64,000 nucleotides of DNA from Ulota crispa. Taxonomy: Eukaryota; Streptophyta; Bryopsida; Orthotrichales; Orthotrichaceae. Location of the stretch: assembly GCA_963920765.1 (NCBI GenBank), contig OY987242.1, positions 23,088,002 to 23,152,001 of the forward strand. Reading direction: 5' to 3'. The position numbers and the translations under genes were made by a program. Below, piece by piece: positions 1 to 64,000 of the stretch. The first letter of the stretch is position 1. Each line of letters starts with the position of its first letter. Under the pieces are notes generated by a model. The model worked only from the letters and a program-made list of their open reading frames with translations. It was not told the origin of the DNA and did not search any database.

Positions 1-220
1 TGTTTTGTTGTGCATGCTACTTCCCTTCTTCCTTTGTGCGCATGTTTGCTTCTTTTTTGTTTCCATTACATTCCCTTCTTCAAGATTTGTCATGAAGGAA
101 GTCCTAGCGCAACAAATAAATGCCTAAAATTTATGATCCAAGGGTATTTGTGTAGTTTCTGAAAAAACAAGGGTATCTATGTAAATATCGCAAAATTCAG
201 AGATATCCATGAAATTTCTC
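1..220. mobile_element. Right part of a MULE-type MITE, cut by the window edge
   Basis: This is the same family as 769-1090. It shares the TTGTTGTGCATG block, the ATGAAGGAAGT block and the right terminus with GATATCCATGAAATTTC. Its left end lies before the window. It probably sits in the first NIP intron or the 5' flank. Bases 221-477 contain no further feature I can name. Confidence 0.6.
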
Positions 221-477
221 TTATTATTTCGGTATTTTTCTTAAGGCGTTGCAACCAATGTGCGTGACCGATTTTGTGTTAGCATTCCTGGACATGATTG
301 AAACCCCATGGCCTGTCTTCGCTGCCATGGCGGCATTGGTTTGATCTAATCTTAATTGCAGTCATGTTAATGTTAAGAGCTCTGATGGGGGACTATTTCG
401 GAGATTGTAAAGTAGGGATTCTAGAACAGGGTTTTCAGGGGTTTTTGTTTCGGTGGGGGTAATTTTGGTGTGTGCAG

Positions 478-702
478 TTGGTGGCGGAGATTATCAGCAC
501 CTTCATTCTGGTGTTCGCCGGGTGTGGGGCAGCGATGGTGAACTCCATCAGCCATGGGAAGGTGACGCCGGTGGGCATCTCCATCGTTTTTGGCCTCGTT
601 GTCACCGTCATGATCCACGCCGTTGGCCACGTATCCGGAGCTCACATGAATCCGGCTGTGACGCTTGCGTTTGCCGTTTCCAAACATTTTCCCTGGACTC
701 AG
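478..702 (+). CDS. NIP exon: TM1, TM2 and first NPA loop
   Basis: The acceptor is tgtgcag|TTGGTG and the donor is CTCAG|gtatta; 75 codons in phase 0. It holds TM1 ([17 protein letters not shown]), TM2 ([18 protein letters not shown]) and the half-helix loop [16 protein letters not shown]. The F in GISIVFGL takes the place of the usual NIP1 tryptophan of the selectivity filter. Confidence 0.88.
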
Positions 703-3700
703 GTATTAAAATTTATCGTTCTCACCTGTCACCTCAGCTTGTGACCCCTTTTAACGTATTAGATTTTAGGGCAAATTTCATGGATACCCCTGGAATTCAC
801 AATATTTACATAGATACCCTTGCTTTTTTAGAAATTACACAAATACAATTTTCAGGCGTTTCTTTTGTTGTGCATGTCACTTCCCTTCTTCCTTTGTGTG
901 CATGTTTGTGTGCATGTTGCTTCTTTTTTGTTTCCATACATTCCTTTTTTAACATTGACCATGAAGGAAGTACGAGCAAAACAAATAAATGCCTAAATTT
1001 TTTGGTCCAAGGGTATTTATGCAATTTCTGAAGAAGCAGGGGTATCTATGCAAATATCGCAAACTTCAGGGGTATCCATGATTTTTTCCCTAGATTTTAC
1101 TTGAAGTGGCTATGCTAGTTGTTTATGTATCCTCACTCCTAATGCTTAGCAGTACCCAAATATTAAATGTTTTCGGAAACATACATTAGGAGCATGAATG
1201 TGAATCGAAATATTACTTTTAACTATATAACTCGTGAATAGTCTACCAGAATCTTGAGTATAAAATACTTGGCACATGTAGCAGTGTTTTAGCCACTTGA
1301 GCTAATCATGAAATTCTCTTTTGGGATCACCGATCGGGAGGATTTTGTTTGTTTGGCGTAGAAAAGTTTGTTAAATTGGCAACTTTCATGCCACAGATCT
1401 TGAGTTTAGGCCGTGAAAATGAACCGCACCAAAGTAACGCCGTATTGCGAAAGTATTGAATCTGATGTATAGAATGTACATCTTTTGACAACCACCTCAA
1501 GTAGAGTTAACAATTTGTTAGTCGAGGGTGGTGACCCCTGGCAAAAGAAACTAACTCTAGGTTCTAGGAAGGAACCCAATTTAGGTTTTAGTATTTGCAG
1601 CACGCCTTGTCATCCTGACTTGTGGAATTTGAGTAATGTTGATTTTGTTATTTTGGCTCAATTCAGAGCAAACATTCACCTGTACAAAGGTAGCTCAAAT
1701 GAATAAGGAAACACAACTAGTGTAGTTTACCCCTGCTTTGAAAAAGAGCCAATTGTCTTGGTTCTTTTGCCAATTTAACAAAAGTGACGCTGTGTATAAA
1801 GATTACTGGTTTAATAGGGCTAGGAGGTATGAGACAGTTGTAAGACCAACATATGGCAATAAAAGAAACAAGAGAGGGTTATGTTATGTTGGGAGCAGTC
1901 TCCATGACACATATAACTACTTTCAAGCTATTCACTTATTTATGGACTTTTCATGTCCTTGAACATTTGAAAACCTTCTCATGTTTTGTATGTATCTTCT
2001 ACTTCGGATATACTTCTCAGTTCTCAATATATTACGAACATCTTCAATATTTTGCAAGTAAGGTAGCAGCATCCATAATCGCTGTGTCCCCATGGCCGTC
2101 ACCTGACAGTGGCAGGGGCTAACCAATAAAAAAACAAATGATTGTGGGTGACTAAGTGATGGTTATGGATAATGAAGTGATGGTTGTGGGTGATTAGCAT
2201 GAGGTTTTGAGTATCCATCTCACTATTTAAGAACCAACAAACCTTGTTTTTAGCATCTGTTACACATGGTTCCTACAATTTCAGTGATTTTGGACTTGAA
2301 AAATCTTTGTGAACAAATGCTTGCGGTTGGAACCTTAAAATTGATGCCAATATTTTTGGTTTCCACTTCCTAACTTACAGTATTTTTTACAGAATTTTTT
2401 TCAAAGTTAGTCAATTGTTTTATCTACTCCAAAACCCTTATTTCCACGCTTATGAGTGCGCCGACCTTATCTCCCCCACCCTTTTGCAAACCAAAACATG
2501 TTTTAGGATTATGACAAGATGAAGCTGAGGGTTTTGGGGTGGGGGAGTAATGCAGGTTCCATTGTACATTGTAGCTCAGTGTAGTGGATCTATAACGGCA
2601 TCGTTCATGTTGCGGTGGATCCTCCATCCAGCGGCCTCGGAAGGGGCCACGTTACCAGCCGGCAGTGACGTCCAGTCATTTCTATTGGAGATAGCCATCA
2701 CGTTCATTCTCATGTTCGTCGTGGCCGCCGTCGCTACCGACACTCGAGCTGTAAGATTCACCAGTCTTAACTTTTGCTCATCCCTCATCACCAAGTTGAC
2801 GAGTTACTGCAGCTTTGTCAAGTTTTCTTTCATTTTCTGTTCATGCGCCAAAATTGTGACTTTTTCCTTCACAAAGGTGTAATTCTTATTCACAAACTAG
2901 GAACACTATAAATGTTAGGTTTTAGGGTTTGCTGCTTGGATTGTGCTAAAGGTATTGACATGTTGCCAATTTAACTGAGATTGACGTTAGAAGCCTTATG
3001 ACCCACAATGCTAAACTCTCAACGGACAACATAACAATACGTTGTTTTATGATCAGCCCTCTTAAAATTCAGCAAAATAGATGCCCAGTTTGTCTAAGTC
3101 AGGTTCCATATGAAGCCTCATCCAAGGGGTAAACTACAGTGAATCAAGTAGAGTATTATTTTCTAAGGTATCTTGAGAATGCTTATGGGAAAAATACCAA
3201 AAATTCCTAATTTTTTTTGTTAAAGTTTGGTGCCCATACTGCTCAGAATCAGATATCTTAGACGTTTGCATGATTTTGAGAGGGTCATGTTGCATGGCAT
3301 GTTAGGATTAAAAATATCTTATGCGTAGAATCTCAAAGCTCTAATTTAACCCCTAAATGCCTGAGGCACCAAAATTTAGTGTAAAAACCACCAGAATTTG
3401 GTGCCTTTGGCATTTAGGGGTTAAGCTCCACAAGAGAGAGGTATTTACTATTGTGTGCTACACGTGGTGTGATTCCAGTGTGGAGAATTGGCTGGAATTG
3501 CCGTTGGCTCAACAGTTGCTTTGAACGCTCTCATGGCCGGGTACGCCACTTCTCATGTTCCCATCTCCTGTTCTTCTTGTCTTGCTGAGACCAAAATTTT
3601 GTAAACATTTCTAAAAGAAAGGACCTTCATTGCGCACTCTCTGCATCAAGATGAGGAAGGAATCCCTGAACCGTTGTTGCAAAGATTCAGCTCATTTCTA

Positions 3701-4487
3701 CACAACTCAGCTCTTTGAGCAATTGTCATTCACATGCGGAAGTATGTAAAAGAGTTAATTTTAGGGAAAATTTGATGGATGCCTCTGAAATTTGCGAGAT
3801 TTGTATAGATACCCCTAGTTTTTCAGAAATTGCACAAATACCCTTGACACAGTTATTTTTCTTTTTCAAACTCATTATTTCTGAAATCTTGCAATGAATG
3901 TCTTAATGTTTGAAGTATAGGAACACATAAAGATTAAACAAAACAATTGAAAAATTTACTTGCAAAACTACCTTGAGACGCTCCTTTGACATGTCAAGAA
4001 TATTTGTGCAATTTCTGAAAAGGATATCTGTACAAATATTGCATATTTCAGGGGTATCCATCAAAAAAATTCTTCAATTTGTACCAAAATTTGGCACTTT
4101 TCTCTTAATGCCTTTACTCGGTTATGTGAAATTCATTCATATGATCTTAATCTTTGCTCTTTTTTTTTCGTGCATAATGCAATTATAACATCATATTTTT
4201 TACAACATCCACATTTTGGAACTATTGACTACAAAGTTGAAGTTGTTGCTTGTTTCAAATCTTACTGAAGAGAAACTCGTGTGGACAGGCCGATATCAGG
4301 AGCATCAATGAACCCAGCACGGTCACTGGGACCGGCAATTGCCTCCGGTACCTATCGAGCCATTTGGGTGTACATAGCGGGCCCTGTAATTGGCGCAGTG
4401 TTGGGAATGCTGGCATACAACTGTATTCGTCTGGCTGATACTGCTGGACCGCAGTGTGACAAGCCTGCCAAAAGCTTCCGCCGTTGA
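478..4487 (+). CDS. NIP-type aquaporin (NOD26-like intrinsic protein), 3' four exons; 5' exon missing
   Basis: A membrane channel of the MIP/aquaporin superfamily, plant NIP subfamily. Relatives move glycerol, metalloids (boric, silicic, arsenous acid), lactic acid, ammonia or some water across the plasma membrane. The exons I place are 478-702, 2556-2750, 3479-3540 and 4289-4487. All introns are GT-AG, with phases 0, 0 and 2. They give 226 residues ending in KSFRR and a TGA. Both pore motifs are intact: HMNPAVT in loop B and SMNPARS in loop E. The protein begins inside TM1 (LVAEIISTF), so about 40-60 N-terminal residues and the start codon lie in an upstream exon I cannot find in 1-477. The 62-nt penultimate exon agrees with the usual NIP gene structure. 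Aligning with mammalian AQP1 gives ar/R filter residues F (GISIVFGL), A (VALNALMAG), A (SGASMN) and R (NPARS). No frame damage is seen. Introns carry several MITEs. I did not choose a subgroup symbol. Confidence 0.9.
769..1090. mobile_element. MULE-type MITE in a NIP intron, 9-bp target duplication
   Basis: The ends are GGGCAAATTTCATGGATA and TATCCATGATTTTTTCCC. A perfect 9-bp direct repeat, TAGATTTTA, flanks it at 760-768 and 1091-1099, which is the Mutator/MULE footprint. The interior repeats the theme of 'gggtat ctatgcaaat' blocks pointing inward from both sides. It is 322 bp with no ORF. Confidence 0.85.
1100..2060. other. NIP intron sequence without recognised element
   Basis: This is AT-rich intron. 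A loose repeat (about 1270-1460, 'gagctaatcatgaaat') is also found near 15090-15250, so part of it is repeat-derived. Short ORFs here have no recognisable content. Confidence 0.4.
2061..2467. mobile_element. MITE of the AAGGTAGG family (copy 1, inverted), in a NIP intron
   Basis: The ends are AAGGTAGCAGCATCCATA and CACTTATGAGTGCGCCGACCTT-like sequence. The interior matches 15722-16117 and 30253-30648 in reverse orientation: short repeats around 'atggttgtgggtga' and a long block ending 'ccacttcc'. I see no clear target duplication. It ends about 90 bp before the third NIP exon of the gene. Confidence 0.65.
2556..2750 (+). CDS. NIP exon: TM3 and TM4
   Basis: The acceptor is taatgcag|GTTCCA and the donor is CGAGCT|gtaaga; 65 codons in phase 0. 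It reads [17 protein letters not shown] (TM3), a loop of about 20 residues, then [19 protein letters not shown] (TM4) and the conserved ATDTRA end that joins the next exon in most NIPs. Confidence 0.88.
3350..3420. mobile_element. TTAA-flanked element, 71-bp minimal copy, in a NIP intron
   Basis: TTAA (3346-3349) CCCCTAAATGCCTGAGGC ... GGCATTTAGGGG TTAA (3421-3424). The two ends pair over about 26 bases, leaving almost no interior. This is the smallest member of the family that dominates the window and shows that the ends alone define it. Confidence 0.8.
3479..3540 (+). CDS. NIP exon: TM5, 62 nt
   Basis: The acceptor is gattccag|TGTGGA and the donor is GCCGG|gtacgc. It encodes [21 protein letters not shown] (last codon split). 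Most relatives have I or V where this exon begins with C. The A after VALN is the helix-5 filter position. The exon is too short to be noticed as an ORF and was found by searching between the neighbouring exons. Confidence 0.85.
3764..4071. mobile_element. MULE-type MITE in the last NIP intron
   Basis: This is a diverged relative of 769-1090. It begins GGGAAAATTTGATGGATG and ends with GGGGTATCCATC and an A-run. The inward blocks 'agatacccct' and 'caaatattgc' are recognisable. The target duplication has decayed. Confidence 0.65.
4289..4487 (+). CDS. NIP last exon: second NPA loop, TM6, C-terminus
   Basis: The acceptor is gtggacag|GCCGAT. It completes the split Gly codon, then reads [20 protein letters not shown]6 ([18 protein letters not shown]) and a short basic cytosolic tail ending KSFRR-TGA. 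The NPAR arginine and the LE1 alanine of the selectivity filter are present. Confidence 0.9.
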
Positions 4488-4664
4488 TTTTTTAGGGTCC
4501 TCATTTTTCCAACAATGTTGCAGACGTGCTTTGGTGTTGGCTTAGTTTTTAGAATTTGTTTGTAAGAAACTGACAACTTTCAACAAACCAACCAACGAGT
4601 TTTGCAAATGTTAGAGGCAAAATTTTGTATGAGATTCGAGTGTTGTAATTGACATCCATAAATC

Positions 4665-4670
4665 AATAAA
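4665..4670 (+). promoter_or_regulatory. Poly(A) signal of the NIP gene
   Basis: AATAAA lies 178 bases past the NIP stop codon, in an AT-rich stretch with no competing ORF. The position and spacing suit a plant 3' UTR. It is a motif match only. Confidence 0.5.
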
Positions 4671-4794
4671 CCGAAGTGGATAAAATGTCAGTTTTGTCAA
4701 ACTGGCAGCCTTCATGCGTCAACTGTTGTGACATATATCTTTGTAAAGGTCTAATTTCAGTTCGCAAACTAGGAAAAGTACAGATCTATACACC

Positions 4795-5066
4795 ACCTGG
4801 ACGTAGCTATTTTGTGAGAGTAAAATGGAGAACGGTGAGCCTATGAGCAATGAGCCAGGATTTTGTGAGCTGGAAATAATTTTGAGCTCAAAATCAATGC
4901 AAAGACCAAATAAATAGCAACTTTTTCAAGAAATGAAAGTTTTAAAAGCATAAATAGAGGGTCCTATGTACACAATTATTGGTGAACTTTAGTATTTTGA
5001 TAAAAAAAAATCAAGCTCATGGCTCACGACTCTCGGATCCCCGCTCATGGTTTAGCATTCCCCCAA
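4795..5066. mobile_element. MITE with GCTATTTTGTGAG ends (copy 1)
   Basis: It is homologous to 55950-56204: GCTATTTTGTGAG at the left, 'gagctcaaaat' inside, and the inverse GCATTCCCC end at the right. It lies just past the NIP 3' UTR. Target duplication is not clear in this copy. Confidence 0.6.
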
Positions 5067-5100
5067 CGCACCTTACTCTATTTTGAAAGTTTTTGCAGGT

Positions 5101-5476
5101 AGGGGCAGTTCAAACTACGTCCCATGTCCTATTTTTACAAGTTCCACCTCAATGTGAGATCCCAACTTTGTTGAGTTATTAAGGATAAAAAGGAGTATTA
5201 AAAAAAAATCATGAACATACAATGTAAAAATATTGGTGGAACTTGAGTTGAAAGCTGGGTTTGGCAAATGATCAATCCAAACCATGAGTAAAATACCACA
5301 TTTTTTGGGTCATAACTTCCAAAAAATGTTGTCGTATAAACAAAATACAATGAACCAAGACATGAGACTTGGGATGTAATGTGCAGCAATAAGTCTCAAC
5401 TTTTGATTTTACGCCAATTAAATTTTTTCAAATTTCAATGGAACGTTGGACGTGGGACATAGTGTGAACAGCACCT
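5101..5476. mobile_element. MITE with AGGGGCAGTTCA ends (copy 1)
   Basis: The left end is AGGGGCAGTTCAAACTACG and the right end GTGTGAACAGCACCTT; they form about 30 imperfect inverted bases. The same family recurs at 23450-23807. There is no coding content. Superfamily unassigned because no target duplication survives. Confidence 0.6.
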
Positions 5477-5638
5477 TAGTTGCTTGGTTTTAGTTTCCAA
5501 GACTCATGGTCACTTTCCGTCACTTTCCATATAATCAGTAGGGGGTTTAAAGTCAAGGGAAAACCAAATCTTCTCAAGAAGTTTCCCCTAATTCCCTTGT
5601 TGTAAGATTTGACTGTAACTTTGCTTGCAGGAGATTTC

Positions 5639-5680
5639 ACATTGTTAACCGGGGGAACGAAATACCCCGGTTAACAATGT
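5639..5680. repeat. Perfect 16-bp hairpin with 10-nt loop
   Basis: ACATTGTTAACCGGGG (5639-5654) is exactly complementary to 5665-5680. TTAA sits inside each arm, so it can also be read as TTAA-CCGGGG...CCCCGG-TTAA, a 22-bp miniature of the TTAA-flanked elements. The rest of 5477-6291 shows nothing I can name. Confidence 0.7.
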
Positions 5681-6295
5681 TATGGAAAGCTGAGGTTTGT
5701 TTTCATGCAAAATCGCCATTTGTCAGAAATAAACTGAAAAGTATTTTTATGCAAATTGAAAGGTGCAGAAATCTACTCCTCCAACTCCCGGGCGTGAGAA
5801 ATCTATAAAACAAAAAAGTGGAAAAGAGGAGCTTTGAACCCACCCTAAATTTTCATGATTGTATTGTTGTGAAAAGGAAGGGTGAAAATTTTGATTGAGA
5901 AAAAATGATTGAGGAAATCCCTCATTGCAACATCTGAAAAACAGGGGTATTGTGAGGGATACACATAAAACCGCATATTCTCATAATAATTTCATTCCTG
6001 GAAAAATTGTTTTGAAAATATGTTAGAAAATAAAATCATAACATTATTGAAGGAGGTCAAAAAGTTCTCCATCTTAAGTTTCCATACGTCACATATTCAG
6101 TTGTTGTTAATAATTCAAAAAACCAGCAATGCTGTCAAGGGTTGAAAATCTAATAAGCAGGTTGTCAATAAAGTAAGAATCAACATTCAAAAGTGAATAT
6201 AATTATGGAGAATGAAAGATTTTTTTTTTGACGTACAGAGCTGAAAGAAAGGCTTTTAGATTAAGTAATCGTAAGTAACACGTATGGTCCCTTAA

Positions 6296-7193
6296 CCCCT
6301 ACAGGTCCAAGCACTTTTTTCTGTAAAAGTCACTGAAAACAGCCAGTTTTGGGGAACGAGTAGAAAGTATCAAAAAAACGTTTTTTTTGGAAATCCAACC
6401 CTAAGATCTTGTCCAAGACTACATGAGGTATTTGTGGAAAAAAAATTGGCTCATTTTGAATGGAGAGAAGTATTATATGGACATCTGAAGTAATGAAGAG
6501 TAGTTACTTTCCTTGTTGCCATACAATTTAAGAGGTCTTTGACCACTCTTATAGCAAAAAAATTGCTCTACACAAAGTTGAGGATTAATTGCTCCATGTA
6601 GAAAACCAAGTTAGGTATGTGTGGGAGAATTTTTGAATGAATTGGAGGTGTATAACATACTTTAAAAAATCTTTCAATGCTTGAAGGTTACGAAATTTGC
6701 AAATACATGAGGCAAAATTGAGGCTTTACGTAACTTTTAGAAATCCGATCTAAACAATTAAAATTAAGGAATCTTAGCCCACTACAACTTGGAAAAAAAA
6801 GTGAAAAAAAAAATACAAAATCGCCCAAAAAATTAAAGTACCAAATCTTACAAGGGGCAGACAAGATGGAAGGTTGGGAGTCTCCCAAGACATGTCCACT
6901 CCCCTTTGCCAAGTGTCCATACCTTGTGCCCATAAGGGTTGACCCTCTTTAGAGTCAACACCCACTTACAAAAGAGAGACCATGCCCAAACTAGTGAACT
7001 ATCCTTTCTCCCCTAGTTTTGAAAAATTCTTGCTAAATTCTTCATCAAATGTCAAACTGAAGAAAAAATTTGATGCCCACATAAATTTTTGATATTCCCA
7101 CCTTCAATAAAAGTTTCAAGAAATCACACAAACTAGTTTAGCTATAGGTACATGTCCAAAATCCATTTGTCCCTTGATGAAACACTTGGGCAT
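6296..7193. mobile_element. TTAA-flanked element, subfamily A (copy 1)
   Basis: It starts TTAA-CCCCTACAGGTCCAAG. It aligns over its whole length with 49804-50752 and 62302-63230, including 'aaatccaacc ctaagatctt' near the left end and 'tgtccctt' near the right. Its right terminus stops at TTGGGCATT without the expected AGGGG, because the next element's TTAA begins there. Confidence 0.75.
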
Positions 7194-7197
7194 TTAA

Positions 7198-8006
7198 CCC
7201 CTAAAGCCCAACAGGTGTTGAAAAAAAAAAAATTGTAAAATTATAATGTTTGAAGTGAGAAAAATACCTTTTTTTATTCTTGCAAACAAGGTCAATAGAC
7301 TTTCAGCCCTCCTAAAGTAAATTTTTTGCTCTACACAAAATCAAGGTTTTTGACTGTTCACAAGTATATGATGTCATGTTCACTCATGAAATTTTTCAGA
7401 TGCAAATTTAGAGTCTAGCTTATCACCCTGAAATGCAAGGAGGTTAAGTGAATTGACAATACATTAGTCAATCTTTCATGATTTCTTGTGCTATAAAGAA
7501 GTATTTTATATGAAATTTGAACTGTGAGAAGTTAGAGGCAAACATTAGGAATATGCAAGAATTTTTTTCAAAAGCTTTGGATATATATATTGAAGGATAA
7601 TAGGGCCTAAAGTTAGAAGAAAATATTTTTTCTTAAAATTGCCCAAATATAGTTAACAAAGTTTGACTCCTCTTAGAATGTGATGTGAGAACTCAAATTT
7701 TTGTTATGTTTTTGACAATTGCATACAATATTTTATTAGTTACAAACATGCCAAGTTTCAGAAGTTAATGAGAGTTTGAGCATAAGATTCTCCAAAGATG
7801 CCCAAACTACCCAAGGTGCCCAAATTCTTTTGGGTAGCATAACTTTTTACTCAAGCATCCGATCAAATTTTTCTTTTTTTTCACACTAAGGTATTCATTG
7901 AGTGCACCTCATCTCCAAATTTTAAAAACATTTGCCAAAAATTGACTTCATAGGAACCTACCCAAACTTTCAACTAACTATTGAACGAACTTTTGTGATT
8001 TAGGGG
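7198..8006. mobile_element. TTAA-flanked element, subfamily B, inverted copy
   Basis: TTAA (7194-7197) CCCCTAAAGCCCAACAGG ... GTGATTTAGGGG followed by CTAA (a decayed TTAA). The interior is the reverse complement of 21319-22262 and 25754-26700. It abuts the previous element directly. Confidence 0.75.
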
Positions 8007-8158
8007 CTAAGGGTTTAATTTTTTATTTGTTTTTCTTTTCGTGGACTAAGATGCCACTCTCAATGTTCCCCTAAAATGTTGTTATATTTGTAAGGCCTTT
8101 ATTTATCTGTGAATATGATTGTTTTTTTTTAGTTGAGATCTATAGATGAGGCCTTCTT

Positions 8159-8376
8159 AAGATAAGCATACTCAATTCTGACCACCTACCCAATGCCGTT
8201 CATATGTACCTAGTGTGGTAATTTTAGAACTGAAATCCAAAGAGGCCATAGATAACGTACACAAAAAATAAGCTATATATGTGGCTTACCTAGATTTCAA
8301 CTCTAAAATTAACACATTGGGTTGGGGTACATATGAACGGCATTGGATAGTGGTCGGAATTAAGTGTGCTTACCTT
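8159..8376. mobile_element. MITE with 52-bp inverted ends
   Basis: Left AAGATAAGCATACTCAAT and right ATTAAGTGTGCTTACCTT, with the arms continuing to CCGTTCATATGTACC on one side and its complement GGTACATATGAACGG on the other. About 86% pairing over 52 bp. No ORF, and no clear target duplication. Confidence 0.7.
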
Positions 8377-9132
8377 GTAGGTAATTCTCAATAGCGAGTA
8401 TCTCATTTGGAAACCCCCCTACTATAATCCTCCAATCCCCACCAATAGGCCTTCTAGGGCTAAGATGAATGCCTTCAAAACATAACCTGCTTTGTGGAAC
8501 GTAAGAACTGTTGAACAAAATTACCAAGTGGTGTATTGTAAAGTTCGAACCAACAAAAATAAATAATATTTAATATGAGAAATTTGATTTAAAATATACA
8601 TAAGTTTATACTAGCGGTTGGTGCTTCCTAGGCTATGCACTCATCATTAGAATCATTGCAAAATTCAAAAATAATTGAAGATGTGATATCATAAAGGTCA
8701 TTGTGATTTTAATAGTATGATAGAGACAATAATCTAAATAGGGGTACAAAAAACCAACCCTAGCACTATTCAATAAGTTTACAAGTATGTAGTAAAATGT
8801 GGGACACAAAATGATTTGTAATTGTTCTTTGCTAAAATTTCATCTACAAGTCAAGAATGCATGAGAAACAACATTTGCAAGTAAACACAATTAGGAACAA
8901 AATAACAAATAAAGCAACATCAATTTGGAAAAAATATGGATCACGCAATCACATAAGATATTTGAGGAGGCACTAATGAATTTGGTAAATTATTTATATA
9001 TTTTTTGTATCAATTAAATTCCTAGCTTCATTATTGAATTTTTTTTTTTGATGAATTTCGCTTTTAAAGCAAAATTTACGCTAAAGGTTTGCAAAACCCT
9101 TGTAAAACCTACAAAATTATAGTTACTTTGAC
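8377..9132. other. No recognised feature
   Basis: AT-rich, no ORF of note, no inverted or tandem repeat that I can define apart from homopolymer runs. Confidence 0.4.
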
Positions 9133-9865
9133 GGGTGATTGCAAGAAACACTTGTACTATTTTTTGTCCCCTTCACCTCTTGCAAGTGCTTTCTGGCTTG
9201 TAACTTTTGTGCAGCAAGTTCTTTTGAGCTGAAATTTCAGAGGAAGGTACATGCCATAGTTACATACCTTTTCTGATTTTTTTGGTTTTTTTGAAATTAT
9301 TTTACTATTTTTGAACAGCCTCCAAATAGGTGTCTACTTTGGCCATTTTGGGGGATTTTAGTACTATTTTGGGTTCAAAAAAGCTTTTCTAGGGTTATGA
9401 ATCAAGGATGTTGTTTATGGAACATGCTTACATGCATTTGTAGAAGAGTTTTGCAAAATTATAAATTCCATGGCATCTATATTGTCTCAAAGTAGGCATC
9501 CTATTTCCCTTCATTGGCAAAATAAGAAAAAATTCCTTAGCAAAGCAATTGTACCATGTGAATGTTTGTAATGGGTTCTCAAATGGCCATTTTTTATTTT
9601 ACTTTTTTGAATTATTTTACTATTTTCTAAAAAGCAAGAAAGAAATTGCCTTTTTATTGCTGATTTTGTTATGTGCATAACTTTTAGAATAAAAAATTTC
9701 TAGGTTTGAATTTTCATGAGTACGCTATTTTAAGTGCTTTACAAATTTCCCATATTTTGTTTAATTTTAAAAAAATTATTTCAAAAACTCATAGTAGTAC
9801 TACATAGTACTATCAGTTTTAAGGGTGTTTGAGACAAAACTGTGAAGTGTTTCTTGCAACTACCC
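9133..9865. mobile_element. Non-autonomous DNA element, about 733 bp
   Basis: GGGTGATTGCAAGAAACACT at the left is matched by AAGTGTTTCTTGCAACTACCC in inverse at the right. The interior is AT-rich with several 'attattttactattttt' blocks and no ORF. Flanking duplication is not evident, so the superfamily is open. Confidence 0.55.
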
Positions 9866-10292
9866 TTACCTACAATGTTTAGAAAATTGAACAATCTAAG
9901 ATTTGAGATTCCAATACGAAGGAGTTGTTTTAAGACTCGTTAGGAAGAAAAAAGTTCCACACATTGGAGCAAGAGTGGCTCTCAATAGGTCTCAAGCTTT
10001 ATTCCCAATTGGTATTTTCAAAACCGGGTAAAGAGATTGCCACTTCATAAAAAAATTGTCAATTTTGTATCTTGAAACATGGTTAGAATATGGAAATAGC
10101 GTTTTAAAAGAATTCTTGTAAGTTCTTTGGCAAATTAGTAACATTGCTCAAAACAATAAACAAACGTACAATCATTTGAAGGAATGTGAGGGATTGAAAG
10201 GGTTGTATGTTATCACTCATTTTCAAATATACATAGAAATTTATCCAAGAATTTCTTCCAAAAATGAAGACGTTTTGCTAATACATTGTCAA
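9866..10292. other. No recognised feature
   Basis: AT-rich spacer. Nothing seen on either strand. Confidence 0.4.
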
Positions 10293-10858
10293 AGTATTAC
10301 TGTACAATACCCAAAAGAAAGAGGTCATACGTCCCTCTCATGGCATCCATAAAAGTTGGTATAACAAAGAATGTAATTGGCATTTTATCCTTGAATTTTT
10401 TGTATGTGAACCTTGTGCAATCATGGTCAAGCATATCAAACTTCAGTTACTAAAAATCAAAATTTTATTTCTCATAAAATTTTTTGTGTCAAAATTATGG
10501 TTTTACAAGAAAATAGATTGAAAATCATTGGTGATGAATTTTTGAGATTTGGTTGCATGGATATGTAGGAGACATCCATATGCACATCTTTGTTTCAAAC
10601 AAACATTTCCAAAAAATTCAAAAAAAAATCTATAGAGATTTTAATGTTGGGGTGATTATGGCCAAATTTAGTAAAATGTATATTTCTTTATGAAAATTAG
10701 TTATTGTTATTTGACTCATACATTGTCATTAAGTTTGTACTTTTAAACATGATGATATAATTATTTTACCAAAAACTTATTTATTTATAATACAAATTTC
10801 TTTGAATCCTATAGGAGAGATTTGTGTACTCTTTCTTTAGGGTACTATACAGTACAAT
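10293..10858. mobile_element. MITE with ACTGTACAATACCC ends (copy 1)
   Basis: The ends pair as TACTGTACAATACCC and GGGTACTATACAGTA, next to a CTTTCTTT motif. The same family occurs inverted at 48934-49487, and its interior block (GGTGATGAATTTTTGAGATT) is also found in the arms of 49485-51335. No ORF. Confidence 0.65.
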
Positions 10859-11427
10859 ATATTGAACCTTTTTTCTTGGCTCTACATTCATGGGAGGAGG
10901 CTTTGCATCGTGCGGAGCTATCTTAAAGAAGTTTGTGTAATCACTTTATACAAAACCTCTAAAAGTCAAACCTATTACCACGTTGTTACATGTCAAACTT
11001 TTTCACCTTGTATGCTCCCATTTAGCAACTACATACAAATGTTTTTCTTACTTTGCTTTATTAAAAAGAAGCAATCAACTGCTTTTTGAAAGTCACAAAA
11101 GTTTTACATTTTTTTTTGTTATAATCTGAAATTATCATGAATTCTCAACTTAAAAGTGAAAAGAATGTCATATCATACACATAATGTACCAATTTTTTTG
11201 CTAATATTGGAAGAGAAAAGTGTTTTAAACGACTGCTTCACAATACTACAAATATTCTAACAACTATACAATGTTGTTGAGGACATTTGTAGTCATTTAG
11301 GACCAATTGTTTGTTGCACATTTGTTTGAACTTATAAGTTCATTGTAGATTAAAATTATAATATAAACCAACATGTTGTAAATCACATTCTTGTAAAATT
11401 TCATAGTTAGAAATATTGAAGATTGTG
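10859..11427. other. No recognised feature
   Basis: AT-rich. A 75-codon ORF near 10862 has no recognisable domain and low-complexity composition. Confidence 0.35.
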
Positions 11428-11686
11428 CACTGCAAGAAAAATGGCCATTTTTTATTAAGAATTTTGACTGCAAAAAAGACTAACACAACTAAGACTAATT
11501 GACTAGTCAATATGACCACATGTAGTCATTGAAAAAAAAATAGTCATGCATAATTTAATTTACAACTACAAGTAGTCATAAATAAAACCACTCGACTGAT
11601 ACTAGACTAGTCAAAAAGTCTTATAGTCATTGTATTGTATTGGTAGTCAAAATCCTTAATAAAAAATAGCCCTTTTTCTTGTAATG
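11428..11686. mobile_element. CACTA-type MITE, 259 bp, target duplication GTG
   Basis: It begins CACTGCAAGAAAAATGGC and ends GCCCTTTTTCTTGTAATG. The inverted ends run about 42 bp, and the 3-bp repeat GTG flanks it (11425-11427, 11687-11689). The interior has many copies of AGTCAT or ATGACT in both orientations, the subterminal repeat pattern typical of CACTA/En-Spm elements. Confidence 0.8.
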
Positions 11687-12079
11687 GTGGTTGTAGACAC
11701 AAACTTCAACGGGCAAAATAACATGAAATTTTGAGAATTCCCAAATATTCAAACTGGAGTTGAAACTAAATTTCATGAAATTTATTTTGTTGACTAGTCT
11801 CAAATTCAGATTTTTATTTTTATTATGGTTTAAATTCAAATCACAAGCCCTTAGCTACAAAGTTGCAAAAATACACAAGAAAGGTAATTTCTAGTGATCC
11901 ATTTTTACAAACTTTATTGCTTAAAAGAAATCTCCATGAAGCAATTTTCAATACCATTCAAGCATTTGCACTCAAGCAAATCCCAAAGCAAGGATTGGAT
12001 GAAAACCATTGCAATATCATGAGTGAACACTGTTCAGAAATCATCCAAACGTCACATAGTGGTGCTACCAAGAGGTTAA

Positions 12080-12936
12080 CCCCTAAAGGACTTGATCCAT
12101 TTTGAAATGGTCAAACTTCATGTCTAAGCTCAATTTTGTCTTTTAAAGTGTGTTCAAACAACAATTTTATATTTTTATTGCTTGAAATTATGAATGATAT
12201 ATCTTTGCAAGAAATTTCAATTTATTTCATCAAATTTTTTAATTGTTATCATGTTTTTTTCAAAATATGAACATAAATAAGTTAAAATAGCAAAATCAAA
12301 ACAAAATTACTTGAATTTTTTTCAAGAGGTACAAGCAGCATTAGAGACCGGTGTAAAAAAGTTTTAGTAGGTTATTTTATTTTTTACGCCCAAAACAACC
12401 ACAACAAAGCATTTAAAGTCAAATTTGACTATCTAACCAAGTTTATCCTTATATTTCACTAATTTATAAAATTTTGGTATTTTTTGCTAGAAGACACATT
12501 CACTTTCTATTTGTGTTAAATTTTTTGATAAATTTGATGGAAAACTTGAATTATTGAGATTTTTTAAAGAAAAATGTGGAAATAAAATAATATCAATTAG
12601 AATATATATTTAAAAAATATATAATATCTACCATAAATGAATGGTAGAATGAGAAACGTAGTTTTGTAGTTTGAATTTGAAATGCATTTAAAGAGTAGAA
12701 AATATGAATGAAAAACACACCATGTTATGTTGTTTGGATTCTAACACTTGGAGCTTTCAATGAAAATAACTCTTTCAATTTTTGACATTTTTCAAAAGAA
12801 TTAGATGGAATAGAAATAAAACTTGTCAAGCTTCATTTTATTAGTTTGAGCCACATGCCAAAAATTGATATTTTGAAAGTTACAATCAAGGTTGATCAAG
12901 GCGCATCCAAAAAGTGAATGAGCACACCTTTAAGGG
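12080..12936. mobile_element. TTAA-flanked element, unique subfamily
   Basis: TTAA (12076-12079) CCCCTAAAGGACTTGATC ... ACACCTTTAAGGG TTAA (12937-12940). The interior is AT-rich and I cannot align it well with the other copies. Its right TTAA also serves as the left TTAA of the next short element. Confidence 0.75.
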
Positions 12937-12940
12937 TTAA

Positions 12941-13109
12941 CCCACTAACGTCTAGTTGACCATTTCTTGGTGGATTTTGACTCTTTTCAGTTTGTAGAGA
13001 GCATGTTAAGGAATTTGATGACATGGCAAAGGAGATAGGTTTGGGGAATTGGAAAGTGAAGAGTTTAGGACAATAATTAGGCCAATTTGAGGTGGCATGT
13101 GGCTAGCGG
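12941..13109. mobile_element. Short TTAA-type element abutting the previous one
   Basis: It starts TTAA-CCCACTAACGTCTAG and ends with GGCTAGCGGGTTG, an imperfect inverse. It belongs with the short class at 15447, 53110 and 61236, whose ends contain CG and CTAG. The right TTAA is decayed. Confidence 0.5.
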
Positions 13110-13338
13110 GTTGAAAAAACTAAAAGAGTACCTGTTGAAAATACATTAATAAATGGAAATAGATGGTCATAATAACTAAAGAGTGAGTATAATTCATGAT
13201 GCATAACACTAAACCTTGCAAGATACGTCCATCTGTACAATCAGATCCATGATAGACATTTACATTTAATAGTTTAAAGATTTGCCCCAAATGGCCATAC
13301 AAAGGATTGCCCACCCTAGAATTGACCACAAATGTTAA

Positions 13339-14335
13339 CCCCTAAATGCCCAAGGCACCAGATTCTAGTGTCCAAAAAATTTCAGGAAACTTTGAAACCC
13401 TATTGAAGTTACAGATTTTATTGTTTTGAGGGTTTTTTTTTTTTGGAAAAGTTGCACGTTGAATTAGCTTCACTATTCAAATTCAACTTACTCCATATCT
13501 TATTCCATTTGTTTTTGGTGGAAGGTTAACTACAAGCATACATTTTTTGTCATGAATAGTGTTGTGAATAGTGTCATGAATAGTGTTGTGAATAGTGTCA
13601 TGAATAGTATTGTGAATAGTGTCATGAATAGTGTTGTGAACAGTGTCATGAATAGTGTTGTGAATAGTGTCACAAAGCCTATGAGAACTTGCCACATTGA
13701 AAAGATGGGCATCAAGTTGAGCAAAAGGTGAAGATTTCCTTTGGGCACTCCCTTGGGCAATAAGGGCCTTTTTACCAAAATTTTGACATCTAACAAAATC
13801 TAAACGTGCTTTTGGACTAATTTCACTTGGAATGTCTTTGTTGTGGAAATTAGAATCCTTTCACCATTGAATTTTCTTTCATTCATAATGATTTTTGGTC
13901 AATAATTGAAGTTGAAAATTTCTTTGTAATAGACGGTTGCGTTTTGACAATTGCATTGCAGGCTCATTTGTGAAATTGTGGTTGTGGATTTGGAAGAGGG
14001 GCCATTGGTTTTGAAATAACAACAATAAAGACTAAAGCATCCTCAGTGGTTGTCTTCCAATTTTGTATCCAAAAGTTGCCAATTTGCATTAGAAGTTTTG
14101 GGTAGCTAAAAAAAAAGCAAAAGATTCCATACTCATCATCATTCAATCACAAACATCTTAAAATTCCCGCGGCCATTTTGGATTATTTTTGGATAGTGTC
14201 ATCTAGAAACCTTGAAGTTCAAAATTCAATAGTTACAATTTTGATTTGACGTTCAATAATGATCTTACAAAGACAATTCAAAAACTTCAAAACTACCTTC
14301 CAAAAACAAGAAAAACATCCTTGGGCATTTAGGGG
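13339..14335. mobile_element. TTAA-flanked element, 997 bp, with an internal minisatellite
   Basis: TTAA (13335-13338) CCCCTAAATGCCCAAGG ... CCTTGGGCATTTAGGGG TTAA (14336-14339). The inverted ends match perfectly over 17 bp. It contains the 12-bp repeat array at 13551-13672. ORFs inside are short or repeat-made. Confidence 0.85.
13551..13672. repeat. 12-bp minisatellite, ten units (24-bp dimers)
   Basis: Units alternate between ATGAATAGTGTT and GTGAATAGTGTC, ten in all with two or three base changes. On the minus strand it makes the repetitive peptide HNTIHDTIHNTIHD, which I do not regard as a protein. It lies inside a TTAA-flanked element. Confidence 0.85.
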
Positions 14336-14618
14336 TTAATGGGTTAAATAGAAAGTCTTTCAAGCAAAAAATAATAATGTTGAAGCCACAATGCTAAAAG
14401 GACAAGGACGTAGATTCTCATAAGGTGGCTACTTGTTAGTCATTGGAGTGACGTGCATCTCAAAATGCATGCAAGTAAGGGAAAAAAAATAGATAGAATC
14501 ATCCATGTGTACACTCTCATTCATAAGTTCAACTAATATTCAACTTTCATCCAAATTTTGACGCACTTGATGGTCCCATGAGAGGAGTAAGGTACGTAGC
14601 CAATGTCAAAATGAAGTA

Positions 14619-14862
14619 AGATAGGAGGCTCTAATTACGTTTAGGTTCTAATTGTGCTTATGTTCTAATTACATTCACTATCTAGGAATGAGTGGCATGT
14701 TCTTTCAAATATATATTGATATTATTAATGAGGTAGATAGATTTTGCAAGTTAACCTAATTTGTTAAGCCTACCTAACTCATCTATGACAATAATAGATA
14801 TTTGAAAGAACATGTCACTAGTTCCTAGTTAGAGCTTAAATGCAATTAGAGCCTCCTATCTT
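14619..14862. mobile_element. MITE, TA-flanked, 244 bp
   Basis: Ends AGATAGGAGGCTCTAATT and AATTAGAGCCTCCTATCT are perfect inverses over 18 bp, flanked by TA. A second inverted block (CATGTTCTTTCAAATAT) lies further in. A half copy remains at about 20475-20555. TA flanks suggest Tc1/mariner-type insertion. Confidence 0.7.
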
Positions 14863-15244
14863 AGAATATCTCAAAACTTATGGGAAGAATAGCTTTCCTG
14901 CTCTGCTCTACCCTACATGGGTCTAATCCTTGGCCTACATGGGTCTGCTTCTTGGATGACAACTCCTGGTTCAAGGCAGTGTTCACACACGCGGCTAAAT
15001 TTAGCAAAATGCTAATAAGGTCTTTTTATGCCTCCGTAAGGTGTGAACATCACAATATTAAGTTAAAAGTTTAGAAAATTTAGCAGAACCTTTAGCCATT
15101 TGAGCTAATTATCGAAATCGTGTTTGGAGTCACTGTTTCATGGGAAGAAGCTACAGGGTATTTTGTTGCGTTTTCTTTGAGGAGGGGAAAATGGATATAA
15201 TTTTCCCTGTGTGCATGTTCACCCATCAAACAATCACTACTAAG

Positions 15245-15721
15245 AACACCATATTAGTTAAATTGGAAAAAAAGTACATTTTGGGACTTCTGAAGGTTTT
15301 AGGTGATCACCTAAAATCAAGTTTGCATGTTTTTTTGGTACATGTGCCCTCACCTAAGAGGAGGAATTTGTGAGGGAAAAAGTCTTAGTGGCTCAAACTA
15401 AATCTGATACCTTCAAATTTAGTTTAAGGTAACTTTTTGGGTTTAACCCTTAACAGACTAAGCATGTTGTTGCGACCAGTACAATACGGGGTATTTTTCT
15501 TGTATTTGGAATGGATCCACACCTCTACTACATTTGAGACCAACAAAGAAGTTGGAGAATAGATCAAAAGCGGTTCTAGTGAACTACTTGAGATCCCAAA
15601 TTAAAACTTCTTACTAGTAGCAAATACCAATTATACGGCAGTGTATATATTATGCCCTATGGTCCTTTAAAGGTTAACAAAATGGTACCTCCGTTTTTCC
15701 TAATTTAACAAATATGGTGTT
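15245..15721. mobile_element. AACACCATATT-family element, target duplication TAAG, split by a TTAA element
   Basis: It begins AACACCATATTAGTTAAA and ends TTTAACAAATATGGTGTT. The 4-bp repeat TAAG flanks it at 15241-15244 and 15722-15725. The interior matches 41692-41968 (block GAGGAGGAATTTG, then AAATTTAG). The short TTAA element at 15447-15673 is inserted in it. Confidence 0.75.
15447..15673. mobile_element. Short TTAA-flanked element, 227 bp
   Basis: TTAA (15443-15446) CCCTTAACAGACTAAGC ... GGTCCTTTAAAGG TTAA (15674-15677). It lies within the AACACCATATT element, so it inserted later. It resembles the element at 53110 in length and in ends but not in interior. Confidence 0.65.
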
Positions 15722-16117
15722 TAAGGTGAGGGCACCCATAAGCGTCAATCTAAGAGTTTTTGGGTAGGAAAATCAATTGATGAACTTTGAAAATATTATT
15801 GTCGATTTAGGAAGAGGAAACCAACAATATTTGCATTAATATCAAAGTTCCAATTGCAAGCATTTGTTGGCAAAGATTTTTCAAAGTCCAAAATCAATAG
15901 AATTGTAGAGCCGTGTGTAAGAAATGCTAAAAACAATGGTTATTGGTTCTTAAATAGTGAGATGAGACACTCAAAATGATCATGTTCGTCACCCAAAATC
16001 ACCACTTTGTTACCCATAACCATCACTCTGTAACCCACAACCATTTGTTTTTTCATTTATTAGTCCCTGCCACAGTCAGTGACGCCCATGGGAACAGGAC
16101 GCTTATGGGTGCTGCTA
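15722..16117. mobile_element. MITE of the AAGGTAGG family (copy 2)
   Basis: Left AAGGTGAGGGCACCCATAAG and right CTTATGGGTGCTGCTACCTT. Interior includes 'atgagacactcaaaatg' and three 'accatcactttgt'-like units shared with 2061-2467 and 30253-30648. It directly follows the previous element, sharing TAAG. Confidence 0.7.
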
Positions 16118-17033
16118 CCTTAATGCTCATCCACATATTGGCAAACCTGAGGTTTTTTCGAGAGGATTTGGCACATTCACTCATCTTTTCACCCTACTTT
16201 TTTTTAGCTTGTGTTAAGGAGGACAAATTCAAAAATTAGGGAAGATTCACATGAAATTTTGACAAAAAAAAAACATCACTTAGAAGATGCGTTTTAGTTC
16301 TTTCTTTGAGCTTGTTTCCATGAATTATGGACGACCCATAGTGTGTTTCACGTCCCAACCTTCCAAGTGGCAATTCAACTAGCTTTGTTGTGTTATTAGT
16401 GGGCAACAAAGAAATGTTAAAAATATTTGCATAATACACAAGAATTACTTATTGCAAATTTCCGTTGTGCATTTGGACTTTTTCTTGTGGTAGATTTGAT
16501 TTTTTAGAGCAAAATTTGATTTTCTTGATTCGCAAATTTTTAAATGGATTTACGATTTAGGCATTCCTAAATCAACTAAGATTTGGAACTTGGGATAATA
16601 TGACGCTATAACTTTTGGTTTTCTATCTTTTCACTAATGATCATTTGTATGTTTACTGAAGTCTAAAACTTAGCATGAACTGCCCTTTAACTCCTAAGTG
16701 TCTTGGAGATATGATAAATGAATGGCCGAATCATCTCAAATGAGTGACATTCTATTTCTTTCCAATTTTGAGATAACCAATACAATGACTAATGTGTTTA
16801 TTTGAAATTGTTTGTTATTTATATAGTAGCTATTGAATCATTTAAGAGTTAAAAATACCATATTTTAATCTAACATGGCTTGTTTGCACTTTGTGTTGTC
16901 ACTCTTAATATTAAATGATTCTCACCCACCCTTTCCTTGCTTCTTCCTCTCCCTCCATCCTCTTGAATAAAAATAAAAAAACTTAAAGCTTGACACCCAA
17001 TGCTTTATAATAGAGAAATTTATATTTCTTAAG
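16118..17033. other. Spacer with a one-ended TTAA-type terminus
   Basis: TTAA-CTCCTAAGTGTCTTGG at 16687 looks like a single element end with no partner. At 16980-17033 a block ending 'cccaatgctttataat' recurs at about 21055. Otherwise nothing is recognised. Confidence 0.4.
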
Positions 17034-17037
17034 TTAA

Positions 17038-17933
17038 CCCCTAAAGCCCCAAAGTCCCCTTGGGGGATTTTTGGAATTTTGGGTAGGCTCAATTTTTTAC
17101 ATGATTTTTCGAAACTTTTTATGAGTATGTGGGAATGTATAAGGTTTGTGGGATGCAAAAAATCATGTGATTATGTCACACAGTTCACAAGTTATGAACT
17201 TCTTTTGGCTGAAAGCAACTTGAGGGGCAGTTTGGGCAAGGGAGAAAATATTGACTTTGAAGATGGGGGAGCAAGGAAGGGTTGCAACATGTTGCTCTAG
17301 TGGTCTCCGTTATTCCCCTTTCATTTCCAATTAGGAGGTCAGATTGGGCTTTAAGAGCTTCTAAATTTTGGAGTTTTTGAGGGTTTTAACTATTTTCTTT
17401 TTTGGCATTTGAAGTACATATTCATCTTCAAACACACCTTTTGGATTTCCCATATCTAAAAACATGTGGTGAGAAACTCCACTCAAAAATATCTTAGTGT
17501 ATTTGCAAAACTTGTCATATAGTGGCATTGCAATATTTTTTAGGATGTGTTCCGTGTTTTTGATTACCTTGAAAATTGGTGTACAAAGGTCTAACTTGAT
17601 TACCTATAAGACAAAATTACAACTTCAAGGTTTGTAATGCAAAAAAAATCAGCAATTGTCAGTTAAAGCCATCTGAAATTTTTGGGCATAATGGAAAAAA
17701 AAAAAAAAAAAAAAAACTTTTCCCTGCACATGCTCATAACTTTCAATCTGTATGGTCAAATATCATGAAACTTTTACCGCTTCTTCTTTTACAAGTTAAT
17801 TACAAGATCCTATGGTTAAATTTTCAATAAATTTTTTTTTTTTAAATTTTTGGTGAACACAGCAATAGGGGCAGTTTTGAGTGGTTTTTGGCAGAAAATG
17901 GCCTTCAGTTGGTAGTTTAGGGGTTAATAAAAT
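17038..17933. mobile_element. TTAA-flanked element, subfamily C (copy 1), 896 bp
   Basis: TTAA (17034-17037) CCCCTAAAGCCCCAAAGTCC ... TTGGTAGTTTAGGGG TTAA (17934-17937). It aligns from end to end in the same orientation with 60085-60971. It contains the subterminal motif AAGATCCTATGGTTAAATTT near the right end and a 21-base A-run. Confidence 0.85.
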
Positions 17934-17937
17934 AAAA

Positions 17938-18822
17938 TAAAATTCTCGTGACAGGCAGACACACTTGGTAGTACTTTGTAGTAGAGATAAACTAAAAAAA
18001 CGAACACACAAAACACATGCTTCTATGCAATGGATCCATGTTTGCCGTAATCCAAATATTGAAAATGAAATCAAAGGCATAGTTTGAGCATCAATGAAGT
18101 GTGTGGGTTCGTCTCATATTTCAACCTTTCAAAACATTTGTCAAAGGTAGTTGAAAGTCACATTATCTTTTCCTTGTGAGCTGCAAAATAATTCTTATGG
18201 TTTATACTCGAAAGAGCAAAAGAGATGATTATAAAATCAAAAAAATAGGTAGGCACAGTAGGTAAGTAGATGTGTATGAGAAGCAATGGACGGTTGCGGG
18301 GCAGGCCACGTCATGGTTGAAACGGTTAAGAAATAAGAGTTGATTAAGTTACACTCCCATCGACTCAATCCCCGGTGCTAGGTCAACCCCAAAGGCCACA
18401 AGGAGGGGGCCACATAATTTGAGCATCAACCCACGGTCCCACAATACCCAATTAGGATGATTGCAACTTACTATTTCAGACCACTACTACGTGGGAACGT
18501 TTTTCTAAAAAAATAAGGGGGGGGAGAGAATTCTAACATTGGAATGTTTTGGGGATGGGTTATCATGTTCCACATTATCAACAAGTATTGTTTGCCTTAC
18601 TTGGCTGGCGGAGTTCAAAGAAGTGATACTCAAGGTGGACTTGCGCAAACGAAAACAATTGTTAAAACTTCCATCTAAAGGTGGCGGCTTGACTATAACC
18701 CCCAGGTGGGTAGCGTGTAGACTTGGACCTTTTAATCACTCAACACCCAAGGGGCCCAAATCGGGCCCCTCTGAATTTTATTCGAAGATGCACAATCTTT
18801 CTACAATATTTTTTTTAGTGAT
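17938..18822. other. No recognised gene; slightly GC-richer patch at 18240-18540
   Basis: The patch holds CCACGTCATGG-like and GGGGGCC stretches and a 95-codon ORF (18539-18826) without recognisable domains. I cannot assign a function. Confidence 0.3.
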
Positions 18823-18837
18823 TTAAAAAAAAAAAAA

Positions 18838-19383
18838 AACCCTTATTGAAGTCTAGTTTCAGTATCATGAGTTTGATTTTGAAAATGAAATAAAGTGATT
18901 TGTCTATTCAAGATTTTGTGCAAGAGTGTCCATTGCAAATCTTCACTTTTTAGAGTTGAAGGCTTTTGGAAATGAGCCTCAAGTACATTAGAATTTGGAG
19001 AAAAAATCACATTAAAAATTCAATTTAAAAAATTGTAAAATAGATTTTGAGAAGTTATAAATTAATTGGGGTTATGCATGCTATACTTTACATACTCATA
19101 TTTTTTTGGTACCCTCAATTTTTAGGTTTGAGATGCAAAAAGAAGATTGAAAGGCTTCAAATCACTTTTGCAGTTTTAACACCTTCATGATCAAACATTA
19201 TAATCTTTCAATCCATAAATGATATTGTTGTGATTTCTTTTCCTATGTGATCTATAACATGTCTGCTTTGAATTTGTACGGTTGCGCTTCAAAGAAATTT
19301 GATAAGATTGATCAAAATGCCGGCAATTTGTTCACTTTCAAGCAAATTCTAAGCTACTCCAAACTACCATGGGCGGTGAGGGG
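18838..19383. mobile_element. TTAA-flanked element, subfamily D (copy 1), left end lost
   Basis: It matches the right two-thirds of 59326-59968 and, in reverse, 47296-48269 (block 'aaatgagcctcaa' and 'gtgtccattgc'). The right end GCGGTGAGGGG is followed by TTAA (19384-19387). The left part is replaced by a 15-base A-run. Confidence 0.65.
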
Positions 19384-19433
19384 TTAAGGCAAATTAAATT
19401 ATGACCCCCATGTTTGGAAAGAATAGTTGGTTA

Positions 19434-19898
19434 GAGCATCTTCATCCGTACAACATTGTGTTGGGGTCATTTTTGGATGAAAGAGAGCAATGGATGTTTG
19501 GACCTGCCAAAATATTCTCTTTTGCATTGCAAAATTTTCATTTTCTTAGATGAGCTCCACCTATACGTCATAACACTGTCTTTTGTGCACTTTTGGATGA
19601 AAAGGACAAAGAGGAAGTAGCTGATGCTTGGACTTGCCAAAATATTCTCTCCTTCACTACTAAATTTCCATTTTCACAATGCACGACAACTCCTCTAAAA
19701 ACGGTTTTTTTAAACCAATTAATAGGTTGAGTAAGCAATGATGAAGATTCTACCTACTTTTTCAAGCAAGGAGACTTGTTAGTAGTTGAGCACTATTTTG
19801 CCTAGTTGCACATGTGGGGAAAATTACAACTCAACATATGAAAGAGTATTCATAACATTTCCTTGGGATGAAAAACTACTAATGTGGTGGAGATGCTC
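19434..19898. mobile_element. Tourist/PIF-type MITE, target duplication TTA
   Basis: GAGCATCTTCATCC at the left and GGTGGAGATGCTC at the right, with TTA on both sides (19431-19433, 19899-19901). The interior has a duplicated segment, 'ttggacttgccaaaatattctc', present near 19500 and 19630. Same family as 24029-24340. Confidence 0.8.
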
Positions 19899-19901
19899 TT
19901 A

Positions 19902-21314
19902 GTATATACACATTACTTGGAAATGAGAAAAACACCAATTAAATTGTGAAATCATAGGAAAAGAAATTGGTCAAAACTTCCTAGAAAATTTAACTATAAT
20001 AGTAAAAACTGCTTATAGTATATATAGTAGTGAACATTTGGAACTAATTTGGAAACAAATGATTAAATACAAGAAATTATGGATGTTATTTGGCTAACAT
20101 TACTATGACCTACAAATGTTTTAGAGACAAGATCTTCATTTCTAGAGACAGGATCTTCATTTCTACAAGTTTTGTTTTTTTTCCATCATTACACTAGTAA
20201 TAAAAATGATGTTGGGGCACCCACTTTTGACATTGTATCTTGGTGCTCCAACATCATATGTCTACTAGTAGCTACATGAAATGATTCAAAACCTTGCTCA
20301 AGAATCACAAAGGATTCAATGATCAAATTAGTCACATAGTTGTAGAACAAACAAAAAGACCTTTCTAAGCATGTTTGGATGTACTTCATTTGTTTCATAC
20401 AACGCCCATTTGTAAGCATTTGAAAATATAAGTTGTCTACGTGTTGGATAGTGGCTCTCCCAAGAGTTAACATAATAAACCTAAGCCCACCTAACTCATC
20501 AATGACAGTAATAAATATTTGAGAAGAACATGTTAGCCATTCCTAGAAGTGCACCGTTTTAAAATCCACACCATTTTAGAACCCTCTGCCTTAAAACATA
20601 AAGAGAACTTTTGCACCATGTGTGGCTTTATTGCTGCATATTTTAAAAATGGATGGTGTGAAAGAGAATAAACGTGAAAACCAAGGTTCTTATATATGCT
20701 TAATAATCTAGCTTACGTACTTCAGTCAATAGTATCCATGCCTTGCAAGTGTATTATTTTGTTGTCATGAAAAAGCTTTAAAATGAGGCAGCAAATCCTA
20801 TATTGCTTTACAATTATGTCGTATATCACGCGTGCAATTAAAATATATTCATTGTGAATGCTATGAAACATACAAATATGCCTTGCCCATGCTTTGTATT
20901 GTGTCTTCTTTAATTTTTGATGATTTTTATTGTGATATTTGCCCTTCTTGTCTACATTTTTTTCAATTTCCGGTGACTTTTCACCATCCCTTTTTCCTAC
21001 CTTTTTCTCTTCCAGCCACTTTGAATTTTAAAATTTAAGTGGCAGGCACACGTACACCCAATGCTTTATAATATTGAACTTTAAACTTCTTGAGTTCATT
21101 GAGAATTTGGATATCGCATGACAGATGGACAACCCAAGCTTTATGATATAGATTGGTAATACTTCATAGGGCATTCTAATAGGGCATTCTGATAGGGCAT
21201 TCTGATAGGGCATTCTGATAGGAAGTGGTGGGAGGAAAAATAGTGGTAACTATGTCTAACATTTACAAATTCTGAATTAATCTCAAAATTTGTTAAGGTT
21301 ACGTTGAAATTGTA
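19902..21314. other. Spacer with small hairpins, no gene recognised
   Basis: Contents: a 22-bp tandem duplication near 20123-20165; an 80-bp hairpin at 20194-20271 (stem TGATGTTGGGGCACC with its complement); a half copy of the 14619 MITE at 20475-20555; and a 13-bp repeat (GGGCATTCTGATA) about four times at 21166-21222. Confidence 0.5.
21166..21222. repeat. 13-bp tandem repeat, about four units
   Basis: GGGCATTCTGATA repeats almost perfectly. The first unit has one changed base. Non-coding. Confidence 0.8.
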
Positions 21315-21318
21315 TTAA

Positions 21319-22262
21319 CCCTTAAAGGTCCAAGTGTCCATTCAACAACCACTTGAGAACTTGGGTAGGGTCATATGAGGTTAATTTTTATCAGATGTCC
21401 TCAAAATTGATAAACAAGGTGTAAATATGTATCCCCCAAGTGGAAACATAATTTTTTCCCCAATTAGATGCTCCATTCAAAAATTATGCTACCCAAAAGA
21501 ATATGGGCATCTCGGGCAGTTCGGGCATCTTTGGAGAATCTTATGCTAAAACTCTCATCAACTTTTGAAATTTAGCAAGTATATAATGAAAAAGACATGG
21601 TGTACAATTGTCAAAAAAATAAACAAATTGAGGTCTCACATCACATTCTAAAAGGAGTCAAACTTTGTTAACTATGTTTGGGCAATTTCACAAAAAAACG
21701 TTTTTCTCTAACTTCAAGGCCTATTATGTTTCAATCTATAAACCCAAAGCTCTTGATTTTTTTTTTCAAACATTCCAAATGTTTGTTTCTAAATTTACAC
21801 CATTCAAATTTCAAATAAAAGATGTCCTCAATGCACAAGAAATCATGAAAGAATGACTAATGTATTGCCAATTCACTTAACCTCCTTATACTCCAGGGCA
21901 GTTTAGAGTAAGCTAGATTCATAATTTGCTCCTGAAACTTTTCATGAGTGTACCTAACAAGATTTAGATATTAGTGGAAAAAAAACTTTAATGCTTGCCG
22001 ACCAAATTTTGACTCCAAAGAGGCTCAAACTCTCAAAGTCTGCTAAATTGTTTGGGCAGGGACAATTTTTTTATTTATATAAATGGCAAATGCTATGATC
22101 TTATGGGCTGAAATTTTTTGCACTCAATACTGAAACATTCCACTACAATTTTGTATGGTTGAGGTTTTGAAGATAGTTTTCAAATTAAAATTCACATCAA
22201 CATATTGAAAAAACACAAATTTTGGCCGTTTCTAGTGAAAACACCCTTTCGGCCTTCAGGGG
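21319..22262. mobile_element. TTAA-flanked element, subfamily B (copy 2), 944 bp
   Basis: TTAA (21315-21318) CCCTTAAAGGTCCAAGTG ... CGGCCTTCAGGGG TTAA (22263-22266). Same orientation as 25754-26700, inverse of 7198-8006. Shared blocks include TCTTATGCTAAAACTCT and the 'tcatgaaagaatgacta' region. Confidence 0.85.
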
Positions 22263-22266
22263 TTAA

Positions 22267-22804
22267 TTGCATAAAAATTAATACATGTGATTGATTACCC
22301 TCTAATGATAAATAGAAAGCATTCAAATAGTGCATAACTCAAATGATTATGTCCACGTTTATTAAAATGGCAAGTTTCTAATTGTGTAAGCTTGTGCCTT
22401 GTGGGCTTGTGCCGTTCAAGTTCACGTGGGCCGAGAATATATTGAAATTTAAAACTTATCGCTTCGAGATCAATATAGTTGGGGGTGGTGGAATGGTGGA
22501 TGAGCACATGGCTATTGAAACATGGATTTATTGAAACATGGATTTAGTGCCACCATGCTGGACCTGTTCCCCAAAATATAACTACTTGGAATATGAAGCC
22601 CATCACCAGGTTGATGAACCCACATGGAGGTTAACCCATTGGGCACAGTTGGCCCAGTCTTCCTAAACATGCCCAACTATGGAATCAGGTTGGGGGCTAA
22701 TATTGATAACTGTCCTGACAGCACGTTACAGGCTTATTGAAACGAGCCTTGTTCAGTGATCCCCAAATGTGGTTTTTCAAAACCAGATCAATTGGCTTAG
22801 AATA
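22267..22804. other. No recognised feature
   Basis: There is a 22-bp near-duplication 'atggatttattgaaac' near 22520. Nothing else is seen. Confidence 0.35.
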
Positions 22805-23416
22805 AGGTAGGTGTAGTTATACCCAATACCCAATACCAACCATGTACTTAATGGCATCATTATGTACATAAGGTTATCATTTGAAAACTCAAATCTAGGT
22901 AAGGTAGGAACACCTATAAGCGTTAGTGTCCTCACAACTGTCACCTCTGAAATCTTGAAAAATATGTGGAAATGAATAAATGTAATTACAAGGATGTACA
23001 ACATGTGAACATGAAACCTTAGTGTTGAATATGGGTGCAATGGCAGTTTGCTTTTTAAAAATTCACAACTTATTCTCATGGTATCCAAATAATACATTTG
23101 AAAGTACAAATTCATTTTTTATCTGTTCCTAATAGGATCCTATAACTTGCTAGTTGTTTATTAATAGTCATCATGTTCAAAACCCTTGGTTTGACGTTTA
23201 TGGGTGCTCCTACCTTTAAATCATAGATAACTTATCTTTTGTGTACACAACTTATCATTTGAGAACTCAAATCTAGGTACACTATAGATAGCTTATCTTT
23301 TGTGTCACAAATGATAAGCAGTGGTGTACCTAGTTTTGAGTTCTCAAATGATCACCGTGTGTACATAGTAACGCCATTAGGTACATGGTTGGTATTGGAT
23401 ATACCTACTTTACTGC
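22805..23416. mobile_element. Inverted-repeat element carrying an inner MITE
   Basis: The arms (22805-22895 and 23325-23416) pair over about 85 bp (ACCAACCATGTACTTAATGG with its complement). An AAGGTAGG-family MITE (about 22894-23218) sits inside. The remaining interior (23225-23320) has two more diverged copies of the arm motif GATAACTTATC. No ORF. Confidence 0.65.
22894..23218. mobile_element. MITE of the AAGGTAGG family (copy 3), nested
   Basis: Left AAGGTAGGAACACCTATAAG, right TTTATGGGTGCTCCTACCTT. The interior is shorter and differs from copies 1, 2 and 4. Confidence 0.6.
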
Positions 23417-23449
23417 ATTTTGAAATGAATACTGTGATTTTCACAATTT

Positions 23450-23807
23450 AGGGGTGGTTCACACTATGTCCCAAGTCCCACGCCCTCACTTAAATATGAA
23501 AATTTGATGGTGATTGGTGGAGAGTCAAAAGTTGGAACTTGGTACTTCACACCAACTCCTACATCCCAATTATTTACATGACAGCACTTTTAGGAAATTT
23601 TGGTTTCAAAGTGGGACTTAGCATAGTTTTGATCAATGATATTGTTAAATTCAACCTTCAGCCCAAGTCCCACCACTATTTATGCATAAAATACTCATAA
23701 CTTTCTTTTGTGCTCTTTTTTGTCATAAGTAATCTAACAAAGCTGAGACCCAAGTTGAGGTGGGACTTGCAAATATGGGACGTGGGGACATGATGTGAAC
23801 AACCCCT
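23450..23807. mobile_element. MITE with AGGGGTGGTTCACAC ends (copy 2)
   Basis: The left end AGGGGTGGTTCACACTATG is the inverse of the right end ATGATGTGAACAACCCCT. Interior block 'gagacccaagttgagg' echoes 5101-5476. Non-coding. Confidence 0.7.
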
Positions 23808-24028
23808 CATTGGAGCTTCAAAAGAATTGAGTAACAAGTTGCTTAATTTAGTCACATTTTTGAACACCCGAAACATCATGCTAGAAAGTTTCAACTTTAT
23901 ATATAAATACAAATTAAATAGGCTCGGTTGCAAATGTAAAATTGCAATACTTCAACCAAAAACTGCTTCAAGGAGATACATAGACTACAAGACAAAGGGT
24001 AACAACCACTCCAAAACAACAACTCTAA

Positions 24029-24340
24029 GAGCATCTCCACTGGTGGCTCTGGCTCGTTCAAAGTGGATGAAAAGTAGCCAGGCCCCTCTCAAAACCCTCT
24101 CAAACTCTTGTATTGTGCAAGTCTAGCAAGCCACTCTCCAAGCCACTATTCATGCACTATTCACCTTATGTTTAGTAAACTTTATTCTCTACTTCCATAA
24201 ATAAGTGGTCACGTGCTTATTTATGGGTGTGTTGGAGTGTAAGGCCACCTTTTCAAAGAACATGGGTGGAGATTGAGAGGATTCAGGCCTAGCCATACCA
24301 GATGGAAAACTTTGAGGAGTCTCGACCGGTGGAGATGCTC
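24029..24340. mobile_element. Tourist/PIF-type MITE, target duplication TAA
   Basis: GAGCATCTCCACTGGTGG and CGACCGGTGGAGATGCTC are inverses; TAA flanks both sides (24026-24028, 24341-24343). It shares its ends with 19434-19898. GC is higher than surroundings. The ORFs over it are not protein-like. Confidence 0.85.
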
Positions 24341-24343
24341 TAA

Positions 24344-25296
24344 CAGCAGACACCACCAAAGCATTGGTAACATCATGCGAACAAAATTTTACATTATTCT
24401 TACACAAATAAAAAAAATCATTGCAATGATAAGGTACAAGACCCCACGTTACAATTGATGGCATCACAAGCCAGCCTTGGAATGGAAACCAAAGAAGATT
24501 GCTTACATGCACCGGAAGTTTTAATGGTTTATTTGGACCTCCAGTCAAATTGTGCCAGCACATGGGTCCCCTCCCCCCCTCTTCCATAGGAAGTAAAGAG
24601 GATTTGAAGAAACAAAATCGGATTTTTTTCCATATTAAGCAAGAGGAATCTATGAAAGATTACAAGGAATTCACATATTGTGATTAAGGAAATTATGCCT
24701 GTTAATCTGTTATGGATGCTTGAACTTTTATAAAGATATACGGATCGTTGACTTAAGCATGACATGTGTAAGAATCCTGTTCAGGGGTAAATTTTCTGGC
24801 TAAAACGTCCTAAATCTTACCTCGATTTGACACTAGATACCATAACATTGATGAAATTGAGTAAAAAGGTGAATGAAATTGTCAAATCCCTCTTCACGCA
24901 AAATCCACATCCACCAAATGTGGATGAAAGCGACTAGTATTAGAAAATACTATGGATGCACGTGCAGACATGGTTAATTAAATCCAATTCTATTCATTTT
25001 TCCTTTACCGACTTGCATTGTTGCGTGCATATCAAAAAACAAAACAAAAACAAAAACAGAAAAACACAAACAAAAAACCTTGCTCTTGTTCATTTGGATT
25101 GTGAAATCCTGGTGGTGTCATGATTCATGTATTTATAGGTTAATATCATAATTTGGTACTCTTGTCTTACTTAAATTTGATAAGTGAATCGCTGTGCTAA
25201 ACTACAAATGGTTGAATTATGCTCTCTCGTAAGAATTTGAGAAATGCAACATTTTTCTTGAGAAGTTGAAAGATAAGGTGTTTCATAACGTTATGT
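24344..25296. other. No recognised feature
   Basis: There is an A-rich microsatellite-like run at 25035-25078 (AAACA units). No gene is recognised. Confidence 0.35.
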
Positions 25297-25305
25297 ATAT
25301 ATGTT

Positions 25306-25738
25306 GGGGAAACTACAAATAGGGGCACAAAAATGAAAAACATTACAAATAGGGCCTCAGTTTCAAAATAATTACAAATAGGGGTGCAATTTCTAAATAT
25401 TTTGTAAAATTTTGTAATTTTTTTTGGTTTAGACATTGGTTGATTTAGATATATCACATCAAATGTCAACTAACTTTCAAAAAAATTAAAGGCTTTTCCA
25501 AATCAAGCCTTAATAAAGAAATTTTAGCAAAGGGGAAGGCAATTTTTAGAAAGACCTCTAAGTTTTTTGGAAGTTAGCTAACATTTGATATGACATATCT
25601 AAAACAACCAATGTCAAAACCAAAAAATACAAAAGCTTGCAAATTATTTTGAAATTGCGCCCCTATTTGTAATTATTTTGAAACTGTGCCCCTATTTGTA
25701 ATATTTTTCATTTTTGTGCCCCTATTTGTAATTTCCCC
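25306..25738. mobile_element. MULE-type MITE, 433 bp, 9-bp target duplication ATATATGTT
   Basis: GGGGAAACTACAAATAGGGG at the left and CCCCTATTTGTAATTTCCCC at the right. ATATATGTT is repeated exactly at 25297-25305 and 25739-25747. The motif ATTACAAATAGGG occurs three times in a row inside each end, in opposite directions. The middle contains a second inverted pair (AGTTAGCTAACATTTGATAT and its partner). Confidence 0.9.
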
Positions 25739-25753
25739 ATATATGTTCTTTAA

Positions 25754-26700
25754 TCCCTAAACCACAAAAGTTTGTTCAACAGTCAGTTGAACGTTTGAGT
25801 AGGTTCCTATGAAGTCAAATTTTGGCTGATGTTTTTGAAATTTGGAGACAAGGTGCACAAAATGAACGCCTTTGTGTGAAAAAAAAAACAACTCTAATTG
25901 GATGCTCAAGTAAAAAGTTATATTGCCCAAAAGAATTTGAGCACCTTGGGCAATTTGAGCATCTTTGGGGAATCTTATGCTAAAACTCTTATCAACTTTG
26001 GAAACTTGGTGTTTATGTAACTAATAAAATATGGTATACAATTGTCAAAAAATAAATAAATTGAGCTTGCATAACACATCCTAAGAGGAGTCAAACTTTG
26101 TTAATTATATCCGGGCAATTTCAAGTAAAAATAGTTTCTTCTAACTTTAGGCCCTATTATCTTGCAATTCATAAATTCAAAGTTCTTGATTTTTTTTTCA
26201 CATATTTCAAATGTTTGCCTCTAACTTTTCACCATCTTGATTACAAACAAAAGACTTCTTCATTGCACAAAAAATCATGAAAAAATGACTAGTGTATTGC
26301 CAATTCACTAAACCTCCTTGCATTGCAAGGCAATTTAGAATAAGCTAGATTCTATATTTTCTCCTGAAATGTTTCATGAGTGAACTTAACATCATACACT
26401 TATGAATGGTCAAAAAAAGTTTTTGTGTAGAGAAAATTTTACTTTAGGAGGGCTCAAAGTTTGCCAACCTTTATCTTGCAAGAATGAAAAAAAGTTGTTT
26501 TTTTCACTTCAAACATTATAATCTTACAATCTACGAGGTCAAATGGACTAAATTCTTTTTAAAACATTACCTTACTTGTATATTACACTTCTATACGATT
26601 GAAACTATAAAAAAGGATTTACTTCAAATTTAATATAAATCAACCAAAAATGGCAGATTTGATCTTATTTTTCTCTGCAACACCCTTCGTGCTTTAGGGG
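25754..26700. mobile_element. TTAA-flanked element, subfamily B (copy 3), 947 bp
   Basis: TTAA (25750-25753) TCCCTAAACCACAAAAG ... CGTGCTTTAGGGG TTAA (26701-26704). Same orientation as 21319-22262, about 80% alike by eye. Confidence 0.85.
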
Positions 26701-26704
26701 TTAA

Positions 26705-27302
26705 CATATTTATGGCATGCCCTGTGCATACTTGATATTGGTCATTGTGTGAAGCCTTAGCATATGAAGGCCCTACCAATGAGTATTTGCTATGAATTTT
26801 TTTAATAAATGGGTTTAATTCATTAGTATGAAAAAGAAGTCACTTTAATTTTGCTTTCAAAAAGCCAGAAATGTTTCAGTGTATACGACAAGACTTCAAT
26901 TATGTGAGGTGCTCTATACCATCTATTTTACCTAAAAGTTTTAATTGATTTTTTCCTAAACTTAATTGCATTGACTAGTTATCTCCTTGACACTTTTTGC
27001 AGAATATTACATCCTAGCTTATTACATTGTATAATAGTTGAAATCTGCTCCAAAACATACTCCAAAACATAAATAGAAATTCATGAATATGCTTTTGTAA
27101 GATACATGGGCAAGATTTTTGCAACTTCTAATGTTGTGTCTCCTGTATTCTAGTAATATTTTTACATTTTTAGCCTGGATGAAACAATAGAAAAAAATTG
27201 TATTTTCATGCCAAAAATAAGTTCAATAGTGAACGTTTCAAAAAAAAAGGCGAATTAGTAATTTATATTTCCTGTTATTATTTTCTTCTTTTCAAATTTT
27301 TT
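26705..27302. other. No recognised feature
   Basis: AT-rich spacer with no repeat or ORF that I can define. Confidence 0.4.
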
Positions 27303-27306
27303 TTAA

Positions 27307-28228
27307 CCTCTAAATCTTTGAGTGTTCCCTTGGGGGACAAATGAGATTTCAAGCAAGTATCTATAGTCTCAGTTTTTGTCTTGAATTTTTGAAACATTTT
27401 TTGAAGATAGAAAAACATATTAGCTTTTGGGGAATATAAATTTTATTCCAATCTACGCCCAAAAGCAAAAGTTATGCCTAGATAAGCACAAATTTGTGGA
27501 GATCGGGTAGCAAAAAAAATCTTAGAAAAACTTGATTTCTATTTTTAAATTTTTTTCTCATAGGTTATAGGTTTGTCTACATCAGAAGCTTTGATTCATT
27601 CCATTTGGACTACATGTGAGAAAGTTATGGACAATCTTGCTTTTCGGGCAATTCAAGCATTTTTTTGATAAAAAACTTATGAAGTTCATTTTTGAATGCA
27701 ATTTTACCATTTTTCCAAAAAAAGTTGTTAGAGAGGGTGAAGTTTGCTTTCTAAAACAATCCCACCATTGGGATTATTGCATTTTAATTCCATTGTAGGG
27801 TTATTAACAATTTAAGTTTTTGTTCAGTTTCATACCTTCTTCCACCTAATGTTTTTCTTAAGAATGAAAATTAAATATTTTTTGTTTTGATTTTTTTTCA
27901 AAGATTCTCAACTCAATTTTCCACAATAAAAAAATAAACCTCAAAACTATGTGGTGCAAATTTTTTAAGTTAAAACAATTCAAAATCAAATAATCTAATC
28001 ATGCAAAGTGCAAAAAAGTTTAGTTTTTACATTTTAAATGCAAATATCTTACAATCTGAGAGGTCAAAGTTTTTGAATCATTTTCCCCTCATTCTTATAC
28101 TAGTCTAGTACAAGATTCTATAGTTAAATATGCAAAAAGACCAATTTTCAAACTTTTTTACACTTTGCCATAGAAATGACAGTTTTGAGTGTCTTTTGAC
28201 AAACTAAAGGCCCCAAGGATTTAGGGGT
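27307..28228. mobile_element. TTAA-flanked element, subfamily E (copy 1), 922 bp
   Basis: TTAA (27303-27306) CCTCTAAATCTTTGAGTG ... CAAGGATTTAGGGG TTAA (28229-28232). It is a close match in the same orientation to 28745-29662, only 500 bp away. It holds the subterminal AAGATTCTATAGTTAAAT motif. Confidence 0.85.
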
Positions 28229-28744
28229 TAAGAAATAGTTAAAGTTATGGACTCTAGTTATTGAGAAGTACTGTTCATTTGGCGTTGGTAATGTATTGTA
28301 AGCTTGTAGCTGTTACAAAGTTGTGACTTCTTCTAGTGCATCTTAAATTCTTTTATTGATTTTAAAAAGAAAGAAAAGACAATAAGCTCTTTGTGCAACT
28401 AAAGCCTTGTCTACAATCAAAGTGGTGAATTTTGAATAAAATTTTATAATTGCTCTTCAAGGGAACAACAAATGTCACAACTTGCTACAATTTAAATAGA
28501 CGATTGTTTTTTAATGCAGCTATTCATTCTTAGACATTGTCCTAGAATTCATGGCTTTGATTTTAGGAACTCCATGATCACATTTGATTTATAAAACTAA
28601 AATATGTCTTTTTAATTTGTGCAATTTTGGCAACTTCCTTGAATGTTCAAAGTAGAATAACATTCTCTTTGACTAATGTAGTAGGACTCTCAATTGGAAA
28701 GAGAAGTGTCCATCTTGAATTTGCCATATGATCATGATCTTTAA

Positions 28745-29662
28745 CCCCTAAATCCCTAAGTGTCCACTCGGGGGACAAATGGGATTTTGGGCAAGTACCT
28801 ACAACCTCAATTTTTGTCCTGATTTTTTGAAATTTTTTTTTGATGATTGGAAAACACATTAGCTTTTGGGGAATATGATTTTATTCCAATCAATGTCCAA
28901 AAGCAAAAGTTATGCCTAGATAAGCAAAAATTTATGCAAATTGGGCAGCAAAAATATTTTACAAAAACTTTTTTTTTTTAATTTAATTTATTCTCATAGG
29001 TTATAGTTTTGTCTACATCTGAAGCTTTGATCCATTCCATTTGGACTAGTTATGAGAAAGTTATGGACAATCTTGTTTTTTGGGCAACTCAAGCATCTTC
29101 TTGAAAAAATAACTTATAAACTTCATTTTTGAATGCAATTTTAACAATTTTCAAAAAAAAATGTTGGAGAGGGTGAAGTTTGCTTGCTAGAACAATCTCA
29201 CCATTGAGATTATTGAGTTTCAATTCCATTGCAAGGTTATTAACAATTCAAGTTTTTGTTCAATCTCATACCTTCTTCTACCTAATGTGTTTTTTAAGAA
29301 TGACAATTAAGTATTTTTTGTTTTGATTTTTTTCCAAGATTCTCAACTCAATTCCCCAGCATAAAAAAATAAACCTCAAAACTTCATGGAGCAAAAAAAT
29401 TAAGTTAAAGAAAGTTTAAAGTCAAATAATCTAGTCGTGCAAGGTGCAAAAAAACTTGTTTTTTATACTTTAAATGCAAATATCTTGCAATCTGTGCGCT
29501 TGAAGTTTTTGAATTTTTTTCCCACATTCTTATACTAGTCTAGTACAAGATCCTATGGTTAGATATGCAAAAAGACCAATTTTCAAAAAAAATTACTCTT
29601 TGCAATAGAAATGGCAATTTTGAGTGTTTTTTGACAAAATAAAGGCTCCAGGGATTTAGGGG
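28745..29662. mobile_element. TTAA-flanked element, subfamily E (copy 2), 918 bp
   Basis: TTAA (28741-28744) CCCCTAAATCCCTAAGTG ... CAGGGATTTAGGGG then TTTA. Interior blocks shared with copy 1 include TTATTCCAATC and TGCCTAGATAAGCA. It carries AAGATCCTATGGTTAGATAT near the right end. Confidence 0.85.
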
Positions 29663-29666
29663 TTTA

Positions 29667-30252
29667 TGCTGTAAATCCTTATTGGCTACTTGCCAATAGT
29701 AAGAGGTAAATTGGAGAAGACGGTACATTATAGAACTTTCACTATTTTTATCATTAAGTACAGTTAAACATATTACAAAAAACAAGAGTGCACTTTCTTG
29801 TACAATAGTGAAGTCTCAGTGATTGTCTTCAAAAATTTCAATTAATTACAACTTTGAGCTATAGTCTATAGCTATGCCTACATTCACTATATGTCAAATT
29901 AAGGTGGCATATAAAATGGTCCCTCTGTTTTTCCCAATTTGTGTAATATGGTGTTCTTTGGAGAAATTCATTGAACAAACACTAAAAAATTAATGCACAA
30001 ATACAACAAATGAACACTTACTAATTTTTTTAACACAAACATACAATAACATGTGAATGAATGAAAAACCAAGTTTCCAAATGAAAGGGATTTATCTACT
30101 TTTATTGAAGGTTCAAAATATGTACGGCCTAACCAAATAAAAACCTCCTAAAAAGGCAACAAATTTGTCAAACCTCAATGAAACGTCAAACCTAACACCT
30201 CCCCAATTCCCCGTCAACCAAAGCCACAATGGAGGCCATACCTATCCAACCT
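29667..30252. other. Fragment of an AACACCATATT-family element plus spacer
   Basis: About 29780-29955 is the reverse complement of parts of 46668-47183 and ends AATATGGTGTT. At 29798-29814 it provides the uninterrupted version of the site where 46812-47066 inserted. The rest is spacer. Confidence 0.55.
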
Positions 30253-30648
30253 ATTAAAGTAGGCACACCTATAAGCGCAGAAATAAGGGTTTTGGAGTAG
30301 GTAAAACAATTGATTAACTTTGAAAAGAATATTGTAAGTTAAGAAGTGGAAACCAAAAATATTGGCATCAATTTCAAGGTTCCAATTGCAAGCATTTGTT
30401 CACAAATATTTTTCAAGGTCCAAAATCACTGAAATTGTAAGAACCATGTGTAAGAGAGCTAAAATCAAGGCTTTGGTTCTTAAATAGTGAGATAGGTACT
30501 CAAAACTGTCATGCTAATCACCTACAACCATCACTTTGTCACTCGTAACTATCACTTAATTACCCATAATCATTTGTTTTATATTTGTTAGTCTCTGACA
30601 ATGTCAGGTAATGCCCATGGGAACATGACGAGGATGGGTGTGCCTACC
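30253..30648. mobile_element. MITE of the AAGGTAGG family (copy 4)
   Basis: Left AAGTAGGCACACCTATAAG, right GATGGGTGTGCCTACC. Interior is the direct counterpart of 15722-16117 and the inverse of 2061-2467. Confidence 0.7.
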
Positions 30649-30687
30649 ATACACCTAAAATATGAACCATGGCATGGGACCGAAAAA

Positions 30688-30931
30688 AACATCATACTAT
30701 TTGTTAAATTGGGGAAAATGATACATTTTGGAGTTTTTGAATTTTGCATTTGTGAGAGTATCTTACCAATTCAAAGGGAGTTTAATGATAACTCGTTCAA
30801 GATGATACATCAATGATGCATCTTGAAGAAATTATTGTAAAATTCACTTTAAATCACCAAAGTAATTTCAAAAGTGCAAAGTTTAAAAGTCCCAAAATGT
30901 ATCCATTTCCTAGTTTAACAAGTACGGTATT
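30688..30931. mobile_element. AACACCATATT-family element (diverged copy)
   Basis: Begins AACATCATACTATTTGTTAA and ends TTAACAAGTACGGTATT. Inside the ends, ATACATTTTGG and CCAAAATGTAT pair. The 4-bp flanks no longer agree. Confidence 0.55.
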
Positions 30932-32194
30932 AGAGGATCCAGCGGGACATACTGTTAAGGGCCATTCGCACTTGGCATTAGGAATTGAGTAACATCGGTC
31001 TTTAAAGTTGGTATTAAGGCAAGTGTTCACACCAGGCAGAGTTTTTGACCCCGAGCCTAAGTGGCAACCTCGGTGCCCGCAATGTAAGAGCAATTGTTAG
31101 CCTGAGCAAGAGATAAAGCCCAATTTGCACTTGCACTTATCACTTTTCCAAATAGCGTTCTTTGAGGTGCATTGTAATCAGTGCATTTGCACTACATTGA
31201 CTTTTAGAACCCGAGCCTAGCTGCGAGCTTAGGTGGCAGCGCTGTAATAGCGAATCTTACCCCATGCTCAAGATAAGTACCCACAAAGTTGGGGTTAATC
31301 TCCAGAGTTTTTGTAGTAGTCAATTCTTGCCAGAACAGAGATTTCAGAAATCATTGGGAGGATTACAATGGTATTTAGTACTGTCAGCTCCAAAGGCCAT
31401 GTACAGAAGACCGGTGTGCAAAAATCACGTGACTTTCAGGGTAGTCACCTTTTCTCATAATGCGCCGCCACGACATTGCCACCGTGAGGCGCTTTTGGCA
31501 GGGCACCATATAATGCAGCCCTGAGACTCTGTAGTTCAGGCAACTGAGCCTTGCCGTCATGTTCAACAGAACTTCAGGTACATTTTTGCATTTCATTTCA
31601 GATTTCCGCATGTGCTGGTTGCGTACAAGTCATTGCTAGTTGTAGTTTTTTGGCCTTCAAAGGTGTGCACTCTTGTCACATTGTGGTTGCTTCAGAGATG
31701 AGCCAATCTTTCAGTATGCATCATCTGAGCTGAATTTTGATATGAATATTTGCAGGGTTGCAAAGTAATTAAGACATGGAGAATCATCATTAGCCTGACA
31801 CTTACAACTCACTAATATGACTAGCAGCGGTGCTGGTACATCCTGTAACAATGCCAATGAACAATAAGTGTTTCATTCCAGATTCCCTGTAGTTTTTAAA
31901 GAATACAATAGTACACGTTGTGTTCATATTACATAGGCAGTACACAAAAACACTTTCACTCAGATTGCATTGTCATAGGGAGGGCTATACCTGCACATTC
32001 TCCTTACAGACGTCCCTCATTGTCTTCTAAGTACTTGAACCTATACATGCCGGCTAAAAATCACCTGAATTTCTCTTGCATCTAATTTCTAAGTCATTAC
32101 AAGGAACTATTGTTGCCCTGGAGCATGTTGTATTGTGCATGGCACTTGACCTGCACAAGGAACATGCAGCTTTTGATGACAAAATGAGAACTTT

Positions 32195-34004
32195 GTGAAA
32201 CTAAAATATGTTGATAAAGATATGTTCATGTTATTACTTTCTAAAGTTCGTGATTGTGTTCACAAACGTTGTGGGCGTGTCCCCGCTCATATTATTTGTC
32301 ATGCAATCACCCATGCAGTACTTGATTTTGTGACGTTGCTTGCTGTTAAAGGTAGCACACCCTTTGCGGGGTTCCAGTTTGCCCGTCCTCCGCCAGTTGC
32401 AAGGAGTCCCCACAGCAGCGGTCAGTCTGCAGGAACAACGTCTTGCTCTCCTCAGAGCCTTCCGAATAGCAGCCCTACACCTTCAAGGCCTCATCCTCCT
32501 CACATTATCTTGCTCAGCGGCTTTGCATCTTTTCGGACATTGCCCTCCAGCAGCGCACAACATGTGCAATCAACTCCACCCAGCATGCCCAGACCTATAG
32601 CTACCGGAATTGCATACAACACAATCATCAACAACAAGAAAGCAAGGAAGGATAGAGGCCCCAACTGGGTGCACATGGAGGTGCTGGCACTAATATCTGC
32701 AAAGCAGGACTTGTTCTTTGAGGAGTTGGATGCAATGGACGGGTGCAATCTCATGGTAGTAGACTCCACCAAGTAGTTGCGTGTGTCCAAGGAGGTCATG
32801 TGCGCCAACTTCTCTCCATGTGTACACAATGGACCAGCCTGCAAAACCAAGTGGAACTTAATACTGCTAAACTACAAGCGCATATCAGACTACTTACATC
32901 GAACGGGCAGGAACGCGCAAGACTACTGGGACTTGACCTCCATTGAGCATAGAGACAAGAGTTTACCTAAACAATTTGCACAAGAGTTTTACAAAGCCCT
33001 CGACGGCTAGTACGGATCTTGCCCTTAGATCTGACCACCACATGTGCGAGATCTACTGTCACCAAACAATTCAAACTTCAGAGCAAGTGAGCGAGTAGAA
33101 GGCAATGCCGAGGACGACAGGGTGTACCTGGAATATCTCGATCCAGAAGACCTCGTCAACTTGAGCCTTGATGAGGAGGCCCGAGAGGACACGCCCCTGC
33201 CATCTCCGACATCACCCATTGCACCAGCTGCAAGTTCTGCATCGCTGCGTGCTGCATGACCCCCTCCATTTGCCTTGACAAACGTAGCCCAGCTAAGACG
33301 TGCACCTTTCATTCCTCTCGGAATCACTGCACATCTTCTCAGCTCCTCCTGCACATCTTCTCAGCTCCTCCTGCACATCCTCACACTCCAACGGTAGACG
33401 CATGGGAAACATGGGAGTATGGAGGAAACAAATGTCTGGACATACCTTGATAGCGGACACAACTACGGCAACTGGACAAACACTAGCAAGTCAAATGCAG
33501 GAAATTGCGGCATCTCATTGCAAAATGGAGTGCGCAAAAATAAATGTGCAGTTCAAATTTTTTGAACTGCACATGCTTTTCCAACGCAAGAAAGATCAAC
33601 GCTTTTATGCAAACGCATCAAAGGTAAATGCCATTGCCAAGATGGCAGTGAAAACACAAAGTGACATTGTCAGTTGCCTATGTGAAATTGCACATGTTTT
33701 GGGTGGCAATTCCAAGCAAACTGCCAGCACCGGTGAGCAGGAGTTACCACTTTGGCCAGGTGACAAACCTACTCTTGGGGTGTTCCCAGAAGGAATGCCT
33801 CATCACCCTGGCTACAACAACAATGAGAGGCAGCAGCAGCCATTTGCCACTCTCAGCAGTGACCCCGTGGAACAGGAGCATGAAAGAACTAGCATTCCAA
33901 AATCTCTTGCGACTACTGCCTACGACACGACGACAGACGGAGCTTCCATTGCTGCAGTGGCGGAAGACCACGAAGAGCATTGCCCTACAACTTCTACTAC
34001 CTAG
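32195..34004 (+). pseudogene. Harbinger ORF1 relic: trihelix/SANT-like DNA-binding protein
   Basis: In PIF/Harbinger elements this partner protein binds DNA and helps the transposase reach the nucleus and the element ends. The N-terminal part is Pro/Ser-rich. From about 32640 the reading GPNWVHMEVLALISAKQ, then CKTKWNLILLNYKRISDYLH and GRNAQDYWDLTS is a trihelix (Myb/SANT-like) domain of the sort common in plants. A C-terminal helical segment (IAASHCKMECAKINVQFKF, about 33520) may be a coiled coil. The frame is broken: an in-frame TAG in mid-domain (32774-32776), further stops at about 33008-33035, and a frame change before 33300. The N-terminal start is uncertain. Confidence 0.75.
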
Positions 34005-34631
34005 CAAAGCAAAAGTAGGCCTGGCTCGGCGAGTCCCCTGCCTTCACCGCCGCGACACCGAAGTCTGCTACTGTCACGGCTGAAGCAATGGTGTTTGCTG
34101 CCATAGAGCCGAAGGGTGCTCCCGCATGCTGGCAGCGTCTCTGCAGGTGCAATCAGTGACTCACTTAGGAGTTGCCATACTAATAAGTTGTATCTTCTTC
34201 TTACAAAAAACAAAAAAAACAAAAAGAGTATTACTAGGTTTAGGTTCATGTGTTGTTGAGTTCACGTAGGATGACATGTCTTGTCAAGGCAATTGCTACA
34301 GAGGAGTACTAATTGCTGAATGTCGGCATCCACTTCGGGATGAAGTGGAATGTCCAATGCAATGACGTGATTTAGTAATACAAAACCTATACTTAGCAGA
34401 ACAATGGAATTTGGATGTTTGTTCTGAGTGTGTGCCGTACTGTGTCATATGATCATGTGGTTCACAAGTTATGTATTCACTGTTTTATATAATTGAAAGG
34501 TCCCCCTGATATTGACTGCTCTGTCTAACAAGAATGAACACAGCACCTACATCATTGTCTTCAATCAGTGAAATCTTTGAACATGTTCAAATGCAAGTAA
34601 TGAAGAATGAGGGACGGCCTTACTTGTGCAG

Positions 34632-35925
34632 CTAGAGGTTGTGCGGCCTTTGGGCCCTGAGGTGCAGTCCCAAAAGTCTCCTCTTCTCTATGCCTGCGGC
34701 ACTTGCAGCAGTTTTGGAGATGAAATCTCCACCATCATTTTCGTCTGTGGCATCAACATCGCCCTCTGTGTCCTCCACGACTTTACAATGCAAACCTTCA
34801 TTGTGCAAAACTCCAAATAGATTCTGCACGTCTTCATCACATTGATCTAGCAGCATGTTTTGTAGAATTGCGCAACAGATGATTACGTCAGGCAGGAAAA
34901 CAACATTTAGCTCTAACTTTATCAAAAATTCTCGAAAGGTCTATTTCAAAATACCAAATGCGTTTTCAACAATGCAGCGACCTTTTCAAAGTCTCTTGAT
35001 GAATAGCGCGTCTGCCATCAACAACTGAATGTTTCCGCGATGAGGGACCATGAGCCAATGCAACAGAGGATAGCCCTGGTCACCAATAAGGTATGGAAGA
35101 AAACCTTCTGAGCTGAATTGATTGGTGAATAAGTTGTTGTGTGTTGCCAACTCATACAAGGAAGACCTCCTCAATACACGTGAGTCATTTGTAGAGCTTG
35201 ACATTCCCAAGTTCAAATCTAAAAACCGCTTGTCACTATCAACAACAGCTTGACAATTAAATGTGTACCCCCTCCAACTAGAAGTAGAAGTAGTCCGCTG
35301 GAACATGTTGTGGCTTTGCAATGGCAATGTGTGTGCCGTCAATGGCACCGACTACACTAGGAAGCTTGCAAAGGTTAGCAAACTTTGCTTGTGTTTGTCC
35401 CAAACGATTGCTTGTAGGCCAATTGATCTGGTGCCGAAGTGTAATGTTAATAGCATGCACCACATCTCAGATAACACCATAGACTATGCTCTTCCCAATT
35501 GCAAACAACTCCAAGCAAACAAAATGAGACACGCCATGCGTAAGCTTGAATAGCGTACAAGCAACGCGGATGAAAACCGGGATGGCAAACCGATATCTTG
35601 TGTCTTTCCTGCAAACTTGCATTTCTAAGAGGTTAGCAAGAACAAACACTGTATGTTTGGGCATACAAAACGTCTGAAACCATCTTGTGTCATCATATTT
35701 GCCCATCAACAATTGAGAGAACCAGGTAGTGGATCGGGGCTTAACCCAAAAACCTAAATCATCTTTGAAAAAAAATGGGGGCCTGCACAACTGAAATGCA
35801 TGCAACCATGCGTGGAATGATGCAAGCAGGTCCTTTGATTGCTGCCCAAGAGAGTTCAGAATGTCACCCAAACAATCCGTATCCTCCTCTTCTTCAAGCA
35901 GAGGAGGCAAAAGAAGATCAGTCAT
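34632..35925 (-). pseudogene. PIF/Harbinger transposase relic (DDE superfamily endonuclease)
   Basis: This enzyme cuts the element out and inserts it at TTA/TAA. Reading the minus strand: an N-terminal region (FKDDLGFWVKPRSTTWFSQ, then a helix-turn-helix-like FIRVACTLFKLTHG), then VVGAIDGTHIAI with the first catalytic Asp at 35338-35340, FNCQAVVDSDKRFLDL, YLIGDQGYPLLHWL with the second Asp at 35079-35081, and CIVENAFGILK with the Glu at 34965-34967. The three acidic residues survive, but the frame holds several stops (for example after IVYGVI, after DYFYF and on both sides of the VENAFG block) and a frame change near 35280-35340. The best matches would be plant HARBI1-like proteins. Confidence 0.88.
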
Positions 35926-37169
35926 TTGAATGTGGAGAACCTATAGCATGAGCCACAAGCCGAGCATCACTGCCTAGTGGGAATTGCGGCCATTGTCCAT
36001 GGCTGCAGAGTCTCAACATTGATCCTACACCAAAACCCAAAAAAACCCTTAATTACCTGAACGAAGTAATGCCGGAACACCCATACATTTCTCTACAAAA
36101 TTCTACCAAATCCACCTCCCCTCCCCAGAGTCCACAGTTCCATAGCATGCATAATCCTAAGTAGCTGCCCTCCATGAAGCTCGACGTGGAACTACGTGAA
36201 TCCGGTACCTTGAGAGCATCAAAATACAAATCACCACTTCTCACGCAAAATTTTCATCTTGAAATAAACCTCCCTACATTTCTCTGCCAAAATACACTTC
36301 CCACAAATTCACTCAACGCAATCAAATGAATCCGTAAAGTACCTTTAGTCCAGCCAGCCCTGCAAGCACGTCCAAAACAATGTGCACCACAATCCGCCCC
36401 AATTTCTTCTGGATATGCAAACTGCAAGTGAACTCACTTTTTCTTTGACGAAAACGCAACCTCAATTGCCTCACACTCCCTTGACTCTGCTACGGTAGTA
36501 GCAACAAGTAGTTTGCACTCAATTTCACCACCGCCACACGTAACGCGCCCTAGGCAGACTGTGAACTCAGTGTGAGTTTGCACTTTGCAGAGGAAGCGGA
36601 CTCAACGGGAAGTAAGCACTTACATTGAGAAGACTTTAGCATGAAGTTCTGTTTTGCTAAAAATCTGAGTGGATGTGTGAACCCCCCATTTGATTTCATA
36701 ATTTCTGCCTACCTGGCCCATCTAACGCGACAGCATACGTCATCTATAACCTCATGTGTGAACGTGCCGAGCTAAACTAGCTCCAGGTTTTTCTGAATTG
36801 CTTTTCTCTCCTTTCTAAACCGCCACAGTATCTTTTTGTTGAACAGTAGTTGCTATTAAGCTTTCAGACCACTCTTGGCAAGGGCCAAGTGCAAATTGGG
36901 CTTAAGGCTCCAAAAAGTTCCGGAGTTTTTGCTAGAATTTCGTAACAAACAATTCTCTCCAAAACATAGATTCAAGAGATTGCCAAGAGGCTAATGGCGC
37001 TATTTAGAAATGCCAGATTCGAGCCTCAAGTACAAAAGAGCGCTCTCAAAACAAAGCAGAGTTCAACAAAAAAGGGGAGAGGCGACAAGACTTCAACATG
37101 AAGGTAAGTTTTAATAAAGGGAATTGATATATGTACCACCTATTTTTTGACTACTCTACCATACTACAC

Positions 37170-37893
37170 ATGGCTACTATTTACAATATTAAAGTAGGGG
37201 AATTGATATGTGCACACCGAGGTTGATATTTGCACACCCTCTTGGAAGTAAATTACAAATTTTAACCATCAAAATATTGAATTTGAGAAATTGGAATTCA
37301 GATTTGGACTTAGAGACCATGATTTAGTCTAGAACCATACAAAAAGTTGCAATTTAACAACACCCAATGAAAAAGTTTAGCTAGGAGAAAAAATGTTACT
37401 TTTACTTTTGTTTGTAAAAGAAGAAAAGCTTTTTCATTGTGTGTTCTTTAGTTGCAACCTTTTTTTTTACGAGTTTAGACTAAATCATAGTCTCTAAATC
37501 CAATTTGAATTCTAAATTCTAAAATTCAACTTTTTAATGGTAAAAATCTATAATTTACCTCCCAAAGGGGTGTGCAAATATCAACCTTGGTGTGCACATA
37601 TCAATTCCCAAAAGTAGGTGTGGATCATGGGCAAAACATCATTAATTTGCAAATATTATTTGACATAAAAGTTGCTACTTGAATTTTTTTTTAGCCCCAA
37701 ATCTTGCTCATGGTATCAATTAAAATTCTAAATTATGCTTAGTTTGATTTGAAAAATTTTAATTGATACCATGAGCAAGATTGGGAGTAGAAAATCAAAA
37801 TTGAAGTTACAACTTTCATGTCAAATTATATTTTCAAATTAATGATGTTTTGCCTATGGTGCACACCTACTTTAATGTTGTAAATATTGGCCA
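37170..37893. mobile_element. Foldback MITE split by another MITE in its left arm
   Basis: ATGGCTACTATTTACAATAT at the left pairs with ATATTGGCCAT-side sequence at the right; after removing 37198-37610 plus one AAAGTAG, the arms pair for well over 100 bp (GGGCAAAACATCATTAATTT with its complement, then TTGCTCATGGTATCAATT). Confidence 0.65.
37198..37610. mobile_element. MITE, 413 bp, target duplication AAAGTAG, nested
   Basis: GGGAATTGATATGTGCACACC-type ends with inverse at the right; AAAGTAG lies on both sides (37191-37197, 37611-37617). It interrupts the left arm of the foldback. Same family as 40548-41080: both contain CCCAATGAAAAAGTTTAGCT and TTTTTCATTGTGTG-like inverted blocks. Confidence 0.8.
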
Positions 37894-38380
37894 TCTATAC
37901 TACTAAGTGGGAGGATTTCCCTTTGTGCGTCCTTATCTAGAACCTTCTAGATTTTTTTGTTGTAAGTTGAAGCAACACAAGATGTGCAAGATATAGAACA
38001 CCAAGTGCTCTCCAACCATGTCTTTTCAAAATGTTCTATAATTTTTTGGTGAAAGTTGAAACAATAAGTCATGCCCTAAATATAAAACACCAAACGCCCT
38101 CTAGCCATGTGATAGAAAATCAATAAATGCCAAGTGCTCCCTAGCAAAGTGTTAAAGAGTAGTATTTTGATGAAAGCAATTGGTATATTTGGTCTCACCA
38201 AAGTGAGGGTGCATGAGGATTAGATTCTAGACCAGTTCTGAAATGCATTTTTTGTAGAGTACATTAAAGTTAGGTTCTAGACCAATTGAATTGGAATCAA
38301 TTTTCATAAAATTGAATGTTGCATTATCCATACATGTCCAATTCCCACAAAGCGTGTGCCTGTATACCAATATATAGTAA
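37894..38380 (+). mobile_element. Possible non-autonomous Helitron (copy 1)
   Basis: It starts TCTATACTACTAAGTGGGAG, a plant Helitron-like 5' end, after an A. Near 38345-38365 a short hairpin, ACAAAGCGTGTGCCTGTATA, resembles Helitron 3' ends. The body matches 38906-39410. The 3' limit is approximate because the final CTRR has decayed. Confidence 0.4.
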
Positions 38381-38905
38381 GTGTGGTAGAATAGTTGAAA
38401 AGGGATGGTACATATCAATTTCCTTATGTAAAACCATGACTTGATGTGTGACCCCCTTTGCACTTTCATGATTACCGCCTACCTGGCAGGGCTGATGGGA
38501 CATTTCACGTCACCTCATACCCGTACTTGTGAACAAGCAAGACTTACTTAAGTCCTAATTTTTTTGAACCCCCTTTCCAGGTATCTTAGACCTCAACCTC
38601 AATTTCAGGAAGTAAAACAGCACTCTTACGGTTTAACACCGCTGCTTACAAGAGCCAAGTGCAAATGGCCCTTTAGTTAATCATAGTGGCAAAAATACCG
38701 TTTTGCACCATGAGTTCATTGGACCGAACTCGGCAAAATGACAAGCTTTGCATTAACACTACACTAAATATTGTATTTATGTTCCTTCACACTAGTTTTA
38801 CATTTTACACTATATAAGTACTTATTCTTTTTGTAGTAATTTCCATCATTGCAACAAACAAAATTTTAATAGACTTGGCAACAACAATATAGCTGCAAAA
38901 AAACA

Positions 38906-39410
38906 TCTATACTACTAAGTGAGAGGAAGTTTCTAATTGCGCCCTTTTTTAGAACTTTCTAGATTTTTTTTGTTATAAAATGAAAGCAACAAAGGACGTC
39001 CAAGATATAGAACACCAAGTGCCCTACAACCATGTCCATTTCCAAAATTTTATAGAACTTTTTGGTGAAAGTTGAAACTATAAAGGATACCCCAAATATA
39101 GAACACCAAACACCCAACCATGTACTAAAAATCAATAAAATACTAAGAGCCTCCTAGCAAAATATTAAAAAGTAGCATTGTGATGAAAGCAATTGATATT
39201 GTTGGTTTCAAAAAAGGACCAAAATGATGGTGCATGTGGATTAGATTCTACACCAATTGTGAGATATTGATTTTTTGTATTTGTGTAGTACATCAAGATT
39301 AGATTGTACACCAATTGGTTTTTGAGATATCCATTTTTTGTAAAGTTGAATGTTGCATTACTCATGCATTTCCTACTCACGCAAAGCATGTGCTTGTATA
39401 CTTGTACTAA
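38906..39410 (+). mobile_element. Possible non-autonomous Helitron (copy 2)
   Basis: Same 5' start (TCTATACTACTAAGTGAG) after an A, body parallel to copy 1 (AGATATAGAACACCAAGTG, GTGAAAGTTGAAAC), and the 3' hairpin CACGCAAAGCATGTGCTTG followed by GTACTAA. No inverted ends and no target duplication, as expected for Helitrons. Confidence 0.45.
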
Positions 39411-39786
39411 CTATGTCTTGGTCATAAATCATATAAAATTCTAATATCTAGAGAGCTGCATGAGTCTCACAAGTGGCTGAGCAATGAGTCATGAAGTAAC
39501 TTTTCAAAATAAGGGCAATGGCACAATTAGGCCACCTCCAATAGAACCATCCAGACTTCCCAAAAAAGACCCAAAACCCCTAAACCTAAAGGCAAAAACC
39601 CTCATTTTTAACACTTATTTGTATATACAATATGAATGATTAACAATTTGGCAATTTTGACTTTTACACGCACCTAGAAACTAGTATCTTTGCATGATTT
39701 TTACACTTGAAAAGTAAAATTGCATTTCTTTAATGTTTTATGTTGGGAGTGGAAAAACTCACTCTAAATTGTTGTTTAAATATATT

Positions 39787-40212
39787 AGAGGAAAAATGAG
39801 CTCAAGAGAAGGCCTTGATGGGAAGTGGTTGGAGGGGTCAAATGCATTTAAATGTAATGTCTATTTTCAAATAAATAGAGACTAATCCCCTATACCAATG
39901 TACAAGTACTTCATGAGAATAATTTCTTTTTACAATATCGTATGCTTTTTGTTTGATGAGTGTCCTTGTTTGATTGGGAATTCTAGTCCTAGTTTATTCT
40001 TGTGTCCCACTAAAGGTCCTTGCATTTGTCATTGTCATGTTATAATATTGTTTTCCATCATCAATCCTTTTGTTATGTACCATAGTACACTTGAGTAGTT
40101 CACACAAGGTAGATACACTTGTGTAAGTACCTTACCTATGCTTCTCCTACCTAAATAAATAGGGTGGTTTGTTAAGGTTGAAAGGCCTTCTCTTGAGCTC
40201 ATTTTTCTTCTA
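39787..40212. mobile_element. MITE with 28-bp perfect-looking inverted ends
   Basis: AGAGGAAAAATGAGCTCAAG at the left against CTTGAGCTCATTTTTCTTCT at the right, extending to AGAAGGCC/GGCCTTCT. Target duplication not clear. The short ORFs inside are not recognised. Confidence 0.7.
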
Positions 40213-40547
40213 ATGATCCATAACAACTAGCTTTGGTACTCTATGGACTAATACACAAAAAATATATGGACCATCCATGTTCGTACAACTACAATCCCAT
40301 TTTCCCAAATCCTATCAATCAAATATGTAGTCCGGATGAATCCTTTACTAAAAGATTTTATTTTGTTGAAATGAGACAATTCTAAAATTTCTCACAAAAA
40401 CTCTGACCCACACATGATAACATTCCTCATTTTTGAAAGGTTTCTTTTTTCTATTAATCTACAAGTATAGGTATATTATTTTCAAAACATTGACATCACA
40501 TCACTATCCATTAAGGCTTAATAAAAAGGAGAAGTATTATAGATAAT

Positions 40548-41080
40548 GGGAGTTGATATATGCACATCGGAGGGTTGATATTTGCACACCCCGTCTAGGG
40601 TAAGTTTTAGATTTCTACCATCAAAAAGTTGAATTTGAGAATTTTGAAATCAGATTTGGACTTAGAGACCATGATTTAGTCTAGAATCATAAAAAAAGTT
40701 GCAATTCAACAACACCCAATGAAAAAGTTTAGCTAGGAGGAAAAGTGTTACTTTTACTTTTGTTTGTAAAAAAATAAGCTTTTTCATTAGGTGTTGTTGA
40801 ATTGCAACTTTTTTTTATGGTTCCAGATTAAACCATGGTCTCTAAGTCCAAATCTAAATTCAAAATTCTCAAATTCAACTTTTTGATGGTAAAAATCTAA
40901 AACTTACCCTAGAAGGGGTGTGCAAATATCAACCCTGGTGTGCATATATCAATCACTACTAGAAAATGGGCATTTTATGACTCTGATTAATGACTGTTGT
41001 GAGTCATTCATAATTCTAAATGACTCACAATAGTCATAAATGAGAATCATAAAATGTCCATTTTCTAATAGTGAATTCCC
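40548..41080. mobile_element. MITE related to 37198-37610, carrying a CACTA MITE
   Basis: GGGAGTTGATATATGCACA at the left; the right end GTGCATATATCAAT-TCCC is split by the CACTA MITE at 40954-41073. Flanks TAGATAA and TAGAAAA may be a decayed 7-bp duplication. Confidence 0.75.
40954..41073. mobile_element. CACTA-type MITE, 120 bp, target duplication AAT
   Basis: CACTACTAGAAAATGGGC at the left, its inverse GTCCATTTTCTAATAGTG at the right, AAT on both sides (40951-40953, 41074-41076). Removing it with one AAT restores the right end of the host MITE. The whole element is nearly one palindrome with repeated TGACT units. Confidence 0.88.
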
Positions 41081-41150
41081 TAGAAAACCAAATTGCAGTT
41101 GCAGTCTTGCAGACTTGCAATCCTTTCGGGTACCCCAATTGTGCCATTGC

Positions 41151-41687
41151 CCATCAGGCAATCCAAAAGAAATATTTAGTGTAGCTTGAATCCTAGCGTG
41201 GCACTCGACTATAATCAAGCAAGCAAAGCAGCCCAAATACTCTATCTAAGGTAGGAGGCTTGAAAACCATTTAGGCATTTTGAACTGCCATGTAGATTGT
41301 AGTGAAATGGACATGAGGTGCTTCTTAAATTGGCCTCTTACAGTCATTAAATGCATGGAAGAAAAGTTGTTTTTAATTACAAAGAGCCAATCATTCTCCT
41401 TACTTCCCCAAGTCTCTTCACAACTTACAAGTGAATGGTTCTTGGAAGGTCTAAGATCATAAATAGGAACTTATGACACATGCACTTTGAAAATTAATAA
41501 GTAATTCAAAAATGCTTCAAAAAATATGAAACGGCTTCTGTTACATTCCACATCTATTTCTCTCTGTCTGAAGGGTGAACTGGAAATCCTCCCATCCACG
41601 AAAAACCATGTAAAAGGGGATGAGCCCTTAGATGGTCGGTTTTTGAACCTCCTACCTTACAAGTAATTTCAATACAGCACAAAAGAC
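41151..41687. other. No recognised feature
   Basis: AT-rich spacer without a recognised gene or element. Confidence 0.35.
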
Positions 41688-41691
41688 AAAT

Positions 41692-41968
41692 AACGCCATA
41701 TTCGTTAATTTGGGAAGAAATGCCCATTTTGGGAATGAATTAGGTTTAAGGTCATCACCTTAAACCAAGCTTTAGGTTTCAGCAGCATTTTTTTGGGTAC
41801 ACATGCCCTCACTTGAGAGGAGGAATTTGCGAGGAACAAAATCTCAATGGCTCAAACCAAATTTAATACTTTTAAATTTGACGTTTAAACGATTTAAAGA
41901 GAAACGTCAAGTTTAAGGTGAAGTACAACTTGGGAATCTGGTTTTCCCAATTTAATGAATATGGCGTT
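41692..41968. mobile_element. AACACCATATT-family element, target duplication AAAT
   Basis: AACGCCATATTCGTTAATTT at the left, TTTAATGAATATGGCGTT at the right, AAAT at 41688-41691 and 41969-41972. The interior has internal inverted blocks around TTTAAGGT and ACGTTTAAACG. Confidence 0.8.
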
Positions 41969-42306
41969 AAATGCTGTATGTCTGACGTCGAGGGTACTTG
42001 AATAGTGCGACCCAGAGTCCAGAGAGCAACCGAACAGTTAAAGGATTTGGGACCCCATTAGGACAGATGTGCAGGTCCAAGACATTTAGTGACCATAATG
42101 TCCAGGCCAGGCAGATATATCAAAGGCCGCGTGAGGGAATAAGCAGCAGCGAGGCACCGAAGCAACTGAAGGTCCGGGAAATATTTGAGATTTTTCGGTT
42201 GATTTCCTTCATTTGCTGTATTGAACTGGTTTATGAAGGAACACCTTCGGTTGTTTTCTATATTTCATACTAAATCTAATCGGTTTTTAGCCGATATCTG
42301 TAAATT

Positions 42307-42594
42307 AACACTATATTCGTTAAAAGGTATCATTCTTACAAATTGGAAAATTTGACTTTTTTTCTTGTGAGAACGCTATAATCATTGAATTGGGAATCCG
42401 TTAACTGTTTTCCAATGAAATGAGATATATATCATCTACAAATACACTCTTTTTGGACAGAAAATTTGAAATTTAGGACAGAAGTTCCATTAAGCAGGTT
42501 TTAGGTGACCTCCTTAATAAATTAATAGGGACTTTTTGGATTCAGATGAAAACAAATGGGACATAAGGTTTTCCCTTTTAACGAATATGGTGTT
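42307..42594. mobile_element. AACACCATATT-family element, target duplication AATT
   Basis: AACACTATATTCGTTAAAAG at the left, CTTTTAACGAATATGGTGTT at the right, AATT at 42303-42306 and 42595-42598. Interior unlike the other copies. The flanks (42165-42185 and 42645-42670) share AAGGTCCGGGAA in opposite orientation, so it may sit inside another element. Confidence 0.78.
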
Positions 42595-43020
42595 AATTGC
42601 AACCGGTTTTTTCCCATTTTAATCGGCTAGCTTTGAACTAGCTTTCGGTTCTTCCCGGACCTTGCACCGAAGCGAAGGTGACGCAGGTGGTGGAGGTGCC
42701 AGCTCATGATGCACACGTCGCCAGAGATTCGACCAAGGAAAGGAATCCCTCACAGCTAGCAGAGCAAAACAGTCCAAGACGCAGATCATTCAAGCCAGAA
42801 AGAGAAAGGAGAGAGAGAGACTGGATCACGGGAATAACTTCCTCGACCACTCGAGCGCTGCGAAACCACAGTTGCAAGCCCGCGCATTCGCTCGCTGCAT
42901 GGCAATGAGTGGAGCTGTGGACGGTCGCCAGCCAAAAATAGCCCCAAGGCACGTAGCAACAACTATTAAGCACGCTCAACACTCAATACCCCCTCTCAAG
43001 TAGCCCCTGCCCTGGCCTGC

Positions 43021-43115
43021 TATAAAGCCGCATCCCCTCCTCTTCCATCTCACTCTTCCCCACCATCGCCTCGCACTCCACCGTCCTCTCCTTGCCTTGC
43101 CTTGCCTTGACAAGC
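43021..43115 (+). promoter_or_regulatory. Putative RNA polymerase II core promoter and CT-rich leader
   Basis: TATAAAG at 43021-43027 is followed by about 90 bases rich in C and T (CATCCCCTCCTCTTCCATC, then CCTTG units), like a plant leader. The preceding 350 bases are GC-richer than the background and free of MITEs. No convincing ORF follows within 1 kb, which suits a non-coding transcript or a 5' exon whose coding part I cannot place. Confidence 0.4.
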
Positions 43116-43483
43116 CTGCTGATCCTGTCCACTTTTGCGAGAGTTCCTGCACTTGGGGCCACAATTCTCTACACGGCGATCGTGGTTTGCAACGATTAGT
43201 CCAGTGCAATTGTGAAGCTGATGTGCGACCGTGCCGGCCGTGTCTTAGCCTGCTAGTATATGTTGGCTACATCATTTGATCTGTAATTATTGTAGTCCTT
43301 GTTCTGTGCTTAACCTTCGGTTTGCGTCTTTGTTGTTGGTTTAGTCATTAGTGACGGGAATGTGCAGGGTCCTTTTCGTTTGTAGAGAATTAGAGTTCGT
43401 CTCTTTGACTGTTCCCGTGGAGGAATGATTTGTGAGATCGGAGGAGTTTGTGTTGTTGGAGGACGGTATTAGTCGGCAGGGAG

Positions 43484-43573
43484 CATCTCTTCCTGCCTCT
43501 CACTAGCTTCGTCCCTTCCCGCCTGTGAAGCCTAGTCTGGGAGGGAAGGAGCTACTGATGGTCAGGAATAGCG
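43484..43573 (+). ncRNA. MicroRNA-precursor-like hairpin 1
   Basis: The 5' arm CTTCCTGCCTCTCACTAGCT (from 43489) pairs with the 3' arm AGCTACTGATGGTCAGGAA (to 43567), leaving a loop of about 20 nt. About 23 of 30 positions pair, with G-U pairs and single mismatches and only one single-base bulge. It lies 460 bases downstream of the TATA box. The sequence is not a microRNA I recognise. Confidence 0.4.
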
Positions 43574-43647
43574 CCCTCGTTGTCACGCCCTCTTTCAACG
43601 TACAGTAGAGTCACGTCATTGCGGATACCTCAGGTAATATCTCTGCA

Positions 43648-43731
43648 GCCTCTTCCTGCCTCTCACTAGCTTCATCCCTCTGAATCTTGAGACGGTTCCG
43701 AGGGAAGCAGCTACTGACGAGCAGGAAAAGC
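43648..43731 (+). ncRNA. MicroRNA-precursor-like hairpin 2, paralogue of hairpin 1
   Basis: The 5' arm CTTCCTGCCTCTCACTAGCT (from 43652) is the same as in hairpin 1 over about 26 of 27 bases. The 3' arm AGCTACTGACGAGCAGGAA has changed at several places but still pairs. The loop differs entirely. Arm conservation with a free loop is how duplicated microRNA genes diverge. Confidence 0.4.
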
Positions 43732-43866
43732 TTGCACCCTACAATTTATTGCAAGATGATACTCCCTCTCCAGCGTTTTTTTGATATGTCCTGTCTTTCT
43801 ACTGACCTTTTCAGCGTACCAATTCTCGATGATCATCTCGGCATCCGGGCTTGCGAATTTCTCATA

Positions 43867-44282
43867 CTCCCTCTGTCCCTCTAAAACGTCCATAAGCTTC
43901 CTTGCAATGGAGTAATTGTGTTTTTAATCTTTGTGCTAGCGACACAAGCATTCTAGAATCAATACATCATGTACCAAGTGTATGTAAACGTCCAGCTTTG
44001 ATGTCGCTGTTTTTGGATATCCAAACGTCCATATAAAATGTAATTTATGTGTGCATGCTACAAGCTCCTCACTATTGATGGTTCAAAGATTAGTAGCAAC
44101 AATGGTACCTCACATGAGCAAGGCCAAGCTTGCTGGGAGAGGAATGTGCTCCCTAATTGCTGAACTTGCCCCCATGAGACCATTCAACATGGCAAACGCT
44201 ACCTCAGCGTTTGAAATCAGCGAAAGGGAACTTTTTAGTGGTATAAGAGACGTGACTGATTTTTTTAGAGGGACAGAGGGAG
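43867..44282. mobile_element. Stowaway-type (Tc1/mariner) MITE, TA-flanked
   Basis: CTCCCTCTGTCCCTCTAAAA at the left and TTTTTTAGAGGGACAGAGGG-AG at the right, with TA on both sides. The CTCCCTC(T/C)GTCC end is the Stowaway signature. The short ORF 44051-44332 over its right half is not recognised. Confidence 0.88.
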
Positions 44283-44284
44283 TA

Positions 44285-44929
44285 GTACACTCCCACGTCT
44301 TCGTACATTCAGAAAAGTTGCACTGGAACTGACAGCATTGCCCTTCTTGTCGGTTCGCTCTCGTCTCTGCTTCTAGACAGTACTGTTACCCCAACCAGTG
44401 TCTATTTTATTAGCTCATTGTAAAGGCGACTTGATCAGAGTTGGTCGTGCAGAATCACCGAGCTTTTTGCGAATCATGTGTCCAATAGGATTTCGCTGCT
44501 GTTGCCACATCAGAGTTTGCCGTGAAAGTAAACCACGTATATGGTCCCACATTAACTGTACCGTTCGTTGCAGTACAGGGTGATTGTAATTCTGAGAGTC
44601 CAGTATGTGACGCCGAACCTCTTTTATGATACTCTTGTGAAGGCTGGACAACAGTCCCAGAGCAGAAGTTGTGGTACTCAACGCAGCCTGACACGGATAT
44701 GCTATCATGTAGTATCGGACTGATGTGTCGATGGCAGGTTATCTGAGCGATATCTCTGAAACGAGCTCAAGAGTCACTGTGCAGGCTCTTTTGCTGCGGT
44801 GGCAAGGATCCTTCTACATCGTGGGAGTTTGGGGGGTTTCAATGGAAGGTGACGTCTGACACATGACGCGCATCGACATTACTTAAAAGACTGCAGGAAA
44901 AGTTCAGTCAGTTTTATGTTTGTTGTTGG
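44285..44929. other. GC-moderate stretch, no gene recognised
   Basis: A minus-strand ORF (44415-44708, 97 codons) has no domain I know. It could hold an exon of the locus beginning at 43021, but I cannot support one. Confidence 0.25.
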
Positions 44930-45263
44930 TGCCCGTGTTTTGCACTTGCAGACAAGTTTTCATGTACCGATTGTCTTATCCTTTGAGCTTGGAAATGCAT
45001 AAAGCACAGAGCTGTACACAAGGCGTGTGTTGATTTAGATCAATTTTGGTTCAGGATAATTATGGACCTCTTTTCATGAAACTTGAGATGTTTATGTGCC
45101 CGTGTTTTGCACTTGCAGACAAGTTTTCATGTACCGATTGTCTTATCCTTTGAGCTTGGAAATGCATAAAGCACAGAACTGTACACAAGGCGTGTGTTGA
45201 TTTAGATCAATTTTGGTTCAGGATAATTATGGACCTCTTTTCATGAAACTTGAGATGTTTATG
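44930..45263. repeat. 167-bp tandem duplication, two nearly identical units
   Basis: Unit 44930-45096 (TGCCCGTGTTTTGCACTTGC ... GATGTTTATG) is repeated at 45097-45263 with a single change (AGAGCTG to AGAACTG). No ORF spans it. So few differences indicate a recent event. Confidence 0.95.
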
Positions 45264-46660
45264 ATAGTTAAAGAACTTAGGTGTGCACTTTAGTGATAAG
45301 ACTGTAGATTTTTTTTGAGTACTGCGAAAGACAGTTTGAGTTGAAAGATGAAAGATGTGAAATGTGAGTGGAAACTGCCATTTTGGTGGTAATTCTGTAT
45401 ATAAATTATAGTATTTGGAAATTAGTCTTTGAAAAGTTTATAGATTGAAACTTGAAAGAAACGATATTTCCAGAAAGACGACTGAGTTGAAAAGGTTAGC
45501 AAGTTACCAACTGATCCTTTTCGCTTGTTTTCTGGAGATCTACTCTTTATCCTGTGACGCCTCATTTGTCTTGAAATGTCGACGGAGCTAAAAAGTACCT
45601 TCCAGATTACTACATCGGCTTGACTGTCTGTGTAGTTACAAACAATATTTTCTGATGTTGTATAGTAATATGTCTTAAATCTGAATGTGTAATTATGTCA
45701 CAGTATTTAACCGGATTGAGAACTGGATACTATCTATTTACTGATCATATATAGAATGCAAATCTAAATAATAATGGATATCTAGTACCATACAGAATTA
45801 CAGATGTTCTTTGAATTTGCAACTTTGATATCCAAACAGTTTCTATTAAATTTTCGAGTAGCACAAACAGAACTAATAAACTAGAGAAGGCAAGGTTTTA
45901 CATTGCACATTGAATGTTTAGAAGATCGCGGAAAGAAAATTTTATAGCAATTTACTAGTGAGAGATGCTGGCCACTTTTTGAGTGATGTGGACGAAGACG
46001 TACATCATTATGGTACACTTTATCACTTGCAAAAACATGGATAATTTTTTGAAGATGTAAAAGCATATACTCATTTGATTCCGAATCTACTTTTCATTCA
46101 AGGTAATCTACGTTGAGTTCCAAAGGTTCAGCAAATCTAGTATTTTTGAGGTTTATTGAAAACTTATAATATTATCTGGGAATTGCTAAAGCCAAACCCG
46201 AAATTGCTAATGTCACACCTCAAGGTGTGTTCCTCAAGGTGTGCTTTGAGCGTAAAATATGAGAATTTAATGTTGATTTTTTGATTTGGATCAAAAGATA
46301 TGTTTCACCTCTATCATTCTAAAATTGCATTAAAAAAATTGGAGATGCTTGAATTCAATACTAAAATTATAGGATTTTTGATTAACTTAAAGCAAAAATA
46401 CACACAAGAAATAGCAATGGTGCAATAAAAGTTTGGCAAAAAAAGATAATTTGTTCTTCTTTCTTTCAAGGAGGTGGTAATGTCATGATTGAGTGAATGA
46501 TGGATCACTAGAATAAAAAGAACTAACATTAAATTCTCAAACTACATGCTCATAGGGGTGTGGCGTTAGCAATTTTGGGTGTGGTTTTAGCAATTCCCTA
46601 TTGTCTGGGTAAACCAAAAATTTAAAAAATTTAAAAGTTATAATTCCTAGTAGCAAAATG
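45264..46660. other. No recognised feature
   Basis: AT-rich. At 46197-46235 there is a short repeat, 'ctcaaggtgtg', twice. Nothing else seen on either strand. Confidence 0.35.
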
Positions 46661-46667
46661 CTGCGTA

Positions 46668-47183
46668 AACGACATATTAGGTAAATTGGGAAAAATAGGA
46701 GGGATCATTTTGTACATCAATTTAATCTTACATTAGTAAATGTAGGAAAAGTTATTGCTCAAAGTTGTAATTATTGAAGTTTTTGGAGGCAATCATTGAG
46801 ACTTCACTATTAACACCATATTAGGTAAATTGGGAAAAAAAGGTGTCCAAATTTGTACTTCACCTACATCTGAGAACGTCATTTAAAACCAGATTTGAAG
46901 GTATCAAATTTAGTCTGAGCCACTAAGATTTTTTCCCTCGCAAATTCCTCCTCCCAGGTGAGGACATGTGCACAAAAAAAAACACTAAGCTTAGTTGTAC
47001 ATGATCATGTACAACCTGCAGAAGTACCAAAATGTACCCTTTTTCCCAAATTACCTAATTGGTGTTTATTGTACAAGAAAATGCATGTTGGTTTTCTTGT
47101 GATATGCTAATATATACATAATGGCAAAAATAGTGAAACTCCAAAAATGTATTGTTTATCCCAATCTACCTAATACGGTGTCC
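46668..47183. mobile_element. AACACCATATT-family element with a second one nested inside
   Basis: AACGACATATTAGGTAAATT at the left, TCTACCTAATACGGTGTC at the right; flanks CGTA and CATA differ by one base. It encloses the complete younger copy 46812-47066. Its own sequence is matched in reverse by 29780-29955. Confidence 0.65.
46812..47066. mobile_element. AACACCATATT-family element, target duplication TATT, nested
   Basis: AACACCATATTAGGTAAATT at the left, AATTACCTAATTGGTGTT at the right, TATT at 46808-46811 and 47067-47070. The relative at 29798-29814 reads through with a single copy of that tetranucleotide (CACTATTGTACAAG on its reverse strand), which proves a 4-bp duplication. Confidence 0.85.
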
Positions 47184-47295
47184 ATACAAAGTGAATAATA
47201 TTGATGTTTGACTACATGAACATTACATTTGCTTTTGAAGAGCCAACAAAGACAAGTTGGTGTAAGGGTATGCATTATATTCTAGTTGTTCTTAA

Positions 47296-48269
47296 CCTTT
47301 AAATGCTGGAGGCTGCTTTTGAACATCTAGGAATTTTTTCTAAATTGAACAAAAAGCCAATGTTTTGATAATATGTATCAGTTTTTTTAAAATTGTAACC
47401 GTCCAACTTTAAACTAGACATGTTACAGTTCACATGGAAAAGAAATACAACAATATCACTTATAGATTGAAAAATACAACAATATCACTTATAGATTGAA
47501 AGATTATAATAGGGGCAGTCACGGCACTTTGGAGAATGAAAAGAGAATGGAGATTAAGAATTGGATGAGTGAAAGTAGGAGCCAATAGGAGCTCACTCTT
47601 CGTGAAGATGCTATGACACCTCATTTGTGTGTGATGGAGAATTAAGAGTGGAGAATGGAGAATGATTTACTCAGAGAAAGGCAACAAGGCCAGCGATTGG
47701 AGGAGCAGAAAGAGCTAGGGTGAAAAGCAATTTATGAGCGGAGAAAAGAGCAAATCATGGTACAAAGTTTGCACTCTAACTCATTCTCCACTCCATTCTT
47801 CACCTTCAGTGGAGAAGAACAAGGCTATGAGAAGTTTTACGTGTGAAGCAGAACTTAAGCTCTAGTAGCCACTAGTAACAGGACATGTTCTCATTCTCCA
47901 CTTTCGAAGATGAAAGTGCCGTGACTACCCCTAATGTTTGATCATGAGGGTATTAAAACTGCAAAGACTACTTGGATTTTTTCCGTCCTCTTTTCACATG
48001 TCCAAACTAAACAATCAGTCACCAAAAAAAAAATGAGGTTAAGGGGCATAACATACATAACTCCAACCAATTTACGGCATTTCAAAATCTCTTCTACAAC
48101 TTTTTAAAATGAATTTTTAGTGTAGATGTTTCTCCAAGGTCTAGTGAATTTGAGGCTCATTTCCAAGAACTCTCAACACTACAAAAAGTCAAGATTGCAC
48201 TAAACACCCTTGCACAGAATCTTGAATAGAAAAATCTTGATTATTCATGGTGCCTCATGCATTTAGGGG
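47296..48269. mobile_element. TTAA-flanked element, subfamily D (inverted copy), with an inserted MITE
   Basis: TTAA (47292-47295) CCTTTAAATGCTGGAGGC ... CCTCATGCATTTAGGGG TTAA (48270-48273). Interior is the reverse of 59326-59968. A 30-bp stretch, ACAACAATATCACTTATAG and neighbours, is duplicated in tandem at 47446-47500. The MITE 47511-47932 sits inside. Confidence 0.85.
47511..47932. mobile_element. MITE with AGGGGCAGTCACGGCAC ends, 422 bp, nested
   Basis: AGGGGCAGTCACGGCACTTT at the left, AAAGTGCCGTGACTACCCCT at the right, AAT on both sides (TAAT is also possible). Subfamily D relatives read ATTATAATGTTTGA without it, giving the empty site. The interior repeats GGAGAATG-like units. Confidence 0.85.
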
Positions 48270-48273
48270 TTAA

Positions 48274-48933
48274 ACACATTATTTTCAATGCTAGATTTGT
48301 TTACATGATGAAGAAATTCTACTTGAAGTAATCTCAATAACTATCTTTGTTCAAGAAGTACTTTTTAGAACTACATTTTTTGCATTTTTTTGATTAAAAG
48401 AAGAGTACTTATTAAGAATCAAGAAATTTATTAACTTTGTGGATTCTTCAAATTCAGAAAGTTATTTGAAAAGATCCACTTCAAAATAATTAGCATAGTG
48501 AATAACCTGTTAGGAATCTATATTCTAGAAAAGTATCCAAGATTTCTGGCAAAAAAAAATTCCAAGTTTTGGAACATAGTTAGAGTGATATTGAATAGTA
48601 TTGTTACTTACACAAAAGACGTCTATTGATTTAGTATGTTCTTGTGTGGAAAAAAAATATGATTCTTTGAAAAAGGAGTTTTTCATCACCAAGAGCTTCA
48701 CACAGTCGAGATATAGAGCTCACATAAAGAATTTGGATGAAAATCCATCATTTTTCGTAAAAACTAGCAAGAGGAGCAGCTTTTGATGATTTGTCAGTCA
48801 CTTTGTAGTTTAGCAACCTTTAAGGATTAACAAATTTTGAACGTAGTGTGCTCTAATGCACTACATTGGTGCTTTTGAGAGCACTAGTCTACTTTGAGAT
48901 TGGCTCCTTTACCACTGGCTTGGGTTTGTTATT
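48274..48933. other. No recognised feature
   Basis: AT-rich spacer. Nothing recognised. Confidence 0.35.
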
Positions 48934-49487
48934 GTACAGTATCCTAAAGAAAGAGTACACAAGTCTCTTTTATAGGATTCAAAGAAGTTTGTACTATAAA
49001 TAAATAAATTTTTGTCAAAATAAACATATCATCATGTTTAAAGGTACAAACTTAATGACAATGTATGAGTCAAATAACAATAACTAATTTCCATAAAGAA
49101 ATATATATTCTATTAAAATTTAATCATTATAACCTTAACATTAAAATCTCTATAGAATTTTTTTTGAATTTTTTTGGAATGTTTGTTGGAAACAAAGATG
49201 TGCATATGAATGTCTCCTACATATCCATGCAACCAAATCTCAAAAATTCATCACCAATGATTTTCAATCTATTTTCTTGTAAAACCATGATTTTGACACA
49301 AAACAATTTACGAGAAACAGGATTTTGGTTTTTAGTAACTGAAGTTTGGTATGCTTGATCATGATTGCACAAGGTTCACATACAAAAAATTTGAGGATAA
49401 AATGCCAATTACATTCTTTGTTATACCAACTTTTATGGATGCCATGAGATGGACTTATGTACTCTTTCTTTTGGGTACTATATAGTA
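48934..49487. mobile_element. MITE with ATTGTACAGTATCC ends (inverted copy of 10293-10858)
   Basis: ATTGTACAGTATCCTAAAG at the left and TTTTGGGTACTATATAGTA at the right. The body is the reverse of 10293-10858 (CACCAATGATTTTCAATCTA). It abuts the large palindrome at 49485. Confidence 0.65.
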
Positions 49488-51335
49488 CCCGGAAGTAAAC
49501 ATATGTATTGCCCTCTTTTGGTAGTGAAAAACTTGCTTAAAACTTGCGTGATATAAAGTATAATTGACATTTTTTTTTGTGCATCACAATTTTGTAATTC
49601 TTATGTAATCCCAAACAAGCATACCAAATTTTAGTTTCAAAAAACCAGAACTCCATTTGTAATGATTTTTTTTGTATCAAATTCATGGTTTGTACATGAT
49701 AATTGATTGAAAAGCATTGGTGATGAATTTTTGAGATTTGATTGCATGGGTGTATAGGTAACATCCATATGCACATCCTCCATGCTAAAAAGAAGCCTCT
49801 TAACCCCTAAAGGCCCAAGCCCTTTTTTTTTATGAAAATCACTCAAAACTACCACTTTTGGGGGAGTGAGGAGAAATGTAATTTTTTTTTTTTTTTGGAA
49901 ATCCAACCGTAAGATCTTGCCCTAGACAATGGGAGGTACTTATGGAAAAAAAGTAGCTCATTCTAGAAGGTGAGGAGTGAGATATTCACATAAGAAGTGA
50001 AAAAATAAGTTTTTTTCACTACTGCCCAGAAATTTCAGAAGCCTTTGACGGCTCCTATATCAAAAAAATTGCTCTACGCAAAGTTGAGGTTTATTTTTCC
50101 CATGTAGAAGACCAAGTTAGGTAACTGTGGGAGAATTTTCAAATGAAATGGAGGTATGGATCATACTTTGTAAAATCCTGCAATGCCGTAAGGTCATGAA
50201 ATTTGCATATACACTAAGCAAAATTGGAGGACTTATGCAAAATTCAAAAACCCAAATTACTTTGATCCAAATGGTGAAAACCAAGGAATCTTAGTCTACT
50301 ACAACTTGCAAAAAAAAAAAAGTCAAAAAAAAAATACACAAAGAGCTTAAAGAAGTAAAGCAACAAGTTTTACAAGGGGAAAAGGAATGGAGGTTTAGGA
50401 GTCCCATACCTACCCGCAAACTAAAACTTCTCATAACTTTCATCTCATTTATTAGAATTGAATGATTCAAAGATGTCCATGTATATAAAAATCTAAAGAA
50501 CCAATTTCAGATTTTTATTTTAAAAAAATACAATCTTGATTTTTTTTTTGCTGCCCGCCCTCGCCCTTTTTCAAAAATTCATGCATAACTTCTCTAGTAA
50601 ATGTCAGAATGAAGAAAAAATTAGATGCCCACGTAGATCTTTGAATTGCACACCTTCAATAAAAGTTTCAAAAAATCACAAAAAGTAGTTTAGCTATAGG
50701 TACCTACCCAAAATCCCATTTGTCCCTCGAGGGGACAAGGGGCCTTTAGGGGTTAAGCAACAAAAATGTTATCTTCAATGGATTTAATCAATTTTAGTGT
50801 GACTTGTGATATGTCCAAAATTTTGTAAAATAGTTATTTTTATTTTTGAACTTTTTTCTCACCAAGTAAACATAATATCATGTTCAAAACTACAAACTTA
50901 GTCACAATGTATGAGTCAAATAGCAAAAATTGATTATCATGCAGAAATATCCGTTTTACAAAATTTTGGACATATCATAAGTCACACTAAATCCTTTGAA
51001 GATCACATTTTTGTTGCTTAAGAGGTTCTTTTTAGCATGGAGGATGTGCATATGGATGTTACCTATACACCCATGCAATCAAATCTCAAAAATTCATCAC
51101 CTATGCTTTTCAATCAATTGTCATGTACAAACCATGAATTTGATACAAAAAAAACCATTAAAAATGGAGTTTAGATTTTTTGAAACTAAAATTTGGTATG
51201 CTTGTTTGGGATTACATAAGAATTACAAAATTGTGATGCACAAAAAAAAATGTCAATTATACTTTATATCATGCAAGTTTTAGGCAAGTTTTTCACTGCC
51301 AAAAGAGGGCAGTACGTATGTTTACTTCCGGGTAC
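49485..51335. mobile_element. Long palindromic (foldback) element with arms of about 385 bp
   Basis: GTACCCGGAAGTAAACATAT at the left and the inverse ATGTTTACTTCCGGGTAC at the right. The arms stay alike for about 385 bp, interrupted only by the TTAA-flanked element 49804-50752. Arm content (AAGCATTGGTGATGAATTTT) is shared with 10293-10858. Two near-identical ORFs on the arms are by-products of the palindrome. Confidence 0.8.
49804..50752. mobile_element. TTAA-flanked element, subfamily A (copy 2), 949 bp, with internal empty-site proof
   Basis: TTAA (49800-49803) CCCCTAAAGGCCCAAGCCC ... GGGGCCTTTAGGGG TTAA (50753-50756). It lies in the left arm of the palindrome. The right arm reads, in reverse, CCTCTTAAGCAACAAA with one TTAA. 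Aligns with 6296-7193 and 62302-63230. Confidence 0.92.
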
Positions 51336-51418
51336 TGTACATACATGTTTGTGGGACTATGGTGGAGAATCTCAGCTTTTTTGTAAACAAGGTTAAAATG
51401 TAAAGATTTGTTCTTTAA

Positions 51419-52309
51419 CCCCAAAAGGACCAAAGTCCAGACAAAATGGATTTTGGACAGGCTTAGACTTTTGGAAATTTTAATTAGCTTTTTTGAACAC
51501 TTTCCTTGAAATACTACATGGGGTATAATTTCTAATGAAATCAATTTTACAATTCAGAATTTATGGAAGATTTTAGGAGAATTTTAGTTGAAGGTGCAGG
51601 TTATGCATGCCATTTTTGTTAATTTCTCCCTATGGCAACCGATGAAGGCATGATCCTTCATTGGTGAATGTGCAAAGCAATAGTGAACTAGGAACACACG
51701 TTATTATACCATATAAATACATTAATCTTTGATTTGCAATAGCTACTTGAGATTTGGTTTATTTTTTGTTTTTGATATTTATTTTCTTTATTTGTGGTTG
51801 TCAATAAATCTAAAATGTTTCAATTATCCCTTTGGGGTTTTTTTCCTTTCAAAAGTATCTTTTGAGAATTTGGTTTATAGAAAACCTCAATGTAGTGTGA
51901 ATTTCAAGCACATATTTACAATACAAGACCTTGTAGGATATGTTCCATGTCTTTGTTGGTCATGAAAACCTTTGGAAATATGCCTAATAGATTTTAAAAC
52001 AAGTTGAAAATATTTGTGCAGCACCCAAAGTGCAAAAAAAGTTTATTACATTCGATCAAAGGGACTTGAAAATTTTGAGCAGAGATAAAAAATACTTATG
52101 TACTAACTTTGAATGATCATATCTCTCAATCCATTATCTGTGCGGTCAATCCCCACAAAACTTTCACCATGTCTTCTTGCAATGATTTGTGATAAAATTA
52201 TATAGTTAGATATGTAGAAAATAGAAAACAACATGTTCTTGAGGTCAAATGACTAGATATGGCATTTTTGAGTATTTTTTGAGAAGAAAATGGGCTTGGG
52301 CTTGTAGGA
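51419..52309. mobile_element. TTAA-flanked element, subfamily related to C/E, right end decayed
   Basis: TTAA (51415-51418) CCCCAAAAGGACCAAAGTCC at the left; the right end near GGGCTTGTAGGAATTA is a worn TTTAGGGGTTAA. Contains the subterminal TTATATAGTTAGATATG motif. The end position is approximate. Confidence 0.6.
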
Positions 52310-52642
52310 ATTATTTTGGAGGTGGTCAATCTATCCACAACTACAAATTCTCTGATACCAAGGCCACACATGCCAAAACATCCGCTTTGAAATAAATGAA
52401 GAAGTAACTTGTATTTTTGGAAAATTGAAAGATAATCATTTTTTCAAGGTTTTATCTATCATGTGATATAAATAACATCTCCATTGTACTAGCCTAGGGC
52501 AAGAGATTTGAGATGCCAAAGTTTGTGAACACTAAAAAATCACTAGTTGTGAGCAAACTAGAAAATGAGCATAAAATATTGGAAAATATATTTTTCTACA
52601 AAGAAGTAAACGCCACTCTTGTTTTAAAAGTCAATTTATTTT

Positions 52643-52817
52643 CACTAGTAGAAAACTCTATTTTCATATTGTTTTGGTCGTGTTGATCAAGATGCTTTTC
52701 TGTTGATGTTTATCATAAATCTCAACATAAATATGTTGATTTTTGTTGAGCATCAACAAAAAAGTATCTTGATCAATGCGACCAAAATAACAAAAAGGAA
52801 AAGAGTTTCAACTGGTG
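52643..52817. mobile_element. CACTA-type MITE, 175 bp, target duplication TTT
   Basis: CACTAGTAGAAAACTCTATT at the left, AAAAGAGTTTCAACTGGTG at the right, TTT on both sides. Inner blocks GTTGATCAAGATGCTTTT and AAGTATCTTGATCAATG pair, so it folds almost completely. Confidence 0.82.
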
Positions 52818-52904
52818 TTTGGTGTGGCCTAGCCTTGAATCCAAATGTGAGTTCAAAATTTTTCAAATTCCATTTCTTTGCGTGATAAATATCTAAATGC
52901 TTAC

Positions 52905-53105
52905 ACTAAATAGTGCATTTAGATAACCTTGCATTAATTTCTTGAGATTTCACACTATTTCAATATTTACCAAGACTTCATTAGTTTTTGTCAATAAATA
53001 TTTTGACAGACAATGAAGGAAGCAAGTAGAGGTTGGGTGCAACAATAAGTGCTAGAGCCAGACTCAAGGAGGTCACTCATTGAAATTTTATGGTGTACAC
53101 ATGAG
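52905..53105. repeat. Dispersed repeat, unit 1 of three
   Basis: The series 'tagtgcatttagataacctt', TTACCAAGACTTCATTAG and CAACAATAAGTGCTAGAG recurs at about 55060-55240 and 55617-55680. It continues past the insertion at 53110 into 53930-54128 (GATAACTTTGCCAAGGTAAG, repeated at 55318). It is the older sequence into which several elements have jumped. Confidence 0.6.
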
Positions 53106-53109
53106 TTAA

Positions 53110-53338
53110 CCCCTGAGCGATCAGAGTTATTTTAGGGTTTAGGAGAAAATGGGGGGTTTAACGGCCACCACAACTTGGAAAATTACATCCATAAAAAGTG
53201 ACCGTAGGATTTGAAAAAGGACTACCTTCTCTATTGGTGGGGACCAGCCATGACTATTTTCACCATACAAATTAAGAGAAAAAAAGAGATAAAGTTGTGG
53301 GCCCCAATGACAAGATCTTGTCGCTGGGGCGCTTAAGG
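53110..53338. mobile_element. Short TTAA-flanked element, 229 bp
   Basis: TTAA (53106-53109) CCCCTGAGCGATCAGAG ... GGGGCGCTTAAGGG TTAA (53339-53342). More GC-rich than the long copies. Includes AAGATCTTGTCGCTGG near the right end. Confidence 0.75.
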
Positions 53339-53342
53339 GTTA

Positions 53343-54128
53343 AGAGGATATTTGATGTAGGCCTATTTATCTAAAATATGGTATTTAAAATGACCATATT
53401 TTTTTATAAAAAGCTACGTGGATCATATTTTTGGTACCCTATTTATTTTTATGAATTCGTTCATTTGGTTTTTAAATGGGGCTAATTTATATATAAATTT
53501 GGTTTGTCCAATTTTAGACTATCTCCATTATTCATCAAAAATATATATTTCTTTTTATTACATATACATACATGGTATTCACCATGAAACCAATAACAAG
53601 CATATGAATTAAAGGGCTATCGTCTAAGTGGACGTTTTTATTAACAAGTTTTTATTATTTCTCAACTCTATGGCATGTATTTAAAAAAAGCTAACATGGA
53701 GAGCAACAAAAAACACTAATTTTTTTTACAACCCCTATTTGTGAAGGCTAGTTTATTAATAAAAAATCTTATTACCTAATGCTTTTACATACCCTAATTT
53801 ATATATACTAAAATACATAATATTCATGAATCCTATAGTAGCTCTACTTATTGTATAATATTTTTGTCCTTTGAATTAAATGGACCCTATTTTTTAACTC
53901 ACGTGGTTCCTAAAACATAGGCTAGTGATCTCCTTGAGGAGCCAGATAGCGAGGAAGCTAAATCTTTACACAAAACCAAGAACTATTGTAGCATAAATTA
54001 AGTTACATGCCCCCCCCATGTGGCCAATGGTGAATTATAAGATAACTTTGCCAAGGTAAGGCATCCCAACTGTTAAAGCAACCTAAAGGCATTATTTGGT
54101 ATACACCAAATAGTACAATTAGGCTACC
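53343..54128. other. AT-rich spacer plus dispersed repeat
   Basis: 53343-53920 has no recognised content; 53930-54128 belongs to the dispersed repeat described at 52905. Confidence 0.4.
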
Positions 54129-54132
54129 TTAA

Positions 54133-55045
54133 CCCCTAAAATTCTTTTGTGTTCAAAGGCCCAAAATTGCTTCAAAATACTAGTCCCCAAACTAGGGTCA
54201 AAATATTCATTGAAACTTACTTTTTCACAAATCCAACCATAGGATCCTTTGGTTGACTTGCACAACTACATTGCCCCAAAATTTCAGAATGAATATCTCC
54301 ACCAATTGCAAGATCAAAGTGCCCAAATTTCAAAATGTAGGCTTTTCTAGTCCTTCTAGAAGGTGAAGTTTTGTTTTTCAAACTTTTTAGAGAAAAACCC
54401 GTATGTTGTATTTCTTGTGCAATTTTTGCAATATGTTGGAAAATGGGTTGAAAGCATATGTAAAAAATATGAACCAAAAAAAACTTTGGATTCATTTTTA
54501 CAAAAGTTGTAAAGTGAAAGGTACTAATGAATGAAAGGTGTAACTTATATGCTAATAAGTTTTGGAAGAATTTGAAAATTGTTAATCCCAATGGTGAGAA
54601 TGCTCTAACAAACAATTAGTAACTTTAATTTTAATTTTAATTTGAAAAATTTGAAAGTTGAGAGTAAAAAGATAACTTTATATTTTTTTCTACCCTCTTC
54701 CTACCTTCATTGCCCGCAAAATAAAACTCCTTTTAACTCTTACCTCATTATTTAGAATTGAGTGATTCAATTTTTTTTGAGTAGGTATCATTCTATACAA
54801 TTATATAAAAATAAAAAGTAAAAATTTAGAATATATTTTTTGTTGCCCGGTTTGACATTGAAGTTGAAAAAACCTTATAACTTTTGCATTACTTATTGGA
54901 ATGACATGAAATAAAGCTTCACATGTAGATTATGATGAGTAGCATCCATCCTAAAAATTTCATGAAAAATTTCCAAATTATGAAATCAATAGAGCCTGCC
55001 CAAGTTCTCATAATGCCCAAAGTGGGCTCCTTGGGCCTTTAGGGG
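54133..55045. mobile_element. TTAA-flanked element, subfamily F (copy 1), 913 bp
   Basis: TTAA (54129-54132) CCCCTAAAATTCTTTTGTG ... TTGGGCCTTTAGGGG TTAA (55046-55049). It is nearly identical, in opposite orientation, to 55921-57098 apart from a MITE in that copy. A minus-strand ORF (54217-54615, 132 codons) differs by only two residues from its counterpart there. Confidence 0.88.
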
Positions 55046-55381
55046 TTAACTTGCCAAAAAATGTTCACCAAATAGTGCAATTAGGTTGCCCCCTACTAAT
55101 TTCTTGACATTTCACATTATTTTTAGATTTACCAAGACTATATTAACTTTTGTCAATAGTTATTGTGATAAACAACAAAGGGAGCAAGCAAAGGGTTGGC
55201 TCAACAATAAGTGTCAAAAGTAGGGAGCAAGGAAGCTAGAACTTTATGTAGAACCAAGAATTAATGTAGCATAAAGAGGATTGCATGTCCCTCCATGTGG
55301 CCAAGGGTAAATCATGAGGTAACTTTGCCAAGGCAAGGCAACCTAAAGGTGCTCTTTGGTGTACACCAAATAGTGCAATTA

Positions 55382-55616
55382 CAGTCAAGCCTCTCTTATT
55401 GCATGGGAATGGTGGGGAGTTTTTTTTAGTAGTATGCACACAAAGAGGTTCAAGCACATCTTCTATTGGTGACATTGTACTTTGGTGGTCCCACTTTGAC
55501 AAAAATAACTCCATCCATGATTATTGAACCACACTTTATGCACATAGAGAGTATGCAAATTAAGAACTCCAAGTAGTTATGCAAATGGGGAATATGCAAT
55601 AAGAGAGGCTTGAGTG
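55382..55616. mobile_element. pogo/Emigrant-like MITE, 235 bp, target duplication TA
   Basis: CAGTCAAGCCTCTCTTATTG at the left, AATAAGAGAGGCTTGAGTG at the right. The dispersed repeat reads CAATTAGGTTGCC at 55080 where this copy is split as CAATTA...TAGGTTGCC, which gives the empty site and a TA duplication. CAGT ends and TA fit pogo-type mariner elements such as Emigrant. Confidence 0.85.
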
Positions 55617-55916
55617 TAGGTTGCCCCATACTAATTTGTTGACATTTTGCACTATTTAAATGTTTACCAAGACTATAGTAACTTTTGTTTTTACACTATT
55701 TAAATACATACTAGTGCTACAATAAGTTTTAGCAATAATTCTACAATAACAAACTTTTAAAAGCCTTGTCAAAAACAACACTACTACAAAATAACAAATT
55801 AGCCATGTCCTTCTTGTAAACCATGTGAAATCCAGATAACTAAAAAGTTACTTGCACTTCTAAGTAGCCAAGACATGAGTCATGAGGTCACTTTTGATGG
55901 TAAGGCAACCTTGTTG
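55617..55916. repeat. Dispersed repeat, unit 3, and spacer
   Basis: 55617-55680 continues the repeat interrupted by the pogo-like MITE; CATGAGTCATGAGGTCACTT near 55875 also occurs near 39485 as ATGAGTCATGAAGTAACTT. Confidence 0.5.
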
Positions 55917-55920
55917 TTAA

Positions 55921-57098
55921 CCCCTAAAGGACCAAGGAGCCCACTTTGGAGGTAAGTTATTTTGTGAGTGTAGAATGGTGAGCCTATGAGTGGTGAGCCA
56001 AGATTTTGTGAGCAAGAATCAATTTTGAGCTCAAAATTAGTGAAAAAACTTAAAAAACAACAATTTTTCAAGAGATGAATGTTTATAGTGTGCAATTATA
56101 AGATCCTATGTACACATTTCTAGATGAAATTTAATATTTTGACAAAAAAATTACACTTACGGCTTACAGCTCATGAATCCGTGCTCACGAAATAGCATTC
56201 CCCGCCCACTTTGGGCATTATGAGAACTTGGGCAGGCTCTATTGATTTCATAATTTGGAAATTTTTCATGAAATTTTTAGGATGGATGCTACTCATCATA
56301 ATCTACATGTGAAGCTTTATTTCATGTCATTCCAATAAGTAATGCAAAAGTTATAAGGTTTTTTCAACTTCAATGTCAAACCGGGCAACAAAAAATATAT
56401 TCTAAATTTTTACTTTTTATTTTTATATAATTGTATAGAATGATACCTACTCAAAAAAAAATTGAATCACTCAATTCTAAATAATGAGGTAAGAGTTAAA
56501 AGGAGTTTTATTTTGTGGGCAATGAAGGTAGGAAGAGGGTAGAAAAAAATATAAAGTTATCTTTTTACTCTCAACTTTCAAATTTTTCAAATTAAAATTA
56601 AAATTAAAGTTACTAATTGTTTGTTAGAGCATTCTCACCATTGGGATTAACAATTTTCAAATTCTTCCAAAACTTATTAGCATATAAGTTACACCTTTCA
56701 TTCATTAGTACCTTTCACTTTACAACTTTTGTAAAAATGAATCCAAAGTTTTTTTTGGTTCATATTTTTTACATATGCTTTCAACCCATTTTCCAACATA
56801 TTGCAAAAATTGCACAAGAAATACAACATACGGGTTTTCCTCTAAAAAGTTTGAAAAACAAAACTTCACCTTCTAGAAGGACTAGAAAAGCCTACATTTT
56901 GAAATTTGGGCACTTTGATCTTGCAATTGGTGGGGATATTCATTCTGAAATTTTGGGGCAATGTAGTTGTGCAAGTCAACCAAAGGATCCTACGGTTGGA
57001 TTTGTGAAAAAGTAAGTTTCAATGAATATTTTGACCCTAGTTTAGGGACGAGTATTTTGAAGCAGTTTTGAGCATCTAAACACGAAAGAATTTTAGGG
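55921..57098. mobile_element. TTAA-flanked element, subfamily F (copy 2, inverted), with an inserted MITE
   Basis: TTAA (55917-55920) CCCCTAAAGGACCAAGGAG ... AGAATTTTAGGG TTAA (57099-57102). The MITE at 55950-56204 interrupts it. The plus-strand ORF 56617-57015 mirrors the one in copy 1. The core is about 99% like copy 1 by eye, but the terminal 60 bases are more diverged. Confidence 0.88.
55950..56204. mobile_element. MITE with GTTATTTTGTGAG ends (copy 2), 10-bp target duplication
   Basis: CCCACTTTGG is repeated at 55940-55949 and 56205-56214. Subfamily F copy 1 has it once, so the duplication is real. A 9-10 bp repeat points to a MULE. Same family as 4795-5066. Confidence 0.85.
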
Positions 57099-57179
57099 TT
57101 AAATACTCAGGATTTTTCCATCATAGCCCCCCCACAGAGACGAGTGTGGCTGTGTGCAGTAACTTAATCCGAGCCAACT

Positions 57180-57640
57180 AAAAAGGAACTGATTTCCCCT
57201 TTGGGCGGCGAAAGTGCGAAAGGGGCGCGTGAGAACGGGCGAGGTGCAGAGTGCCGTAGGTACGATGCAAGGCAAAGGCAAATTAAAGCAGCGGAACTAC
57301 GGAAGCAGCAAATGGGGAAAGGCTAAAGACGAAAGGAATAGAGAAAGAAAAGAAAGAGTGTGCAGATCCCGGCACCCGCGGCTTTCCACTGATACGCATC
57401 ATGGGATTCATGGCCACGCACGCCCGTGGAAATTCCTTCCCGCGCTTGCCATAGCGCAGAATCATTCGGCGCTGGCACGCTGCAGCAGCGTCGGGCCTCC
57501 GGACTCCGGGACGAGCGCACCTGCGCAGGCTTTCGGGCAGACCGTCGGGCGGGCGGCCGGGATGGCGCAGCGGAGAATGGATAGAACTGGACCCTAGGGC
57601 AGTAGGGCAGCAGTAGGGCAGTAGGGCAGTAGGGCAGTCA
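57180..57640. other. GC-rich island, function unknown
   Basis: A sharp change to GC-rich, CpG-rich sequence (GGGGCGCGTGAGAACGGGC, GCGGGCGGCCGGGATGG). It could be a promoter region or a first exon of an unrecognised gene. Overlapping ORFs on both strands (for example 57283-57723 minus) are low-complexity and not recognised. Confidence 0.35.
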
Positions 57641-57718
57641 TGAGTACCAGGGCGTGAAGGGCATTGTCCCGATGTTGTTGTTGTAGCAGTCGATGATGAT
57701 GATGATGATGATGATGAA
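57597..57718. repeat. Microsatellites: AGTAGGGC units and (GAT)n
   Basis: AGGGCAGT-type 8-9 bp units repeat about five times at 57597-57638, and GAT repeats nine times at 57691-57717. Confidence 0.85.
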
Positions 57719-59320
57719 CGCAACTAACTTAACTCAGTTATTAGCTCAGCCTCACCCAATGGCCGCTCTCCCATGACCCTGCCTCTTCCCTTCCCTCCCA
57801 TCAGCTACTCCTTCTCCCTAGGCATACTCTAAAACACACTACCTGTAGTTTGTGGACCCCGGACGGAAAAAAGTGTAGACTTGGAATTCTCATTTTGCGT
57901 ACCAAATTTAGAAGTACGGAATTTCCTTGTGAAATCAGGATTTTAGAATCATGCCAAACTTCCATGCTGCTTTGGAACTGGCCTTGGTGGTTAGTACTTT
58001 TTGATTTTATGGAACTAAGAGCAGCTCCATAGCATTTACTCAAAGGAGAACGTGAAAAGTATTTTGGAGAGTCAAGAAGTAGGTCACTTGCAACAGCAGC
58101 TCCACAATTTTTGAAATACTCCCATTGCACTCACGTTAATCTTTTGCTCCTTTCAGCTTCTTCTCTCCAATCCTTTTCAATTACAATTAGAGGATTTGAG
58201 TCCTCTCACAAGCTCTAGTGTGGTTGGGAAAACCCTCCACAATGGCGTGAACGAAAGCTTGTACCGGCTCTCTGTGTTTTTTGAAAATTGGTTGCGGCTA
58301 TGAGGTGGAGGCCCAAACTCCAGGCCCTCCCATGAAGGTACAAATTAAGTGTTCCTTTCCGTTTGCAATGGTGATACTCTAAAAGCATCTGCACCTTTGC
58401 ACACAAATTGTGACTCCTAAAAGCAGGTGTTGATAAGTTTCTTGAAATCAAAAAAATCACCTTTCATATTGGCCTATTTTGATTGCCCATGGAAGTTGGC
58501 CCAAATGTGGAAGAAAAATCGATTGCTAGTTCATTATTAGCCGCAAGAATTGAGAAAAAAATCAGTTGCATTTTGAAATTGTTGACAAAAAAAAAACGGT
58601 TAGATTTTACTAAAAATTCTAAATATAATATATTACTATGTAAATTTAGAAAAATATCCGGCACAGTTTGACAAAAAAAAACCCGTTGAAGACAAAGAAT
58701 GCCGATTCTTAGCTGGTGAAGTCCAAAAAAATTCCCTGGTTGGCCCTCATAAGTTACTACAGCCCACCTGCCGCCTACGGGCTATCTCATTCTCCTCTGC
58801 CAAGGCTCCATTAATCCTTCCCCTCCGCATTCATGGGAATTGAATTCTGCATGCTGCTGCCACGTGCCATGGAATCTTTCTCTCGTCCGCACCCCGTGCT
58901 TCGGTCAGGGGAGTCATTACTTTACCAGGTGCTGCCCCTGCGAATAACACGTGTTACCTTCTGTTTCGTACCCAATCTTTTAATGTACCTTGATCATTTG
59001 AATTTTAACACCAACGGTTGAATTATATTCCTATATGCTAAGTTCGTTTTTATAGGGCGAGTAGGGGAGAATCTTTTCCTTTATTTGGCAGCCCCATTCA
59101 TTCATATCTAAGTTTCCAAGTACGTCATGATGTGTTACCAAGTACAATCTAAGGGAATATTTTTATGACCAGTTTTTAATAAAAGTTTTGAATCATAATT
59201 TCATAAACCATGTCACCGTGTTGAACTTGGATACTAAGCTTATGTATCATTGCACTCACCAGCATTTACCAATGATTTTTGAAAAGAATTATTCAGATTT
59301 TTTTTGAAAAGCGATCACGC
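57719..59320. other. Mixed unique sequence, no gene recognised
   Basis: Contains GAGCAGCTCCA-type words near 58020 and 58100, and a plant G-box-like CCACGTG at 58859. No splice-linked coding exons that I can defend. Confidence 0.3.
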
Positions 59321-59325
59321 ATTAA

Positions 59326-59968
59326 CCCCTAAATGCCCAAGGCACCCAATTTGGGTGTTTGCAAAATTTTGAAGACAAATCAAATCTTATCAGATTATTA
59401 TGTGTGGTATTGTCTTTTGAATACAAGTTTGTTTTGAAGTCTATTTTGAACATCAAAAATCTGATTTTGAAAATGAATGTTCTTGATTTTTTTATTTAAG
59501 ATTTTGTACAAGGGGTCCATTGCAATCTTGAGTTTTCTAGTGTTGGAAGATCTTGAAAATGAGCCTCACATACACTAGAGCTTGGAGAAAAATCCACATT
59601 AGAAATCCATTTAAAAAAATACAAGAGTAGATTTTGAAAACCGTAAATTGGTTGAGGTTAAACATGTAATGACCTTAAACCTCATATTTTTTTGATGACC
59701 AAATTTTTAGATTTGACACGTGAAATAAGGATTAGAAGACTTCACGTCACTTTTATAGTTTTAACACCCTCATGTTCAAACATTATAATCTTTCAAACTA
59801 TAAGTGATATTGTTGTGTTTTCTTTTTCCATATAATCTCTAACATGTCAAGTTAAAATTTGTACGGTTACAGCTTAAAAAAACTTGATGAGATTTATGAA
59901 AAGGTTGGTTGATTGTTCACTTTCCTGAAAATGCCAAGAAGTTCAGAAAGGCCTTGGGCATTTAGAGG
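59326..59968. mobile_element. TTAA-flanked element, subfamily D (copy 3), 643 bp
   Basis: TTAA (59322-59325) CCCCTAAATGCCCAAGGC ... GCCTTGGGCATTTAGAGG TTAA (59969-59972). This is the complete member used to align 18838-19383 and 47296-48269. Confidence 0.88.
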
Positions 59969-60084
59969 TTAAAAAAAATGTTTCTTATAAGAGTTTTTGT
60001 TTTTGTTTTTTTGTGATGTTTATGTTCTACTTGTGGTGAGTATTGAAGATTTTGTTGTATTTAGTATTATTATTATTATTTTAA

Positions 60085-60971
60085 CCCCTAAAGGATCAAA
60101 GTCCCTTTGGGGGACTTTCGGGATTTTGGGTAGGCTTGTGTGACCTCAATTTTTTACGTGATTTTTTGAAACTTTCTATGAGTGTGTAGGAATGTATAAG
60201 GTTTGTGGGATGCAAAAAATCATGTGATTGTGTCACAAGGTTCAAAAGTTATAGGCTATTTTTGGCCAAAAGCAATTTGCAGGGCAACTTGGGCAAGGGA
60301 GAAAATATTGACTTTGGAGGAGGAGGAGCAAGGAGGGGTTGCCACATGTTGCTTTGGTGGTCCCCATTATTTTATCATTGCCCCCTTTCATTTCCAATTA
60401 GGAGGTCAAATTGGACTTTGGGAGCTTCTAAATTTTAGAGATTTTGAGTTTTTTAACTTTTTTTTTTTTTACATTTGAAGTACATGTTCATCTTCAAACA
60501 CATCGTTTGGATTTTCCATATCTAAAAACATGTGGTGGGAAACTTCACTCAAAAATGTCATAGTGTACTTGCAAAACTTGTCATATAGTGGCATTGCAAT
60601 ATTTTTTAACATGTGTTTTGTGTTTTTGATTGCCTTGAAAGTTAGTGTACAAAGGATTAACTTGATTACCTATAAGATAAAATTACAAATTCATGGTCTA
60701 TAGTGCAAAAAAATCAGCAAATGGTGGTCAAAGCCATCTGAAATTTTTGGGCACAGTGGAAAAAATAATCTTTTCCCTTTAGATGCTCATAACTTTCAAT
60801 CCGTACGGTTAAATGTCATAAAATTTTCAGGAATTCTTTTCCTACAAGTGCATTACAAAATCCTATGGTTAGATTTTCAAGAACAGCATTTTGTTGAAAT
60901 TTTTTATGAACACAGAAATAGAGGCAGTTTTGAGTGGTTTTTGACAGAAAATCGCCTTGGTAGTTTAGGGA
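60085..60971. mobile_element. TTAA-flanked element, subfamily C (copy 2), 887 bp
   Basis: TTAA (60081-60084) CCCCTAAAGGATCAAAGTCC ... GGTAGTTTAGGGA TTAA (60972-60975). Whole-length match to 17038-17933. ORFs 60203-60478 and 60205-60438 correspond to 17079-17300 of copy 1 but differ in frame integrity, so I do not call a gene. Confidence 0.87.
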
Positions 60972-61235
60972 TTAATCTAGAAGCCTTTTGAAGGGATTTT
61001 TTTGGGAATTTAGAAGTTGCATTTTTAGGTGAAAGACACCTATATTATTTTAATCACAGAATAGTTGTAGGGGAATTTTTTTGAGATATGTTTTGTAGGA
61101 ACATTAGAATGCAAATAATAGAGTTCAACAACGTTTGAAAGAATGAAAAAGTCAATTCTTTCTAACTTTGTCTTGCAACCTCAAGGTTTGAACCTTCTTT
61201 GTTTAGATTTTTAACATCATTTGATTTAGTTCTAA

Positions 61236-61335
61236 CCCCTCAACGACTAGGGGGGGGGGGGGGGGGTGAAGTTTGCCTTTTTTTTTAAGTGTAATTGGAG
61301 ATGCCTTGGATGTTGAAGGATTAAAGCCCGGGGGG
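61236..61335. mobile_element. Short TTAA-type element, 100 bp, with a 17-base G-run
   Basis: CTAA-CCCCTCAACGACTAGGGG at the left; GCCCGGGGGG-TTAA (61336-61339) at the right. G-run at 61250-61266. Confidence 0.5.
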
Positions 61336-61339
61336 TTAA

Positions 61340-62297
61340 GAATATGTGGTTGAATTTCAAAAATGATCCAATCTCTAAGGGTGGGTCCATTTTGCTATTA
61401 ACCCTTTAAAGATCACACACATTTTCCCAAAATTCACTAGAAACCGGGGCAATAAGATTAGATGTGCATTGAAACAAATATGGACCCAATTTGAATAATT
61501 CAACCGTACAAATGTGAAAAACACCTTGTTTGCTGCAACACATCAAAATTTCAGCTATATTTACAATTGGAGGTGATATATTATAATGATTAAGTGAACC
61601 GTATATGGGAAATCTCTAATTTTTCATGTTGTGTGGTTTTGAATGGTAGTGCTTCATGCAAGCTTTGATTGAGAAGAGCCTTACATTTCTAGAAAGCAGG
61701 ATTTCCCACCTTTCCAACGAGACTAGTTTCACTCAAAATAGACAAAAATAGCAATCACAAGGTGTAGCTAAGTGAACAAAAAGGGTCAAAAATCCCATTT
61801 TCTTTGCTACCCTAAAACGGTTCTACAAGATATTTGAAAATTGTTACATAAAATCCGATCAGTGAAAGCAATCAAGAATTGGCCTTAAATGTAGGATGAA
61901 TTTTTTAAAATTAATTGATAGCATCATTTCAATGGATTCTGAAATAGTACAATTGTATTACTACTATATAGAAAAACAATACAAGCATATTTCTTGAGCA
62001 ATTTGAATTTTTTTGAGATTGCACAATTGAAATGTGGCACTCTTCTTGGATGTTTGATGTATTGTGTTGTTGCTTTGATCCTTCTTTGACCAAACATGGA
62101 TACGTATTTTGAGACCATGATGTATAAACACCATTATTTATCAACTCCCATATCCGATTCCATTGTCATTTTTTGGGTTGGATGCAAAACTCTTGTAATT
62201 ACAAGCGTTCTTCAAGATCATTTTCCAAATTGTTGAGTGATTTTACTATATAGGCCAAAAACTACTCTCCCAAACCAAAATATGGTTCGATGGTCTC
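61340..62297. other. Spacer with one TTAA-type terminus
   Basis: TTAA-CCCTTTAAAGATCACAC at 61398 looks like the left end of an element whose right end I cannot find before 62297. No gene recognised. Confidence 0.4.
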
Positions 62298-62301
62298 TAA
62301 A

Positions 62302-63230
62302 CTCCTAAAGGACTGAGCCTTTTTTTCAAGTTAAAGTGATTGATAACTGCCACTTCTAGGGGAATGAGTAGAAAAGTAGGAAAATTTGTTTTTATTTAAA
62401 TCTGGCTCCAGGATCTTGCTCTAGACTGCCAGAAGACTTGTGGGAAAAAATAAAGTCAATTTAGATGGAGAGGAGTGAGATATTTACAGTTAAAGTGCAA
62501 AAAAAAAGTTTTTTTCCCTTATGCCTAAAATTTCAGAAGTCTTTGACCACTCTTATATCAAAAAAATTACTCTATGCAAAGTTGAGGTTTATTTTTCCCA
62601 TGTAGGAGATCAAGTTAGGTATATGTGGGAGAATTTTCAAATCAATTGGAACTATACAATACATGGGAAAAAAATAGTAAGTAAAATGAAGTAGAGAATG
62701 AGTCAAAACACTAAATTGTTAAGAATTTAATTATTGAAATGAAAAATGCAAATCTCAATGGTGTAATGTTGCAATAAACAATATACTTCTTTTGGTTTAG
62801 GTTTTTTTCCAAAATAATGAAAATTGAGTAAAATAAAGGACTTCAAAGTTTATTTTAGAGTAGAGAATCCCTAACTACCTGCAAACAAAAACTCCTCATA
62901 ACTTTCATCTCATTGATTGAAATTGAATGGTTCAAAGCTACTCACGTATAAAAAAATCTAAAGAACCAATTTCAAAAAACAAAATTCAAAAAATGTAATT
63001 TTTAAAGAAATTTTTGGGCTGCCCGGATGGGCAGTCCTCCCCAAATTTTCATAAAATCATGCATAATTTCTTTGTCGAATGTCGAAATGAAGAAAAAATT
63101 AGATGTCCACAGAGATCTTTGAATTCCCCACCTACAATAAAAGTTTCAAAACATTGCACAAAACAGTTTAACCATAGGTACATGCCCAAAATCCATTTGT
63201 CCCCCAAACGGACAAACAATCCTTTAGGGG
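62302..63230. mobile_element. TTAA-flanked element, subfamily A (copy 3), 929 bp
   Basis: TAAA-CTCCTAAAGGACTGAGCC at the left (worn), AACAATCCTTTAGGGG TTAA (63231-63234) at the right. Same orientation and layout as 6296 and 49804. Confidence 0.85.
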
Positions 63231-63599
63231 TTAAATTCAATCATCGGAATTATTAAGTTTTTCAAAGACAAAGCACATGTCTCTGACAATAAATAAAAAA
63301 TAAAAAAATTGTGATGATTTTTAATTGTGAGGTTTAACCAAATATATGTAAAAAAAACGACTTTTTTTACATCAATATAAAATAAGCTTTACGATTTTGC
63401 AAAATTCATGATACATGTACGTAATTGTCTCAAAAACCCAAAGTATCATTCAAGTTTTAGAATTTCTAGATTTGAGAAACTCCAAAATTTAGAAATTTAT
63501 AGATTTCACAACTTCAAATTGGATTAAAATTTAGACTTGTTTTGTACAAGTATTCCATAGTCCAAACCACACGTGTATGTTTATTCTCAAAAGCTAGTT

Positions 63600-64000
63600 T
63601 TTACTAGGTTCAAGAAGTGGCCCCGGACCATTCTTCTCCTTTGTGCTACCGGAACCCCGGAGCTCCGCTAGGATTCCAATTAGGGTTTCAAGCACAAGAG
63701 GGTTCCTGCAATTGTTCATGTCGTTTTGCTGCAGCAATCTCGAGTGTCTTCAGGAGGTAGAGAATGTAGCATCGTAGTCATGACCACCACAACAAAAGTG
63801 CGAGGCAATACCGATAGAATATAGAGTAGCGTAGTCATAGAAAGTTTTGGGGAAGGATGACCAATGACGTCCGCTGAGGTCACGGTAAAGTTTAGAAACA
63901 ATCAGAGAAGTAATCCAAGAGAATTTAGCTGTAGCTAGTGACAAGCGGCAACTGTCAAGGCCCAAGGCGTCAACACCAAACAACTGGTTTCACGCCGACG
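63600..64000. other. GC-richer segment running off the window, unassigned
   Basis: Composition shifts at about 63610. A minus-strand reading (63750-63983) is open for 77 codons with no domain I recognise. It may be the edge of a gene or of a larger element beyond the window. Confidence 0.25.

What the first reader, a model, noticed from the sequence alone, without database searches (positions are those of the whole stretch)
3350..63230. A plant MITE superfamily bounded by TTAA: CCCCTAAA...TTTAGGGG, over twenty copies in 64 kb
Seen: at least 20 elements (71 bp to about 1 kb, six or more subfamilies with unrelated-looking interiors) share CCCCTAAA/TTTAGGGG ends, and almost all lie between TTAA and TTAA. 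I estimate about 16-17 kb in total. Known: TTAA duplications are made by piggyBac, Kolobok and Sola3 transposases, and standard plant MITE families use 2, 3, 8 or 9-11 bp. Inference: a TTAA-targeting transposase, so far unassigned, has amplified heavily in this plant genome.
Basis: partly seen in the sequence, partly recalled or inferred. Interest (0 to 1): 0.78.

Follow-up and report, generated by a model that had tools for sequence, protein, structure and literature searches.

The report
Moss piggyBac transposons' tiny internal-deletion copies
Many of the short repeats with CCCCTAAA ends are cut-down, non-coding copies of piggyBac jumping genes, best known from animals, which have multiplied in this moss genome by inserting at TTAA.

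Summary
I elements (19 firm, 3 doubtful; 17,400 bp, 27% of the window) ending in CCCCTAAA/TTTAGGGG; 39 of 44 ends are TTAA. Genome-wide, TTAACCCCTAAA occurs 30,972 times against 77 for the reversed pattern. Of 3,051 copies of a 17-bp end, 2,590 follow TTAA. Copies of one host repeat show the empty site with a single TTAA, and at least two different elements sit at that TTAA.

The transposase can be assigned: piggyBac. The genome gives 120 matches to the piggyBac domain, a lower bound. Of 10 such loci read with long flanks, 3 are bounded by the same TIR on both sides. Window elements are internal-deletion copies of these: 13335-14339 keeps about 135 bp of one end and 554 bp of the other. Eleven of 22 window elements align directly with piggyBac elements; the masked rest of the window does not. 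A LEAFY exon places the plant near Physcomitrium, so a moss.

This is a large set of piggyBac MITEs in a moss: a new member of a known kind. Nine elements have no traced parent; activity is untested.

The parts
3346..3424 (.). 71-bp element between TTAA and TTAA; almost only the two ends
   Evidence: both ends 84-86% to the 5' end of PB64 over 36-37 bp
6292..7197 (-). MITE of the PB31/PB18 lineage; right terminus degenerate, TTAA shared with the next element
   Evidence: 441 bp (72%) of PB31 3' end and 106 bp (76%) of its 5' region
7194..8010 (.). MITE, family of 25750-26704 and 21315-22266; right flank TTAG; no piggyBac parent traced
   Evidence: 81% over 784 bp to 25750-26704
12076..12940 (.). 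Element TTAACCCCTAAAGG...CCTTTAAGGGTTAA; one strong and one weak end; no parent traced
13335..14339 (+). MITE: internal-deletion copy of the piggyBac element PB64/PB15, TTAA both sides
   Evidence: 1-137 = PB64 1-135 (74%); 453-1005 = PB64 5193-5746 (83.6%)
15443..15677 (.). Doubtful short element, TTAA both sides
   Evidence: end scores 13.4/19.2; shuffle maxima 10.5-20.8
16687..16852 (.). Doubtful short element; probably chance
   Evidence: end scores 8.1/9.3, within shuffle range
17034..17927 (+). MITE, sister of 60081-60975; PB31-type 5' end, PB63/PB31-type 3' end
   Evidence: 82.8% to 60081-60975; 1-85 = PB31 1-95 (69%); 771-894 = PB31 8138-8255 (68%)
18383..19387 (.). Old element (TCAA/TTAA), related to 59322-59972 and 47292-48273
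   Evidence: 76.7% over 511 bp to 59322-59972
21315..22266 (.). MITE, family of 25750-26704; no parent traced
   Evidence: 76% over 651 bp to 25750-26704
25750..26704 (.). MITE, TTAA both sides; a copy also lies in L063 417-1342; no parent traced
   Evidence: 78% over 961 bp to L063
27303..28231 (+). MITE, sister of 28741-29666
   Evidence: 84.8% over 930 bp to 28741-29666; 84 bp (71%) to PB31 5' subterminal region
28741..29666 (+). MITE with PB31-type 5' end; right flank TAAA
   Evidence: 1-96 = PB31 1-95 (76%); 694-827 to PB63 3' region (71%)
47292..48273 (.). MITE related to 59322-59972, TTAA both sides
   Evidence: 77% over 317 and 188 bp
49800..50756 (-). MITE: internal-deletion copy of PB31/PB18; empty site in the other arm of its host repeat, 50945-51170
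   Evidence: 514 bp (78%) = PB31 3' end to its last base; 191 bp (80%) = PB31 5' end from base 1; empty sites
51415..52316 (+). MITE with PB63-type 3' half; right terminus decayed
   Evidence: 532 bp (70%) to PB63 3' region
53106..53343 (.). Doubtful short element, TTAA both sides
   Evidence: end scores 12.5/18.6
54129..55049 (.). MITE, inverted near-identical partner of 55917-57102; no parent traced
   Evidence: 98.4% over 900 bp
55917..57102 (.). MITE, inverted partner of 54129-55049; right end TTTTAGGGTTAA (one G fewer); only a 21-base terminal match to PB31
59322..59972 (.). 651-bp MITE of a multi-copy family (92% to L042)
   Evidence: 5' 49 bp 86% to PB64 end; family identities
60081..60975 (+). 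MITE with PB31-type 5' end and PB63/PB31-type 3' end
   Evidence: 1-95 = PB31 1-95 (76%); 617-895 = PB63 3' end (69%)
62298..63234 (-). MITE: internal-deletion copy of PB31/PB18; left flank TAAA
   Evidence: 377 bp (74%) PB31 3' end and 193 bp (77%) PB31 5' end

Best explanation
The elements are MITEs of the piggyBac superfamily in a moss. Longer elements of about 5.5-8 kb encode a piggyBac-type transposase between TTAACCCCTAAA...TTTAGGGGTTAA ends (shown, in copies with stops). Internal deletions left short copies, 0.07-1.2 kb in this window, that keep the ends and some subterminal sequence (shown for several window elements, inferred for the rest). Transposases of several related lineages bound these ends and moved the short copies by cut and paste into TTAA, duplicating it (insertion at TTAA shown; cross-mobilisation, excision and present activity inferred).
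For: 120 matches to PF13843 in this genome, all over the cut-off, best E 1.3e-73. Three of 10 piggyBac loci read with long flanks have the MITE TIR on both sides: PB64 (19-bp perfect inverted repeat), PB15, PB31. PB64 and PB15, on different contigs, align with each other up to both ends. Window MITEs match the first and last bases of PB64 and PB31 with the middle missing. The masked rest of the window gives no match to those termini at 1e-4. The tree put L019 and L027 beside the linked L018 and L031; their 3' flanks then proved to carry the same subterminal MITE sequence, as did L018 and L031 and no other of the 30 loci tested with 1.5-kb flanks (L004, L005 and L015 reach it only beyond 1.5 kb). 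The only solved structures matched are piggyBat and 6x67 (T. ni piggyBac, name recalled), with the three D motifs aligned. Empty sites carry a single TTAA.
Against: Of the 10 long-flank loci, 5 (L062, L065, L066, L067, L068) have no such pair of ends around the gene; four of these show at most one weak inward end-like score (14-19) on a side. Two (L018, L063) show only the 3' end. PB31 has a second possible left end 80 bp further out; PB15's right flank is TCAA. Nine window elements, three of them doubtful calls, have no traced parent. The node joining both groups of linked transposases has support 0.571, though each group has 1.000. The cysteine-rich tail match is not significant. The 14 control genomes are not described, so that control is weak.
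Confidence: 0.94

Rival explanations
1. Another TTAA transposase (Kolobok or Sola3) mobilises some or all of these MITEs.
For: Elements such as 25750-26704, 54129-55049 and 12076-12940 have no traced piggyBac parent.
Against: They share the CCCCTAAA terminus with piggyBac-linked families, and several window elements match piggyBac elements at both ends. No Kolobok or Sola3 model was searched.
Confidence: 0.05
2. The MITEs only happen to flank old piggyBac genes, MITEs being dense here.
For: The window has 20 exact 12-base ends in 64 kb, so ends near any gene are common; L062, L063 and L067 have separate MITEs nearby.
Against: PB64 and PB15 align with each other up to both ends at different loci. 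Only about 135-190 bp at one end and 370-555 bp at the other match the MITEs, not whole MITEs. Six piggyBac loci share homologous 3' subterminal sequence or ends within their lineage, and L063 shares the last 54-60 bp.
Confidence: 0.03
3. A Stowaway-like transposase with TA duplication and a strict T-TA-A preference.
For: An empty TTAA site cannot by itself tell a TA from a TTAA duplication (reasoning).
Against: The parent elements encode piggyBac transposase; TTAA precedes 2,590 of 3,051 ends.
Confidence: 0.01

Closest known systems
piggyBac superfamily (T. ni piggyBac, piggyBat)
   Same: DDE_Tnp_1_7 transposase, TTAA target, TIR starting CCC (the TIR and TSD rule for animals from passages of PMC10813416)
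   Different: Host is a moss; the three bounded elements are 5.5-8.3 kb long; transposase only distantly similar to the solved animal ones
piggyBac MITEs
   Same: Short non-coding copies that keep the ends of a coding element
   Different: About 31,000 exact 12-base ends in one plant genome. A review lists PiggyBac among angiosperm MITE superfamilies (PMC10004981, passage); an assembly of the fern Ceratopteris annotates 1,230 PiggyBac copies (PMC6890710, passage)
Tourist (PIF/Harbinger) and Stowaway (Tc1/mariner) plant MITEs
   Same: Short, abundant, inverted ends, A+T-rich target
   Different: 3-bp TAA/TTA or 2-bp TA duplications (PMC10004981, passage) and other transposases
Tc1-like elements of Physcomitrella
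   Same: An animal-type DNA transposon amplified in a moss (PMC4054914, abstract start and passages)
   Different: Other superfamily

Membership tests
piggyBac superfamily | Transposase of the piggyBac (DDE_Tnp_1_7, PF13843) family inside the element | tested here: met
   L064 ORF pieces 2.6e-59 and 3.7e-7; 120 matches genome-wide
piggyBac superfamily | Catalytic aspartate motifs of piggyBac (D268, D346, D447; numbers recalled) | tested here: met
   ITVDE, LMDNFFSS and GVDVADQ of L064 align with the motifs of 6x67 and piggyBat; by pattern, not all of the 31 copies keep every motif
piggyBac superfamily | C-terminal cysteine-rich domain | tested here: inconclusive
   The L064 tail is cysteine-rich, but the match to piggyBat there is not significant
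piggyBac superfamily | TTAA target duplication | tested here: met
   2,590 of 3,051 ends; empty sites with one TTAA in one host repeat; TA duplication not excluded by these alone
piggyBac superfamily | TIR beginning CCC | tested here: met
   CCCCTAAA
piggyBac superfamily | Seamless excision | not testable with these tools
   needs an assay
MITE | Short non-coding copy sharing termini with a coding element | tested here: met
   13335-14339, 49800-50756 and 62298-63234 against PB64 and PB31
Kolobok, Sola3 | Their own transposase families | not tested
   no model of either was searched
PIF/Harbinger (Tourist) | 3-bp TTA/TAA duplication | tested here: not met
   TTAA on both sides and a single TTAA in empty sites

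The most novel reading that the evidence does not exclude
In this moss lineage several diverged piggyBac transposase lineages (about 43-62% amino-acid identity between them) share one end sequence and have jointly cross-mobilised probably more than ten thousand MITEs, making piggyBac a leading force shaping a land-plant genome, a role better known from animals.
Probability: 0.45. Interest if true: 0.55.

Novelty: new member of a known kind. Interest (0 to 1): 0.45.

Why it matters
PiggyBac is studied mainly in animals (general knowledge); in the papers seen here, land-plant piggyBac appears in surveys and annotation tables. In this moss it is the source of much of a MITE set covering about a quarter of the window, with parents, deletion derivatives and an empty site identifiable. 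The 12-base end could let annotators classify a large share of this genome's repeats, and nested TTAA insertions offer insertion histories.

Tried and rejected
A search of 1.5-kb flanks of 30 piggyBac loci found no end pair, because the ends lie 1.6-2.5 kb beyond the domain; longer flanks solved this. One search was the same script as 11 and failed on a file name. Of 99 joined-flank queries against held sequence (every inward pair of ends within 9 kb, so many are not true elements), three had matches across the junction: window 49800-50756 (used), L052 363-1084 (set aside: the uninserted copies differ by a 10-17-base indel at the junction) and L054 (an artefact of adjacent ends). The genome search with joined flanks of further elements was uninformative for all but the first: only 40 of 3,669 candidates were scored and all listed rows concern one host repeat. 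Pfam gave nothing at 0.001 for five window ORFs. PMC10619864: one of its two 'piggybac' hits is 'expression piggybacking', the other was not shown. A 2025 review of plant MITEs holds neither 'piggyBac' nor 'TTAA' (PMC12595863, term counts). Paper searches listed no paper that I recognised as describing piggyBac MITEs in mosses; I saw listings, and passages of the papers cited, not whole texts.

Full report
Setting. The window is G000:C1:23088002-23152001 of an unnamed 274.8-Mb assembly in 157 contigs. A LEAFY exon from the same genome is 104 of 106 residues identical to the chain 4bhk (a LEAFY homologue; Physcomitrium by recall), at 245 bits against 109-174 for the four other LEAFY-type chains found. 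I therefore treat the host as a moss. Only five reference sequences stand behind this, and the species is not known.

Observation. TTAACCCCTAAA and TTTAGGGGTTAA occur 11 and 9 times in the window. All 25 CCCCTAAA octamers, both strands, were tabulated: 20 follow TTAA. I paired ends into 22 elements, 17,400 bp in all; three are doubtful. Genome-wide there are 30,972 exact 12-mers against 77 for the reversed pattern. The longer end CCCCTAAAKGCCCAAGG occurs 3,051 times, 2,590 of them after TTAA, against 0 for the reversed control. From these totals the window is about 2.8 times denser in exact ends than the genome mean.

Target site. Element 49800-50756 sits in one arm of a palindromic host repeat (arms 49481-49794 and 51026-51339). 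The other arm in the window is an empty site, CCTCTTAAGCAAC, with one TTAA (one base missing just before CCTC, and a 10-base gap further off). In a genome search with joined flanks, 74 of 80 listed rows run across the junction, 31 of them with no net indel. The 74 include the window's own second arm, and many loci appear twice, once for each arm. The other six rows stop or start at the TTAA. I fetched nine places. Six are empty: five with TTAA, one with TTGA. Three carry CCCCTAAA-type ends at that same TTAA: L077 holds a different, 87-bp element with both ends; of L084 and L085 only one end was read, so they may be separate insertions or diverged copies of one. This fits a TTAA duplication; a TA duplication with fixed outer T and A cannot be told apart by empty sites alone.

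Transposase. Pfam PF13843 gives 120 matches in about 116 places, a lower bound, and none in 14 control genomes whose nature is not stated. Ten loci were read with longer flanks. Three have the TIR on both sides: PB64 (L064 867-6612, 5,746 bp), PB15 (5,456 bp; right flank TCAA) and PB31 (8,255 bp; a second possible left end lies 80 bp further out). Two show the 3' end only (L018, L063). Five have no pair of ends around the gene (L062, L065, L066, L067, L068), at most single weak end-like scores. PB64 and PB15 align with each other at the first 303/284 bp, in the gene, and over the last 670 bp, so the borders belong to the element. PB64's reading frame carries the piggyBac domain in two pieces separated by one in-frame stop. 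The only solved relatives found are piggyBat (1.7e-16) and 6x67 (3e-13; T. ni piggyBac by recall).

Link to the MITEs. 13335-14339 is PB64 with the middle lost; 49800-50756 and 62298-63234 match PB31 at both termini; 6292-7197 does so with a decayed right end. In all, 11 of 22 window elements have a direct match to a piggyBac element at E up to 1e-4 longer than 25 bp: 3346, 6292, 13335, 17034, 27303, 28741, 49800, 51415, 59322, 60081 and 62298. Those of 3346, 27303 and 59322 are short (30-84 bp). Element 55917 has only a 21-base terminal match. Two more (18383, 47292) are linked through 59322. Nine remain without a traced parent: 7194, 12076, 15443, 16687, 21315, 25750, 53106, 54129, 55917. 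Masking the 22 elements leaves no match of the piggyBac termini in the window. A tree of 31 domain sequences put L004, L018, L019, L027 and L031 together (support 1.000) and L005 with L015 (1.000); the join of the two groups has support 0.571. The flanks of L019 and L027, not compared with the MITEs before, then showed the same subterminal MITE sequence at about the same distance.

Age and activity. Nine copies of the 650-bp family, the window copy included, are 70-92% identical to each other; six copies of the 13335 family are 85-93%. A seventh sequence in that second comparison (L040b, 44-46%) is another family and is left out of the range. The loci other than the window came from the first 30 places listed on one contig, not from a random sample. 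The pair 54129/55917 is 98.4% identical, which may reflect a recent insertion or a local duplication. Most of the transposase matches hold stops. Present activity is untested.

Literature. A survey lists PiggyBac among superfamilies found in all groups studied, land plants included (PMC4438587, passages); a fern assembly annotates 1,230 copies (PMC6890710, passage); a review lists PiggyBac among angiosperm MITE superfamilies (PMC10004981, passage). Animal piggyBac TIRs begin mostly with CCC and the TSD is mostly TTAA (PMC10813416, passages). The library is open-access only. In the ten searches named in Tried and rejected I saw no account of piggyBac MITEs in mosses.

Verdict. The transposase is piggyBac. 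The kind is known; the scale in a moss is the interest.

Noticed in passing
37198-37609 and 40548-40953: A different 400-bp inverted-repeat element starting GGGAATTGATATGTGCACA; copies also lie in the loci L064, L018 and L031, and those of L064 and L018 have, by eye, an 8-bp duplication.
   Followed up: partly
49481-49794 and 51026-51339: Arms of a multi-copy palindromic host repeat whose TTAA carries CCCCTAAA elements in four of the copies read (window, L077, L084, L085).
   Followed up: yes
54129-55049 and 55917-57102: Two inverted copies of one MITE family, 98.4% identical, 0.9 kb apart; each holds a 132-aa open frame that was not searched.
   Followed up: partly
L062, L065, L066, L067, L068: piggyBac-domain loci without a pair of CCCCTAAA ends around the gene; L065 has an uninterrupted 476-aa frame. 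Other lineages or host-adopted genes are possible.
   Followed up: no
L063 about 4872-5471: Tandem repeat of a 52-bp unit in a piggyBac locus, between gene and 3' end.
   Followed up: no
35467-35940: A 157-aa frame (minus strand) that, from recall, resembles plant PIF/Harbinger transposase; Pfam gave no match at 0.001.
   Followed up: partly
element ends: The end contains CCCTAAA, the plant telomere unit (recalled); probably coincidence.
   Followed up: no
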